A stretch of 64,000 bases of DNA, taken from positions 32,067 to 96,066 of the forward strand of contig MBPM02000157.1 in NCBI GenBank assembly GCA_001695595.3, in the 5' to 3' direction. Positions 1-64,000 of this stretch are shown one piece after another; positions within the stretch are counted from its first letter, which is position 1, and every line of letters starts with the position of its first letter. The position numbers and the translations under genes were made by a program. This stretch comes from Plasmopara viticola (lineage: Eukaryota > Oomycota > Peronosporomycetes > Peronosporales > Peronosporaceae). The notes below the pieces were generated by a model. The model saw only the letters and a list, made by a program, of their open reading frames with translations, had not been told where the DNA came from and searched no databases.

Positions 1-3000
1 CCACTAGTAAGGCTGTAGCAGGAAAAAAATCGTACGAGCATTTCATTTAAAAACACTTCCCAATTTGCTTTAAGTATCAAATACTCTTTCTTCTCCACCA
101 ATTTTGCCCTGCTCGCCGCCCAAGCCTCGTTCGACGACCGAATCGAATAAGTTTCCTCTGCGATTGTGTTACGACCAGACAACGTGGGCTTTATCTCAGT
201 GGCAATCGCTTCAAGGATGCAAGTCCATCAGACGATTATTGCGGACGCACACGTTGTCCAATCTCACGAGGAAAAACTAATGGCTAATTTGGGATGAATT
301 CGTCAACGCGATGCACGGCTATGGTGAATGAAGTGCAATCATATCAGAAGTATCTGGATAAGAAGCTAGGAAAGCAAAGTATAGATACTTGCCGGATCTA
401 ACCGTTAGTAAGTTGATCTATCCAGCTCTGCTTTTTCTAATAAAGGCAAAGTGTCGGTGATTGTTCAAACCTAGTGATCAGGCAGATGTGCGACAAAACA
501 ACGTGAAGAGCTTGTAAACTGGCCATGTATTGATAGCAAGCGCTTGATCAGAGACAATTATGAGCTTTTTGTGCTAGCAAAGAAAAATCGGAAAGCCAAC
601 GAATAAGTGAGCGCTAAACTACAGCGGCGAAACAAACTGAAGCTGACAGATTATGTATAACTAATCACTAATGTACTATCGGGGCTTCTGACTCGGGAGG
701 GTAACGATTGGATAGCACAAACAGTTGCGGCGATCAACTTGCAGTCTTGCTGACAGCCCAAAATAGTTGATAGATGAGCTTAAAGCTTTTTGAGCAGGAA
801 GCGGTAAGATCTCAGTGCTAATAGAGTCTGACCAAATAGCTGAGTCACAAGCAACTTCAAAGCTGACGAAAACGGGCTGTTGGAAAATCCGATGCAAGCG
901 TGAGCGTAATTTGATCTAAAAGGTGGTGTTACTTTAGAATCGAGAACAATATATATATATATAGAAATTTGATACGTAGCCAGCACTTTTGGTAAGCTGG
1001 CCATCACACCTCCAAATGTGTTTTGAAGTGGTTGGCTTTAATGGCGTTTGATTGACTAAATTGTTTATTCTCGGTCGGGTATCAATTCTTAGAAATTACA
1101 CTGCTGGTATAAGATTGTGAGTCTTCCATGTTACGATAACTGCATGACCCTCTCTATTCTTAGTGAAATGCAGCAGTTTACAGCGCTCTTGAACGACACG
1201 ACCTAGCATTTCGAAAGAACATTCCGACACAATTGCCTGTCTGCCTCAAAACAATGCATTTATAGATGCTTCCCTGCTCGTGCTACTTGTCGTAACAGCT
1301 TTTACACTGCGTCACCAAGTGAATTAGGAAGACGTTCCTCACATTTGCAAATCGAATGTTTTGTACGACCACTTACAACCCAACTCTTCTGCGAAGTGTC
1401 TGTTATAGGTACGAGACATGAAGTGTGAGGCGTCGCTGGACTCCTTTTAAGCAAAAAGTCCAGCTGTCCAGTATCACACTGGCTAGTTGTGCTCTGACTA
1501 TCACTGTCTGTAGGTATGCTGGAGGAAACGTTGATGGATGTACGAGAGGCTCTACTAACCGTTGAGTACGGCGTTCGTCATTATAGAAACTCAACCATTT
1601 GTGTGTACGGATCAATTATAATTTGAATCTTTGTGTAGATGTTAACGATTATTCGTTGCTCATGCTGTTCACGTCTTACCAAACGCGCCTTGTTACTGCC
1701 ACCATTGACTTTACTAGTGACATTAAGTATTGCCTCTTGGTTTGAAAGCCGCTATCTAAGTGCTTTTGATGCATCAATGCTATGACTTTCTTTGCTAGTA
1801 TTGCTTTTGTGTTCTTGTCTATGCTTGTTGCAACTCTGCTGGTTGTGTGTTATCCGCTCTTGCGCAAATGCTGCAAAACTTTTACGACCCAACAGAAAGG
1901 TGGTGGCGCTCTGACTCGTTCCACTCGCTCTCACATCCATTGGTTGGTCCACAGTTGGTTTCATGGGCCTCCTAAATCGTGCTGCGCTTGGCGCCGTTAG
2001 TAATTTATGCACGCAATAGAGCATCATACAGATGCTGCTTATGAGTAGTGTGCTGCTTTCGACGACATTGTGCCGTCGATTGGGAAAGTTATTCCTTGCG
2101 GCAAATGTATCCGGAAAATGACATGGCACAGCTCTCCCCCAGACTTGCACTATTGAAAGTATGTAGACATACAAAAAGCACGGAAAGGTTGCGTAAAAAT
2201 TCGCGTTTTGGTCGTGGGAGAAATTGTATTTTGGGTTAAGATGCATGTATGAGCGGAGAATTGATATTCGAACGAGATTTAACCGTTTAGCCAATCAGAA
2301 CACCATGAAAGCCAAATCAGTTTTATTCATTTTTGGAGGGGTGGTGGCCAGTTGAGCAAAAGTGGTAGCTGCGTATCAAATTCCAACATATAACATGGAT
2401 TGAATGGAATCTTTGATCGGTCGAAATTACTAGGGATCAAGGCGTAGCTTTACTGTTGAGGCCTGCTATAGGAAAATGACGGAGATCTCCGAGAAGATCC
2501 CGGAATAATATATCACAGCGACTTGCCTTTTTTGATGGACAACCTTCTACTTCGCCCCGATACTGTTAAGACTGCTGCAGAGCTTTCCAAACAGATCAGT
2601 TTGCTTCCAGCTTAACTCGACTAATATTTGGCTGCGTATAGTGCCGACAGAAACATCGCACATACAGTTTGCCTGATTTGAATCGATAAGAAGAATGTAC
2701 TCCATGATTAATGACAATGCAATCCTTGCGACAAATGAGACATAAATATGAACGTTCGCAAACACGCGTGACCTATATAAAGACAAATAGCTTGATTGCA
2801 AATGTTCCCACTTTTCATGGCTGCCTACTTACGTCGTAGGCATGAGCGTTAATACTTCAAAGGATCATGCATTCAGCCAATTATTACTGCACTTGGCGAC
2901 ACAAATTGCATCGCAAGTCAGGCTAAAAAAGCAATTTCTAAGAAACTATTTCAGCACTGTATTTTAAAGTAGCTATTTTGATCACAGTTCTGTTTGCAAG

Positions 3001-6000
3001 CTGCGCTGCATCAGCTCATTTTTTGTCGCAGACGGGTAAGTTTTGCAATCAAAATTAAACGAGATGTCTTGCTCGTGACCGGATAGAGCTGCATTTTGCA
3101 ATCCGATGGCATAGAACGAAGCATCGCAAGTAACACTAAGCCGTTTTGCCGTATCCCGCAACGTCGAGACTCGCACACACCCTTGGCCTTCTTCTTAAAA
3201 TCAGGATGTAGGCCTTGAAAGGTCAGCGTACGCCTGTGCTAATCATTGACAGGGTATATAACTTCCGCCAAATTTTTGAAATCGTACTGTAGGTCAAGCG
3301 GCAACAGCGATTACATCCTTAGAAATCACACAGACGCTGCGGCTTCGAGCAAAAGAGCCGAGAAATCAAATATACTCTTCTGCAAAGATATGTTTCCGCT
3401 TAAAAGCACACAAAGACCATTTTGCCTTCATTACCATTAGTTTTGATCAAAGTCCGCCGGCTTTGGTGGGTTCTGTCAATGAGCCGACGCGTGAGTCGCA
3501 GACTCGACTCACTGGCTGAAGTCATTGGTCTTCGCACACTTTTTACTTGTATCTATAACTTTGGCGTACTCAATAGTTAAGCAAGTACGACTATATCTAC
3601 TATACTTGTTGTTGCATATCTTTACGCTACAATTTGACTATAATATTTAAGTGTACTTGTAACAACAAAAGCAAAAAAATATTTTCCTTCTGCGCTAATT
3701 GTTTAAGCTGCTACAAAATCTTCAACAACTGCTGGTGTCGAAATGTCTTGACGCTAGTGTGACATTGTGTCGTACTTCTTCTTGCGCTCTAGTATGAATC
3801 CCCTTCTCAATTCATAAACGTCAGTGAATGCCACACTCTGCTTGTCTTCCACCTCTTTTTTGCATTCGCTACCTTAAAATGCATAAAATGACCGCTTTTC
3901 AACGTCATCTTCTGTCCTATTTTTGGGGGCATTTTAAGTCGCAAAATGTCTTTTTAGCTCGATGATCTCTAACATATGACCTTGTTTCTCTCTGCGTAAC
4001 TTGTCTTTGCAGTCTTAAACGTCTCTGCTTTTCGATGCACTTCACCGAACAGGTCTTGTTGTGCTTGCACTGTCTTGCTAGCGCTTTCCGAATTTCTTCG
4101 ATTGCTTGGTTAAAGTAAGGCCCTAAGTTGCTGGCATAACTCTGGTTAACAGCATTTGCTTTGTTACGCTTCAGCTGAGGAATGAGAATTGCAAAAAAAA
4201 GCTCAAGTTCTTCTTATTCTACAAGCTTGCTCGTTTCCGTACTCTAACCTCAGCTGTTATCAGCATACTTTGTTTAACGATGGTAGTCGATACTGCTCTG
4301 CAACACACTGCTACTCATTCAAACGAATATATTAAACAATTTGTTTCCGAAGAAACAAGATAACATATTTGTTGTCTTTGTTTTATCGCAAATAGCACCA
4401 CCTCCAATTGCAACTAGCCTGGAGTCATCAATTCGACTGACGTCTTTGATGCAGATTTACGTAAGTTGCTGTGCTCCCCGCGAAATACTCTGGTGTTGCG
4501 CCAAGGCTGATGAAGCGCATTTTTACGTAAAGTCACATGGTATCTCATGTGCTAAGCCCACTTCGCAACTATCAATTCTAAGACATCTTGGTGCCCAGCA
4601 CCGTCTCTGTGCAAAAGAAGTACACGTGAAGTGCCTTCGACAGATATTAAGAGTGAGCGCTAGGGTCGTCGGTGAATCAGCCTAAACAAGTGCAAATTTC
4701 GCTCACTAGAAAAATTCCCTCTGGGCTGACACGATAGCGTATGTGCGTATTAAAAAAATGCACATTCCACTTCCTTCCGTTTATGACCAGCACCCAAAAG
4801 CCCGACTGAATTGTGTTATTGGCATGAGGCGACGATTTATTTACACAAATAAATCTAATATATGCTGAAATACATTGCCTGCTTCCAAGTAGCAAGCAAT
4901 TTAGTGGTCGAGTGCTCTCTGACTCAATTTGATAAGAACGTCAAGAGCGCGTCATGAGCTACCAGAAAATGTAGATGAAATCCTTCGAGAAGTGCATGAC
5001 AGGCCACTATTTGCCACACGCTACGTTATGACTAATATCGAGGTGCACCTGTTACGTTCAGCATATACACTGATTGTTTGGCGCTGCGTCTAGTTGCGAG
5101 AAGTCTTCATCTCTTTCAGCATGGTCTGTCTGCTCGGAAAAACAAGTAGGCGGTTATTGCACTGTATCGAAAATTACATTTTTGATGATAGTATTTCGCA
5201 ACATCCAAATGATGACCACCTCCTTAACTCGTGCAGTCCATCAGATACGATGAGTACAATCAAGAACTAGTTGCGAATTATGTATGCTATCAGGCACAAA
5301 CTGAACGAATGTCTTCGCCGTATTACTACTTTGGAGGAAAATTTAACAGCGTATAGAGTCAGCACTGGTATATAGTGTGTACGCGAGTGAAAAAAACAGG
5401 ATATGCTCAGCTTAACGGCGGGCTGTTAGTGCACAGCATCGGTAAGCTTGATGCTTCGCAAATGTCCTTTCAAATGACGTCAGTTATGTGCAAGGATCAT
5501 TCTTAAATGTAATGCAGCATTAAATGACGCTCATTTTGGACCGCAAAAAAACTTTCGCGGCAGTATCGCGTACTTTTCTTGATCTCGTTTGTGAACGTGG
5601 GCTCATAAGCTGGCTCGCTCCATTTGGTTCTGCCAACGCACTTTGCCGCAAATCCCATGCGAACATCTCCTCCCCTATCACTTAGTTTTGATGAGATTTT
5701 TATTCCGTATTTCCACCGACTCTCTTGGCCGCGTAAAAATCACTATATTTGTGTATTAATTTAGCGAAAGGGATATCTCGTCGTAGTCACAGATTTAAAC
5801 ACTCCGACTAGGATCGTAGTAGATGCTGTTTTCGACACCTCGCTATCCCAGGTCGGTTTTTCAGTACCACTGTCCATGATTCATGTTGGCGTTATAAATG
5901 AAGTCCGTAAACGATTTTAGCACCAACCTTAAATTAATCGGCTGCACAATTTAAAACAGACCAACAAAGAAAGCACACTTGTATTGGACTGTAAAATAGC

Positions 6001-9000
6001 TACGCTTCGTCGTTTTCTATCCTAGTATATTTCAACCCTTTTTTGGTAAAGTAAACTCTCAATAACACCGAGCGGTGTCTGACCCCGCTTTAAGGTAGAA
6101 AAAGTAACAATTGTTAGCGTCTGCGTGACCCAATTAAGGAAGTTGCGACTCTTCTTGCAGTTGCAGCTCAGCGTTACGACTTCCCGTGTATAACCCTAAT
6201 GTCAAATGGAGAAACGGTAATGCACGGACTGTTTTTCAGGTAAAAAAAGTCAAGCTTGCTAGCACTGCGAGCTTCTGCTTTATTCTTCGCCGACGAGGAG
6301 AGCGGTATTCTCATTAGATATTGGCACGACACCGCCACAAAAGCAGTGTCACACTTCGCTAATTATTTATCCGAATAGCACAAGACACACTGCTACTCAC
6401 AGTGCATAAAAAAACGATGAGCACGAATACAAATGGCTATAAAAGCATTGAAACGCTCACTTTTGCCGTTACCAGACAAATGTCAACTTCAGCAATCAAG
6501 AAATTGCAGGGCAAACAAATTTGCGCCACGTTATACAGGCTTGGCAAAGATATCAACGTTATTGAAGATGAATATTTACCAGACATAGGTACGTCGTCAC
6601 GACCGTATATAATGTTTTCGAAGAGTGACACAAGCCCTTTTACTCTGAGCTGCTTCCAATAATATAGCAGCGCGTGTAGTAAAGCCCCTTCTGGCAAGAC
6701 TGCCGATTGATTGAACGACCCGCCCAGTTTTCTGCGCACGTAGAACAGTCCTTAACCTTAGTGCACCTAAAATTTGCTGCTTTAACCGACAAAGCAGATA
6801 TGATGTTTCGTGATTCGAGTGACACATATTCATCACCGTCGCCCCTGCCGCCAAGGTGCATTATTCACCAGTATGCGTTATGCGTAACATTTTGCTCGTC
6901 AATATCGTATTGCATTGTCATTGATACTGCATTGTCTTTTATTTATAGCAAATGCTTCCATTCAAACTATTCTGTCGCAATCTAACTAACTTCTTTAAAG
7001 CGCTCTTTTTTCGTAAGATCCAAACATGGTATCTTTTTGATTGACTATATAGTCACCTCCGCCATAATCGCCATTTGACTTATTAAGTTTTTTGCGCAGA
7101 AATTTGTCCACTTTCAGGCATGCTGACCTCTCAATCTGGCCGCGGCTCCAGACAAAATGAATATGAGCCATTCTCGATTAAAGTGAATCATCATTTAACT
7201 TTACCTGTCACTAAGAATTTATCATGGGTTGATTATAAAGGGCTTAACCGAGTTTTGAAAGTTTCTCCTATTTGGCTAATTAAATGTGTTGGTCAGTTGT
7301 ATACCCTTTGAAAATCGTTTGATCAACATTTGGCTCACTGATCGGATCTTCCAGTTACTTGGTTTTGGCAGGCTAAGAAATCAAATATGACATTTAAAAG
7401 ATCACCACGAATCTCCATGATCAAGCATTGTCTTAACAGTACGCGATATTTAGCCAGCCAAATTCTCAGGCACGAATAAGCCACATGCCAGCGACACTTC
7501 GATACATCACGGTGGTCATCCGCTCTAGTCATTCCGTTTAAATAGGCTTCATGCACTGCGATCGTTTTACGTTTAGCTGGTCTGCTATCATACTCCCCGC
7601 ACTGCGAGCGTCTTACATTTGACTGGACTGCTATCCTCAACAAAAAAGCTCATTATGTTCATCGTTTAGTCTAATACAGATAGTCCGAATTCATGTGCTT
7701 CATGTCAAATTGCCTTTTGTTTTCGCACCTTGTCAAAGCGCACACCGGGGCTCCGTCCAAAGTCACCTTATATTCGGTACCTCCATTTGACAAATGCACA
7801 TCTTTATTCTAATCCCAACATTGTAATGTGTTCGGCTTCGAAAGCATGGCTTCCAAACAGACGAGAAAAAATGGTAATCAGAAAAGTTTTTTTTGTCATC
7901 AGATTCAAAACGTAAGTCTGCTATTTTGCTTGTCAATCCTTTCTTTCTTGTTCGAAATATTTCCGATATTCACGCATCTGATTTGGTTGTTAATCATGCC
8001 TCACGGTGGTCTTAGTCGGGGCGACGTCACTATAATTTCGTAGGCACTTGTATAATTTTCACATAAATTTATACGAATTTAGATCAGCCCCTTCTCTTTT
8101 CAAAATTTGTCTCCGGGTCTTGACAAGTGCATAGATGCGACTAGAAATCATAGACTTGTTCTGGCTACGAAATAACATGCCCTGGGCAAATGCACAAGCT
8201 GATGATGCTAAAAGCCTTGCTGACTGCTACTTGTCGCAGTCTCGACACGCAAAGAGTCATCAAGCATACGGATGCTCGCTTTTCTAAAGTGCTTAAATAT
8301 CAGAAGCTTATAGCTATAAAGATTGTCATAACATTATTACCGACTACCTCGCTGGATTAAGTAAAATTTGCTGATATACATGGTGCTAGAAATGTATCTG
8401 TCGAGAGCAACAGCAAGTTTTATTAATTTGCATTTATCAACGATTTGCCATGCCGCTTTTCGATTCACAGTGTGATCCTCGGGTAAGAGATCTGAGATAA
8501 AGATCGAGAGATTCTTATAGCCCATCGCTTCACCAACATATGGCATTACACTGGTCAAACTTAAGGGGTTGCTCGTGAAATTGAACAGTCCAGTAGACTT
8601 AAGCTCGGATGATTGGAACGAATTGATATCGACAATTTAGAAAGAGCTACTTCGAAGAACGTATTGCTTAAGTTACCTTTATACGCTGCCAATCAAGAGC
8701 CTGGTCATGAAAAAAGTTTGGTCGCGAATGAGGATGGGACTTGTCATGCCAATTTACGTCGAGATCACCATGAACCAGCCAAGAATTTCTTTGGTTGACG
8801 AATGAATTTAGAATCACATTGATATGTTTTAGGGAGAAGGATTGCTTTCGCCCTGATGCTAAAGTCATGCGTGACAAACTCTCATACCTATAATCCCGGT
8901 AAAAGTGAAGTCGAGCCAACAACTGAGTTAGACGATCCAATCATATTATTCTTTTCGATTGGTAGAGGAATAAATTACCTACAACGTCTGTTGCCACTAA

Positions 9001-9029
9001 GTGTAGACTTCGTTCGGATTTAGGTAAAG
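1..9029. other. Gene-poor, AT-rich region without a recognised gene
   Basis: Six-frame reading gives only short open frames (the longest is 180 codons on the minus strand at 1752-2294) with no domain I recognise and no convincing start context. A stretch around 3760-4110 reads on the minus strand as broken, highly charged helix-like peptide with stops and frame changes, which suggests an old gene relic of unknown identity. Otherwise I see no RNA gene and no intact transposon ends. Confidence 0.5.
949..963. repeat. (AT)n microsatellite
   Basis: A short run of alternating A and T of about 15 bases. No gene is attached to it. Confidence 0.8.
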
Positions 9030-9067
9030 GCGATGATTGCAAATGCTACAGCATTTGCAATCATCGC
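9030..9067. repeat. Perfect 17-bp inverted repeat with 4-base loop
   Basis: The left arm GCGATGATTGCAAATGC (9030-9046) is followed by loop TACA and then the exact reverse complement (9051-9067). There is no T run after it and no flanking gene that would make it a terminator. It may be a foldback remnant or an extrusion-prone site. Confidence 0.85.
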
Positions 9068-9771
9068 TACGGTGTCCCAAAAACTCATTTTTTCCAGCTC
9101 AAACTTATCCTTTACCTTATCTTCTTCAAAAGGCTCACGGCAAAATTAAAGCCACCCGTACAGCTCAACACGCACATCAGTGTAATAAAGTGGCACTTGC
9201 CAGATTTGGTAAGGGCCCCCTAACACTCTGAGTTCCGAAACGCTTATTAACGGATGCAGGACTCCATTAATCGTGAAGTTGCGGACGGTCATACATTTTG
9301 AGTCCGTCAGCAGAGCTAACTACGCTTCTCCGGTGGCTTTTGATAAGGGTGCTGGTCCTGACTACTGATTTGTCTGAGTAGACCATGGACGAGTAGGTGG
9401 TGCCGTACCTTTTTCTCAGAGGGCGATAGGTACGTAACCTATCAAATGGGATGCATATAATATGTTTTTTTTGCTAGTGCCCTTTCCTTTGTATATTGAC
9501 TGCATCAAATACCAATGACAATTGGTTAAAACGGATCACGTCCTTTCTAGCTTCAAGCCGATGAGACTCATTCGCTACCCAGCGAACGATGCCTATGAGA
9601 AACACAAACGCTTGCTGTCGTGAGTACACTAGCTACTTGTGATGTCCTAAAACGGGTTGTTTTTGTTTAATGCTATAGCTTGTCTTTCGCTTTTTATTTG
9701 CTAATCGTACGACCCTGACATAATGGCTTGAGATATTACCTGTCAGAGTTATAAATCCGCTAATTCTCGAA
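9068..9771. other. Intergenic, nothing recognised
   Basis: No open frame with a recognisable domain and no RNA gene. It ends at the upstream target-site copy of the SINE-like insertion. Confidence 0.5.
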
Positions 9772-9785
9772 TATATTGCGTATTA

Positions 9786-10109
9786 GTCTTGGAAAGGTTG
9801 GGGTGACGCCCTGCTTCCAAGCGCGGGGGCTATATACTCGCGCACTTCGGGCAGGTGCTCTCGGGCATTTGCAGGTCTCTAACGAGTCTCACCCTCGACG
9901 CGACGGTCTCCAGCACCGGACGCCACCTGGGCTCTTACCAATTCAGAGCTAAACAAAATAATGGAAGACCCTCACGACCTCGGTGCTAGCTGCACTGCCC
10001 GCCGAACGAGACCCGACGTATGCGGACACCACTCTATGCCGTGGACTAGCCAGACTGAGCCTAGCACGTGCATAACTTGGCAACGCGATAACGTAATACA
10101 TTACATTAT
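9786..10109 (+). mobile_element. SINE-like retroposon, copy 1
   Basis: A 324-bp block bounded by an exact 14-bp direct repeat, TATATTGCGTATTA, at 9772-9785 and 10110-10123, as expected for a target-site duplication. It begins near GGAAAGGTTGGGGTGACGCC, has a GC-rich body and ends in a TAATACATTACATT-type simple tail. A second copy at 16731-17056 has the same ends but a different flanking duplication. No protein is encoded. The long, variable target duplications point to LINE-driven retroposition. I cannot see clear tRNA-type A and B boxes, so the family assignment is inference. A solo LTR is the main alternative, but LTR insertions normally give 4-6 bp duplications. Confidence 0.65.
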
Positions 10110-10123
10110 TATATTGCGTATTA

Positions 10124-10388
10124 ATGTCGATACGGCACCGCATATTATACACGAGATTGCCAAACAGCAAAGTATGCCGGTAAGTCACCGGTATTGGTAC
10201 CGATCTTGTATACGTGATGACGTCAGCGGCTTGTAAAGCAATCTAGAAGATCTTATAGATTATGATTGGCTTAGGCGTAGCAATAGGTTTGCGAACTAAG
10301 GACTTCTTAATTATTCACTTCACAATTTGCCTTCTAATCAACAAGATACCAGCCGCAACCAACTTTTAACTCCACGCCCGACGCTACG
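10124..10388 (+). other. Possible leader or LTR remnant of the Copia relic
   Basis: Non-coding sequence between the SINE-like insertion and the Copia gag start. By position it may be the LTR and untranslated leader of the element. No matching second LTR is in the window, so its ends cannot be set. Confidence 0.3.
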
Positions 10389-11595
10389 ATGTCTGTAAAG
10401 CGCGCTGATATTGTCCTGGGGACCGGGAACTACTTTTACGAGGAGTTCGCCATTCAAATCACGCTGGCGAGGAAACGTCTACTGGCGCACAATCAGATAG
10501 TCAAGTCTGAGGTCGATATGATTGAAACGTGGGTGCTTAATGACACGAAGGCCATGGAAATCATTGCTCAGGGAGTGGCGATTGAGCATCACACAAAGAT
10601 CCGGTCGGCTACGACGGCGAACACACGCTACGAGACTTCTACAGCCGCTTGACGATGCACAATCGAGTGTCAATGACTCGCCGTCTCCATGAAGTCAAAA
10701 TGAAGCAATGGCAAGGCATTTAGACAGCTTTGATGAGCTGATTGTCGAACTTTAAACGTCGGGAAAGCCGCTCTATGCGGCTCGCCAGGTAGTGATTTTG
10801 ATGAGCAGCCTGTCCTCGGAGTATGAGCTGACTTCGTCAATCGTAAGAATCTCAAGGAAGTCGCGCTTATTGAAGTCAAGGAAAAAATGTTGTAGGAGTA
10901 CAAGCGGCAGGAGATGAAGGAATCCACGGAGCGCGCATTCAAGGTCAAGCAGGACGGTTCAAAGGATGCCAATCCAATGGCCGAAAAAAGAACGGTTCGC
11001 GGAGGAATATCGATGGATTCAAGGGCATGTGTTTTAATTGTGGTCATGTCGAACATTTGAAGAGGGACTGCTGATACGGCACGAAAGAAAATGAGGCCGT
11101 GTTCGATGCAGGTGAAGGACGATGCGCTGGCTGGCTTATTGACAGCGGTTCTACGTCGTACATGACACTTCATTGGAGTGGTCATTTCGATTAAGAGGCT
11201 ATGGACGCTGGCTCAGAGGTAACTACCACAAACGGCAAGGTATTACAAGTGTCGTGAAAGAGGTGGTCAAGCTGATGGGTTTCAACGGCTTAAGTATCAA
11301 GATGTTAGAGGTCTTCCACATTCCAAGGCTTGAAAAGCACTTACTATCAGTCGGTAACCTGGATAGACGTGGCATGAAAGTGGAGTTTCAAAATGCAATT
11401 TGCGTGATTTGGTGTTTGAACCGCGCACTCTTCAAGGGAAAGAAGGACGGCAACGCGCATGTTTTATACTAAGAACAAGACGAGGGTCGATTTGTGGACT
11501 ACGCAGGGATTGACAATGAGTAGGAGCTTTCGTATGCCCGCTTGGGCTGGCCAAGACACAGCAAGCCACAACTGGCGTACCCTTAAGTGCCAAAC
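10389..11595 (+). pseudogene. Decayed Ty1/Copia gag-protease relic
   Basis: An 87-codon open frame from 10389 has gag-like helical sequence. It is followed, in broken frames, by a CCHC zinc knuckle (CFNCGHVEHLKRDC, 11030-11071), then an aspartic-protease active-site motif reading WLIDSGSTSYMT (about 11130-11165), then gag-pre-integrase sequence (IPRLEKHLLSVGNLDRRGM, about 11320-11380) and a trace of the pre-integrase WHARLGH region near 11530. This order is that of a Ty1/Copia polyprotein. Stops and frameshifts separate the parts, and the integrase, reverse transcriptase, RNase H and 3' LTR are absent, so it is a 5' fragment that can no longer move. It lies tail-to-tail with the Rif1 gene. 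Confidence 0.8.
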
Positions 11596-11645
11596 TACTC
11601 CTCGACATGATAATTTCAATAATGTGAAATAAGGTGTGCGATCTT

Positions 11646-11651
11646 TTTATT
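11646..11651 (-). promoter_or_regulatory. Putative poly(A) signal of the Rif1-like gene
   Basis: AATAAA on the minus strand about 20 bases past the TGA stop at 11670-11672. The position fits a short 3' UTR. It was found by motif only. Confidence 0.45.
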
Positions 11652-11669
11652 CTGTTCAACATATTTAAA

Positions 11670-14600
11670 TCAAGCATGTTTGAAACCACTTTCATCCAAA
11701 AGTTTTTGGCATCTGGTGGAGCTTCTTTCTGCGGCGATCTTGAGTTGAAAAGCGAGTCGTGACACAAGGTCATGAGCTTCCAGGTAATTTGTGATAACTC
11801 CACCCACAAATGTGGCGCTGGTTTGTATACACGCCTCTTCGCTCTGGATATTCGATTCTTCAAAAACAAGTTTGTCTACATAGTACACTGATCGTCGCAG
11901 ATGCTGAAGTAATTTAAATGTGTAAGTATCCACCTTATCTTGCAAATTTTTCTTTGCTTCGAACTTCTCAGGAAAATTAAATCGTTCGTGCGAATCGTCG
12001 CCAGGCCGGGTAACATGCGATTGACCAATCTCACGTTTTTGTAAGCAAAACGCCACTCGACCTGCCAACTTTGGTTTGCGAAGAGCTTTCTTACTTTCTC
12101 CCCTGCTGTCGATATCAAAAAGCACCAAAGATCGTCTTGCACGCTTGTTGCCGTTCTTTTCTAGAGTTGGGCCAGAAAAGTCCTTACTTTTTAAGAGAAG
12201 TGGACGCTTAGACGGCGTACGCATAGACGTTGTAGAAATTGCAGGACTTGTGGTGACCGAACCGCTGCTTTGACGAAATAAACTACCAGTAAGTGTCTTT
12301 GTACGGTACTTACGCCCATTAAAATCATCCAGTGCTCGCCGAACGGTGGTAACAGGCTCTTTGAGACCAAATGTCCGTACCTTTTCCACCGGTAAGGCAC
12401 TCAGATCGCCAATTGTTTTAACTTTGTAAAAGGAGAAGAATGGTCGGAAACTCAACGGGAAATGCCTGTACAGTAATGTTATTCTTTCGCTGCACCCAAC
12501 AAGGTCGGGATAGATGCATCGTGAAGTACTAAAGATTGAATGCTGCGGATGTCTGACTGCTAGCTTTGGCGGGGCCGATAGAGACTTGACGGGTGGTTCC
12601 GTCGCGCTAGTGAATATATGCAGATCACCCTTATTCTCTACGACTTCAATTCGTTTCGGAGTGGCAAAAGTATCATCTAGTAAAGATGCTGGACCAGATT
12701 TAGCAGAACTTGCACTTGATTTCGTCGAAATATTACCGTCAATAGTACACGATGAGGATGCGCATAATCCGTATGATGCTAACCCCTGTGAAGCAACTCT
12801 TGCACCACCTTTTTTAGCATCCGAAGTATTGTTTGAAGTCACGAAATTAGCAGTGCTAGCGATCGCAGAATCACTAAGTCCTTTTTTTTCACGAGAATGA
12901 TGCAAATCCAGCAATAACGAGGCATTCTGCTGGCTTTCGAAAGTATGACTTGTCAACCTCTTAGAAATTTTAACAAATTCGTCAAGCATGCTTTTGTTAC
13001 CGCGTGCGAAGTCAAATGCAAAAAGATTTTGAGCTGCATGTATCGATTCTTCACCGAATTGCATAATGACCTCCAGTCCTCGATCTTGCTGCAAAGCACT
13101 AGCGTCAATACTCATCAGCAGTTTTTTTATCACATCATCCAAAGTCGCCAAAATCAAAGTATTTTTATCGATGTGATCATTATCCACGTCATCCACAAAT
13201 ATTGCGAATTCGACCAGCAGATTAAGCATAAGATACGGCAGCGTATTGCTATTAGCCGCAAAATCAACTTGAAGCTCGTTATTAATATCGTATTTCCATG
13301 TTTCAAGAACAATAGCGCATTGGACGTACATAGTTTTAAGGTATTCCATGCGCTTTGTGATATGGTCAAAAACTTTACTTTTTGGGTGAAGCACCACTGT
13401 ATGTAAAATCTTTATAGTCGCGCCATTAGACAATAGCGGAGCAAGTAATTGCAATTGCCAATCCAATCCAAAGCCATTGGAAGCGACTACAATCTCAGTA
13501 GTTTGACTCTTGCCATAAGATTCGGCTTGTTTGGCGGAAGCGTCCAGATCAAGCGATCCAGCTGAGTTCGACCTTGGATTCAGTATGCCAAGCGCAAAGT
13601 CAATGGACATCCGCACAATACGCAAAGCCGGATTTGATGATCCAACAGGCAGGCAAAATACATGAATTCGTTTACACATCCCTCTCCAAATGGCCACCAC
13701 TATGTCGTTTACTCGCTCTTGGCTTTTTACATCGAAGCTTTCGTCTGATATGTTGATAAAGTTTTGGATTGCACCGAAAATGTCTTCGATTAAAAAGGCG
13801 ATTCCAACGAACTCGGATGTGATGCGGGCGCTGTCGTAGCTTGTGCAGCCTAAAGTGCTCGTTTTTTTGAAATTTACGGTCCTACCTACATCATTGGGTT
13901 TTCGCTTTTTAACAAAACTATCTACAGACGAACCTCCCAGTGTGGTATTATTACTGTAATCACCTCGAAAGGGACTGTATGTGCTACCTTTAAGCAATTC
14001 CTCTTCAGGTTCCAACAATTGCTTAGTGAAGTTGATAAATTGATCTAACTCAGCCGTTAATGCACCATCCTTATCTTTCATTATTCTCCTCATCAGCGTA
14101 AACAAGGAATCCATAACTAATTTACCAAACCAGAATTTATACTCGGGTAAATTTTGCTGCTGTCTAACATCCTGATTCTGCTTTTTGCAGTATACATTAA
14201 AGTCAACAACAGCAACACTAACAATTTTTCGCCATGAACTATACGCTGCATCGATGACGTTAAGCAGCACCTCTTGCTCTAAGCATAGATTTATTGGATC
14301 CATCACAAAACACACCACAGCCTTATTAAATATCCAATTCTGGCAACCGTGAAAAATTTCGACAATTTCGCTCCACGCTTGCATTGACATCAACCGAACT
14401 GCCGCATCTTTCTCTTTCATACACATTTCTGGAACGTATAGCACCTGGTTCAGTTTTCCAAGCTCACTCACAAATCGCGATTTAAGCAGCACCAGCATCA
14501 ACTTCCACAATCCCACAGCATCCTTTGGTCGACTGTGCTCCATGTGCAAGTTCATTATGGGCAGCAAATATTCGTTTGCGCAGTTTTGCACCATCGCCAG

Positions 14601-15284
14601 CGTTTTCTGCGACCATTTTTTCCGATGTTTACAAGCTTCTTCTAATACTAGTTGTGCCTGCTCTCGCGTGGCTGCCTCGCTACTGGCCAATCGACTTGCT
14701 ATCGGTCTCACATATATACTCAGAGCTGCTTCATTAACCCCCAACTGCTCCGGAAACTTAGTCAGGAGCAAGTGGAGCCCCCTTAACGCTTGCACTTCGA
14801 TTGCTCGAGACTTTTTTAGTGGATTAAGTACAGCTTGGATCAGACCTTCTAAAGTTCGAAGCAACACCTTGTGCCTCTCAGCTGGAAAATTTTGCTCCGT
14901 AAGGCCCCACAAACACAATTTATACGTGCTTTGGTCTTGTGTAGTGAACAGCAAACGCACTAGTTCACCGAGAAAGAAAGTCACATGATCATCCGAAAAT
15001 ACTGCGTTCAAGCCACGATGATGCATAAAATACGATAAACAGCGCAGCATAGCATGCTGCACGTTGCTCAGTGCGTTGTGCTGTAGGTCAAAGTGCATCT
15101 CGTTCAGAAGCACTGGCATATGACGTTGTAGCTCCTTCACCGAAAATTCAGAGTCTTCCAGATACAGCAGCTCCTCGAGCTGCAAGTATGCGTCTAAACG
15201 CGTCTCCATATCACAAGATTGTGGAAAATGTATCTCTGTGAGCGCCGCTAGCGTCCGCGCAAGCTGCGCCTCCGCCGCTTCCAT
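11670..15284 (-). CDS. Rif1-like replication-timing and telomere factor
   Basis: A single uninterrupted frame of 1204 codons. The N-terminal 400 or so residues are alpha-helical, HEAT-like repeats. They include LWKLMLVLLKSRFVSELGKL (about residues 256-275) and a following AWSEIVEIFHG segment (about 300-310), the pattern of the Rif1 N-terminal domain. The middle is low-complexity and polar. Near residues 950-970 comes a conserved block with TIGDLSALPVEKVRTFGL, resembling the C-terminal domain of animal Rif1. At about 1075 there is an RVAF tetrapeptide that fits the RVxF docking motif for protein phosphatase 1. In known Rif1 proteins, PP1 recruitment counteracts DDK at origins and sets replication timing; Rif1 also acts at telomeres and double-strand breaks. 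At 1204 residues it is shorter than yeast or vertebrate Rif1. Start chosen: the first ATG, 78 bp from the divergent gene. The family call rests on motif reading without an alignment. Confidence 0.75.
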   Translation of the reverse strand: MEAAEAQLARTLAALTEIHFPQSCDMETRLDAYLQLEELLYLEDSEFSVKELQRHMPVLLNEMHFDLQHNALSNVQHAMLRCLSYFMHHRGLNAVFSDDHVTFFLGELVRLLFTTQDQSTYKLCLWGLTEQNFPAERHKVLLRTLEGLIQAVLNPLKKSRAIEVQALRGLHLLLTKFPEQLGVNEAALSIYVRPIASRLASSEAATREQAQLVLEEACKHRKKWSQKTLAMVQNCANEYLLPIMNLHMEHSRPKDAVGLWKLMLVLLKSRFVSELGKLNQVLYVPEMCMKEKDAAVRLMSMQAWSEIVEIFHGCQNWIFNKAVVCFVMDPINLCLEQEVLLNVIDAAYSSWRKIVSVAVVDFNVYCKKQNQDVRQQQNLPEYKFWFGKLVMDSLFTLMRRIMKDKDGALTAELDQFINFTKQLLEPEEELLKGSTYSPFRGDYSNNTTLGGSSVDSFVKKRKPNDVGRTVNFKKTSTLGCTSYDSARITSEFVGIAFLIEDIFGAIQNFINISDESFDVKSQERVNDIVVAIWRGMCKRIHVFCLPVGSSNPALRIVRMSIDFALGILNPRSNSAGSLDLDASAKQAESYGKSQTTEIVVASNGFGLDWQLQLLAPLLSNGATIKILHTVVLHPKSKVFDHITKRMEYLKTMYVQCAIVLETWKYDINNELQVDFAANSNTLPYLMLNLLVEFAIFVDDVDNDHIDKNTLILATLDDVIKKLLMSIDASALQQDRGLEVIMQFGEESIHAAQNLFAFDFARGNKSMLDEFVKISKRLTSHTFESQQNASLLLDLHHSREKKGLSDSAIASTANFVTSNNTSDAKKGGARVASQGLASYGLCASSSCTIDGNISTKSSASSAKSGPASLLDDTFATPKRIEVVENKGDLHIFTSATEPPVKSLSAPPKLAVRHPQHSIFSTSRCIYPDLVGCSERITLLYRHFPLSFRPFFSFYKVKTIGDLSALPVEKVRTFGLKEPVTTVRRALDDFNGRKYRTKTLTGSLFRQSSGSVTTSPAISTTSMRTPSKRPLLLKSKDFSGPTLEKNGNKRARRSLVLFDIDSRGESKKALRKPKLAGRVAFCLQKREIGQSHVTRPGDDSHERFNFPEKFEAKKNLQDKVDTYTFKLLQHLRRSVYYVDKLVFEESNIQSEEACIQTSATFVGGVITNYLEAHDLVSRLAFQLKIAAERSSTRCQKLLDESGFKHA

Positions 15285-15362
15285 TTGGCGATTGTCGATG
15301 AATTGAATACCTAACAGCTTTACGTAAAGTTAGTGTGCCGGCCGACCTTTCAAATAGTATCC
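15285..15362. promoter_or_regulatory. Shared divergent promoter, 78 bp
   Basis: The whole space between the start codons of the Rif1-like gene (minus) and the 200-aa membrane-protein gene (plus). Both core promoters and 5' UTRs must fit here or overlap the coding regions. I see no TATA box. Confidence 0.6.
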
Positions 15363-16114
15363 ATGGCTGGTAAGCACGACAAGAAGCCCGGGGATGACGT
15401 GCCGGCAGCCTTGTCCAAGCAACTAGATGAGGCAATTGAGAATCATTGCGATGCTGATAGAGGACCTACGAAACAGGCGCGCGACTGTGAAGTAGACCAA
15501 GCCTATGAGCTGACAAAGTTAGCGCGTCGAGCGATCAGCGAAAAGACACAGCAGGCGTGGGAAGCCACCAAGACGCTCACGGCGCCCGTTGTGGACGTTT
15601 ATAAGCGTGCGGATGGTGAGGAAGGTACTCAGCTGCGCAAATATTTAGGTGCAGTGCGCAAAAGTCTCAACGAGCAGATTTTCACAGCGCAGATGCAGCT
15701 ACAAGAGTCAAAGATGATCGCATACGACCAGATGGTGCCTATAAAGGACGTGCTGGCTGCCGCCCAACAACGTAAGTGCAGCCTTTTACTCGACACGGTA
15801 CATTAAGATGCTCATTTTTGTACGTATCTGGTGTTTTTTTATACGTGCCAGAGTTGGTAAAGACAAATGGCTTCCGACGCGAACAACCAGAAATTGCGGC
15901 AGCTGGTCTGGTAATGTTGGTGGGTGTGCCATCCCTCTTGCTTCGTACGTAAATAAGATGTAATAGTACTGGATTTGGAGACTTAAATATTCGTGTGATA
16001 TATTGTTATGCAGGTGGCAAGTGGTCAGCCGTACGGCTTTCTGTTCTGGCGGTGGGCGCTAGTGCTGCGACGTGCTACGGACTGGACAAGTGGGCAGACA
16101 AGAAGAGAAAGTAG
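15363..16114 (+). CDS. Unrecognised 200-aa protein with C-terminal membrane hairpin, three exons
   Basis: Spliced model: exons 15363-15771, 15852-15944 and 16014-16114. Intron 1 runs GTAAGT to CCAG (80 bp) and intron 2 runs GTACGT to GCAG (69 bp). Both are phase 1, and joining them keeps one frame of 201 codons including TAG. Reading through intron 1 would stop early. The N-terminal two thirds are charged and helical. Two hydrophobic segments follow at about residues 151-168 and 174-191, separated by RGKWS, and the tail is basic (DKWADKKRK). This looks like a hairpin-anchored membrane protein, perhaps of an organelle membrane. No signal peptide is visible. An in-frame ATG 30 bp upstream is possible but less likely. 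I do not recognise the family. It shares its promoter region with the Rif1-like gene. Confidence 0.7.
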
Positions 16115-16374
16115 CAGGAATTCATGCCGAAAAATGACCGAACTGGTCTGAAATAGTAATATGAAATACCTGTATCTCCCTTAAGACACAAGTATAGTAA
16201 CAGAATGAAGCATATTAAGGAGCCTGCAAATGGCAGCGACTTCACCAGTAAAGTATGGCCTACAGAGAATGCACTATTAAAAGGAAGGCAGCAAAGAAAA
16301 CTTTGCCCGTGCATTTAGAAAGAGCTGCTGATTGTCACCTATCAACAACACTGGCTTTGTCATCAGCGTGCCCG

Positions 16375-16719
16375 GTAAGCATTAAATGCAAGAAAGAGCG
16401 GAGTAATTCCTTTTGCACTTTAATGTCTCTACATCAGTTGCGGTGCGCATAAGAAATACAGTCATGCCTTGCAGCAATAACAACTGATATGTATAAAACA
16501 GAGACAAATCAAATGCATTGAGGCGCACTTCTCAACAAAGGTTGCGCGATGTTCGATTGATTTTTTACTTTTGTCCATAATACACATAAACAAATTTGTA
16601 ATCTCGAAAGATTAGACAAGGCGCTGGATCCAAGTCCCAGCGATCCGAGACTCGATCCACTTTCCCCTCAAAAGTTGCGCTTTAGCTTTTGTGATTTTAA
16701 AATTATATTTTTAGGGAAC
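16375..16719 (+). pseudogene. Decayed RNA-gene unit A with tRNA-Trp relic
   Basis: About 345 bp matching, with heavy divergence and in reverse orientation, the spacer and tRNA-Trp part of the array unit. The tRNA-Trp relic lies at about 16591-16671 on the plus strand: the 3' half (GCGCTGGATCCAAGTCCCAG then CTCGATCC and CCCCTCA) is readable, while the 5' acceptor and D arm are lost. The unit is cut at its right side by SINE-like copy 2. Confidence 0.65.
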
Positions 16720-16730
16720 CATTAAACTGC

Positions 16731-17056
16731 TTTTCGGAAAAGGTTGGGGTGACGCCCTCCTTCCAAGCGCGGGGGCTAAATGCTCGCGCGCTTAGGGCAG
16801 ATGCTCTCGGGCATCTGCAGGTCTCTAACGAGTCTCACCCTCGACGCGACGGTCTCCAGCACTAGGGCGCCACCTGGGCCCTTACCAAGTCAGAATCACA
16901 CAAAATAATGGAAGACCCTCACGGCCTCGGTGCTGGCTGCACTGCCCGCCGAACGAGACCCGACGTATGCGGACACCACTCTATGCCGTGGACTAGCCAT
17001 AGAGCCTAGCACGTGCATAACTTGGCAACGCGATAACGTAATACAATACAACAATA
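16731..17056 (+). mobile_element. SINE-like retroposon, copy 2
   Basis: A 326-bp block closely matching copy 1 at 9786-10109 from end to end. It is flanked by an exact 11-bp repeat, CATTAAACTGC, at 16720-16730 and 17057-17067. The 3' tail is AATACAATACAACAATA-like, different in detail from copy 1, as in a slippage-prone retroposon tail. It sits inside or directly beside a decayed RNA-gene unit and so is younger than it. Confidence 0.65.
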
Positions 17057-17059
17057 CAT

Positions 17060-17100
17060 TAAACTGCCGGTACCCTTTTGGTAAACTGCCGGTACCCTTT
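17060..17100. repeat. Two tandem copies of a 19-base motif
   Basis: TAAACTGCCGGTACCCTTT occurs at 17060-17078 and 17082-17100 (period 22). The first copy overlaps the downstream target duplication of the SINE-like element. Confidence 0.85.
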
Positions 17101-18425
17101 GATTTAAGCCAATGAGATTAAAGTAAATCCACAAATGGGAGCAGTTTATCTCTGTTAATGAACACAGTGTTTTTTCAAGGCAGTACCAAGCGTGACCCTC
17201 TAAAAGCAGGTCTCTTGACGTAAACTTCCAGTTGTACTAATTAATGTATGCACATGACACAGTAAGACGGTCTTTAACTTTACTACGCTGAGCCGTGATT
17301 GTTGTTTCCTACATAGTGCAGCTGCTGAGAATTTTCTGAAAACACCATAAATCCATTATGAAGAGGTCAAATTCCATTTGACACAGTTGCCGAAGAGCAT
17401 CGTGAGGAAGTCATGAGGTTTGCTGTCATTCGTTTAATAGAAAAAAGCTTCGGGACCTCACAGCTTGATGTCATTTAGTTCCAAGCGACCGACACTAGTG
17501 CAGCTCTAACAAATCGCAGCAGTATCTGTAAAAGTTGACACTGTAGTGGGATTACTGAACTTTGGAATCTGAGACTTCTAACTCTATTACTTGCATCAGT
17601 TCGATTTGCGATCTATCTCGGTCGTGCTTCCTAATGAGCACGATCCGATTGAGCATCAACTGCCTCGCTTCGCGACTTTTGTTGAGATGAGCACGTGTTG
17701 GTGTAATGCCACAAGCGGGAGAAGAACGCTGTTTGAGCGACCAGAAGTCGGCTTTGAGGCGCTTATACTCTTCAGTGTTACGGCTGACAGCGCAAAATTG
17801 TCGACAAAACTACGCCAATTATGTAACCCAAGCAAGATGTGGCAGCAATAGAAGCGCGAGCCACGCTAGCTGATTCAAGATCTTGACAGGAAGATCCGAA
17901 AATAATAGGAGACAGCGGTTTGTGCAGACCACAAGACTCTCATCTCGACTGAATGACAGGATTGTCAGCACAGTGGTAAAGACTTGCACATCGTGCACAT
18001 ACTGCCACATAGACCGCGTTTCTACGCTGCCTGCATGCATTCGAGGTACAGTTTTTGGCTTTTAAACTATTATGACAGTGACGTCGACCATGTACTTTTT
18101 TTTAGCGCATGACCTCTTGCTCCATCCTTTTGGCATCGAGGGAATGCGATTGGTAGTCGATGAGCTGTCCAAAATATCTGCAGTCACCTCCAAGGCGTTT
18201 ATGATTACTGGGGGTCGATCATGATGGACCCAGTAAGTTTAGCTGGTCATCCACCCAATTTTAGTGGCGAGGAGATGGAGAGATTCTTTACCACCATCGG
18301 CTAGACCAACTTGGAAGAGAAAACTTTAATATTTTGGGCTCCGATACGATAGGCGATCTATCCACATCCATTCGGAAGATCTCACTAAGCACCCAATTTA
18401 AACGGCATTGCAGCTACCTTAAAAC
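17101..18425. other. Intergenic, nothing recognised
   Basis: Only short open frames without known motifs. It may include the lost 5' part of the LINE that becomes readable from about 18.5 kb. Confidence 0.45.
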
Positions 18426-18499
18426 AAGTTGCACCTGAGCTGTTTGGATTGTGTCTCAAAAGGTTTGATTTTGAACTTGGATGTGTTGAGCTTCTTTTT

Positions 18500-19125
18500 T
18501 AACATCGTTGATTTGCTTTCAACGTACTCTGCTACACCAGAAGGAAATGCTTTAAAATTTCGTAATTACAGGCCAGCGCACAAATGCAAGAATCGGTATA
18601 ATATTCTTACTTTCCGACACCGGACTTTCCTTTCCGAACTAAATCGACCTGACCAAAAGGCTATCATAAAATGCAATTTGCTTCAAAAACATGTCTGACT
18701 TTTGTCCGACTTACAGAACTTGGTGACGGAGCGAGACGACGTTGGGTACGCAGTCTTTTTCCTTTTTTAAAAAGAAACACGATTGGTAAAAGAAATTTTT
18801 CGCGCTCAAGGCTCTCGACCGGACAGGGTGTAGAGGCGGGAACTTACCTTGGTTCAGTTTCTGTACACTCCACCACAAGCGCGTATCATCATCAACGGCT
18901 ATGTGCAAGAAGCCGTCAAGCCAACGAGCAATATCAGGCAGGGAATTTTTATCTCGATATTGGGGTTTTTTGTCGTGATCGAGACCTTGAAAACATGCTA
19001 CGACAGCATGAAGAAGTTATTATCTGTCACTTTAACGACTTGATGGTGACCAGCATCATCTTTGATGACGACTCGACGCTTCGTCCCGTGCTATTGATCG
19101 CCACGGATATGTCATCTTCTTGACT
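18500..19125 (+). pseudogene. LINE-type reverse transcriptase relic
   Basis: Reverse-transcriptase blocks appear in order across several frames: FRNYRP, then ILTFRHRTFLSELNRPDQKA (matching the usual YKILT...PDQTGFIKGR region), then LLSDLQNLVTERDDVGYAV, then ARIIINGYVQEAVKPTSNI followed by RQG, and finally FDDDSTL at about 19060 where an active enzyme has an FADD-type catalytic box. The order and spacing are those of a non-LTR retrotransposon. Stops and frameshifts make it a dead fragment. Elements of this class could have mobilised the SINE-like copies nearby; that link is inference. Confidence 0.75.
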
Positions 19126-19600
19126 CTGCGGCTTGTAGTATGGAGTCATAGGAATGTGGTTTTTCTCGATTTTTGACTTTAGCAAGATTACTAGCTGCGC
19201 AATTTTTGCACAATAATATATTTGCTTCATCCGCAATAGCTTGGACAAAAGCAGGGCACTCAAGCCGTGTTTGCGAGAATCGCTAGACACTACGATTATG
19301 TGGCTGGGCCACCAAGGGAAGCTCGATACTGTTAGCGGGGTGACCGATCACAAGAATCTTTTGGGTTGAAGTTATTTAAGTTGTAATACACCACACCAGG
19401 GTTGCGGGTTCGAGCATTACATCGAACAAATTTTGTAATCAACCAGACCTGAAGAACGGACGACCCCAACCAAAATGTTGTCGACTTCGATTAAAAAAAG
19501 TAACATAAAAAGGGAACTTCAGGCTTAAATGCAAATGTAGAAATCTTAGCCAAGCCGAGATGGTATAGGATGTGTTAAGTAAACAAACATGACGACTTTA
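19126..19600. other. Intergenic, possibly the 3' remainder of the LINE relic
   Basis: No readable domain. It ends where homology to the RNA-gene unit begins. Confidence 0.35.
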
Positions 19601-19890
19601 ACTGAGCAATACGGCTTGGTAGGCTTAATTAACTTACACACAACTAATTGTACACAAAAGTATCAAGCGCAAAAAAGAGCGCAGTATTTTTTAGCATTAT
19701 AATGTCTCTACATTTATCGCGGTTAGCGTAAGAAATGACAGTCATGCATTATAGCAATATCAAATGATATTTATAGAACGCAGACAAGTCTAATGCTGCG
19801 AGGCGCAATCCTTCACAAAGGTTGCACGGTGTGAACGTATTTATCTTTTGTTCTTATGTACACTGAGCCCATAAATAAATTTGCGGACCC

Positions 19891-19962
19891 AACAGAACGG
19901 AGCACTGATGAAACGCTGGATCCTCGTCCCGGTGATCGGGGGATCGATTCACTCTCCCCTCA
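19891..19962 (+). pseudogene. tRNA-Trp relic, unit B
   Basis: Aligns over its full 72 positions with the array tRNA-Trp and is preceded by the same GGACCC flank. The acceptor 5' strand and D arm are scrambled and the anticodon region reads GGATCCTCG in place of GGATTCCAG, so it cannot work. Confidence 0.7.
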
Positions 19963-20094
19963 AAACTTGCGCTTTGGTGATTTTGTAACTATGCTATCCT
20001 CGCTAATTAAGTTAGATAACAAACGATGCATACTGTAAATAAACTGTTATGAAATATGATAACGAGCCGAGTAACGACTTCAAATCCCAAAATA

Positions 20095-20190
20095 AAGCGC
20101 AAGACTCCTCGTTCATGCGTAAAGTCTTTGCATGGGCCGCGTTATACTATCTGTATCGCTCCAACTTGTTAGGCTGATCACCGAAGAAAT
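20095..20190 (-). pseudogene. U6 snRNA relic, unit B
   Basis: The minus strand keeps short pieces of U6, such as GGAGCGATACAGATAG and GCCCATGCAAAGACTTT-like remnants, in the right order. The ACAGAGA box and the internal stem-loop are both mutated. Confidence 0.65.
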
Positions 20191-20408
20191 CCATTTGATC
20201 GATGATTAAAAGCAGCTTCAAATCGCGTGCTTGGACCTCACATCCAAAACCACTTTTATAAAAGAGGCATCTCGGTTTGTCCCGGATTAAGCGCATGTCA
20301 TCCGATGGGCAAACTTTTTGTCGATCGTCGACTCGATGGGCAAAAAGCTTAAATGCCTGGAAGGCAAATGAAAAGGCCGTTGACTGGCTGACGTGAATTG
20401 TAATAAAG

Positions 20409-20489
20409 AGACAGCTGTGCGATTCGAACTCACGCGAATTACCGCATTTACTGGGTAGGTGTACGTCTAAACCACTCGGCCAAGCTGTC
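20409..20489 (-). pseudogene. tRNA-Ser relic with altered anticodon, unit B
   Basis: The acceptor stem (GACAGCT with AGCTGTC) and the T loop TTCGAAT are intact and the length is 81. The anticodon loop is CTACCCA (anticodon ACC, a glycine anticodon) where the array gene has CTGCTAA (GCU). Two anticodon-stem pairs are lost and the discriminator is T where the array gene has G. Probably dead. Confidence 0.7.
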
Positions 20490-21087
20490 ATCCCTGTTAA
20501 TTATCAATTACGCTGGCTACAAACTTATTCGACCCTAATCTAAGCAAAGTGTAACACCATAGTCATGCAAGTCGCTCATAAGACACATTAAACTATAGAC
20601 ACGACACAAAGCAAACTACGTTGGATGCATTGATATGGTTTTTTTCGGAGCGCATGTCAAGTTCGAGGGTGTATATATACGTACAAGTTTGAAAAAATGA
20701 AACCCATGCGAACAAGATGACTTTTCATTGCACATAGAAAACTTGTTGTCATCGTTTTTAACGTCTTCTATACTTACCACAGACACAATCGCAATAGCTT
20801 ACTTGCACAGTCTTATCTTAAACTTCCTACTTCCGTTAGACAGTCATACTGTGTGTAAAGGTGCATAGCGTACCAAACGAACAGTATGTGTCCCACTACA
20901 AACCACCACTCGAAAAGTGCATAACGGGATCGATCCACTCTCTCCTAAAATTTGTGCTTTAGCTATTTTGAAACTGTATTGTTTTGCTAATCTTGCCATT
21001 TTTGTTCTATAGAAAACGATGTCTATCTTATTCAAGCTGATTTGTGATATGACAACAAGCCGAGCAACGCTTTAGATCCCAAACAAT

Positions 21088-21181
21088 AGTACAATGCTAC
21101 ACGTTTATGACAAATTCTTTGCCCAGAGCCACGCATATTATCATCTGTTCAACTTTGTACGGCTGATCACCGAGGTGGCCC
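21088..21181 (-). pseudogene. U6 snRNA relic, unit C
   Basis: Only scattered U6 blocks remain; the 5' hairpin CACCTCGGTG is the best kept. Core splicing motifs are lost. Confidence 0.6.
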
Positions 21182-21383
21182 TATCGATCGATGCTCGAAA
21201 TTAGCTTTAACCTGTGTGCTTGGACCTCACGTCCGAAACCACTTTCATAAAAAGGCACCACGTATTAAGAGCAAGAATCCGATGGGCAAACGTGTCGGTC
21301 ATCAACCTCGATTCACAAATGGCTTAAATGCTTGTAAGGCAACTGAACAGGTCATTGAACGACTGACGTGAAATGTGATAGTG

Positions 21384-21475
21384 CGACAGCTCTAAGTTCC
21401 AAACCCGGGCAAATTAGCCTGTTAACTTAGCAGGCTAACACTTTAACTACACAAGCCAAGCTGTCATCCCTAACG
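21384..21475 (-). pseudogene. tRNA-Ser relic, unit C
   Basis: The acceptor ends and the anticodon arm with CTGCTAA loop (GCU) survive. The D arm and variable arm carry insertions (about 92 bases in total) and the T arm is broken. Confidence 0.7.
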
Positions 21476-22027
21476 GTCACCGTACACAATAACTTCAATC
21501 CTTACTTGAGCAAATCGTACTACCACTTCTATGCAGATCGCTCATGAGACACATTAAATATAGCACACGACACAAAGCGTGCTACATTGATAAGACACTA
21601 AGAAGAGACCTGGCGATGACCAATGTTTGCAGATGTATTGATGTCGATATTTCGGTGCGCATGTCGAGTTTGAGAGTGTATATATATATGTACAACTTCA
21701 AGAAAATGTAACCCATGCGAAAGAAATAACTTTCTAGAGCACACTAACAACTTGCTGCCACTGCTTCATAACCTCTTCTATACTAACCAGAGACACAATC
21801 ACAAAAGCTTACTTGCATAGTTTTGGCGTTAGACTTCTTTCTTCCGTTTGAAAGTCATACCGTGTGTAAAGGTGCCGTGCGCACCAATCGAAGAATATGT
21901 GGACCGCCACATCCACTACAAGAAAAAAGAAAATTACATGACAAATAAACATCAAAATGAGCGACAGAAAGCATATTTGATCGCTCTGGCCCAATATACG
22001 TGAAGCAGCATTAAAAAAGGCAAGAAG

Positions 22028-22099
22028 GGTCTCAAGGCGGATTCGAACCACCGAACTTTTGCTTACGAAGCGAGTATTCTACCACTAAGCTATACAGAC
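22028..22099 (-). pseudogene. tRNA-Thr(CGU)-like gene, probably degenerate
   Basis: On the minus strand a 72-base cloverleaf can be drawn. T8 and A9 precede a D arm GCTTAGTGGTAGAAT, the anticodon loop is TTCGTAA (CGU, threonine), and the T arm GGTGG-TTCGAAT-CCGCC is perfect. Acceptor pairs 5:68 and 6:67, D-stem pair 11:24 and two anticodon-stem pairs are mismatched, so it is likely a pseudogene. The B box is intact. Confidence 0.55.
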
Positions 22100-25000
22100 G
22101 TTGTAGGCATAATTGATTTGCAAACACGTATTATACACACAATTCTTGGCGTTTTCATTGCTCTCCACTCAAAGGACTCGCAGTTCAGATAAGGTTAAGG
22201 GTGGGCTCATACACCTAACGAACGTTACAAAAAGCAAGGCCTCTGAAAAGCATTTGTCAGAGTGTAGCGCAACATTTGTCTGCTGCTTCCAAGATATCAA
22301 ACTTGCGTCACGTACAACTCGCTCTTTGGAAGATGCTTTGGCCAACAAAAGAAAGTCGCTTGCACAAATGACCACATCAAGGCTAAGCTCTTAATACAGA
22401 CATTTCATTCGATAAACATAATAGGTGCCAATTCGTAGTCTATATTCTAAATATATTATCGAGCGCAAAAATGCCAAAGTCGAGTGGTTTGCCTTTTGAC
22501 ACCAACTGCTGATAGTTAGTAGATAGGCAAGTTGTCATTTCCAATAACGAAGTATGGCATACTCATAAACGCCTACAAAGCCCCGAAAAAAAAGGCCGCT
22601 TGGTGATGAAATGAAACCATCAATTCGTTTTTCGAGACCTCATATGCACTTGTGCAGCCATCTATAAGAGATCTGCCAAAGAGTCAAGCACACGCTTGCT
22701 CCTATTCAGAGTCGACCAGTACCGGTAGCTTGTAAATTCTTTATGAGCTTAGACTTCATATATGGCTTTGTCTAATGCTTGCGGCAACACGGCAGTGTGT
22801 TGTGCGTATTATGCCAAGGATGATGGAATGTCTAGCATCGTTTCTAGCCAATGTACCTAAGGGCACAACAAGCTTTACGTACCCAGCATCTGTATAGAAT
22901 AGTATTAACATATTCTGTGACACAGATTAAGTGACATTTCGACCAACAATAATAGGGCGATACCTAGTTCTAAGTAGCCAATAAAGAAGTTATAAATGAT
23001 TTAAATGCCATAGCTGATGCATATTAGTGAAAGTTATCAAACTTGATAGTGAGTGTAGGATATTTACCCCACAAAGAAACTTGAATAAAATAAAATATGG
23101 AGCTGATTTTGTATTTTGGAGTACTGTCGATATATTTGTTTGGGGTATTAGGGCAAATAGTGCAGTGACGTGGTTTTGTTTGATTATAGGTTAGTCGGAA
23201 AGCGATCTGTGACTTGCACTTGGTCTGAAAATGGAACGAAGGTCAGAGACTTGATCTCACACTTTCTTTAAGCAAAACCTAACCGCAAACTAACAAACAG
23301 CGAAGCTGCTGAAGGCCCCGTCTATTATTATCTTGATCTTTCGGCTGACAAAGATCTGAGTTCTACATCTGCTATTTTGCATACACTGTTTTAACTGTTA
23401 CAAGCTCGCTTGCTCAGGTCCGTACGTGAGGCACTACCAGCCACCTTGTGGTCGCCAAGACAACTTGCCTCATCGAAAAATTTTAGCGCGAGGGCAATGA
23501 GGGGCTAGAAACGACTCAGGCCATATTTGGGGGTCATTTCTATTAAATTGAAAAGGACAACGTAACACGAAGAGAAAAAACGGAAGAATGAGCTTTTTGA
23601 TCTTTTAATTGTGTACGCAGACCCATGTCCTTTCAAGAACTTAAAGGGTTTATCAATGCGATCTCGAATCTTGTTTGTTTTAACCCGTATTCTCCTCTAG
23701 AGTAGTAGAATCTTAGCGTTTTATTATAGTTTCTTACCAATAATAAATTTGTCCATGCTTTTTGTTCTATGCTTTTTTCTTTCATTTTCGTAGAACTTGA
23801 TCGCATTTTGACATGTATATACATATACCCGACACTTCAAAGATAAAGATGAGTATTTCTATGTAAGAACGATAATCAAAGTAGAGACTCGAGAGAGCAT
23901 TCTATCAACCATCTGCTCCAACTTAGCTGCACTTCATGAAACTTTCTAAAGCAATTAACCATGTTAATTCAATATGTTATATGATAGGCACATTTTTGAA
24001 TGTGTATTGAAGTGGCTCTCGCAAATTTGCGAGAGAATCTTCACCGCGAACTGTGGTTTGGGAGTTATGTGGTCTTACTTCGCGTCCCACTTCATCTACA
24101 GCGTCACTTTATTAAGTGGTTCTTTTATACTTTTTGCGTCCGTCTTGGCCGGATATTAAACGAAAGATCGTGTTGTGTCAAAGTCTTTGGACGACACGCC
24201 ACGTATGTTACCAATCAGATCAACTATCGTGTGAGCTTTATAATTATTCGAGCTTTTTGTGGCCATTCTTCCTTAAAAGACTTGACTGCTTCCAAGTCAA
24301 GGTAGAGTTGATTAGAAGCGGTCACCTCGTCTGGCCAAGCCTAGCTTCTGGCCGACGTATTTCTCTGGTTGCGTAGTGTACGGTGTCTGTGAACTACCTC
24401 CTGCCATTAGAAAGCCACCTATCAAACAAAAGTTGTCTCTGTTTGAAGCTACACTTTATATTTGCAATGCTCTGACAGCATAATGGTCTCTGTGAAATAA
24501 CTGGTCATACTGAAGCCCTTTTTGAAGCAAGTAATTAGCGAATTTGATTGCTAGGTCCTTGTGATGTGCAACTTCTAATCATCACGCTTGATCTGATAAA
24601 TTTTACATTTGATCAAACACGTACATCCTGCTGATCTGACTAGTTGATCACGGTAACTCCAATACGCAAGTAGATTGCGGATGCGTTCTTTTCCTATTAT
24701 TTTTTCTTTTTTGCGGTTTCGGCCTTCATCCGCTCGGTAGTGATTCGGCTTTACATTTTGTTCCGTGATGTAAGCCTATTGGATCCTCCATGCGAGGCAA
24801 CTTTTTTCAGTCATCACTGCGATTTGCAGCTGCAGCTTTATGTTTATGTACAACACATGTAAGTCGCTCACTGTGTGCACATGCTTACACGTGCAAAAGT
24901 CGCAACGCGCTTAAGCATAGGCACGATCTTTATTTCCAGTGTGCCGCTCTGTGGTTCGGCCCGCATTGACCATCGGGCCTCGGTTGCCACAGCAGTGACG

Positions 25001-26280
25001 CCTTCCATGGCCTTGAGCGCCGCGCGAACATAGACGCGTCCTCCAAACCGGTTCACTTCTCAAAACAACTTTTAAGTGGGACCACCATAGGGCCCATGCT
25101 CCTCATACCCCTTCGGCTACAGCCGAAGACAACTCCGCCCAACTTCAACCCAGTGATATAAATTTTAATTGGGAGAGCTCTGAGGCATGTTGCGGGGCTT
25201 GATGGGGCTCAAAATGCTTGAACCTGAGCCGGCGATTCTAGTAGTGAGATCGTGGCGAACAGCATTCGAAAAAAACTTTCATGCTTCATATAATCTAATC
25301 AGATACAACCAAACTCTTGATCATTTGACTAGAAAGTTTGGCGAATTCTGGTGATACATAGGTATATCTGCCGGAAGTCGACTGGGACTATATCTCACGC
25401 AAAATCTTTATCAAAGCCAGCTTTTAATAGCTCCCGTATAGTCGCCTTTCGAAGTATTAAATGTGCGCCTCAAATGTTGTGAAGACAATTTGCAGTACAG
25501 GGAGTGATGATAAAGGCTACTTTTCGTCAAACAATCACAGACTGCGATCCGACCACACAAAATGGAGCCGGAACCGCGACGTGACCAGCATGCCAATCTG
25601 AACTAAAGGTCGTGGTAGACAGGGAGCAATACTTTCCGCATTCGCTTGCCATTTGTTGCGCACATCGTCGAAATGAACTCGATACAATATCACCGGATGC
25701 GGCTTCATCAGTGGTATTTGCGTCCACACGATGCGCAAGACCGCTGGTCGTGGGATCTTATGAAACATCGCAGCTTTTCGCTACCGAAGATGCCGATATA
25801 CGGTACCGAACTGGGGATACCTCTGTCAGGCATTAAAAGAGCAGGACCACCTGACTCAAGCCGAGTGAGCTGCCTCGTTTTACATCACACATAGCAAATT
25901 GTTTGTTGACTTGGCGTGATGTTCACCAGCATGAAGTCAATTTTCCGAACCATGAAGCCAACTTGCATCAGCCTCGTGCTCTGACCGCGCATTAAGTCAG
26001 CAAGCAACCAAATACTGAAGACGCGCGAGACACGTGAGACGTGTTGATGGAAGCTTCGTTGCGGCTCTGGCACCATCTCCGTGCAGCGTCGATGCACCCA
26101 GCTTGTGCTACTGTGCATTCGTTATTCGTAGTGAAGGCTGGTGTCTGAGTGAAATCGGATTGGCTGGTCATGCTCATGCTCGATGTACTCGGTGGAGGGG
26201 AATCTGTGCCACGTCTTTTTCCAGCTTGTTTGGTGCCACCAAGCCAATATGTATTTTACCACGTCGACGTGCAACTCCAC
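22100..26280. other. Gene-poor region
   Basis: No intact gene recognised. Small open frames near 24.0-24.4 and 25.4-26.3 kb overlap each other on both strands without known motifs. One local GC-rich patch is listed separately at 24868-25056. Confidence 0.45.
24868..25056 (-). other. Unrecognised coding-like fragment
   Basis: A 62-codon frame with gene-like composition (GGRVYVRAALKAMEGVTAVA near its start) in a locally GC-rich patch. It could be the remnant of a host gene. I cannot name a family, and no exons are visible around it. Confidence 0.25.
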
Positions 26281-26434
26281 TTGGGAGAACGGAAAAAAAT
26301 ATATTTTCTCAAATTAAATGAAAAAAACTCCTCCGAAACAAAAGATGATGAAATGGTATTACCTAGCAATATGTATTTGTGCAACAATGGCAAAAATATA
26401 CATGTAAAAAAATAATAAAAAAATATTTATACCT

Positions 26435-27110
26435 TTGAATAGTAATTTTTCCGAATACAATCTTCGGGGAGCCTTGAGGAGATGGTTGAGATGCAATGCG
26501 AACAGAGAGATGGCGCGGGTCCAAAACCACTTGTTACAAAGTGACCCAAAATTGCTGGACAGACCAAACAATAGGGTGGAGTTATGTCAATTGCATCACT
26601 TCAACGTAAAAAATGTACGAGGGAACAATTCAAGTATGTATAAATTCAACTACATCGTTTGTTGTGTCGGTTCGTATTGAAAGAAACAAGCCAATAGAGC
26701 ATGTTGATGAGGTAAATAGTTTCAGTAGTACCTGCGCATGCGGTTGTGTGAAGGAAGTGAATGCTGCATGTCGACACCTCATAGCAGCATTCAAGTTTAC
26801 AAATCAGTTGTCACGTGCAAAATTGTAATTTGGGGATCCATAATGTATCTACTTGCCTACGATAAAGCACTCGAAGTAAGGCCATTTGTGACAAAAAGTG
26901 AACTCGTAAAGAGTGAGCATCTTCCACCGAATCCGTCCAAAAAAAAGGCCGACCCAAAAAAAGCGAATTGAATCACAGCATGCTAAAGTAGAAGTTGATG
27001 CGCCAAAAAGTGTTTATCGATGCGGCAGCTGTGGTCAAGTGGAACACATCAAGCGTCAATGCACCAGTAATGCGCACCATAAATTTTCTTCAGTGAAAGA
27101 TAGTTTTCTT
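26435..27110 (+). pseudogene. Mutator-like (MULE) transposase C-terminal relic
   Basis: A SWIM-type zinc finger reads CACGCVKEVNAACRHLIAAF (26733-26792, the CxC...CxH pattern), preceded by degraded helical sequence. It is followed by a basic stretch (RPKKRPTQKKR) and a CCHC zinc knuckle, CGSCGQVEHIKRQC (27021-27062). SWIM, basic linker and knuckle in this order are typical of the end of MULE transposases. Several stops and at least one frame change separate the parts. The catalytic DDE domain and terminal inverted repeats are not visible. Confidence 0.75.
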
Positions 27111-27443
27111 CTTGATAGATTTTTTCATTTTGGTAAAAAGTTGTGATACACGGTAGATTTTCTCTATTTAAATATATTTTTCCAATTAATTTGGAAAAAG
27201 GTATATTTTTTCCATTCTTTAATTTGAATACTTTCGAAATATCTTTTTGTGCATAATTGGTATTGGCCGGTAAGGTAACTGATTTATGGCTCCATTTAAC
27301 GACTTTTGACCGTAAAAGTCTGGTTTAATGGTAGGCCGTTACAATGTGGTGACATTTTAATGTTCTATTTTACGGTTGCGCTCGATTTTCGTGAACAAAG
27401 TGTATGACTAGACGTACCTCTGCAAACAAGATCAAGATACAAC

Positions 27444-27543
27444 CTTGCATACGAGTAGCCACTGCGCATATGCACCACTCGCTTCGATTTAACAGTATGA
27501 TCTTGCATACGAGTAGCCATTGCGCATATGCACCCACTCGCTT
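27444..27543. repeat. Direct repeat of about 41 bp
   Basis: CTTGCATACGAGTAGCCACT and the bases after it, ending ACTCGCTT, occur at 27444-27484 and again at 27502-27543 with two differences. Probably a local duplication. Confidence 0.75.
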
Positions 27544-27544
27544 A

Positions 27545-28455
27545 TTAAAAGGGAAGTTAATGACTTGATCTCGCATATACTTTTTCATTGCTGCTCTGAA
27601 TAACTGCATATTTGAATTTCGAATACGTTTAAGTATGCAAGCCGAAAGGAATACTATTTGGGCTTTCCGAAATAAGCCATCGTGTCGTTTTTTTTTAACT
27701 TATTGACGGCGAAGGGGAAGCCACAGTGTATCAATCAAGTAAGTCATGACTACATAGCTTGCTAGTGTTACGTCTATACAATATACAGGCTAACGGAAAT
27801 GAGGATCGCAGAAAGCTGATCCTTCTAAATAACCTTCTAGGAACGCTCATACAAACGGGACATAATTGTCTCGACAATGACTCGTTATTTTCGGTTGTCG
27901 GCTGCAGCTTGCAAAAGTGAAGCCGCCATGGCTCTATCTTGCATACGCATTGAAATGTTACCTGATGCAAAATTTAGGCGCTGCAGCGTTTGGTGTGGCT
28001 TAATCTTGCGGTGGCACGATATTCTCGACGCGAGTCTGAAATGTTTTTGCAGTTCGTGCAAATCTAGGTGGATGAATACCCGAACAGTATCATACCAATG
28101 AGAAAAGAGAAGCAAAAGTAAATGAAACGAGCTAGTGAGTGGCAGCCCTCATTCGCTAAGATTCACCGAACCTGCTTTCGACTGGTGGTTTGGCTTGTCG
28201 GATAGAGGCTTTCCAGGCACGCGCTCTCAGGTGATTAGCCGTTGATTTTGGTATTTATTGAGCCGTAGCAAGATTTGGTCAAGCACTTTTGCGTGGTTCG
28301 CGCGCCTTTTTTCTTTCGATCTTGCGAGCGCGACCCGCTGCTGAAGCCGCCATTGCAGACAGGACTTCCAGCTCCATTTTTTCTAGCGCCGGCATCTGCG
28401 CATTCGCGAACACGAGCACCTTTACTTAACGTCTGCCGTCCACAGACGGACACGG
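27545..28455. other. Intergenic, including the HSF upstream region
   Basis: No recognised gene. The last 250 bases are GC-richer and should hold the HSF promoter and 5' UTR. I see no clear inverted GAAnnTTC heat-shock element. Confidence 0.4.
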
Positions 28456-30174
28456 ATGGTGGCACGGGTGGCGCTTACTATGGATTCCATCACGAAAAGC
28501 ATCGCCACGAAGCAGGAGCCACTGAAAGACACACTGCCCCAAATGGCAATTAACGTAAGCCTGGCCGGGCCTGGAAAGCGTAGAGCGTCTAAGAGCCGGC
28601 AAACTGCCCGAATGGGCGAATCAAGGAGCGTGTCGCCGCAAGGAGCGCAGCAGCTCTTGCCGAATGGATGGATGGCCACGTTTGAGAAATATGGCAAGCG
28701 TGCGAAGTCAGAGGCGCCTAAATTTCTTCTTTTGTTATATGAAATTCTAGACGTGGAGAGCTCTTGCGTGATTAGATGGTCCGAGGACGGTCTCGCGCTT
28801 CAAATTTTGGACCCTCTGACCGTCACGGAACAGATTCTTCCTAAGTACTTCAATCACACCAACTTTCACAGTTTTCAGCGCCAGCTGAACTATTTCGGTT
28901 TTCGGAAATGGACTAAATCGAAAACGGACATTTGTACCTTTAGCCACCCCTTCTTTCGAGAGAATCAGCCCCAATTGTTGCAGCTTATCAAGCGTAAAAA
29001 AGCCCCGCGACGAACGCCCGCCAATGGAGCGAGTAATTCATCTTTCCATGCTGCAACGACTGTGCGTTTGTTATCTGAAAATGTGTCGGATTGCGCTGAG
29101 CAAAAGGCTTTATCGGTTGAAGGGAGCCTGGAGGGTTTCACTGCACAAAATACAGAAATGCATATTAAAATGAACGCGCCATTGGTTTCTTACCAGCCCG
29201 CTATCAATGGGGTGCCGCTCACAGCGATGACCACACCTCATAGCGCATCTTCAACTTGTCCATTGACCGGTGGCCTAACGCGTCAGTATTTGCCAGAGCT
29301 TAATAATGTAATTTCGCCAGTCGCGGCCACGGAGTGTAAGAAGAAAGCCAAGAAACTTGACAAAATAGACTATCTATCAAGCGCTACAATACACGTCCCG
29401 CTGACGTCGTCGAACGAAGAACCCAATTCCCAAGTACACTCTTCAAGTATGGGAAGTTCAACTTCTTTATCGACGTCTGCTAGCAAGAGCAGCCTTGCCA
29501 ACTTTGACAAAGGTTACGCGGCTGCAAGAATGTCAACTCCTATCGTATCACTACCCACGCTTAATATCGTGCGCAGCCGCCTCTTTCAGCGACAAAACAA
29601 TGGTAGTAGTCCTGAGCGACAGCAACAACGATTGCTGCAACATCAGCAGTGCGACTACAACAACGGCTTCCCTGGACACTCATTACTTGATGAGCCTCAA
29701 AATCCGCTGTATTCTTCCAAGGAACATCGGCCTGGTCTTTTGACAACGTCCTTGGGCCTAACATCAGTGACTCGAGCGGACCCAAATTCTGGCCAAAGTC
29801 CTGTCTACCCGAGCTCGTTTAACGATCCGGTTAACATTCTTCTTCGCATCAAAAAGTCACGGGCGTCGACGAACGAAGGAAACGACGTCATCGCGCAACA
29901 CGAGCAAGGAGAAGACCACAGCGAGACTTTAGCTTCTCTGCACAACTATTTGGTCGGAAACAGTCTTTACACTAACCGTCTACAAGCTCAACTAAAGTGT
30001 GTCGCAGAAGAGAATGAATATCTTAAACAGCTGCTGGACACGAAGCAACGCGAAATAGACACTTTGCAGGGACAATGCAATTCGCTTCAGCAGGAAAGTT
30101 TGGTTCTACTTGAGGAAAAAAAGAAGCTCTTCGACATCAATCGGGACCTTCTGAGCAAGTTGTTTCCTCAGTGA
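28456..30174 (+). CDS. Heat shock transcription factor (HSF family)
   Basis: 572 codons with no intron. Residues about 88-183 form an HSF winged-helix DNA-binding domain: PKFLLLLYEIL, then VIRWSEDG, then a recognition region FHSFQRQLNYFGFRKW, then FSHPFFRENQPQLLQLIKRK. A long polar, Ser/Thr/Gln-rich middle (about 190-490) carries no other domain. Residues about 505-570 are a leucine-rich coiled coil (LKCVAEENEYLKQLLDTKQR and onward). In this protein the coiled coil lies far from the DNA-binding domain at the very C-terminus, whereas canonical HSFs place HR-A/B just after the domain. HSFs bind nGAAn repeats as trimers in the nucleus and activate stress genes. The first ATG is used; an in-frame ATG at codon 9 is an alternative start. 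Confidence 0.9.
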   Translation: MVARVALTMDSITKSIATKQEPLKDTLPQMAINVSLAGPGKRRASKSRQTARMGESRSVSPQGAQQLLPNGWMATFEKYGKRAKSEAPKFLLLLYEILDVESSCVIRWSEDGLALQILDPLTVTEQILPKYFNHTNFHSFQRQLNYFGFRKWTKSKTDICTFSHPFFRENQPQLLQLIKRKKAPRRTPANGASNSSFHAATTVRLLSENVSDCAEQKALSVEGSLEGFTAQNTEMHIKMNAPLVSYQPAINGVPLTAMTTPHSASSTCPLTGGLTRQYLPELNNVISPVAATECKKKAKKLDKIDYLSSATIHVPLTSSNEEPNSQVHSSSMGSSTSLSTSASKSSLANFDKGYAAARMSTPIVSLPTLNIVRSRLFQRQNNGSSPERQQQRLLQHQQCDYNNGFPGHSLLDEPQNPLYSSKEHRPGLLTTSLGLTSVTRADPNSGQSPVYPSSFNDPVNILLRIKKSRASTNEGNDVIAQHEQGEDHSETLASLHNYLVGNSLYTNRLQAQLKCVAEENEYLKQLLDTKQREIDTLQGQCNSLQQESLVLLEEKKKLFDINRDLLSKLFPQ

Positions 30175-30248
30175 GTTATTCAGTATCACAGCGGCGGGGA
30201 ATGGTCGCGACGTACGCTTTTGCACAGTTGCGAAATTGCAATAGAACG

Positions 30249-30254
30249 AATAAA
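30249..30254 (+). promoter_or_regulatory. Putative poly(A) signal of the HSF gene
   Basis: AATAAA lies 75 bases after the TGA stop. Motif only. Confidence 0.45.
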
Positions 30255-30259
30255 AATGA

Positions 30260-31200
30260 TCACCGATTAATTTGTCATAGATAATACTTCTTGTAAAACC
30301 TTATAAGTATTTCATATGTTGTTCACGTAGCTGCTAGAAATGTGGATTAGGCTGTCTGCATGGGACAAGGAAAACATCATGGCTCTCCTTGTAGTGAAGC
30401 CTGCCATTCGTGGCCACAGCACTCCAGGCAGTCATGTAGACTTCAAGTCTAGGCAAAATAAATGTGAAGGCTCTTTCACAGATGCCAAAGCTACGCCCTA
30501 GCATACCAATAGTGACTGGTTTGTAGTATTGTGACGTTAAGCATGTGGCGACAAAACACAAGTGTGCTGATTCGTGTGAAATAATACATGCTATATTAAA
30601 AACCAGGCCATCGAAAAAAAATCGTCTATTTACGCGTTGACTTGCAAAGAAAAAATCGGGACCACCGTCATATATTTTTCAAATTAGCACCTGAATCTCG
30701 ATCGGTCTATTCTACTTAAGCAGAGAAAGCGGAGGCAGTAGTCATAGGAGAGCACGAGCAAAGATTAAACAAGCTCCAAGCGAGCAAATATATATCGGTA
30801 AAGATGATTTAAAGCAAAATAACTAGCATTTTTTTAAAATTGGTTTAAATCCAGTGTGATCATGGTGGATACTAAGTAGCAAGTACGTATTTGATTGCGG
30901 CCTTTTTCACGACATGTTAGTTATGCGCCGTATGTCTCCAAATATTCATTAAGACGGGCCACAGTGTTATCAAGTCCGAGACAATCCCACTTGAACTGCG
31001 CTCAACTTCGCTGCAATATAATTTGCACATCTGGCGGCGCGAGGTACCGCGCAAATGAGGTTTTGAATGCGGCTGCTCCTTCATTCTCGCGCTATGTGCT
31101 ATCAACCATATTGAAATCATAAATTTCAACATCCCGACGACGGAGAGAGCGGCACAACAAAACAAGTGCAGACTCACACTGCAACACAAGCCGACGTCGA
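30260..31200. other. Intergenic, nothing recognised
   Basis: AT-rich, with short non-homologous frames only. Confidence 0.45.
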
Positions 31201-31201
31201 C

Positions 31202-31310
31202 AGTACATTTTTCTGTGGACTAATCACCCAAGACTATGGGTTCATCAAGGTCCGTAACAAGGTTTACAATCTCTACTTCTATTGGTACCTTGAGTCGCGT
31301 AGCCAACCAG
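31202..31310 (+). pseudogene. Serine carboxypeptidase-like (S10) N-terminal fragment
   Basis: One frame reads QDYGFIKVRNKVYNLYFYWY followed by LESRSQP. This resembles the conserved N-terminal stretch of S10 carboxypeptidases (GYI.V...YFYW.FESR..P) that precedes the WLTGGPGCS region. The expected continuation is lost at once, so only about 35 codons remain. It abuts the asparaginyl-tRNA synthetase relic on the other strand. The call rests on one motif. Confidence 0.5.
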
Positions 31311-31371
31311 TGCTCCAGGTGGTGGTGTCACGTTGCGGGTATCATTCATGCCCGTGACAAACAGTACAAGA

Positions 31372-32062
31372 AGTTAAAAGCCAACCACCCACCCGAATTG
31401 ACGGACCGAATTGAAACGGCGTAAGTTTAGGTACCGATCAGGAACACCGCGGGCAGGAGCATCAATTTGATCATCAATATTATTGACAGAGATCAAACAA
31501 AAATGACGCAGCTCAGCACATTCATCCTTATTTCGTAAACAAATCCACTAACAAGCTCTTCAATTCTAGGCACCAACAGATTCGTTCCGGCCACTGTCTT
31601 ACGATTCTCCTCGTCAGTCGCGTTTTTGCGCATGTAAACGCTTTATCATCCACTGGGTAATTCTTTAGGGCCACCACCATTTTTTTGGTAAATAAACGCT
31701 CCTGCTCCGTCTGGGAATCGATTCTCCATTCGATCTTATTACAGAACTCACTTTGCCTTCGCCCTCTGCCACCGTGTTTCTCAATGGCCTTCGTGTAGGT
31801 CACGCGAGCAAATTCTTTCGATATTACCTTATCTGGGACACAGACTGCTGGACGGCACCATGAATCGAAATCACACTCTTCAAGTCCGGCAATTGCCATC
31901 TCAGGCTCGGCCATCCAAAATTTTGCCAAAATTTGCTGTTATTAGCATGGGTCGAAGGTGCACACCTTGCCTGACGCATAGGCCCACATTTCAGCATGTA
32001 GCTGGCCTGACACCGTCAAGTAAGTATGCGAGATAAAAAAAACTCGGTACACCATCTAAAAA
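31372..32062 (-). pseudogene. Asparaginyl-tRNA synthetase fragment (class II)
   Basis: Reading the minus strand from 32062 downwards, successive pieces match the class II AsnRS catalytic domain in order: YLTVSGQLHAEMWAYASGKV, AKFWMAEPEMAIAGLEE, EFARVTYTKAIE, IEWRIDSQTEQERLFTK, NYPVDDKAF, then in another frame RKTVAGTNLLVPRIEELVSG, and finally DRYLNLRRFNSVRQFG, the region of class II motif 3. Internal stops and at least two frameshifts break it, and the conserved RAENS arginine motif before AKFWM is missing. No introns or poly(A) tract are seen, so it may be a decayed retrocopy or a duplicated gene piece. Confidence 0.75.
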
Positions 32063-35000
32063 TGCATATAAATTAGCATTATGATTTAGCTACCTACGCC
32101 TAAACCAACCATAAGTTAATCTCGCCGGTCTTGTCGATACGAGACCTTCACAGTCGTTTGAGGTCAAGATCGGGCTATGCAGGTGCAAAAGGCGTTTTGC
32201 TGAGTGCTGGCAAGATCGATTGAATTAGTTACAAATGTCAGACTTTAAGAAACAAAATAATATTTGGCAGACTCGCCATAAAGCGTTGCGAACGCGGGTA
32301 ATGGCCTCGAACGTGCTTGTTTGCGCACGCAAGTGCATTCTCTCGCGCAAAAGATTCACATTTCTCCGGAACACACAAGAATTTCTATTAAGCTAGAGCG
32401 AAAATCAAACTAAATGGTTATGTATGTATGGGGAAAGTAGAATATTGGTGAGAGGATAAAAATCTAATTTAAGATGGCTATCTACTGATTTTCTCAAGCC
32501 AAATACGTCACATATTCAGGCATCTGGGCTGATGGCAGTATACAAACTCGAGGTGACGGGTCACTTCAGCGTTCTGCAAACTGCTGCTCGCTATGGTAGG
32601 CTAGTGCGGAGAAGGTAAACTTGCGTATAATGTTTTTTGTAAAGCAGAAAAGAATAATGCTTTAATGCTTTTTCCGCGCTGAGTCCGCCTTTCGTGCGAG
32701 GGTGCGACTTCGGACGAAAATGTTGTCTAGTATGTACGTTTAAACTCACCGAAACTGAGCTGATTACATAGATTTTCCAGAGTAGGCCTGCAAGACGGGC
32801 GATCGACGATGCAGCAAAGCAGCTGTATTCATTTACTTGAGAGTTCAGGTATTTGACCCTCGTTCCATACTTAGAGCCAATACGAGTTAAGTTTTAGTTA
32901 AAAAAAGTGCAGTTCTTATATTGCCAAATGTGGTCCAAAACTTTTCGGTGAATCCCCATAAAGTGTAAATATTCAACAATTTTTTTCAAACATAGTAGAT
33001 CCTACCAATATTCAATGTGAATTTGTATGTTTGGATCGTGGTACGTATTCCGATCGAGTTGCGTGCCGAGTAAGTAGACTAGAATGAATCGATCTAGCTG
33101 AATAAGGGTTCACCTCTTAAAAACGTTTTAATTTATAAGCAAGAAGGAACTAATGTCAAAGAATGCTGATTGCTATTAATTCCTGATTATCTGACAGGAA
33201 CTTCAACTGGATTCCGATAGCGAATTTCCTCGTGAAGCAAAGAAAGAAGCCATACGGAGAGCTATCGGGAGTTAACCCGAAGAGAGGTGACTAGGCGCCG
33301 AATGCGGCGGGCTGGTTGCAGGTGAGGGCTGTCCTGAAAGTGATTGAGCTATTATAAAACGGTGATCAGCGATGCATTTAGGGGTTTATGAGGTGCAACA
33401 CTTGATCTGACCCTAAATGCCAGAATTCAGCATTTCCTTGTCGCAAGAAATGAAGAAAAAGTGGATCCACGAGAGTGCTCACACTGCAAAATGAGCGAAG
33501 CATACCGATAAGAAGCGGCTGGAGAGTCCAATAGGTACCCTTCCTTGATTGATGCTGCTTCAAATTCCAAACAAAATTTACGCTTAATCGACGGTAAGGT
33601 TAGGTAAAGAGAAGTTAGTAATGGACACCCAATAAATCAGAATTTCTTTCTCTCATATCGACCATATTTCTACATGATCTGAAATAAGATCGTGCGTCCC
33701 TAAGAAACAGAGAAGACGAAGCAGATCTGCACGCGTGGACATCCGTTAGCTTCCAAAAGGGAGCGTACGTGATGCTGTCTGCCCGCCACACGTACGATGG
33801 CGTGGGAGCTCAGAGAAGATGCAGTTAATCGAGGAAAAGGGATTGATAAAAAGAAGTAGTGATATCAGTCTGCAGCCAACTCCTGCATGATAATTAAACC
33901 GAAAGCGAATATGTCTCTAGTGTGTCTCTTGTGCGCGGGACGGCCGGAGAGCGTCTTTAGTCCCTTACCTTATTAGTAAAAATACTATGAAAGCAATGGA
34001 TATGAAACAACCAAAAACTCGAAGAATAGACTAAAAATGGAGAACTGCCTTTATGATGCCTCTTCGAGCGTAGCTTTATGCAGGCTTCCTTGATACATAT
34101 CGTATGTATCAAAGAAGGTACAAAAGGTAACGCTTCAAAAATTTATCTCTCGCGCACTTCTATCCCTACTTTACTAAGGTGACAGCACTAAAAAGATTAC
34201 AATGCAACTTGGAGAAATTAAGGATAACAGAGGATGAGGCAGCAGCTATCTATTGACTTTCTCTATACGTACTAATTAAAGAAATCTTATCTCAACAACC
34301 TCTTTCTGGTCAGAAGGTCAGATGGTCTTTATATAAAAATGCGTATGATCTGGCGCCCAGCAGCAACATAATTTCAATCGAGACTGGAAGCAAAATTTTT
34401 AGACCACTATTGTCTACATCTTCAAGAATCAATGTATGATAGTTCGGTGTGGAAAGCTGTGACCCTTTTGCTTCTTCTGCATCTCCTAGCGGCGATTTCA
34501 GGAGGTTTTGACTTCCCCGTCCCGATTTGTATCCTCTGGAGATTTAATTTCAGTGAGGCAGTTGTAAAGCTACTTTTCCACTCTCCGGATTATGGGAGAT
34601 GTCGTTAGCTTTATTGTATGCGCTTTTTCCTGTTGTCAGCGACTTTGAATGTAGCAGAAAAGGGCTGGGGCAGTTTCATTCTGGAGACATCTATTGCGCA
34701 TCGCAGTCATGTTTCACCTGCTCATAGCTGTAGAATGTGTATCTCGTCCAGCTCACGGAAACCATTCGCTAAAGGAAAGGGTTCCTCAATTTATGGTGTC
34801 ACCACATCACAACTTGAAGGTGCATTGCGCGTAAAGGGTATGTGGAAGAAAGATTATCCTGCGAAGGCTTTACCATCTAAACAAAGTCATACTGTCGTTA
34901 TAATCCGTCGCAATCTTCAGTAACAGGCTCATCTCTTCATTTTGGCTAATCAAGTACGATCCTGATATCCTTTCTAAGTGAAGTGCAAAGCGTTTGTGAG

Positions 35001-37020
35001 CAGCATTCTCAAAGACAAAAAATTGGGCAATCAGGTCGAATGATCCCGCGCTTTTAAGGTAGATGTCTTATTCGTTCGGCCATTGGCATCCGATCACTAA
35101 TTGCTGCAAATGGCTGGCCGGGATCGACATACGAAATTTATGTGGGAGAGAATCGACAGACAACATCTTTTATCTGCGCTGAGCACTGCAATTAAGACGC
35201 CGACTTCAGCGATGGTCTGACCGGGCAGCCTTTGTCTAACAGCGGCAAAACACTTTAAGAGCGGAAGAGATACCAGGTTCGAGTAGCAGAATAAGCAGAA
35301 GCGGTACTAAATTGCAAGATCGTGAGTGAAAAAGGCATAAAGGTTGCTCTTGGCCGCCGTCAGAAGCTTCAAGTGATAGCGAAAGGGTCTCGAAGTGCCG
35401 CGACTATACAAGCGTATTTGGCTGCAAGGAAAATCCAACTCCCGTTTGGAAATAAGGCGACCGGAATAGTGCCTGAAATTTATTACCGACTAGATCCACC
35501 CAATTTTGCGAGGCGACGGGAAGACTGAAATGTTAGTTAAGAGCATTCTTAGACTTCACAGTCTTGCTTGCTTTGGACGAGGTAAACGACAGCATTAGCA
35601 AAGCAGTTTTGTCGAGGATACACGCGCCAACCACCTCTTATCATGTGACCGAGGCTTGTTTTTTCTGTAAAAGAGCACGAGTGCTCCGCTTATCTTGGAG
35701 TGCAGAGAGAGCAATCTGATGAGCATCCCAAAAATTAAGATTAGCATACAGCTCTGCCGCTGAGCCATGACATCCATAGAACGCTTCTCAGAATCCACGA
35801 TCTGAAAGCAAGCCAAAGTTAATTCATTCCGGAAGTTAAATCATAATTAAGGTCTTGAACGTAGAGATCTAATTCACATCCCAGTGGGCTTGATCATGCT
35901 GGTGACTAGTCGATCAAATATAGAGATCAGGTCGGCATGTTAATAGCTGACAAAATCTTCTAGTGAACCCTTCTCGACTTAAGTGACACCGCATCAGATT
36001 TTTGCTGGAAATTATGGCTATCCTAGAGGTCCCGTAGATACTTTTTCTCTTTTCGCCTCCTTGTACAAGCGCTCTCTCTTCTACTTAATTTCCCACGACA
36101 TCTCAGACGCCTGTCTCTCAGAAACTCTTGCTCTCCTTCGGTAAATGATGCTTGTGCTTTGTTCCGGCATAGAAAAACGGTGTCGTTTATTCTCTTAAGA
36201 TGCCGGCAAGTTGTTACCAAAAATGTCTCTCTAATTTTTCGGCCGCATTGATCGGGTCTCCGGTCGTGCTGATCGCGGATAAGTATATATGTTTCGTTGT
36301 GAAAGATCTCCGAATAGCGACGGCAAAGACATATAAACGTTCGGTTTTGGAGCTCGTGCACGACACGATAACACTCCGCCGCATGGATTTGCATTTCTTC
36401 TTACTGTTGCAACACTGACAGTCATCTACCTTTCTTAGTCGAGGATCGTTTGCTATGACTCCTGGTAAACTTGCTGAAGAGCCGTTCTTCCTTGGACTAT
36501 AAAATGACAGCACGATAGGCATAAGATTATGGAGCTCAAGGACGGAGTCCGTTGCTTGTTGACTGTGTCGGTGACGTAAGGACAGAAAAATGGCTAAGGG
36601 GAAAAATTAAGACCGACGGTATCAAAAACTAATGGTCAGCAAGATCCTTTGCCTGTTAATCGTGCGTGGAATGGATTGTAGAAGACCAATCGATGAGATA
36701 TTTGGCTCTATCACCCTCATATTGCCTGGGTGTAGTCAACCTTAAACGTGGACCAGGAGTCGGTGTGATCTGCCTATATTATAAAAATACTTTTTCAGTG
36801 GGAGATCAAAGTCGGTGACTTAATCTTCTTCAGCACGGCACAATGGGCTACGCGAGATTTGGTCAGCTATGCAGCTACGCTTCACTGATTAGATCAGCTA
36901 TGACCTATGTCGCATTAGAATACTCATTCTTCCAAAGAAAAACCAATATTATGTAAATTAGTTAAAACAATCAAAGCCAGACAAGTTGATCAGTCATTTG
37001 CCTGTAACACTGAATATAGA
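32063..37020. other. Gene-poor region
   Basis: About 5 kb without a recognised gene, transposon domain or RNA gene. A few frames of 60-120 codons (34618-34923 plus, 35322-35528 plus, 36023-36394 minus) show no motif I know and overlap other frames. An imperfect palindrome centred on TTGATACATA-TCG-TATGTATCAA lies at 34090-34112. Confidence 0.45.
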
Positions 37021-37296
37021 AACTTTCAACTGAGTTATAGGGGGTGGTAGGCATTACCAAGTTACACACAATTAACTATACACACAGTAACAAGCGCAAA
37101 CAATGTGCGAAAAACTTCTATCACCATTATAATGTCTCTGCATTAGTTGCGGTGTGGCAAGCCATATATTACACCAAAAACAATTGGTATGTGTAAGATG
37201 AGGTCAACCTCAAGCTGTGAGGCGCACTACTTCACAAAGATTACACAGTGTGCAGGTATTCAACTTTCGTTCTTGACACTGACCCAGTGTGGACCC

Positions 37297-37368
37297 AAGT
37301 AAGTAGATCAGTGATACACGGCTGGATCCAAGTCGCGGCGATGAGGCGATCGATCCTGTCTCCCCACG
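37297..37368 (+). pseudogene. tRNA-Trp relic, inverted edge unit D
   Basis: Preceded by the conserved GGACCC flank and alignable over 72 positions with the array tRNA-Trp. Acceptor, D and T stems are all disrupted, and the anticodon region reads GGATCCAAG. Confidence 0.7.
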
Positions 37369-37507
37369 AAACTTGCGTTTAGTAATTTTGAAACACTATT
37401 ATTATTATTTCCTCGCGAATCTAGTAAGATAACAAGCGATATCAACTGTAATTAATCTGACATGCAATATGACAACGAGCCGAGTGACGGCTTCAACTTC
37501 CAAATGA

Positions 37508-37600
37508 AAGTGCGATACTTCTCGATTTATGCGTTGCGTTTTTGCACAAGGCCATACTTGTCGTATCGCTTCAATATGTACGGCTGATCAACGAGGTGAA
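37508..37600 (-). pseudogene. U6 snRNA relic, inverted edge unit D
   Basis: Mirrors the array U6: the 3' end CGAGAAGTATCGCAC is intact, while the ACAGAGA box and central stem are mutated and shortened. The TATA-like element survives as GTATATATGGAG on the plus strand near 37637. Confidence 0.7.
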
Positions 37601-37818
37601 TTTAGTGAATCCTATTTATGCGTGCTTACGAGCAGGTATATATGGAGTGCTCAGACCTCACATCCAAAACCACTTTAGAGAAAAAGGCATCCCGCTTTTT
37701 TTTCGTAGTGACCGCATTTCAATAAATGGATAAGGATGTCGATCATCGGCTTTACTTTGCAAGTTGCTTGTTGAGCACTTGTAAAGATCATTGATTGACT
37801 GACGTGGATAACATAGTA

Positions 37819-37899
37819 CGACAGCTGTGGGATTCGAACACAAGCGGGTTACCCCATTAACTTAGCAGGCTTACGCCTTAACCACTCGGCCAAGCTTTC
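37819..37899 (-). tRNA. tRNA-Ser(GCU), inverted edge unit D
   Basis: A full 81-base copy on the minus strand with loop CTGCTAA. It differs from the canonical array gene at acceptor position 3 (C to A), in the anticodon stem (GTAAGCC) and in the T arm (CTTGTGTTCG). Array units 3 and 4 share the T-arm changes, and unit 4 shares all three. Mispaired stems make function doubtful. Confidence 0.7.
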
Positions 37900-38362
37900 A
37901 TCCTCGGTGACAGTACAATACAGCACTACCATATCAATTGCGGCTTCCCTCCACGCGAAGCACTCAAATACATTCAAGCACATCGCTCACCCGCTTCTAG
38001 GCATCTAACATGAGACACAACGATGTGCAGCACACGACACAAAGTAGGCGCTACATCAAGAAGAAACTTAAGAGGTTGAACATATCAAGTGCTCGACCAT
38101 TGAGCTGTAGCGACGTGATTAGACGCAATAAGGTCAAATACAATAAAAATTACACACAAGTAGCAAGCCCAAACACAAAGCATATAAACAAAACAATTCG
38201 ATCAGTGCGAATGTTACTACGTTTAGTCGCAATACATGTAAGAAATTCCAGTCACGCCGTACAGCAGCAACAGCTTATGTTTGTTAAAGGCAGTCAAGCA
38301 AGGCCAATAAGTTCAGGTACTTTTTCGCAACGTCCGCTTGACGTGCAAGCTAATAACGTCAT
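37900..38362 (-). repeat. Inverted array spacer at the left boundary
   Basis: The reverse complement of the array spacer, nearly full length and well conserved (for example GCTCGACCATTGAGCTG near 38090). It diverges over its last 70 bases before the head-to-head junction at about 38355-38375 with the forward array. Confidence 0.85.
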
Positions 38363-38537
38363 TTAATAAATTGTCTTATCATTTTCTCAACAACCATCTC
38401 GCAAAGTGAAGCCGATGATCGACATTTTTTAAAATGCGGTCAATACGAAAAAATAGCGGGATGCCTTTTCCCCGAGATTGGTTCGGATGTGAGGTCCAAG
38501 CACTTCATTCTATCTGCTCGAAAGCACATGCAAATAG

Positions 38538-38641
38538 AAACCACCTCGGTGTTCATCCATTTAGATTGGAATGATACAGAGAAGATCAGCATGGCCCCTG
38601 CGCAAGGATGACACGCATAGATCGAGAAGAATCGCAATTTT
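38538..38641 (+). pseudogene. U6 snRNA, unit 0 (diverged)
   Basis: Retains ACAGAGA and the GCATGGCCCCTGCGCAAGG core. The 5' hairpin is broken (GGTGTT), GGAACG reads GGAATG and AGATTAGC reads AGATCAGC. Probably inactive. Confidence 0.75.
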
Positions 38642-38769
38642 TTGTGTTTAGTGCCGTTGCTCGACTCGTCGTCACATCACAAATCAGGCAAACTGCGCTC
38701 ACTATCTATAGCGAGGATAGTGAAGCAATCTGGAAGGAATTTAGCAAAAAGTCAGTAAAGCGCAAGATT

Positions 38770-38841
38770 TGAGGGAAGAGGGGATCGAACCCCCGACCGC
38801 TGGGACTGGAATTCAGCGCTCTACCACTGAGCTATTTCCCC
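38770..38841 (-). tRNA. tRNA-Trp(CCA), unit 0 (mispaired)
   Basis: Cloverleaf intact except position 30 (G to A) in the anticodon stem and position 5 (G to A) in the acceptor stem. Both create mismatches, so function is doubtful. Confidence 0.6.
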
Positions 38842-39340
38842 GGGTCCGAAAATTCAGACATTTGTATAGTCTAGATCAAGAATAAAGTTAATGAGCCTGC
38901 ATATCATTTGGACGTTGCGAAAAAGTGCCTCACACTACTGGTCTTGCTTGACTACTTTTAACACACATCAGTTGTTGCTGCTGTACGGCGTGCAATTTCT
39001 TACATGTATTGCGACTAAACGTAGTAACATTCGCACTGATCGAATTGTTTTGTTTATATGCTTTGTGTTTGGGCTTGCTACTTGTGTGTAATTTTTATTG
39101 TAATTGACCTTATTGCGTCTAATTACGTCGCTGCAGCTCAATGGCGAGCACTTGATTTGTTCAACCTCTTAAGTTTCTTCTTGATGTAGCGCCTACTTTG
39201 TGTCGTGTGCTGCACATCGTTGTGTCTCATGTTAGATGCCTAGAAGCGGGTGAGCGATGGGCTTAAATGTATTTGAGTGCTTCGCGTGGAGGGAAGCCGC
39301 AATTGATATGGTAGTGCTATATTGTACTTCCACCGAGGAT

Positions 39341-39421
39341 GACAGCTTGGCCGAGTGGTTTAGGCGTTAGCCTGCTAAGTTAATGGGGTAACCCGCGTAA
39401 GTTCGAATCTCACAGCTGTCG
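39341..39421 (+). tRNA. tRNA-Ser(GCU), unit 1
   Basis: One D-loop change (GGTTTA) and one T-stem change (CGTAAG, losing a pair). Anticodon loop CTGCTAA intact. Confidence 0.8.
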
Positions 39422-39618
39422 AATTATGCTATCCACGTCAGTCAATGAATTATCTTTTCATTTGCTCAACAAGCATCTTGCAAAGTGAAGCCGATGATCG
39501 ACATTTATTAAAATGCGGTCAATACGAAAAAATAGCGGGATGCCTTTTTCCCTAAAGTGGTTTTGGATGTGAGGTCTAAGCACTCCATTTATATCTGCTC
39601 GGCAGCACACGTAAATAG

Positions 39619-39641
39619 GAACCACCTCGGTGGTCATCCGT

Positions 39642-39673
<32 letters not shown>

Positions 39674-39721
39674 GGCCCCTGCGCAAGGATGACACGCATA
39701 ATCGAGAAGTATCGCAATTTT
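39619..39721 (+). ncRNA. U6 snRNA, unit 1
   Basis: All core motifs intact. One A is missing in the CATAATCGAG segment near the 3' end, and the terminator is TTTT. Confidence 0.9.
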
Positions 39722-39851
39722 ATTTGTGTTTAGTGCCGTTGCTCGGCTCGTCGTCTCATCACAAATCAGGCAAACTGCGCTCACTATCTATAGCGAGGAT
39801 AGTGAAGCAATCTGGAACGGATTTAGCAAAAAGTCAGTAAAGCGCAAGTTT

Positions 39852-39923
39852 TGAGGGAAGATGGGGTCGAACCCCCGACCACTGGGACTGGAATCCAGCG
39901 CTCTACCACTGAGCTATTCCCCC
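39852..39923 (-). tRNA. tRNA-Trp(CCA), unit 1 (T arm altered)
   Basis: T loop reads TTCGACC and T-stem position 64 is changed to A, giving a mismatch. The anticodon is intact. Confidence 0.7.
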
Positions 39924-40427
39924 GGGTCCGAAAACTCAGACGTTTGTATAGTATAGATCAAGAATAAAGTTAATGAGCCTGCATATCATTTGGACGTTGC
40001 GAAAAAGTGCCTCACACTACTGGTCTTGCTTGACTGCCTTTAACACACATCAGTTGTTGCTGCTGTACGGCGTGACTGGAATTTCTAACATGTATTGCGA
40101 CTAAACGTAGTAACATTCGCACTGATCGACTTGTTTTGTTTATATGCTTTGTGTTTGGGCTTGCTACTTGTGTGTAATTTTTATTGTATTTGACCTTTTT
40201 GCGTCTAATTACGTCGCTGCAGCTCAATGGTCGAGCACTTGATTTGTTCAACCCCTTAAGTTTCTTCTTGATGTAACACCTACTTTGTGTCGTGTGCTGC
40301 ACATCGTTGTGTCTCATGTTAGATGCCTAGAAGCGGGTGAGCGATGTGCTTGAATATATTTGAGTAGTTCGCGTGGAGGGAAGCCGCAATTGATATGGTA
40401 GTGCTGTATTGTACTTCCACCGAGGAT

Positions 40428-40508
40428 GACAGCTTGGCCGAGTGGTTAAGGCGTTAGCCTGCTAAGTTAATGGGGTAACCCGCGTGAGTTCGAATCTCAC
40501 AGCTGTCG
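40428..40508 (+). tRNA. tRNA-Ser(GCU), unit 2 (canonical)
   Basis: Matches the array consensus. Acceptor GACAGCT/AGCTGTC, discriminator G, anticodon loop CTGCTAA (GCU, reading AGC and AGU), a long class II variable arm, and T arm GTGAG-TTCGAAT-CTCAC. A TTTT tract follows about 34 bases downstream. Confidence 0.95.
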
Positions 40509-40705
40509 AATTATGCTATCCACGTCAGTCAATGAATTATCTTTTCATTTGCTCAACAAGCATCTTGCGAAGTGAAGCCGATGATCGACATTTATTAAAA
40601 TGCGGTCAATACGAAAAAATAGCGGGATGCCTTTTTCCCTAAAGTAGTTTTGGATGGGAGGTCCAAGCACTCCATTTATATCTGCTCGGTAGCACACGTA
40701 TATAG

Positions 40706-40809
40706 GAACCACTTCGGTGGTCATCCGTAAAGATTGGAATGATACAGAGAAGATTAGCATGGCCCCTGCGCAAGGATGACACGCATAGATCGAGAAGTAT
40801 CGCACTTTT
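40706..40809 (+). ncRNA. U6 snRNA, unit 2
   Basis: The 5' hairpin has a TTCG loop in place of CTCG. GGAACG is changed to GGAATG. The rest of the core is intact. Confidence 0.85.
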
Positions 40810-40946
40810 TTTGTGTCTAGTGCCGTTGCTCGGCTCGTCGTGAAATCAAAAATCAGGCAAACAGTGCTCACTTTCTATATTAAAATCGCGAGGATAGACA
40901 AGCAATCTTGAACGAATGTAGCAAAAAGTCAGTAAAGCGCAAGTTT

Positions 40947-41018
40947 TGAGGGAAGAGGGGATCGAATTCCCGACCGCTGGGACTGGAATTCAGCGCTCTA
41001 CCTCTGATCTATTCCCCC
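40947..41018 (-). pseudogene. tRNA-Trp relic, unit 2
   Basis: The T stem is broken (GG to AA at 52-53), the D arm is changed at two sites (GATC, AGAGG) and the anticodon stem is mispaired at 30. The B box is lost, so it is probably dead. Confidence 0.7.
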
Positions 41019-41522
41019 GGGTCCGAAAACTCAGACATTTGTATAGTATAGATCAAGAATAAAGTTAATGAGCCTGCATATCATTTGGACGTTGCGAAAA
41101 AGTGCCTCACACTACTGGTCTTGCTTGACTGCCTTTAACACACATCGGTTGTTGCTGCTGTACGGCGTGACTGGTATTTCTTACGTGTATTGCGACTAAA
41201 TGTAGTAACATTCGCACTGATCGAATTGTTTTGTCTTTATGCTTTGTGTTTGGGCTTGCTACTTGTGTGTAATTTTTATTGTATTTGACCTTATTGCGTC
41301 TAATTACGTCGCTGCAGCTCAATGGTCGAGCACTTGATTTGTTCAACCTCTTAAGTTTCTTCTTGATGTAGCGCCTACTTTGTGTCGTGTGCTGCACATC
41401 GTTGTGTCTCATGTTAGATGCCTAGAAGCGGGTGAGCGATGGGCTTGAATGTATTTGAGTGCTTCGCGCGGAGGGAAGCCGCAATTGATATGGTAGTGCT
41501 GTATTGTACTTCCACCGAGGAT

Positions 41523-41603
41523 GACAGCTTGGCCGAGTGGTTAAGGCGTTAGCCTGCTAAGTTAATGGGGTAACCCGCTTGTGTTCGAATCTCACAGCTG
41601 TCG
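41523..41603 (+). tRNA. tRNA-Ser(GCU), unit 3 (T arm altered)
   Basis: The T-stem 5' strand reads TTGTG where the consensus has GTGAG, giving two mismatches. The downstream T4 terminator is reduced to TTTCC. Confidence 0.7.
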
Positions 41604-41800
41604 AATTATGCTATCCACGTCAGTCAATGAATTATCTTTCCATTTGCTCAACAAGCATCTTGCAAAGTGAAACCGATGATCGACATTTATTAAAATGCGG
41701 TCAATACGAAAAAATAGCGGGATGCCTTTTTCCCTTAAGTGGTTTTAAATGGGAGGTCTAAGCACTCCATTTATATCTGCTCGGCAGCACACGTAAATAG

Positions 41801-41904
41801 GAACCACCTCGGTGGTCATCCGTAAGAATTGGAACGATACAGAGAAGATTAGCATGGCCCCTGCGCAAGGATGACACGCATAAATCGAGAAGAATCGCAA
41901 TTTT
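41801..41904 (+). ncRNA. U6 snRNA, unit 3
   Basis: Core intact (ATTGGAACGATACAGAG). The 3' end is of subtype B type (GAAGAATCGCAA followed by ten T). Confidence 0.9.
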
Positions 41905-42034
41905 TTTTTTGTTTAGTGCCGTTGCTCGGCTCGTCGTCTCATCACAAATCAGGCAAACTGCGCTCACTATCTATAGCAAGGATAGTGAAGCAATCTGGAA
42001 CGGATTTAGCAAAAAGTCAGTAAAGCGCAAGTTT

Positions 42035-42106
42035 TAAGGGAAGAGGGGATCGAACCCCCGACCGCTGGGACTGGAATCCAGCGCTCTACCACTGAGCTAT
42101 TCCCCC
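42035..42106 (-). tRNA. tRNA-Trp(CCA), unit 3
   Basis: Position 72 is C to T, so the first acceptor pair is G-U. Otherwise consensus. Confidence 0.8.
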
Positions 42107-42608
42107 GGGTCCGAAAACTCAGACGTTTGTATAGTATAGATCAAGAATAAAGTTAATGAGCCTGCATATCATTTGGACGTTGCGAAAAAGTGCCTCACAC
42201 TACTGGTCTTGCTTGACTGCCTTTAACACACATCAGTTGTTGCTGCTGTACGGCGTGACTGGAAGTTCTTACGTGTATTGGACTAAACGTAGTACCATTC
42301 GCACTGATCGAATTGTTTTGTCTTTATGCTTTGTGTTGGGCTTGCTACTTGTGTGTAATTTTTATTGTATTTGACCTTATTGCGTCTAATTACGTCGCTG
42401 CAGCTCAATGGTCGAGCACTTGATTTGTTCAACCTTTATAGTTTCGTCTTGATGTAGCGCCTACTTTGTGTCGTGTGCTGCACATCGTTGTGTCTCATGT
42501 TAGATGCCTAGAAGCGGGTGAGCGATGTGCTTGAATGTATTTGAGTGCTTCGCGTGGAGGGAAGCCGCAATTGATATGGTAGTGCTGTATTGTACTGTCA
42601 CCGAGGAT

Positions 42609-42689
42609 GAAAGCTTGGCCGAGTGGTTAAGGCGTAAGCCTGCTAAGTTAATGGGGTAACCCGCTTGTGTTCGAATATCACAGCTGTCG
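42609..42689 (+). pseudogene. tRNA-Ser(GCU), unit 4 (multiply mispaired)
   Basis: Position 3 C to A, anticodon stem T28 to A, T arm as in unit 3 plus C61 to A. It shares the first three changes with the inverted copy at 37819. Confidence 0.7.
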
Positions 42690-42884
42690 AATTATGCTAT
42701 CCACGTCAGTCAATGAATTATCTTTCCATTTGCTCAACAAGCATCTTGCAAAGTGAAACCGATGATCGACATTTAGTAAAATGCGGTCAATACAAAAATA
42801 GCGGGATGCCTTTTTTCCTAAAGTAGTTTTGGATGGGAGGTTTAAGCACTCCATTTATATCTGCTCGGTAGCACACGTAAATAG

Positions 42885-42988
42885 GAACCACCTCGGTGGT
42901 CATCCATAAACATTAGAACGATACAGAGAAGATTAGCATGGCCCCTGCGCAAGGATGACACGCATAAATCGAGAAGAATCGCAATTTT
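42885..42988 (+). ncRNA. U6 snRNA, unit 4 (subtype B)
   Basis: Reads CATTAGAACGATACAG where the consensus has AATTGGAACGATACAG. The ACAGAGA box and internal stem are intact. Confidence 0.85.
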
Positions 42989-43118
42989 TTTTTTGTTTAG
43001 TGCCGTTGCTCGGCTCGTCGTCTCATCACAAATCAGGCAAACTGCGCTCACTATCTATAGCAAGGATAGTGAAGCAATCTGGAACGGATTTAGCAAAAAG
43101 TCAGTAAAGCGCAAGTGT

Positions 43119-43189
43119 TAAGGGAAGAGGGGATCGAACCCCCGACCGCTGGGACTGAATCCAGCGCTCTACCACTGAGCTATTCCCCC
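43119..43189 (-). pseudogene. tRNA-Trp relic, unit 4
   Basis: One base is deleted in the anticodon loop (six-base loop TTCAGT), removing the CCA anticodon. C72 to T as in unit 3. Confidence 0.75.
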
Positions 43190-43690
43190 GGGTCCGAAAA
43201 CTCAGACGTTTGTATAGTATAGATCAAGAATAAAGTTAATGAGCCTGCATATCATTTGGACGTTGCGAAAAAGTGCCTCACACTACTGGTCTTGCTTGAC
43301 TGCCTTTAACACACATCAGTTGTTGCTGCTGTACGGCGTGACTGGAAGTTCTTACGTGTATTGGACTAAACGTAGTACCATTCGCACTGATCGAATTGTT
43401 TTGTCTTTATGCTTTGTGTTGGGCTTCCTACTTGTGTGTAATTTTTATTGTATTTGACCTTATTGCGTCTAATTACGTCGCTGCAGCTCAATGGTCGAGC
43501 ACTTGATTTGTTCAACCTTTAAGTTTCGTCTTGATGTAGCGCCTACTTTGTGTCGTGTGCTGCACATCGTTGTGTCTCATGTTAGATGCCTAGAAGCGGG
43601 TGAGCGATGGGCTTGAATGTATTTGAGTGCTTCGCGCGGAGGGATGCCGCAATTGATATGGTAGTGCTATATTGTACTTCCACCGAGGAT

Positions 43691-43770
43691 GAAAGCTTGG
43701 CCGAGTGGTTAAGGCGTTAGCCTGCTAAGTTAATGGGTAACCCGCGTGAGTTCGAATCTCACAGCTGTCG
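43691..43770 (+). tRNA. tRNA-Ser(GCU), unit 5 (subtype B)
   Basis: C3 to A gives an A:G mismatch at 3:70. One G is missing from the variable arm. The T4 terminator is lost. Confidence 0.75.
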
Positions 43771-43966
43771 AATTATGCTATCCACGTCAGTCAATGAATT
43801 ATCTTTCCATTTGCTCAACAAGCATCTTGCAAAGTGAAACCGATGATCGACATTTATTAAAATGCGGTCAATACAAAAAATAGCGGGATGCCTTTTTTCC
43901 TAAAGTAGTTTTGGATGGGAGGTTTAAGCACTCCATTTATATCTGCTCGGTAGCACACGTAGATAG

Positions 43967-44070
43967 GAACCACCTCGGTGGTCATCCATAAACATTAGAT
44001 CGATACAGAGAAGATTAGCATGGCCCCTGCGCAAGGATGACACGCATAAATCGAGAAGAATCGCAATTTT
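43967..44070 (+). ncRNA. U6 snRNA, unit 5 (subtype B)
   Basis: Reads CATTAGATCGATACAG. Core otherwise intact, and the 3' end is GAAGAATCGCAA with a long T run. Confidence 0.85.
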
Positions 44071-44200
44071 TTTTTTGTTTAGTGCCGTTGCTCGGCTCGT
44101 CGTCTCATCACAAATCAGGCAAACTGCGCTCACTATCTATAGCAAGGATAGTGAAGCAATCTGGAACGGATTTAGCAAAAAGTCAGTAAAGCGCAAGTTT

Positions 44201-44272
44201 TGAGAGAAGAGGGGATCGAACCCCCGACCGCTGGGACTGGAATCCAGCGCTCTACCACTGAGCTATTCCCCC
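44201..44272 (-). tRNA. tRNA-Trp(CCA), unit 5 (subtype B)
   Basis: C69 to T, giving a G-U acceptor pair. Otherwise consensus. Confidence 0.85.
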
Positions 44273-44773
44273 GGGTCCGAAACTCAGACGTTTGTATAGT
44301 ATAGATCAAGAATAAAGTTAATGAGCCTGCATATCATTTGGACGTTGCGAAAAAGTGCCTCACACTACTGGTCTTGCTTGACTGCCTTTAACACACATCA
44401 GTTGTTGCTGCTGTACGGCGTGACTGGAAGTTCTTACGTGTATTGGGACTAAACGTAGTACCATTCGCACTGATCGAATTGTTTTGTCTTTATGCTTTGT
44501 GTTGGGCTTCCTACTTGTGTGTAATTTTTATTGTATTTGACCTTATTGCGTCTAATTACGTCGCTGCAGCTCAATGGTCGAGCACTTGATTTGTTCAACC
44601 TTTAAGTTTCGTCTTGATGTAGCGCCTACTTTGTGTCGTGTGCTGCACATCGTTGTGTCTCATGTTAGATGCCTAGAAGCGGGTGAGCGATGGGCTTGAA
44701 TGTATTTGAGTGCTTCGCGCGGAGGGATGCCGCAATTGATATGGTAGTGCTATATTGTACTTCCACCGAGGAT

Positions 44774-44854
44774 GAAAGCTTGGCCGAGTGGTTAAGGCGT
44801 TAGCCTGCTAAGTTAATAAGGTAACCCGCGTGAGTTCGAATCTCACAGCTGTCG
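44774..44854 (+). tRNA. tRNA-Ser(GCU), unit 6 (subtype B)
   Basis: C3 to A, and two variable-arm G to A changes (AATAAGG). Confidence 0.75.
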
Positions 44855-45050
44855 AATTATGCTATCCACGTCAGTCAATGAATTATCTTTCCATTTGCTC
44901 AACAAGCATCTTGCAAAGTGAAACCGATGATCGACATTTATTAAAATGCGGTCAATACAAAAAATAGCGGGATGCCTTTTTCCCTAAAGTAGTTTTGGAT
45001 GGGAGGTTTAAGCACTCCATTTATATCTGCTCGGTAGCACACGTAGATAG

Positions 45051-45154
45051 GAACCACCTCGGTGGTCATCCATAAACATTAGATCGATACAGAGAAGATT
45101 AGCATGGCCCCTGCGCAAGGATGACACGCATAAATCGAGAAGAATCGCAATTTT
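45051..45154 (+). ncRNA. U6 snRNA, unit 6 (subtype B)
   Basis: TTAGATCG variant, as in unit 5. Confidence 0.85.
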
Positions 45155-45284
45155 TTTTTTGTTTAGTGCCGTTGCTCGGCTCGTCGTCTCATCACAAATC
45201 AGGCAAACTGCGCTCACTATCTATAGCAAGGATAGTGAAGCAATCTGGAACGGATTTAGCAAAAAGTCAGTAAAGCGCAAGTTT

Positions 45285-45356
45285 TGAGAGAAGAGGGGAT
45301 CGAACCCCCGACCGCTGGGACTGGAATCCAGCGCTCTACCACTGAGCTATTCCCCC
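45285..45356 (-). tRNA. tRNA-Trp(CCA), unit 6 (subtype B)
   Basis: C69 to T only. Confidence 0.85.
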
Positions 45357-45858
45357 GGGTCCGAAACTCAGACGTTTGTATAGTATAGATCAAGAATAAA
45401 CTTAATGAGCCTGCATATCATTTGGACGTTGCGAAAAAGTGCCTCACACTACTGGCCTTGCTTTACTGCCTCTAACACACATCAGTTGTTGCTGCTGTAC
45501 GGCGTGACTGGAAGTTCTTACGTGTATTGGACTAAACGTAGTACCATTCGCACTGATCGAATTGTTTTGTTTATATGCTTTGTGTTTGGGCTTGCTACTT
45601 GTGTGTAATTTTTATTGTATTTGACCTTATTGCGTCTAATTACGTCGCTGCAGCTCAATGGTCGAGCACTTGATTTGTTCAACCTCTTAAGTTTCTTCTT
45701 GATGTAGCGCCTACTTTGTGTCGTGTGCTGCACATCGTTGTGTCTCATGTTAGATGCCTAGAAGCGGGTGAGCGATGGGCTTGAATGTATTTGAGTGCTT
45801 CGCGCGGAGGGAAGCCGCAATTGATATGGTAGTGCTGTATTGTACTTCCACCGAGGAT

Positions 45859-45939
45859 GAAAGCTTGGCCGAGTGGTTAAGGCGTTAGCCTGCTAAGTTA
45901 ATGGGGTAACCCGCGTGAGTTCGAATCTCACAGCTGTCG
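45859..45939 (+). tRNA. tRNA-Ser(GCU), unit 7 (subtype B)
   Basis: C3 to A only. Terminator tract TTTCC. Confidence 0.8.
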
Positions 45940-46135
45940 AATTATGCTATCCACGTCAGTCAATGAATTATCTTTCCATTTGCTCAACAAGCATCTTGCA
46001 AAGTGAAACCGATGATCGACATTTATTAAAATGCGGTCAATACAAAAAATAGCGGGATGCCTTTTTTCCTAAAGTAGTTTTGGATGGGAGGTTTAAGCAC
46101 TCCATTTATATCTGCTCGGTAGCACACGTAGATAG

Positions 46136-46239
46136 GAACCACCTCGGTGGTCATCCATAAACATTAGAGCGATACAGAGAAGATTAGCATGGCCCCTGCG
46201 CAAGGATGACACGCATAAATCGAGAAGAATCGCAATTTT
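46136..46239 (+). ncRNA. U6 snRNA, unit 7 (subtype B)
   Basis: TTAGAGCG variant. Confidence 0.85.
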
Positions 46240-46367
46240 TTTTGTTTAGTGCCGTTGCTCGGCTCGTCGTCTCATCACAAATCAGGCAAACTGCGCTCAC
46301 TATCTATAGCAAGGATAGTGAAGCAATCTGGAACGGATTTAGCAAAAAGTCAGTAAAGCGCAAGTTT

Positions 46368-46439
46368 TGAGAGAAGAGGGGATCGAACCCCCGACCGCTG
46401 GGACTGGAATCCAGCGCTCTACCACTGAGCTATTCCCCC
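46368..46439 (-). tRNA. tRNA-Trp(CCA), unit 7 (subtype B)
   Basis: C69 to T only. Confidence 0.85.
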
Positions 46440-46939
46440 GGGTCCGAAACTCAGACGTTTGTATAGTATAGATCAAGAATAAAGTTAATGAGCCTGCATA
46501 TCATTTGGACGTTGCGAAAAAGTGCCTCACACTACTGGCCTTGCTTTACTGCCTTTAACACACATCAGTTGTTGCTGCTGTACGGCGTGACTGGAAGTTC
46601 TTACGTGTATTGGACTAAACGTAGTACCATTCGCACTGATCGAATTGTTTTGTCTTTATGCTTTGTGTTGGGCTTGCTACTTGTGTGTAATTTTTATTGT
46701 ATTTGACCTTATTGCGTCTAATTACGTCGCTGCAGCTCAATGGTCGAGCACTTGATTTGTTCAACCTTTAAGTTTCGTCTTGATGTAGCGCCTACTTTGT
46801 GTCGTGTGCTGCACATCGTTGTGTCTCATGTTAGATGCCTAGAAGCGGGTGAGCGATGGGCTTGAATGTATTTGAGTGCTTCGCGCGGAGGGAAGCCGCA
46901 ATTGATATGGTAGTGCTGTATTGTACTTCCACCGAGGAT

Positions 46940-47020
46940 GAAAGCTTGGCCGAGTGGTTAAGGCGTTAGCCTGCTAAGTTAATGGGGTAACCCGCGTGAG
47001 TTCGAATCTCACAGCTGTCG
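46940..47020 (+). tRNA. tRNA-Ser(GCU), unit 8 (subtype B)
   Basis: C3 to A only. Confidence 0.8.
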
Positions 47021-47217
47021 AATTATGCTATCCACGTCAGTCAATGAATTATCTTTCCATTTGCTCAACAAGCATCTTGCAAAGTGAAACCGATGATCGA
47101 CATTTATTAAAATGCGGTCAATACGAAAAAATAGCGGGATGCCTTTTTTCCTAAAGTAGTTTTGGATGGGAGGTTTAAGCACTCCATTTATATCTGCTCG
47201 GTAGCACACGTAGATAG

Positions 47218-47321
47218 GAACCACCTCGGTGGTCATCCATAAACATTAGATCGATACAGAGAAGATTAGCATGGCCCCTGCGCAAGGATGACACGCATAA
47301 ATCGAGAAGAATCGCAATTTT
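47218..47321 (+). ncRNA. U6 snRNA, unit 8 (subtype B)
   Basis: TTAGATCG variant. Confidence 0.85.
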
Positions 47322-47450
47322 TTTTTGTTTAGTGCCGTTGCTCGGCTCGTCGTCTCATCACAAATCAGGCAAACTGCGCTCACTATCTATAGCAAGGATA
47401 GTGAAGCAATCTGGAACGGATTTAGCAAAAAGTCAGTAAAGCGCAAGTTT

Positions 47451-47521
47451 TGAGAGAAGAGGGGATCGAACCCCCGACCGCTGGGACTGGAATCCAGCGC
47501 TCTACCACTGAGCTATTCCCC
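47451..47521 (-). tRNA. tRNA-Trp(CCA), unit 8 (B body, A flank)
   Basis: C69 to T as in subtype B. One base is missing from the five-base G run at its 5' end. The flank beyond switches to subtype A, which marks the left breakpoint of the island formed by unit 9. Confidence 0.8.
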
Positions 47522-48025
47522 GGGTCCGAAAACTCAGACATTTGTATAGTATAGATCAAGAATAAAGTTAATGAGCCTGCATATCATTTGGACGTTGCGA
47601 AAAAGTGCCTCACACTACTGGTCTTGCTTGACTGCCTTTAACACACATCAGTTGTTGCTGCTGTACGGCGTGACTGGAATTTCTTACATGTATTGCGACT
47701 AAACGTAGTAACATTCGCACTGATCGAATTGTTTTGTTTATATGCTTTGTGTTTGGGCTTGCTACTTGTGTGTAATTTTTATTGTATTTGACCTTATTGC
47801 GTCTAATTACGTCGCTGCAGCTCAATGGTCGAGCACTTGATTTGTTCAACCTCTTAAGTTTCTTCTTGATGTAGCGCCTACTTTGTGTCGTGTGCTGCAC
47901 ATCGTTGTGTCTCATGTTAGATGCCTAGAAGCGGGTGAGCGATGTGCTTGAATGTATTTGAGTGCTTCGCGTGGAGGGAAGCCGCAATTGATATGGTAGT
48001 GCTATATTGTACTTCCACCGAGGAT

Positions 48026-48106
48026 GACAGCTTGGCCGAGTGGTTAAGGCGTTAGCCTGCTAAGTTAATGGGGTAACCCGCGTGAGTTCGAATCTCACAG
48101 CTGTCG
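48026..48106 (+). tRNA. tRNA-Ser(GCU), unit 9 (subtype A island)
   Basis: Consensus sequence with TTTT terminator, surrounded by subtype B units. Confidence 0.95.
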
Positions 48107-48303
48107 AATTATGCTATCCACGTCAGTCAATGAATTATCTTTTCATTTGCTCAACAAGCATCTTGCAAAGTGAAGCCGATGATCGACATTTATTAAAATG
48201 CGGTCAATACGAAAAAATAGCGGGATGCCTTTTTCCCTAAAGTGGTTTTAGATGGGAGGTCTAAGCACTCCATTTATATCTGCTCGGTAGCACACGTAAA
48301 TAG

Positions 48304-48325
48304 GAACCACCTCGGTGGTCATCCG

Positions 48326-48357
<32 letters not shown>

Positions 48358-48405
48358 GGCCCCTGCGCAAGGATGACACGCATAATCGAGAAGTATCGCA
48401 ATTTT
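48304..48405 (+). ncRNA. U6 snRNA, unit 9 (subtype A island)
   Basis: Canonical TTGGAACG core. Two single-A deletions (CGTAAAATTGG, CATAATCGAG). Confidence 0.9.
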
Positions 48406-48535
48406 ATTTGTGTTTAGTGCCGTTGCTCGGCTCGTCGTCTCATCACAAATCAGGCAAACTGCGCTCACTATCTATAGCGAGGATAGTGAAGCAATCTGGA
48501 ACGGATTTAGCAAAAAGTCAGTAAAGCGCAAGTTT

Positions 48536-48607
48536 TGAGGGAAGAGGGGATCGAACCCCCGACCGCTGGGACTGGAATCCAGCGCTCTACCACTGAGCTA
48601 TTCCCCC
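48536..48607 (-). tRNA. tRNA-Trp(CCA), unit 9
   Basis: Consensus body. The flank beyond its 5' end returns to subtype B, which marks the right breakpoint of the island. Confidence 0.85.
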
Positions 48608-49109
48608 GGGTCCGAAACTCAGACGTTTGTATAGTATAGATCAAGAATAAAGTTAATGAACCTGCATATCATTTGGACGTTGCGAAAAAGTGCCTCACAC
48701 TACTGGCCTTGCTTTACTGCCTCTAACACACATCAGTTGTTGCTGCTGTACGGCGTGACTGGAAGTTCTTACGTGTATTGGGACTAAACGTAGTACCATT
48801 CGCACTGATCGAATTGTTTTGTTTATATGCTTTGTGTTTGGGCTTGCTACTTTGTGTAAATTTTATTGTATTTGACCTTATTGCGTCTAATTACGTCGCT
48901 GCAGCTCAATGGTCGAGCACTTGATTTGTTCAACCTCTTAAGTTTCTTCTTGATGTAGCGCCTACTTTGTGTCGTGTGCTGCACATCGTTGTGTCTCATG
49001 TTAGCTGCCTAGAAGCGGGTGAGCGATGGGCTTGAATGTATTTGAGTGCTTCGCGTGGAGGGAAGCCGCAATTGACATGGTAGTGCTGTATTGTACTTCC
49101 ACCGAGGAT

Positions 49110-49190
49110 GAAAGCTTGGCCGAGTGGTTAAGGTGTTAGCCTGCTAAGTTAATGGGGTAACCCGCGTGAGTTCGAATCTCACAGCTGTCG
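49110..49190 (+). tRNA. tRNA-Ser(GCU), unit 10 (subtype B)
   Basis: C3 to A, and D-stem C25 to T (GGTG), shared with unit 12. Confidence 0.75.
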
Positions 49191-49386
49191 AATTATGCTA
49201 TCCACGTCAGTCAATGAATTATCTTTCCATTTGCTCAACAAGCATCTTGCAAAGTGAAACCGATGATCGACATTTATTAAAATGCGGTCAATACAAAAAA
49301 TAGCGGGATGCCTTTTTTCCTAAAGTAGTTTTGGATGGGAGGTTTAAGCACTCCATTTATATCTGCTCGGTAGCACACGTAGATAG

Positions 49387-49491
49387 GAACCACCTCGGTG
49401 GTCATCCATAAACATTAGAGCGATACAGAGAAGATTAGCATGGCCCCTGCGCAAGGATGACACGCATAAAATCGAGAAGAATCGCAATTTT
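49387..49491 (+). ncRNA. U6 snRNA, unit 10 (subtype B)
   Basis: TTAGAGCG variant with one extra A in CATAAAATCG. Confidence 0.85.
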
Positions 49492-49620
49492 TTTTTGTTT
49501 AGTGCCGTTGCTCGGCTCGTCGTCTCGTCACAAATCAGGCAAACTGCGCTCACTATCTATAGCAAGGATAGTGAAGCAATCTGGAACGGATTTAGCAAAA
49601 AGTCAGTAAAGCGCAAGTTT

Positions 49621-49692
49621 TGAGAGAAGAGGGGATCGAACCCCCGACCGCTGGGACTGGAATCCAGCGCTCTACCACTGAGCTATTCCCCC
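49621..49692 (-). tRNA. tRNA-Trp(CCA), unit 10 (subtype B)
   Basis: C69 to T only. Confidence 0.85.
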
Positions 49693-50194
49693 GGGTCCGA
49701 AACTCAGACGTTTGTATAGTATAGATCAAGAATAAAGTTAATGAGCCTGCATATCATTTGGACGTTGCGAAAAAGTGCCTCACACTACTGGCCTTGCTTT
49801 ACTGCCTCTAACACACATCAGTTGTTGCTGCTGTACGGCGTGACTGGAAGTTCTTACGTGTATTGGGACTAAACGTAGTACCATTCGCACAGATCGAATT
49901 GTTTTGTCTTTATGCTTTGTGTTAGGCTTGCTACTTGTGTGTAATTTTTATTGTATTTGACCTTATTGCGTCTAATGACGTCGCTGCAGCTCAATGGTCG
50001 AGCACTTGATTTGTTTAACCTTTATAGTTTCGTCTTGATGTAGCGCCTACTTTGTGTCGTGTGCTGCACATCGTTGTGTCTCATGTTAGATGCCTAGAAG
50101 CGGGTGAGCGATGGGCTTGAATGTATTTGAGTGCTTCGCGCGGAGGGAAGCCGCAATTGATATGGTAGTGCTGTATTGTACTTCCACCGAGGAT

Positions 50195-50275
50195 GAAAGC
50201 TTGGCCGAGTGGTTAAGGCGTTAGCCTGCTAAGTTAATGGGGTAACCCGCGTGAGTTCGAATCTCACAGCTGTCG
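50195..50275 (+). tRNA. tRNA-Ser(GCU), unit 11 (subtype B)
   Basis: C3 to A only. Confidence 0.8.
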
Positions 50276-50471
50276 AATTATGCTATCCACGTCAGTCAAT
50301 GAATTATCTTTCCATTTGCTCAACAAGCATCTTGCAAAGTGAAACCGATGATCGACATTTATTAAAATGCGGTCAATACAAAAAATAGCGGGATGCCTTT
50401 TTTCCTAAAGTAGTTTTGGATGGGAGGTTTAAGCACTCCATTTATATCTGCTCGGTAGCACACGTAGATAG

Positions 50472-50576
50472 GAACCACCTCGGTGGTCATCCATAAACAT
50501 TAGATCGATACAGAGAAGATTAGCATGGCCCCTGCGCAAGGATGACACGCATAAATCGAGAAGAATCGCAAATTTT
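50472..50576 (+). ncRNA. U6 snRNA, unit 11 (subtype B)
   Basis: TTAGATCG variant, with one extra A before the T run. Confidence 0.85.
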
Positions 50577-50705
50577 TTTTTGTTTAGTGCCGTTGCTCGG
50601 CTCGTCGTCTCATCACAAATCAGGCAAACTGCGCTCACTATCTATAGCAAGGATAGTGAAGCAATCTGGAACGGATTTAGCAAAAAGTCAGTAAAGCGCA
50701 AGTTT

Positions 50706-50777
50706 TGAGAGAAGAGGGGATCGAACCCCCGACCGCTGGGACTGGAATCCAGCGCTCTACCACTGAGCTATTCCCCC
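50706..50777 (-). tRNA. tRNA-Trp(CCA), unit 11 (subtype B)
   Basis: C69 to T only. Confidence 0.85.
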
Positions 50778-51278
50778 GGGTCCGAAACTCAGACGTTTGT
50801 ATAGTATAGATCAAGAATAAAGTTAATGAACCTGCATATCATTTGGACGTTGCGAAAAAGTGCCTCACACTACTGGCCTTGCTTTACTGCCTCTAACACA
50901 CATCAGTTGTTGCTGCTGTACGGCGTGACTGGAAGTTCTTACGTGTATTGGACTAAACGTAGTACATTCGCACTGATCGAATTGTTTTGTTTATATGCTT
51001 TGTGTTTGGGCTTGCTACTTGTGTGTAATTTTTATTGTATTTGACCTTATTGCGTCTAATTACGTCGCTGCAGCTCAATGGTCGAGCACTTGATTTGTTC
51101 AACCTCTTAAGTTTCTTCTTGATGTAGCGCCTACTTTGTGTCGTGTGCTGCACATCGTTGTGTCTCATGTTAGATGCCTAGAAGCGGGTGAGCGATGGGC
51201 TTGAATGTATTTGAGTGCTTCGCGCGGAGGGAAGCCGCAATTGATATGGTAGTGCTGTATTGTACTTCCACCGAGGAT

Positions 51279-51359
51279 GAAAGCTTGGCCGAGTGGTTAA
51301 GGTGTTAGCCTGCTAAGTTAATGGGGTAACCCGCGTGAGTTCGAATCTCACAGCTGTCG
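51279..51359 (+). tRNA. tRNA-Ser(GCU), unit 12 (subtype B)
   Basis: C3 to A and C25 to T, identical to unit 10. Confidence 0.75.
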
Positions 51360-51555
51360 AATTATGCTATCCACGTCAGTCAATGAATTATCTTTCCATT
51401 TGCTCAACAAGCATCTTGCAAAGTGAAACCGATGATCGACATTTATTAAAATGCGGTCAATACAAAAAATAGCGGGATGCCTTTTTTCCTAAAGTAGTTT
51501 TGGATGGGAGGTTTAAGCACTCCATTTATATCTGCTCGGTAGCACACGTAGATAG

Positions 51556-51659
51556 GAACCACCTCGGTGGTCATCCATAAACATTAGAGCGATACAGAGA
51601 AGATTAGCATGGCCCCTGCGCAAGGATGACACGCATAAATCGAGAAGAATCGCAATTTT
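51556..51659 (+). ncRNA. U6 snRNA, unit 12 (subtype B)
   Basis: TTAGAGCG variant, as in units 7 and 10. Confidence 0.85.
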
Positions 51660-51787
51660 TTTTGTTTAGTGCCGTTGCTCGGCTCGTCGTCTCATCACAA
51701 ATCAGGCAAACTGCGCTCACTATCTATAGCAAGGATAGTGAAGCAATCTGGAACGGATTTAGCAAAAAGTCAGTAAAGCGCAAGTTT

Positions 51788-51859
51788 TGAGAGAAGAGGG
51801 GATCGAACCCCCGACCGCTGGGACTGGAATCCAGCGCTCTACCACTGAGCTATTCCCCC
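51788..51859 (-). tRNA. tRNA-Trp(CCA), unit 12 (subtype B)
   Basis: C69 to T only. Last subtype B copy in the window. Confidence 0.85.
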
Positions 51860-52358
51860 GGGTCCGAAACTCAGACGTTTGTATAGTATAGATCAAGAAT
51901 AAAGTTAATGAGCCTGCATATCATTTGGACGTTGCGAAAAAGTGCCTCACACTACTGGCCTTGCTTTACTGCCTCTAACACACATCAGTTGTTGCTGCTG
52001 TACGGCGTGACTGGAAGTTCTTACGTGTATTGGACTAAACGTAGTACATTCGCACAGATCGAATTGTTTTGTTTATATGCTTTGTGTTGGGCTTGCTACT
52101 TGTGTGTAATTTTTATTGTATTTGACCTTATTGCGTCTAATTACGTCGCTGCAGCTCAATGGTCGAGCACTTGATTTGTTCAACCTTTATAGTTTCTTCT
52201 TGATGTAGCGCCTACTTTGTGTCGTGTGCTGCACATCGTTGTGTCTCATGTTAGCTGCCTAGAAGCGGGTGAGCGATGGCTTGAATGTATTTGAGTGCTT
52301 CGCGTGGAGGGAAGCCGCAATTGATATGGTAGTGCTGTATTGTACTTCCACCGAGGAT

Positions 52359-52439
52359 GACAGCTTGGCCGAGTGGTTAAGGCGTTAGCCTGCTAAGTTA
52401 ATGGGGTAACCCGCGTGAGTTCGAATCTCACAGCTGTCG
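52359..52439 (+). tRNA. tRNA-Ser(GCU), unit 13
   Basis: Consensus. Subtype A resumes here. Confidence 0.95.
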
Positions 52440-52636
52440 AATTATGCTATCCACGTCAGTCAATGAATTATCTTTTCATTTGCTCAACAAGCATCTTGCA
52501 AAGTGAAGCCGATGATCGACATTTATTAAAATGCGGTCAATACGAAAAAATAGCGGGATGCCTTTTTCCCTAAAGTGGTTTTGGATGGGAGGTCCAAGCA
52601 CTCCATTTATATCTGCTCGGTAGCACACGTACATAG

Positions 52637-52740
52637 GAACCACCTCGGTGGTCATCCGTAAACATTGGAACGATACAGAGAAGATTAGCATGGCCCCTGC
52701 GCAAGGATGACACGCATAAATCGAGAAGTATCGCATTTTT
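52637..52740 (+). ncRNA. U6 snRNA, unit 13
   Basis: TTGGAACG core restored, with ACATT before it. The 3' end is TCGCA followed by eight T. Confidence 0.9.
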
Positions 52741-52867
52741 TTTGTTTAGTGCCGTTGCTCGGCTCGTCGTCTCATCACAAATCAGGCAAACTGCGCTCAC
52801 TATCTATAGCGAGGATAGTGAAGCAATCTGGAACGGATTTAGCAAAAAGTCAGTAAAGCGCAAGTTT

Positions 52868-52939
52868 TGAGGGAAGAGGGGATCGAACCCCCGACCGCTG
52901 GGACTGGAATCCAGCGCTCTACCACTGAGCTATTCCCCC
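52868..52939 (-). tRNA. tRNA-Trp(CCA), unit 13
   Basis: Consensus. Confidence 0.87.
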
Positions 52940-53442
52940 GGGTCCGAAAACTCAGACATTTGTATAGTATAGATCAAGAATAAAGTTAATGAGCCTGCAT
53001 ATCATTTGGACGTTGCGAAAAAGTGCCTCACACTACTGGCCTTGCTTGACTGCCTTTAACACACATCAGTTGTTGCTGCTGTACGGCGTGACTGGTATTT
53101 CTTACATGTATTGCGACTAAACGTAGTAACATTCGCACTGATCGAATTGTTTTGTTTATATGCTTTGTGTTTGGGCTTGCTACTTTGTGTAAATTTTATT
53201 GTATTTGACCTTATTGCGTCTAATTACGTCGCTGCAGCTCAATGGTCGAGCACTTGATTTGTTCAACCTCTTAAGTTTCTTCTTGATGTAGCGCCTACTT
53301 TGTGTCGTGTGCTGCACATCGTTGTGTCTCATGTTAGATGCCTAGAAGCGGGTGAGCGATGGGCTTGAATGTATTTGAGTGCTTCGCGTGGAGGGAAGCC
53401 GCAATTGATATGGTAGTGCTATATTGTACTTCCACCGAGGAT

Positions 53443-53523
53443 GACAGCTTGGCCGAGTGGTTAAGGCGTTAGCCTGCTAAGTTAATGGGGTAACCCGCGT
53501 GAGTTCGAATCTCACAGCTGTCG
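53443..53523 (+). tRNA. tRNA-Ser(GCU), unit 14
   Basis: Consensus. Confidence 0.95.
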
Positions 53524-53718
53524 AATTATGCTATCCACGTCAGTCAATGAATTATCTTTTCATTTGCTCAACAAGCATCTTGCGAAGTGAAGCCGATGAT
53601 CGACATTTATTAAAATGCGGTCAATACGAAAAAATAGCGGGATGCCTTTTTCCCTAAAGTGGTTTTGGATGGGAGGTAAGCACTCCATTTATATCTGCTC
53701 GGTAGCACACGTAAATAG

Positions 53719-53742
53719 GAACCACCTCGGTGGTCATCCGTA

Positions 53743-53773
<31 letters not shown>

Positions 53774-53820
53774 GGCCCCTGCGCAAGGATGACACGCATA
53801 ATCGAGAAGTATCGCATTTT
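53719..53820 (+). ncRNA. U6 snRNA, unit 14
   Basis: Consensus core. One A is missing in CATAATCG, and the 3' end is GCATTTTTTT. Confidence 0.92.
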
Positions 53821-53949
53821 TTTGTGTTTAGTGCCGTTGCTCGGCTCGTCGTCTCATCACAAATCAGGCAAACTGCGCTCACTATCTATAGCGAGGATAG
53901 TGAAGCAATCTGGAACGGATTTAGCAAAAAGTCAGTAAAGCGCAAGTTT

Positions 53950-54021
53950 TGAGGGAAGAGGGGATCGAACCCCCGACCGCTGGGACTGGAATCCAGCGCT
54001 CTACCACTGAGCTATTCCCCC
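53950..54021 (-). tRNA. tRNA-Trp(CCA), unit 14
   Basis: Consensus. Confidence 0.87.
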
Positions 54022-54524
54022 GGGTCCGAAAACTCAGACATTTGTATAGTATAGATCAAGAATAAAGTTAATGAGCCTGCATATCATTTGGACGTTGCGA
54101 AAAAGTGCCTCACACTAGTGGTCTTGCTTGACTGCCTTTAACACACATCAGTTGTTGCTGCTGTACGGCGTGACTGGTATTTCTTACATGTATTGCGACT
54201 AAACGTAGTAACATTCGCACTAATCGAATTGTTTTGTTTATATGCTTTGTGTTGGGCTTGCTACTTGTGTGTAATTTTTATTGTATTTGACCTTATTGCG
54301 TCTAATTACGTCGCTGCAGCTCAATGGTCGAGCACTTGATTTGTTCAACCTCTTAAGTTTCTTCTTGATGTAGCGCCTACTTTGTGTCGTGTGCTGCACA
54401 TCGTTGTGTCTCATGTTAGATGCCTAGAAGCGGGTGAGCGATGTGCTTGAATGTATTTGAGTGCTTCGCGTGGAGGGAAGCCGCAATCGATATGGTAGTG
54501 CTATATTGTACTTCCACCGAGGAT

Positions 54525-54605
54525 GACAGCTTGGCCGAGTGGTTAAGGCGTTAGCCTGCTAAGTTAATGGGGTAACCCGCGTGAGTTCGAATCTCACAGC
54601 TGTCG
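54525..54605 (+). tRNA. tRNA-Ser(GCU), unit 15
   Basis: Consensus. First of the nearly identical block of units 15-23. Confidence 0.95.
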
Positions 54606-54802
54606 AATTATGCTATCCACGTCAGTCAATGAATTATCTTTTCATTTGCTCAACAAGCATCTTGCGAAGTGAAGCCGATGATCGACATTTATTAAAATGC
54701 GGTCAATACGAAAAAATAGCGGGATGCCTTTTTCCCTAAAGTGGTTTTGGATGGGAGGTCCAAGCACTCCATTTATATCTGCTCGGTAGCACACGTAAAT
54801 AG

Positions 54803-54826
54803 GAACCACCTCGGTGGTCATCCGTA

Positions 54827-54857
<31 letters not shown>

Positions 54858-54906
54858 GGCCCCTGCGCAAGGATGACACGCATAAATCGAGAAGTATCGC
54901 ACTTTT
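54803..54906 (+). ncRNA. U6 snRNA, unit 15
   Basis: Consensus, 104 bases. Confidence 0.96.
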
Positions 54907-55036
54907 ATTTGTGTTTAGTGCCGTTGCTCGGCTCGTCGTCTCATCACAATTCAGGCAAACTGCGCTTACTATCTATAGCGAGGATAATGAAGCAATCTGG
55001 AACGGATTTAGCAAAAAGTCAGTAAAGCGCAAGTTT

Positions 55037-55107
55037 TGAGGGAAGAGGGGATCGAACCCCCGACCGCTGGGACTGGAATCCAGCGCTCTACCACTGAGCT
55101 ATTCCCC
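55037..55107 (-). tRNA. tRNA-Trp(CCA), unit 15
   Basis: One base is missing from the 5' G run, which costs the first acceptor pair. This could be a homopolymer sequencing error. Confidence 0.82.
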
Positions 55108-55610
55108 GGGTCCGAAAACTCAGACATTTGTATAGTATAGATCAAGAATAAAGTTAATGAGCCTGCATATCATTTGGACGTTGCGAAAAAGTGCCTCACA
55201 CTACTGGTCTTGCTTGACTGCCTTTAACACACATCAGTTGTTGCTGCTGTACGGCGTGACTGGTATTTCTTACATGTATTGCGACTAAACGTAGTAACAT
55301 TCGCACTAATCGAATTGTTTTGTTTATATGCTTTGTGTTGGGCTTGCTACTTGTGTGTAATTTTTATTGTATTTGACCTTATTGCGTCTAATTACGTCGC
55401 TGCAGCTCAATGGTCGAGCACTTGATTTGTTCAACCTCTTAAGTTTCTTCTTGATGTAGCGCCTACTTTGTGTCGTGTGCTGCACATCGTTGTGTCTCAT
55501 GTTAGATGCCTAGAAGCGGGTGAGCGATGTGCTTGAATGTATTTGAGTGCTTCGCGTGGAGGGAAGCCGCAATCGATATGGTAGTGCTATATTGTACTTC
55601 CACCGAGGAT

Positions 55611-55691
55611 GACAGCTTGGCCGAGTGGTTAAGGCGTTAGCCTGCTAAGTTAATGGGGTAACCCGCGTGAGTTCGAATCTCACAGCTGTCG
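55611..55691 (+). tRNA. tRNA-Ser(GCU), unit 16 (reference copy)
   Basis: Consensus. Stems all pair apart from tolerated G-U pairs. A TATA-like CTATATTGTA lies 15-25 bases upstream. Confidence 0.96.
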
Positions 55692-55724
55692 AATTATGCT
55701 ATCCACGTCAGTCAATGAATTATC

Positions 55725-55728
55725 TTTT
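55725..55728 (+). terminator. Pol III terminator of tRNA-Ser, unit 16
   Basis: TTTT 34 bases after the mature 3' end. The same tract is present in all subtype A units after unit 0 and is mutated to TTTCC in units 3-8 and 10-12. Confidence 0.75.
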
Positions 55729-55857
55729 CATTTGCTCAACAAGCATCTTGCGAAGTGAAGCCGATGATCGACATTTATTAAAATGCGGTCAATACGAAAA
55801 AATAGCGGGATGCCTTTTTCCCTAAAGTGGTTTTGGATGGGAGGTCCAAGCACTCCA

Positions 55858-55864
55858 TTTATAT
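55858..55864 (+). promoter_or_regulatory. U6 TATA box, unit 16
   Basis: TTTATAT at -31 to -25 from the inferred U6 start, as in gene-external type 3 Pol III promoters. The sequence is retained in units 1-23; unit 0 reads TTCTATC. Confidence 0.8.
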
Positions 55865-55888
55865 CTGCTCGGTAGCACACGTAAATAG

Positions 55889-55912
55889 GAACCACCTCGG
55901 TGGTCATCCGTA

Positions 55913-55943
<31 letters not shown>

Positions 55944-55992
55944 GGCCCCTGCGCAAGGATGACACGCATAAATCGAGAAGTATCGCACTTTT
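55889..55992 (+). ncRNA. U6 spliceosomal snRNA, unit 16 (reference copy)
   Basis: 104 bases. The order is a 5' hairpin ACCAC-CTCG-GTGGT, then AAAATTGGAACG, the ACAGAGA box that pairs with the 5' splice site, AGATTAGCATGG, and the catalytic AGC triad and internal stem-loop region (CCCCTGCGCAAGGATGACACGC). The 3' end GTATCGCAC is followed by TTTT. The 3' GTATCG is complementary to CGATAC just before the ACAGAGA box, forming a telestem. Only the core matches the human sequence; both ends are lineage-specific but pair internally. The 5' end is inferred from the hairpin and TATA spacing. Confidence 0.97.
55989..55992 (+). terminator. Pol III terminator of U6, unit 16
   Basis: TTTT directly after the RNA 3' end. 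The run is longer (7-10 T) in many earlier units. Confidence 0.85.
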
Positions 55993-56098
55993 ATTTGTGT
56001 TTAGTGCCGTTGCTCGGCTCGTCGTCTCATCACAAATCAGGCAAACTGCGCTTACTATCTATAGCGAGGATAATGAAGCAATCTGGAACGGATTTAGC

Positions 56099-56103
56099 AA
56101 AAA
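56099..56103 (-). terminator. Pol III terminator of tRNA-Trp, unit 16
   Basis: TTTTT on the minus strand, 20 bases past the tRNA 3' end. It lies between tRNA-Trp and U6, so the two convergent genes end about 107 bases apart. Confidence 0.75.
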
Positions 56104-56122
56104 GTCAGTAAAGCGCAAGTTT

Positions 56123-56194
56123 TGAGGGAAGAGGGGATCGAACCCCCGACCGCTGGGACTGGAATCCAGCGCTCTACCACTGAGCTATTCCCCC
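56123..56194 (-). tRNA. tRNA-Trp(CCA), unit 16 (reference copy)
   Basis: 72 bases. Acceptor GGGGGAA/TTCCCTC fully paired, discriminator A, D arm GCTC-AGTGGTA-GAGC, anticodon loop TTCCAGT with CCA at 34-36, T arm GGGGG-TTCGATC-CCCTC. Pair 31:39 is A-C in all copies. Other anticodon registers (such as UCC) break the stem. The identity is inferred from the anticodon. Confidence 0.87.
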
Positions 56195-56217
56195 GGGTCC
56201 GAAAACTCAGACATTTG

Positions 56218-56226
56218 TATAGTATA
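56218..56226 (-). promoter_or_regulatory. TATA-like element upstream of tRNA-Trp, unit 16
   Basis: TATACTATA on the minus strand, 24-32 bases before the tRNA 5' end, conserved in every unit. It resembles the upstream TATA-like boxes of some plant tRNA genes. Confidence 0.5.
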
Positions 56227-56482
56227 GATCAAGAATAAAGTTAATGAGCCTGCATATCATTTGGACGTTGCGAAAAAGTGCCTCACACTACTGGTCTTGC
56301 TTGACTGCCTTTAACACACATCAGTTGTTGCTGCTGTACGGCGTGACTGGTATTTCTTACATGTATTGCGACTAAACGTAGTAACATTCGCACTAATCGA
56401 ATTGTTTTGTTTATATGCTTTGTGTTGGGCTTGCTACTTGTGTGTAATTTTTATTGTATTTGACCTTATTGCGTCTAATTAC

Positions 56483-56550
56483 GTCGCTGCAGCTCAATGG
56501 TCGAGCACTTGATTTGTTCAACCTCTTAAGTTTCTTCTTGATGTAGCGCC
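56483..56550 (+). pseudogene. tRNA-like relic in the array spacer, unit 16
   Basis: 68 bases. A good D arm, GCTCAATGGTCGAGC, follows a 7-base strand GTCGCTG that pairs at six of seven positions with TAGCGCC at the other end. The T arm is degenerate (AGTTTCTTCTTGATG), T8 is C and the anticodon arm is weak. It is present at the same place in all spacers and in the inverted edge unit. Confidence 0.45.
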
Positions 56551-56697
56551 TACTTTGTGTCGTGTGCTGCACATCGTTGTGTCTCATGTTAGATGCCTAG
56601 AAGCGGGTGAGCGATGTGCTTGAATGTATTTGAGTGCTTCGCGTGGAGGGAAGCCGCAATCGATATGGTAGTGCTATATTGTACTTCCACCGAGGAT

Positions 56698-56778
56698 GAC
56701 AGCTTGGCCGAGTGGTTAAGGCGTTAGCCTGCTAAGTTAATGGGGTAACCCGCGTGAGTTCGAATCTCACAGCTGTCG
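56698..56778 (+). tRNA. tRNA-Ser(GCU), unit 17
   Basis: Consensus. Confidence 0.95.
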
Positions 56779-56975
56779 AATTATGCTATCCACGTCAGTC
56801 AATGAATTATCTTTTCATTTGCTCAACAAGCATCTTGCGAAGTGAAGCCGATGATCGACATTTATTAAAATGCGGTCAATACGAAAAAATAGCGGGATGC
56901 CTTTTTCCCTAAAGTGGTTTTGGATGGGAGGTCCAAGCACTCCATTTATATCTGCTCGGTAGCACACGTAAATAG

Positions 56976-56999
56976 GAACCACCTCGGTGGTCATCCGTA

Positions 57000-57030
<31 letters not shown>

Positions 57031-57079
57031 GGCCCCTGCGCAAGGATGACACGCATAAATCGAGAAGTATCGCACTTTT
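56976..57079 (+). ncRNA. U6 snRNA, unit 17
   Basis: Consensus. Confidence 0.96.
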
Positions 57080-57209
57080 ATTTGTGTTTAGTGCCGTTGC
57101 TCGGCTCGTCGTCTCATCACAATTCAGGCAAACTGCGCTTACTATCTATAGCGAGGATAATGAAGCAATCTGGAACGGATTTAGCAAAAAGTCAGTAAAG
57201 CGCAAGTTT

Positions 57210-57281
57210 TGAGGGAAGAGGGGATCGAACCCCCGACCGCTGGGACTGGAATCCAGCGCTCTACCACTGAGCTATTCCCCC
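57210..57281 (-). tRNA. tRNA-Trp(CCA), unit 17
   Basis: Consensus. Confidence 0.87.
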
Positions 57282-57784
57282 GGGTCCGAAAACTCAGACA
57301 TTTGTATAGTATAGATCAAGAATAAAGTTAATGAGCCTGCATATCATTTGGACGTTGCGAAAAAGTGCCTCACACTACTGGTCTTGCTTGACTGCCTTTA
57401 ACACACATCAGTTGTTGCTGCTGTACGGCGTGACTGGTATTTCTTACATGTATTGCGACTAAACGTAGTAACATTCGCACTAATCGAATTGTTTTGTTTA
57501 TATGCTTTGTGTTGGGCTTGCTACTTGTGTGTAATTTTTATTGTATTTGACCTTATTGCGTCTAATTACGTCGCTGCAGCTCAATGGTCGAGCACTTGAT
57601 TTGTTCAACCTCTTAAGTTTCTTCTTGATGTAGCGCCTACTTTGTGTCGTGTGCTGCACATCGTTGTGTCTCATGTTAGATGCCTAGAAGCGGGTGAGCG
57701 ATGTGCTTGAATGTATTTGAGTGCTTCGCGTGGAGGGAAGCCGCAATCGATATGGTAGTGCTATATTGTACTTCCACCGAGGAT

Positions 57785-57865
57785 GACAGCTTGGCCGAGT
57801 GGTTAAGGCGTTAGCCTGCTAAGTTAATGGGGTAACCCGCGTGAGTTCGAATCTCACAGCTGTCG
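57785..57865 (+). tRNA. tRNA-Ser(GCU), unit 18
   Basis: Consensus. Confidence 0.95.
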
Positions 57866-58062
57866 AATTATGCTATCCACGTCAGTCAATGAATTATCTT
57901 TTCATTTGCTCAACAAGCATCTTGCGAAGTGAAGCCGATGATCGACATTTATTAAAATGCGGTCAATACGAAAAAATAGCGGGATGCCTTTTTCCCTAAA
58001 GTGGTTTTGGATGGGAGGTCCAAGCACTCCATTTATATCTGCTCGGTAGCACACGTAAATAG

Positions 58063-58086
58063 GAACCACCTCGGTGGTCATCCGTA

Positions 58087-58117
<31 letters not shown>

Positions 58118-58166
58118 GGCCCCTGCGCAAGGATGACACGCATAAATCGAGAAGTATCGCACTTTT
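58063..58166 (+). ncRNA. U6 snRNA, unit 18
   Basis: Consensus. Confidence 0.96.
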
Positions 58167-58296
58167 ATTTGTGTTTAGTGCCGTTGCTCGGCTCGTCGTC
58201 TCATCACAATTCAGGCAAACTGCGCTTACTATCTATAGCGAGGATAATGAAGCAATCTGGAACGGATTTAGCAAAAAGTCAGTAAAGCGCAAGTTT

Positions 58297-58368
58297 TGAG
58301 GGAAGAGGGGATCGAACCCCCGACCGCTGGGACTGGAATCCAGCGCTCTACCACTGAGCTATTCCCCC
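58297..58368 (-). tRNA. tRNA-Trp(CCA), unit 18
   Basis: Consensus. Confidence 0.87.
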
Positions 58369-58871
58369 GGGTCCGAAAACTCAGACATTTGTATAGTATA
58401 GATCAAGAATAAAGTTAATGAGCCTGCATATCATTTGGACGTTGCGAAAAAGTGCCTCACACTAGTGGTCTTGCTTGACTGCCTTTAACACACATCAGTT
58501 GTTGCTGCTGTACGGCGTGACTGGTATTTCTTACATGTATTGCGACTAAACGTAGTAACATTCGCACTAATCGAATTGTTTTGTTTATATGCTTTGTGTT
58601 GGGCTTGCTACTTGTGTGTAATTTTTATTGTATTTGACCTTATTGCGTCTAATTACGTCGCTGCAGCTCAATGGTCGAGCACTTGATTTGTTCAACCTCT
58701 TAAGTTTCTTCTTGATGTAGCGCCTACTTTGTGTCGTGTGCTGCACATCGTTGTGTCTCATGTTAGATGCCTAGAAGCGGGTGAGCGATGTGCTTGAATG
58801 TATTTGAGTGCTTCGCGTGGAGGGAAGCCGCAATCGATATGGTAGTGCTATATTGTACTTCCACCGAGGAT

Positions 58872-58952
58872 GACAGCTTGGCCGAGTGGTTAAGGCGTTA
58901 GCCTGCTAAGTTAATGGGGTAACCCGCGTGAGTTCGAATCTCACAGCTGTCG
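58872..58952 (+). tRNA. tRNA-Ser(GCU), unit 19
   Basis: Consensus. Confidence 0.95.
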
Positions 58953-59149
58953 AATTATGCTATCCACGTCAGTCAATGAATTATCTTTTCATTTGCTCAA
59001 CAAGCATCTTGCGAAGTGAAGCCGATGATCGACATTTATTAAAATGCGGTCAATACGAAAAAATAGCGGGATGCCTTTTTCCCTAAAGTGGTTTTGGATG
59101 GGAGGTCCAAGCACTCCATTTATATCTGCTCGGTAGCACACGTAAATAG

Positions 59150-59173
59150 GAACCACCTCGGTGGTCATCCGTA

Positions 59174-59204
<31 letters not shown>

Positions 59205-59252
59205 GGCCCTGCGCAAGGATGACACGCATAAATCGAGAAGTATCGCACTTTT
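59150..59252 (+). ncRNA. U6 snRNA, unit 19 (core deletion)
   Basis: One C is missing from the CCCC of the internal stem region (GGCCCTGCGC). Either an inactive copy or a homopolymer sequencing error. Confidence 0.85.
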
Positions 59253-59382
59253 ATTTGTGTTTAGTGCCGTTGCTCGGCTCGTCGTCTCATCACAATTCAG
59301 GCAAACTGCGCTTACTATCTATAGCGAGGATAATGAAGCAATCTGGAACGGATTTAGCAAAAAGTCAGTAAAGCGCAAGTTT

Positions 59383-59453
59383 TGAGGGAAGAGGGGATCG
59401 AACCCCCGACCGCTGGGACTGGAATCCAGCGCTCTACCACTGAGCTATTCCCC
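59383..59453 (-). tRNA. tRNA-Trp(CCA), unit 19
   Basis: One base is missing from the 5' G run, as in units 8 and 15. Confidence 0.82.
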
Positions 59454-59956
59454 GGGTCCGAAAACTCAGACATTTGTATAGTATAGATCAAGAATAAAGT
59501 TAATGAGCCTGCATATCATTTGGACGTTGCGAAAAAGTGCCTCACACTACTGGTCTTGCTTGACTGCCTTTAACACACATCAGTTGTTGCTGCTGTACGG
59601 CGTGACTGGTATTTCTTACATGTATTGCGACTAAACGTAGTAACATTCGCACTAATCGAATTGTTTTGTTTATATGCTTTGTGTTGGGCTTGCTACTTGT
59701 GTGTAATTTTTATTGTATTTGACCTTATTGCGTCTAATTACGTCGCTGCAGCTCAATGGTCGAGCACTTGATTTGTTCAACCTCTTAAGTTTCTTCTTGA
59801 TGTAGCGCCTACTTTGTGTCGTGTGCTGCACATCGTTGTGTCTCATGTTAGATGCCTAGAAGCGGGTGAGCGATGTGCTTGAATGTATTTGAGTGCTTCG
59901 CGTGGAGGGAAGCCGCAATCGATATGGTAGTGCTATATTGTACTTCCACCGAGGAT

Positions 59957-60037
59957 GACAGCTTGGCCGAGTGGTTAAGGCGTTAGCCTGCTAAGTTAAT
60001 GGGGTAACCCGCGTGAGTTCGAATCTCACAGCTGTCG
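59957..60037 (+). tRNA. tRNA-Ser(GCU), unit 20
   Basis: Consensus. Confidence 0.95.
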
Positions 60038-60234
60038 AATTATGCTATCCACGTCAGTCAATGAATTATCTTTTCATTTGCTCAACAAGCATCTTGCGAA
60101 GTGAAGCCGATGATCGACATTTATTAAAATGCGGTCAATACGAAAAAATAGCGGGATGCCTTTTTCCCTAAAGTGGTTTTGGATGGGAGGTCCAAGCACT
60201 CCATTTATATCTGCTCGGTAGCACACGTAAATAG

Positions 60235-60258
60235 GAACCACCTCGGTGGTCATCCGTA

Positions 60259-60289
<31 letters not shown>

Positions 60290-60338
60290 GGCCCCTGCGC
60301 AAGGATGACACGCATAAATCGAGAAGTATCGCACTTTT
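60235..60338 (+). ncRNA. U6 snRNA, unit 20
   Basis: Consensus. Confidence 0.96.
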
Positions 60339-60467
60339 ATTTGTGTTTAGTGCCGTTGCTCGGCTCGTCGTCTCATCACAATCAGGCAAACTGCGCTTAC
60401 TATCTATAGCGAGGATAATGAAGCAATCTGGAACGGATTTAGCAAAAAGTCAGTAAAGCGCAAGTTT

Positions 60468-60539
60468 TGAGGGAAGAGGGGATCGAACCCCCGACCGCTG
60501 GGACTGGAATCCAGCGCTCTACCACTGAGCTATTCCCCC
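60468..60539 (-). tRNA. tRNA-Trp(CCA), unit 20
   Basis: Consensus. Confidence 0.87.
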
Positions 60540-61042
60540 GGGTCCGAAAACTCAGACATTTGTATAGTATAGATCAAGAATAAAGTTAATGAGCCTGCAT
60601 ATCATTTGGACGTTGCGAAAAAGTGCCTCACACTAGTGGTCTTGCTTGACTGCCTTTAACACACATCAGTTGTTGCTGCTGTACGGCGTGACTGGTATTT
60701 CTTACATGTATTGCGACTAAACGTAGTAACATTCGCACTAATCGAATTGTTTTGTTTATATGCTTTGTGTTGGGCTTGCTACTTGTGTGTAATTTTTATT
60801 GTATTTGACCTTATTGCGTCTAATTACGTCGCTGCAGCTCAATGGTCGAGCACTTGATTTGTTCAACCTCTTAAGTTTCTTCTTGATGTAGCGCCTACTT
60901 TGTGTCGTGTGCTGCACATCGTTGTGTCTCATGTTAGATGCCTAGAAGCGGGTGAGCGATGTGCTTGAATGTATTTGAGTGCTTCGCGTGGAGGGAAGCC
61001 GCAATCGATATGGTAGTGCTATATTGTACTTCCACCGAGGAT

Positions 61043-61123
61043 GACAGCTTGGCCGAGTGGTTAAGGCGTTAGCCTGCTAAGTTAATGGGGTAACCCGCGT
61101 GAGTTCGAATCTCACAGCTGTCG
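61043..61123 (+). tRNA. tRNA-Ser(GCU), unit 21
   Basis: Consensus. Confidence 0.95.
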
Positions 61124-61320
61124 AATTATGCTATCCACGTCAGTCAATGAATTATCTTTTCATTTGCTCAACAAGCATCTTGCGAAGTGAAGCCGATGAT
61201 CGACATTTATTAAAATGCGGTCAATACGAAAAAATAGCGGGATGCCTTTTTCCCTAAAGTGGTTTTGGATGGGAGGTCCAAGCACTCCATTTATATCTGC
61301 TCGGTAGCACACGTAAATAG

Positions 61321-61344
61321 GAACCACCTCGGTGGTCATCCGTA

Positions 61345-61375
<31 letters not shown>

Positions 61376-61424
61376 GGCCCCTGCGCAAGGATGACACGCA
61401 TAAATCGAGAAGTATCGCACTTTT
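61321..61424 (+). ncRNA. U6 snRNA, unit 21
   Basis: Consensus. Confidence 0.96.
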
Positions 61425-61553
61425 ATTTGTGTTTAGTGCCGTTGCTCGGCTCGTCGTCTCATCACAATCAGGCAAACTGCGCTTACTATCTATAGCGAGG
61501 ATAATGAAGCAATCTGGAACGGATTTAGCAAAAAGTCAGTAAAGCGCAAGTTT

Positions 61554-61625
61554 TGAGGGAAGAGGGGATCGAACCCCCGACCGCTGGGACTGGAATCCAG
61601 CGCTCTACCACTGAGCTATTCCCCC
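61554..61625 (-). tRNA. tRNA-Trp(CCA), unit 21
   Basis: Consensus. Confidence 0.87.
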
Positions 61626-62128
61626 GGGTCCGAAAACTCAGACATTTGTATAGTATAGATCAAGAATAAAGTTAATGAGCCTGCATATCATTTGGACGTT
61701 GCGAAAAAGTGCCTCACACTACTGGTCTTGCTTGACTGCCTTTAACACACATCAGTTGTTGCTGCTGTACGGCGTGACTGGTATTTCTTACATGTATTGC
61801 GACTAAACGTAGTAACATTCGCACTAATCGAATTGTTTTGTTTATATGCTTTGTGTTGGGCTTGCTACTTGTGTGTAATTTTTATTGTATTTGACCTTAT
61901 TGCGTCTAATTACGTCGCTGCAGCTCAATGGTCGAGCACTTGATTTGTTCAACCTCTTAAGTTTCTTCTTGATGTAGCGCCTACTTTGTGTCGTGTGCTG
62001 CACATCGTTGTGTCTCATGTTAGATGCCTAGAAGCGGGTGAGCGATGTGCTTGAATGTATTTGAGTGCTTCGCGTGGAGGGAAGCCGCAATCGATATGGT
62101 AGTGCTATATTGTACTTCCACCGAGGAT

Positions 62129-62208
62129 GACAGCTTGGCCGAGTGGTTAAGGCGTTAGCCTGCTAAGTTAATGGGTAACCCGCGTGAGTTCGAATCTCAC
62201 AGCTGTCG
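62129..62208 (+). tRNA. tRNA-Ser(GCU), unit 22
   Basis: One G is missing from the variable-arm GGGG, as in unit 5. Otherwise consensus. Confidence 0.9.
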
Positions 62209-62405
62209 AATTATGCTATCCACGTCAGTCAATGAATTATCTTTTCATTTGCTCAACAAGCATCTTGCGAAGTGAAGCCGATGATCGACATTTATTAAAA
62301 TGCGGTCAATACGAAAAAATAGCGGGATGCCTTTTTCCCTAAAGTGGTTTTGGATGGGAGGTCCAAGCACTCCATTTATATCTGCTCGGTAGCACACGTA
62401 AATAG

Positions 62406-62429
62406 GAACCACCTCGGTGGTCATCCGTA

Positions 62430-62460
<31 letters not shown>

Positions 62461-62509
62461 GGCCCCTGCGCAAGGATGACACGCATAAATCGAGAAGTAT
62501 CGCACTTTT
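62406..62509 (+). ncRNA. U6 snRNA, unit 22
   Basis: Consensus. Confidence 0.96.
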
Positions 62510-62639
62510 ATTTGTGTTTAGTGCCGTTGCTCGGCTCGTCGTCTCATCACAATTCAGGCAAACTGCGCTTACTATCTATAGCGAGGATAATGAAGCAATC
62601 TGGAACGGATTTAGCAAAAAGTCAGTAAAGCGCAAGTTT

Positions 62640-62710
62640 TGAGGGAAGAGGGGATCGAACCCCGACCGCTGGGACTGGAATCCAGCGCTCTACCACTGAG
62701 CTATTCCCCC
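62640..62710 (-). tRNA. tRNA-Trp(CCA), unit 22
   Basis: One base is missing from the T-stem G run. Homopolymer error or mispaired T stem. Confidence 0.8.
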
Positions 62711-63213
62711 GGGTCCGAAAACTCAGACATTTGTATAGTATAGATCAAGAATAAAGTTAATGAGCCTGCATATCATTTGGACGTTGCGAAAAAGTGCCTC
62801 ACACTACTGGTCTTGCTTGACTGCCTTTAACACACATCAGTTGTTGCTGCTGTACGGCGTGACTGGTATTTCTTACATGTATTGCGACTAAACGTAGTAA
62901 CATTCGCACTAATCGAATTGTTTTGTTTATATGCTTTGTGTTGGGCTTGCTACTTGTGTGTAATTTTTATTGTATTTGACCTTATTGCGTCTAATTACGT
63001 CGCTGCAGCTCAATGGTCGAGCACTTGATTTGTTCAACCTCTTAAGTTTCTTCTTGATGTAGCGCCTACTTTGTGTCGTGTGCTGCACATCGTTGTGTCT
63101 CATGTTAGATGCCTAGAAGCGGGTGAGCGATGTGCTTGAATGTATTTGAGTGCTTCGCGTGGAGGGAAGCCGCAATCGATATGGTAGTGCTATATTGTAC
63201 TTCCACCGAGGAT

Positions 63214-63294
63214 GACAGCTTGGCCGAGTGGTTAAGGCGTTAGCCTGCTAAGTTAATGGGGTAACCCGCGTGAGTTCGAATCTCACAGCTGTCG
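63214..63294 (+). tRNA. tRNA-Ser(GCU), unit 23
   Basis: Consensus. Confidence 0.95.
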
Positions 63295-63491
63295 AATTAT
63301 GCTATCCACGTCAGTCAATGAATTATCTTTTCATTTGCTCAACAAGCATCTTGCGAAGTGAAGCCGATGATCGACATTTATTAAAATGCGGTCAATACGA
63401 AAAAATAGCGGGATGCCTTTTTCCCTAAAGTGGTTTTGGATGGGAGGTCCAAGCACTCCATTTATATCTGCTCGGTAGCACACGTAAATAG

Positions 63492-63515
63492 GAACCACCT
63501 CGGTGGTCATCCGTA

Positions 63516-63546
<31 letters not shown>

Positions 63547-63595
63547 GGCCCCTGCGCAAGGATGACACGCATAAATCGAGAAGTATCGCACTTTT
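63492..63595 (+). ncRNA. U6 snRNA, unit 23
   Basis: Consensus. Confidence 0.96.
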
Positions 63596-63724
63596 ATTTG
63601 TGTTTAGTGCCGTTGCTCGGCTCGTCGTCTCATCACAATCAGGCAAACTGCGCTTACTATCTATAGCGAGGATAATGAAGCAATCTGGAACGGATTTAGC
63701 AAAAAGTCAGTAAAGCGCAAGTTT

Positions 63725-63796
63725 TGAGGGAAGAGGGGATCGAACCCCCGACCGCTGGGACTGGAATCCAGCGCTCTACCACTGAGCTATTCCCCC
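63725..63796 (-). tRNA. tRNA-Trp(CCA), unit 23
   Basis: Consensus. The spacer after it is cut by the window end, so the array continues. Confidence 0.87.
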
Positions 63797-64000
63797 GGGT
63801 CCGAAAACTCAGACATTTGTATAGTATAGATCAAGAATAAAGTTAATGAGCCTGCATATCATTTGGACGTTGCGAAAAAGTGCCTCACACTACTGGTCTT
63901 GCTTGACTGCCTTTAACACACATCAGTTGTTGCTGCTGTACGGCGTGACTGGTATTTCTTACATGTATTGCGACTAAACGTAGTAACATTCGCACTAATC

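What the first reader, a model, noticed from the sequence alone, without database searches (positions are those of the whole stretch)
38370..64000. Large tandem array that packages U6 snRNA with tRNA-Ser(GCU) and tRNA-Trp(CCA)
At least 24 head-to-tail units of about 1,086 bp each carry one splicing RNA and two tRNAs, all Pol III genes with their own promoters and terminators. Tandem tRNA arrays are known (for example in Entamoeba), and U6 sits next to tRNA genes in kinetoplastids. A high-copy mixed U6/tRNA/tRNA array organised like rDNA is unusual, and I know of no description of this exact trio. The array could fix the dosage ratio of the three RNAs and may be a Pol III-rich chromatin domain.
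Basis: partly seen in the sequence, partly recalled or inferred. Interest (0 to 1): 0.88.

Follow-up and report, generated by a model that had tools for sequence, protein, structure and literature searches.

The report
U6 and tRNA genes in tandem
In what appears to be the grapevine downy mildew genome, all but one of the well-preserved copies of the splicing RNA U6 found here lie in a long repeat shared with two tRNA genes, and a related second repeat carries a third tRNA and a dead U6, so two arrays seem to have divided one ancestral gene set between them.

Summary
The array is real. Window 38,537-64,000 holds 23 full units and one cut unit of about 1,085 bp, each with U6 (+), tRNA-Trp(CCA) (-) and tRNA-Ser(GCU) (+). 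The genome matches the Plasmopara viticola PacBio assembly in size and scaffold number. It has 100 full-length units on four contigs; of 108 U6-core matches, 107 lie there and one in a fragment on C44. U1, U2, U4 and U5 have at least 5, 6, 1 and 3 copies.

The tRNA part has a precedent: a tRNA-Thr(CGT)/Trp(CCA)/Ser(GCT) array in Phytophthora infestans. My searches found no print report of U6 in such a unit.

New here: a second array, on the same contig and on others, has units of about 1,293 bp with live tRNA-Thr(CGT) and tRNA-Ser(GCU) and a decayed U6. The main unit carries the decayed 5' half of tRNA-Thr at the colinear place. Decayed units between the two arrays keep remnants of all four genes. 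Best reading: one ancestral four-gene Pol III unit whose two descendant arrays lost complementary genes and are homogenised separately. Dosage control is not supported. Expression was not tested.

The parts
38537..64000 (+). Main tandem array: 23 full units of 1,081-1,095 bp and one cut by the contig end; unit order U6(+), tRNA-Trp(CCA)(-), decayed tRNA-Thr 5' half(+), tRNA-Ser(GCU)(+)
38537..38643 (+). U6 snRNA of the first unit (92.8 bits); 23 further copies downstream in the window
38770..38841 (-). tRNA-Trp(CCA) of the first unit (50.7 bits)
39127..39160 (+). Decayed 5' half of tRNA-Thr(CGU) in the first unit, colinear with the live tRNA-Thr of the sister array; place read off the sequence by eye
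   Evidence: alignment of the consensus unit; sequence
39340..39422 (+). tRNA-Ser(GCU) of the first unit
39586..39598 (+). TATA-like element CATTTATATCTGC ending 21 bp before the second U6 (39,620); the same 13 letters in 98 of 100 full units of the assembly
39620..39723 (+). U6 snRNA of the second unit (105.9 bits)
38356..38537 (+). Left edge of the array: cut unit, 87% identical to consensus positions 903-1086
37029..38363 (-). Inverted decayed unit at the array edge: tRNA-Ser 37,818-37,900 (34.4 bits), decayed U6 37,504-37,601 (23 bits), decayed tRNA-Trp about 37,303-37,373
19601..22142 (-). Two old decayed units: tRNA-Thr(CGT) 22,027-22,099 (38.9 bits), tRNA-Ser 21,383-21,465 (26.5 bits, below cut-off), U6-like stretch 21,037-21,178 (by BLAST only), Ser and spacer remnant 20,211-20,493, decayed U6 20,091-20,191 (25.7 bits), tRNA-Trp remnant within 19,841-19,988
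16390..16684 (-). Further decayed fragment from the Trp side of the unit (64% to main positions 220-499; 79% to sister positions 485-603)

Best explanation
This is a composite tandem array of Pol III genes kept alike by concerted evolution. Each unit encodes U6, tRNA-Trp(CCA) and tRNA-Ser(GCU), and each gene is most likely transcribed on its own: the tRNAs from internal A and B boxes, U6 from an upstream TATA-type promoter (inferred). The array is the only detected source of U6 in this assembly apart from one fragment, and nearly the only one of tRNA-Trp (shown by search within stated mismatch limits). It descends from a four-gene unit: Thr, Ser and U6 on one strand, Trp on the other. A sister lineage of arrays kept Thr and Ser, lost Trp by a deletion of about 200 bp and let U6 decay; the main lineage kept U6, Trp and Ser and let Thr decay. 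The remnants and the colinearity are shown; the order and polarity of the losses are inferred. Copies are spread by unequal exchange, which keeps most units uniform while units at an edge drift (pattern seen at the C157 edge; process inferred). No dosage function is needed.
For: U6: the assembly has 108 matches to a 36-nt core (up to 3 mismatches) and 110 to a 22-nt core (up to 3); the stretches fetched from C157, C108, C285, C309 and C44 hold the same numbers on each strand. Trp: 116 of 117. Other snRNAs over cut-off, as lower bounds: U4 1, U2 6, U5 3, U1 5. Sister unit of about 1,293 bp with Thr(CGT) and Ser(GCT) on C157:6.6-16.9 kb, C166 and C71; its U6 scores 39.7-44.5 bits where listed, has ACAGATA for ACAGAGA and AAC for AGC, and lacks the TATA element (sequences). 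Between the two array consensuses Ser is 81 of 82 identical, the spacer after it 102 of 158, U6 73 of 102 and the TATA element 7 of 13. Thr relic in the main unit: a colinear match at E = 3e-16 that runs into the first 35 nt of the sister Thr gene; a 27-nt core has 22 identities, and 0 of 1,000 dinucleotide shuffles of the spacer reach its score. An old unit at window 19.6-20.5 kb matches the sister up to position 478 and again from 481, and keeps a Trp remnant in the roughly 206 bp between. C157 edge: Spearman -0.77 over 23 units; 14-42 differences from the majority in the 13 units nearest the flank, 7 in the next, 3-5 in the last nine.
Against: No expression data. Within the main array, substitutions per site are lower in genes than in spacers on average (0.0081 against 0.0132), but a site-by-site rank test is not significant (p = 0.52). 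There is no significant edge trend on C108, C285 or C309, and C108 has a diverged block inside the array (24-51 differences at 5.7-9.9 kb). Only 47 of 100 full units have the commonest Trp sequence and 33 of 100 have all three genes in the commonest form; many differences are one-base homopolymer losses that may be read errors. Rfam did not recognise the Thr relic as a tRNA even at E = 5 in the one unit scanned. No other oomycete genome could be searched, so polarity rests on decayed units and on published statements about P. infestans.
Confidence: 0.76

Rival explanations
1. Selected co-amplification: the three genes are kept together in many copies to fix the ratio of U6 to the two tRNAs.
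For: Strict one-to-one-to-one composition of nearly all full units in the window.
Against: U4, which pairs with U6, has 1 detected copy (lower bound) against 108 U6 cores. tRNA-Ser is also encoded by the sister array (207 Ser matches in the assembly, 115 of them in the stretches tallied, which include sister copies on C157). The genes depart from their commonest form in different numbers of units. The sister array lost U6 and Trp.
Confidence: 0.08
2. Assembly artefact: one or a few units multiplied by the assembler.
For: All four array contigs begin or end inside the array; one contig (C285) has an inverted junction that may be chimeric.
Against: Units carry distinct substitutions, with a gradient at the C157 edge; the arms of C285 are not mirror copies; the assembly that this one matches is reported as built from 185x PacBio data (PMC6660063, passage); tRNA gene numbers in P. 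infestans, mostly in tandem arrays, agreed with Illumina read depth (PMC9584435, passage).
Confidence: 0.04
3. The unit is a satellite or mobile element that carried the genes passively.
For: A 451-bp U6-Trp fragment lies alone on C44 between identical 247-bp direct repeats, so pieces can move.
Against: Tandem, not dispersed, in this assembly: 1 isolated U6 core out of 108. Between arrays Ser is kept while the spacer beside it diverges. I did not scan the unit for transposon features.
Confidence: 0.06
4. The array has a structural chromosome role (insulator, boundary or Pol III-rich nuclear domain), and the RNA output of most units is secondary.
For: The P. infestans authors raise a role in nuclear or chromatin organisation for their tRNA arrays, citing yeast work (PMC9584435, passage).
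Against: Nothing in the sequence tests it; the array is nearly the only detected U6 source, so its RNA output cannot be secondary as a whole.
Confidence: 0.1

Closest known systems
Phytophthora infestans trimeric tRNA array on Chr1, tRNA-Thr(CGT)/tRNA-Trp(CCA)/tRNA-Ser(GCT) (PMC9584435, 2022; passages seen)
   Same: Same three tRNA identities in one tandem unit in a related oomycete; more diversity within such arrays than within monomeric ones; growth by unequal crossing-over proposed by the authors
   Different: No mention of U6 snRNA, U6 RNA, U6 gene or spliceosome in the paper's text; 'snRNA' occurs once, in a figure legend on repeat classes. Whether its unit holds U6 is unknown. Here the gene set is split over two array types
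Entamoeba tRNA gene arrays (PMC2652664, 2007; passages seen), including the [TX] array
   Same: Tandem units with up to 6 tRNAs, some with 5S RNA and one with an RNA suspected to be an snRNA
   Different: Short tandem repeats in the spacers of E. histolytica; RNA X was not firmly identified; here the snRNA is U6, matched by a covariance model
Diplonema papillatum SL RNA-5S rRNA-U2 array (PMC10161547, 2023; passages seen)
   Same: Three different small RNA genes in one tandem unit, one of them an snRNA
   Different: No tRNA; U2, not U6; described there as exceptional and seemingly absent from other diplonemids
Trypanosomatid Pol III clusters (PMC2695483, 2009; passages seen)
   Same: A U6 gene in a tRNA cluster (Leishmania major chr24-II)
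   Different: Clusters of single genes, not head-to-tail arrays of one unit

Membership tests
U6 snRNA (RF00026) | Match to the covariance model over its full length above the gathering score | tested here: met
   24 of 24 copies in the window, 90.5-106.3 bits against 44
U6 snRNA (RF00026) | ACAGAGA box and AGC triad (names recalled) | tested here: met
   36-nt core holding both is identical in 91 of 100 full units
U6 snRNA (RF00026) | Transcribed and bound to U4 and Lsm proteins | not testable with these tools
   No RNA data
tRNA-Trp(CCA) and tRNA-Ser(GCU) genes | Cloverleaf with the named anticodon | tested here: met
   22 of 24 Trp and 22 of 23 Ser copies in the window named by ARAGORN; all 47 reach the Rfam gathering score, two of them narrowly (33.0 and 29.1 bits against 29)
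Composite tRNA tandem arrays (Entamoeba / oomycete kind) | Head-to-tail units, each with two or more different small RNA genes | tested here: met
   100 full-length units on four contigs
Composite tRNA tandem arrays (Entamoeba / oomycete kind) | Spacers made of short tandem repeats (E. histolytica) | tested here: not met
   Tandem Repeats Finder lists none at score 50 in the window, so it is not of the E. histolytica sub-kind
Phytophthora infestans Thr/Trp/Ser array | All three tRNAs live in one unit | tested here: not met
   Main unit lacks a live Thr, sister unit lacks Trp; decayed units keep remnants of all
Phytophthora infestans Thr/Trp/Ser array | Sequence homology of the repeat unit | not tested
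   No oomycete genome other than this one was available to the tools

The most novel reading that the evidence does not exclude
Tandem arrays can subfunctionalise as whole arrays. An ancestral Thr-Ser-U6/Trp Pol III unit, predicted to be shared across the Phytophthora and downy mildew lineage, was duplicated into two arrays that lost complementary genes and are now separately homogenised. The cell's U6 supply then depends on one tRNA-type array.
Probability: 0.55. Interest if true: 0.65.

Novelty: new variant of a known kind. Interest (0 to 1): 0.55.

Why it matters
Two related arrays on one contig, with decayed units between them, let one watch how the gene content of a tandem unit changes under concerted evolution: which genes each array keeps, which it lets die, and in what order. 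It also shows an essential snRNA whose detected genes lie almost wholly inside a tRNA-type array. Surveys made with tRNA finders alone would not show this, because they do not look for U6.

Tried and rejected
Dosage or stoichiometry as the reason for linkage: not supported (one detected U4, a second source of Ser, genes departing from the commonest form in different numbers of units). A shared snRNA promoter block (GAGGTCTAAGCAC upstream of U6): a first test read three of five loci in the wrong direction; repeated in the right direction for one U4 and four U2 loci, the best match is 6-8 of 13 letters, reached by 391-1,000 of 1,000 shuffles, so no support. A mirror-copy artefact on C285: arms not mirrored. 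tRNA linkage of other small RNA genes: no tRNA within about 1.5 kb of one U4, four U2, two U5 and four 5S loci, 11 of 11; U1 loci could not be fetched. Direct alignment of the old tRNA-Thr (22,027) to the whole main unit pointed to Trp, because tRNAs share boxes; the colinear comparison with the sister unit settled the place. The global alignment of the two units misaligned the middle and is not used there. U6 core in viral contigs: 0 matches. Constraint within the array by rank test: not significant.

The organism is inferred from assembly size and scaffold number alone (92,937,831 bases in 358 contigs; 92.94 Mb and 358 scaffolds in the text of PMC6660063, 359 in its abstract). No gene or marker was compared.

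That U6 in such an array is not in print rests on the searches over an open-licence library, and on term counts inside PMC9584435. 'U6' alone is too short a term to search. Supplementary files and figures were not seen.
Full report
OBSERVATION. The window holds a head-to-tail array from 38,537 to its end. Rfam finds 24 U6, 24 tRNAs at the Trp place and 23 at the Ser place. ARAGORN names 22 of 24 as Trp(CCA) and 22 of 23 as Ser(GCT). Unit lengths are 1,081-1,095 bp. U6 and Ser are on the plus strand, Trp on the minus strand. In the consensus unit of 1,087 bp U6 starts at 1, Trp lies at 233-304, Ser starts at 809, and a TATA-like element at 1054-1066 ends 21 bp before the next U6.

GENOME. The window is contig 157, bases 32,067-96,066, of an assembly of 92,937,831 bases in 358 contigs. 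This matches the Plasmopara viticola PacBio assembly (92.94 Mb; 358 scaffolds in the text, 359 in the abstract; PMC6660063, passages). The identification rests on those two numbers. The array runs to the contig end.

EXTENT. With a consensus query, 100 full-length units are found: 23 on C157, 31 on C108, 26 on C285 and 20 on C309, with cut units besides. C108 starts inside the array, and C157, C285 and C309 end inside it. The true copy number is therefore unknown. C285 has an inverted junction at 18,620/18,621; its arms are not mirror copies, but a mis-join is not excluded.

ONLY SOURCE. The assembly has 108 matches to a 36-nt U6 core (up to 3 mismatches) and 110 to a 22-nt core (up to 3). The stretches fetched from C157, C108, C285, C309 and C44 hold exactly these numbers on each strand. 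One of them, on C44, is outside the array, in a 451-bp U6-Trp fragment. For Trp, 116 of 117 core matches (up to 3 mismatches in 32 nt) are in these stretches; the last was not located. U1, U2, U4 and U5 reach their cut-offs 5, 6, 1 and 3 times; these counts come from a different kind of search, which scores only the best candidates, and are lower bounds. More diverged copies of any of these genes could be missed. No tRNA lies within about 1.5 kb of the U4, U2, U5 and 5S loci fetched (0 of 11).

GENE INTEGRITY. Of 100 full units, 62 have the commonest U6 sequence, 91 the exact 36-nt U6 core, 47 the commonest Trp, 72 the commonest Ser and 98 the exact TATA-like element; 33 have all three genes in the commonest form. 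Many Trp and Ser differences are one-base losses in runs of C or G, which may be leftover read errors. Mean substitutions per site are 0.0081 in genes and 0.0132 in spacers, with a rank-test p of 0.52, so that test does not show constraint within the array. The TATA element varies less than the spacer beside it (2 substitutions in 1,300 cells against 123 in 15,600; p = 0.003, ignoring shared descent).

HOMOGENISATION. On C157 the 13 full units nearest the flank differ from the majority sequence by 14-42 substitutions, the next by 7 and the last nine by 3-5 (Spearman -0.77, p = 1.5e-5). C108, C285 and C309 show no significant trend (0.32, 0.30, 0.07). The last units of C108 and C285 are more diverged, but C108 also has a diverged block inside the array (24-51 differences at 5.7-9.9 kb), which a plain edge model does not predict. 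A unit form cut at 419 and resumed at 60 recurs three times on C108 (32,637, 35,180, 40,966), which fits exchange of multi-unit blocks.

SISTER ARRAY. Searching with the tRNA-Thr of the window flank revealed a second array on C157:6.6-16.9 kb, C166 and C71. Its unit of about 1,293 bp has tRNA-Thr(CGT) and tRNA-Ser(GCT). An exact 40-nt Thr piece occurs 90 times (my count of the listing) on C71, C157, C166, C254, C328 and C344; the last three contigs were not read. About 282 bp after the start of Ser, where the main unit has U6, lies a U6 relic of 39.7-44.5 bits where listed. A 62-nt piece of it is present with up to 3 mismatches in all eight sister stretches tried (L025, L026, L031-L036) and absent from L037, which holds a lone Ser copy. 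It reads ACAGATA for ACAGAGA and AAC for AGC, and lacks the TATA element, so it is most likely dead.

COLINEARITY. Main and sister units align in order over Ser, spacer and U6, and again from main 410 to 628, a match (E = 3e-16) that ends in the first 35 nt of the sister tRNA-Thr. A 27-nt core of this relic has 22 identities to tRNA-Thr; 0 of 1,000 dinucleotide shuffles of the spacer reach its score. Rfam does not see a tRNA there in the one unit scanned, as one would expect of half a gene. Between arrays Ser is 81 of 82 identical, the following spacer 102 of 158 and U6 73 of 102.

INTERMEDIATES. Between the two arrays on C157 lie decayed units. At window 19,601-22,142 (minus strand) are tRNA-Thr, two Ser copies, a U6 relic found by Rfam below its cut-off, a second U6-like stretch found by BLAST only, and a Trp remnant. 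One unit there matches the sister at 82% up to sister position 478 and resumes at 481 (78%); the 206 bp between hold the Trp remnant (alignment score 51 against a maximum of 15 in 1,000 shuffles). So the sister lacks Trp at a clean place where an otherwise sister-like unit has it. The inverted unit at 37,029-38,363 also keeps a decayed U6 and a decayed Trp.

INTERPRETATION. The simplest history is one unit with Thr, Ser and U6 on one strand and Trp on the other, duplicated into two array lineages. One lost Thr; the other lost Trp by deletion and U6 by mutation. As far as the searches show, U6 and Trp now come from one array type, Thr(CGT) from the other and Ser from both. A gain of Trp instead of a loss is possible, but then the main, old and edge units must all descend from the gain while the sister does not.

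PRIOR ART. P. infestans has a tandem tRNA-Thr(CGT)/Trp(CCA)/Ser(GCT) trimer on Chr1 (PMC9584435, passages), which fits the inferred ancestor; its text has no mention of U6 snRNA, U6 RNA or U6 gene, and one of 'snRNA', in a figure legend on repeat classes. Entamoeba has tRNA arrays with 5S RNA and one suspected snRNA (PMC2652664, passages). Diplonema has an SL-5S-U2 array (PMC10161547, passages). The kind is therefore known; U6 in such a unit and the split between two arrays are what is new, as far as the open-licence searches show.

LIMITS. No RNA data, no second oomycete genome, no reads. How the genes are transcribed is inference from their sequence and from established knowledge of Pol III genes.

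Noticed in passing
window 11670-15284 (-): Uninterrupted reading frame of 1,204 aa with a Rif1 N-terminal domain (Pfam PF12231, E = 3e-20).
   Followed up: partly
window 28456-30174 (+): Uninterrupted reading frame of 572 aa with a heat-shock-factor type DNA-binding domain (Pfam PF00447, E = 2e-24), lying between decayed array units.
   Followed up: partly
C44:486943-487950 of the window's genome (L019, L020): Isolated 451-bp U6-Trp fragment between two identical 247-bp direct repeats, in a region 82-88% alike to the left end of C157.
   Followed up: partly
C285:18620/18621 (L016): The array changes direction here; real inversion or mis-join not settled.
   Followed up: partly
C254, C328, C344 of the window's genome: More exact tRNA-Thr(CGT) pieces, many about 1,290 bp apart, so probably further sister arrays; not read.
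   Followed up: no
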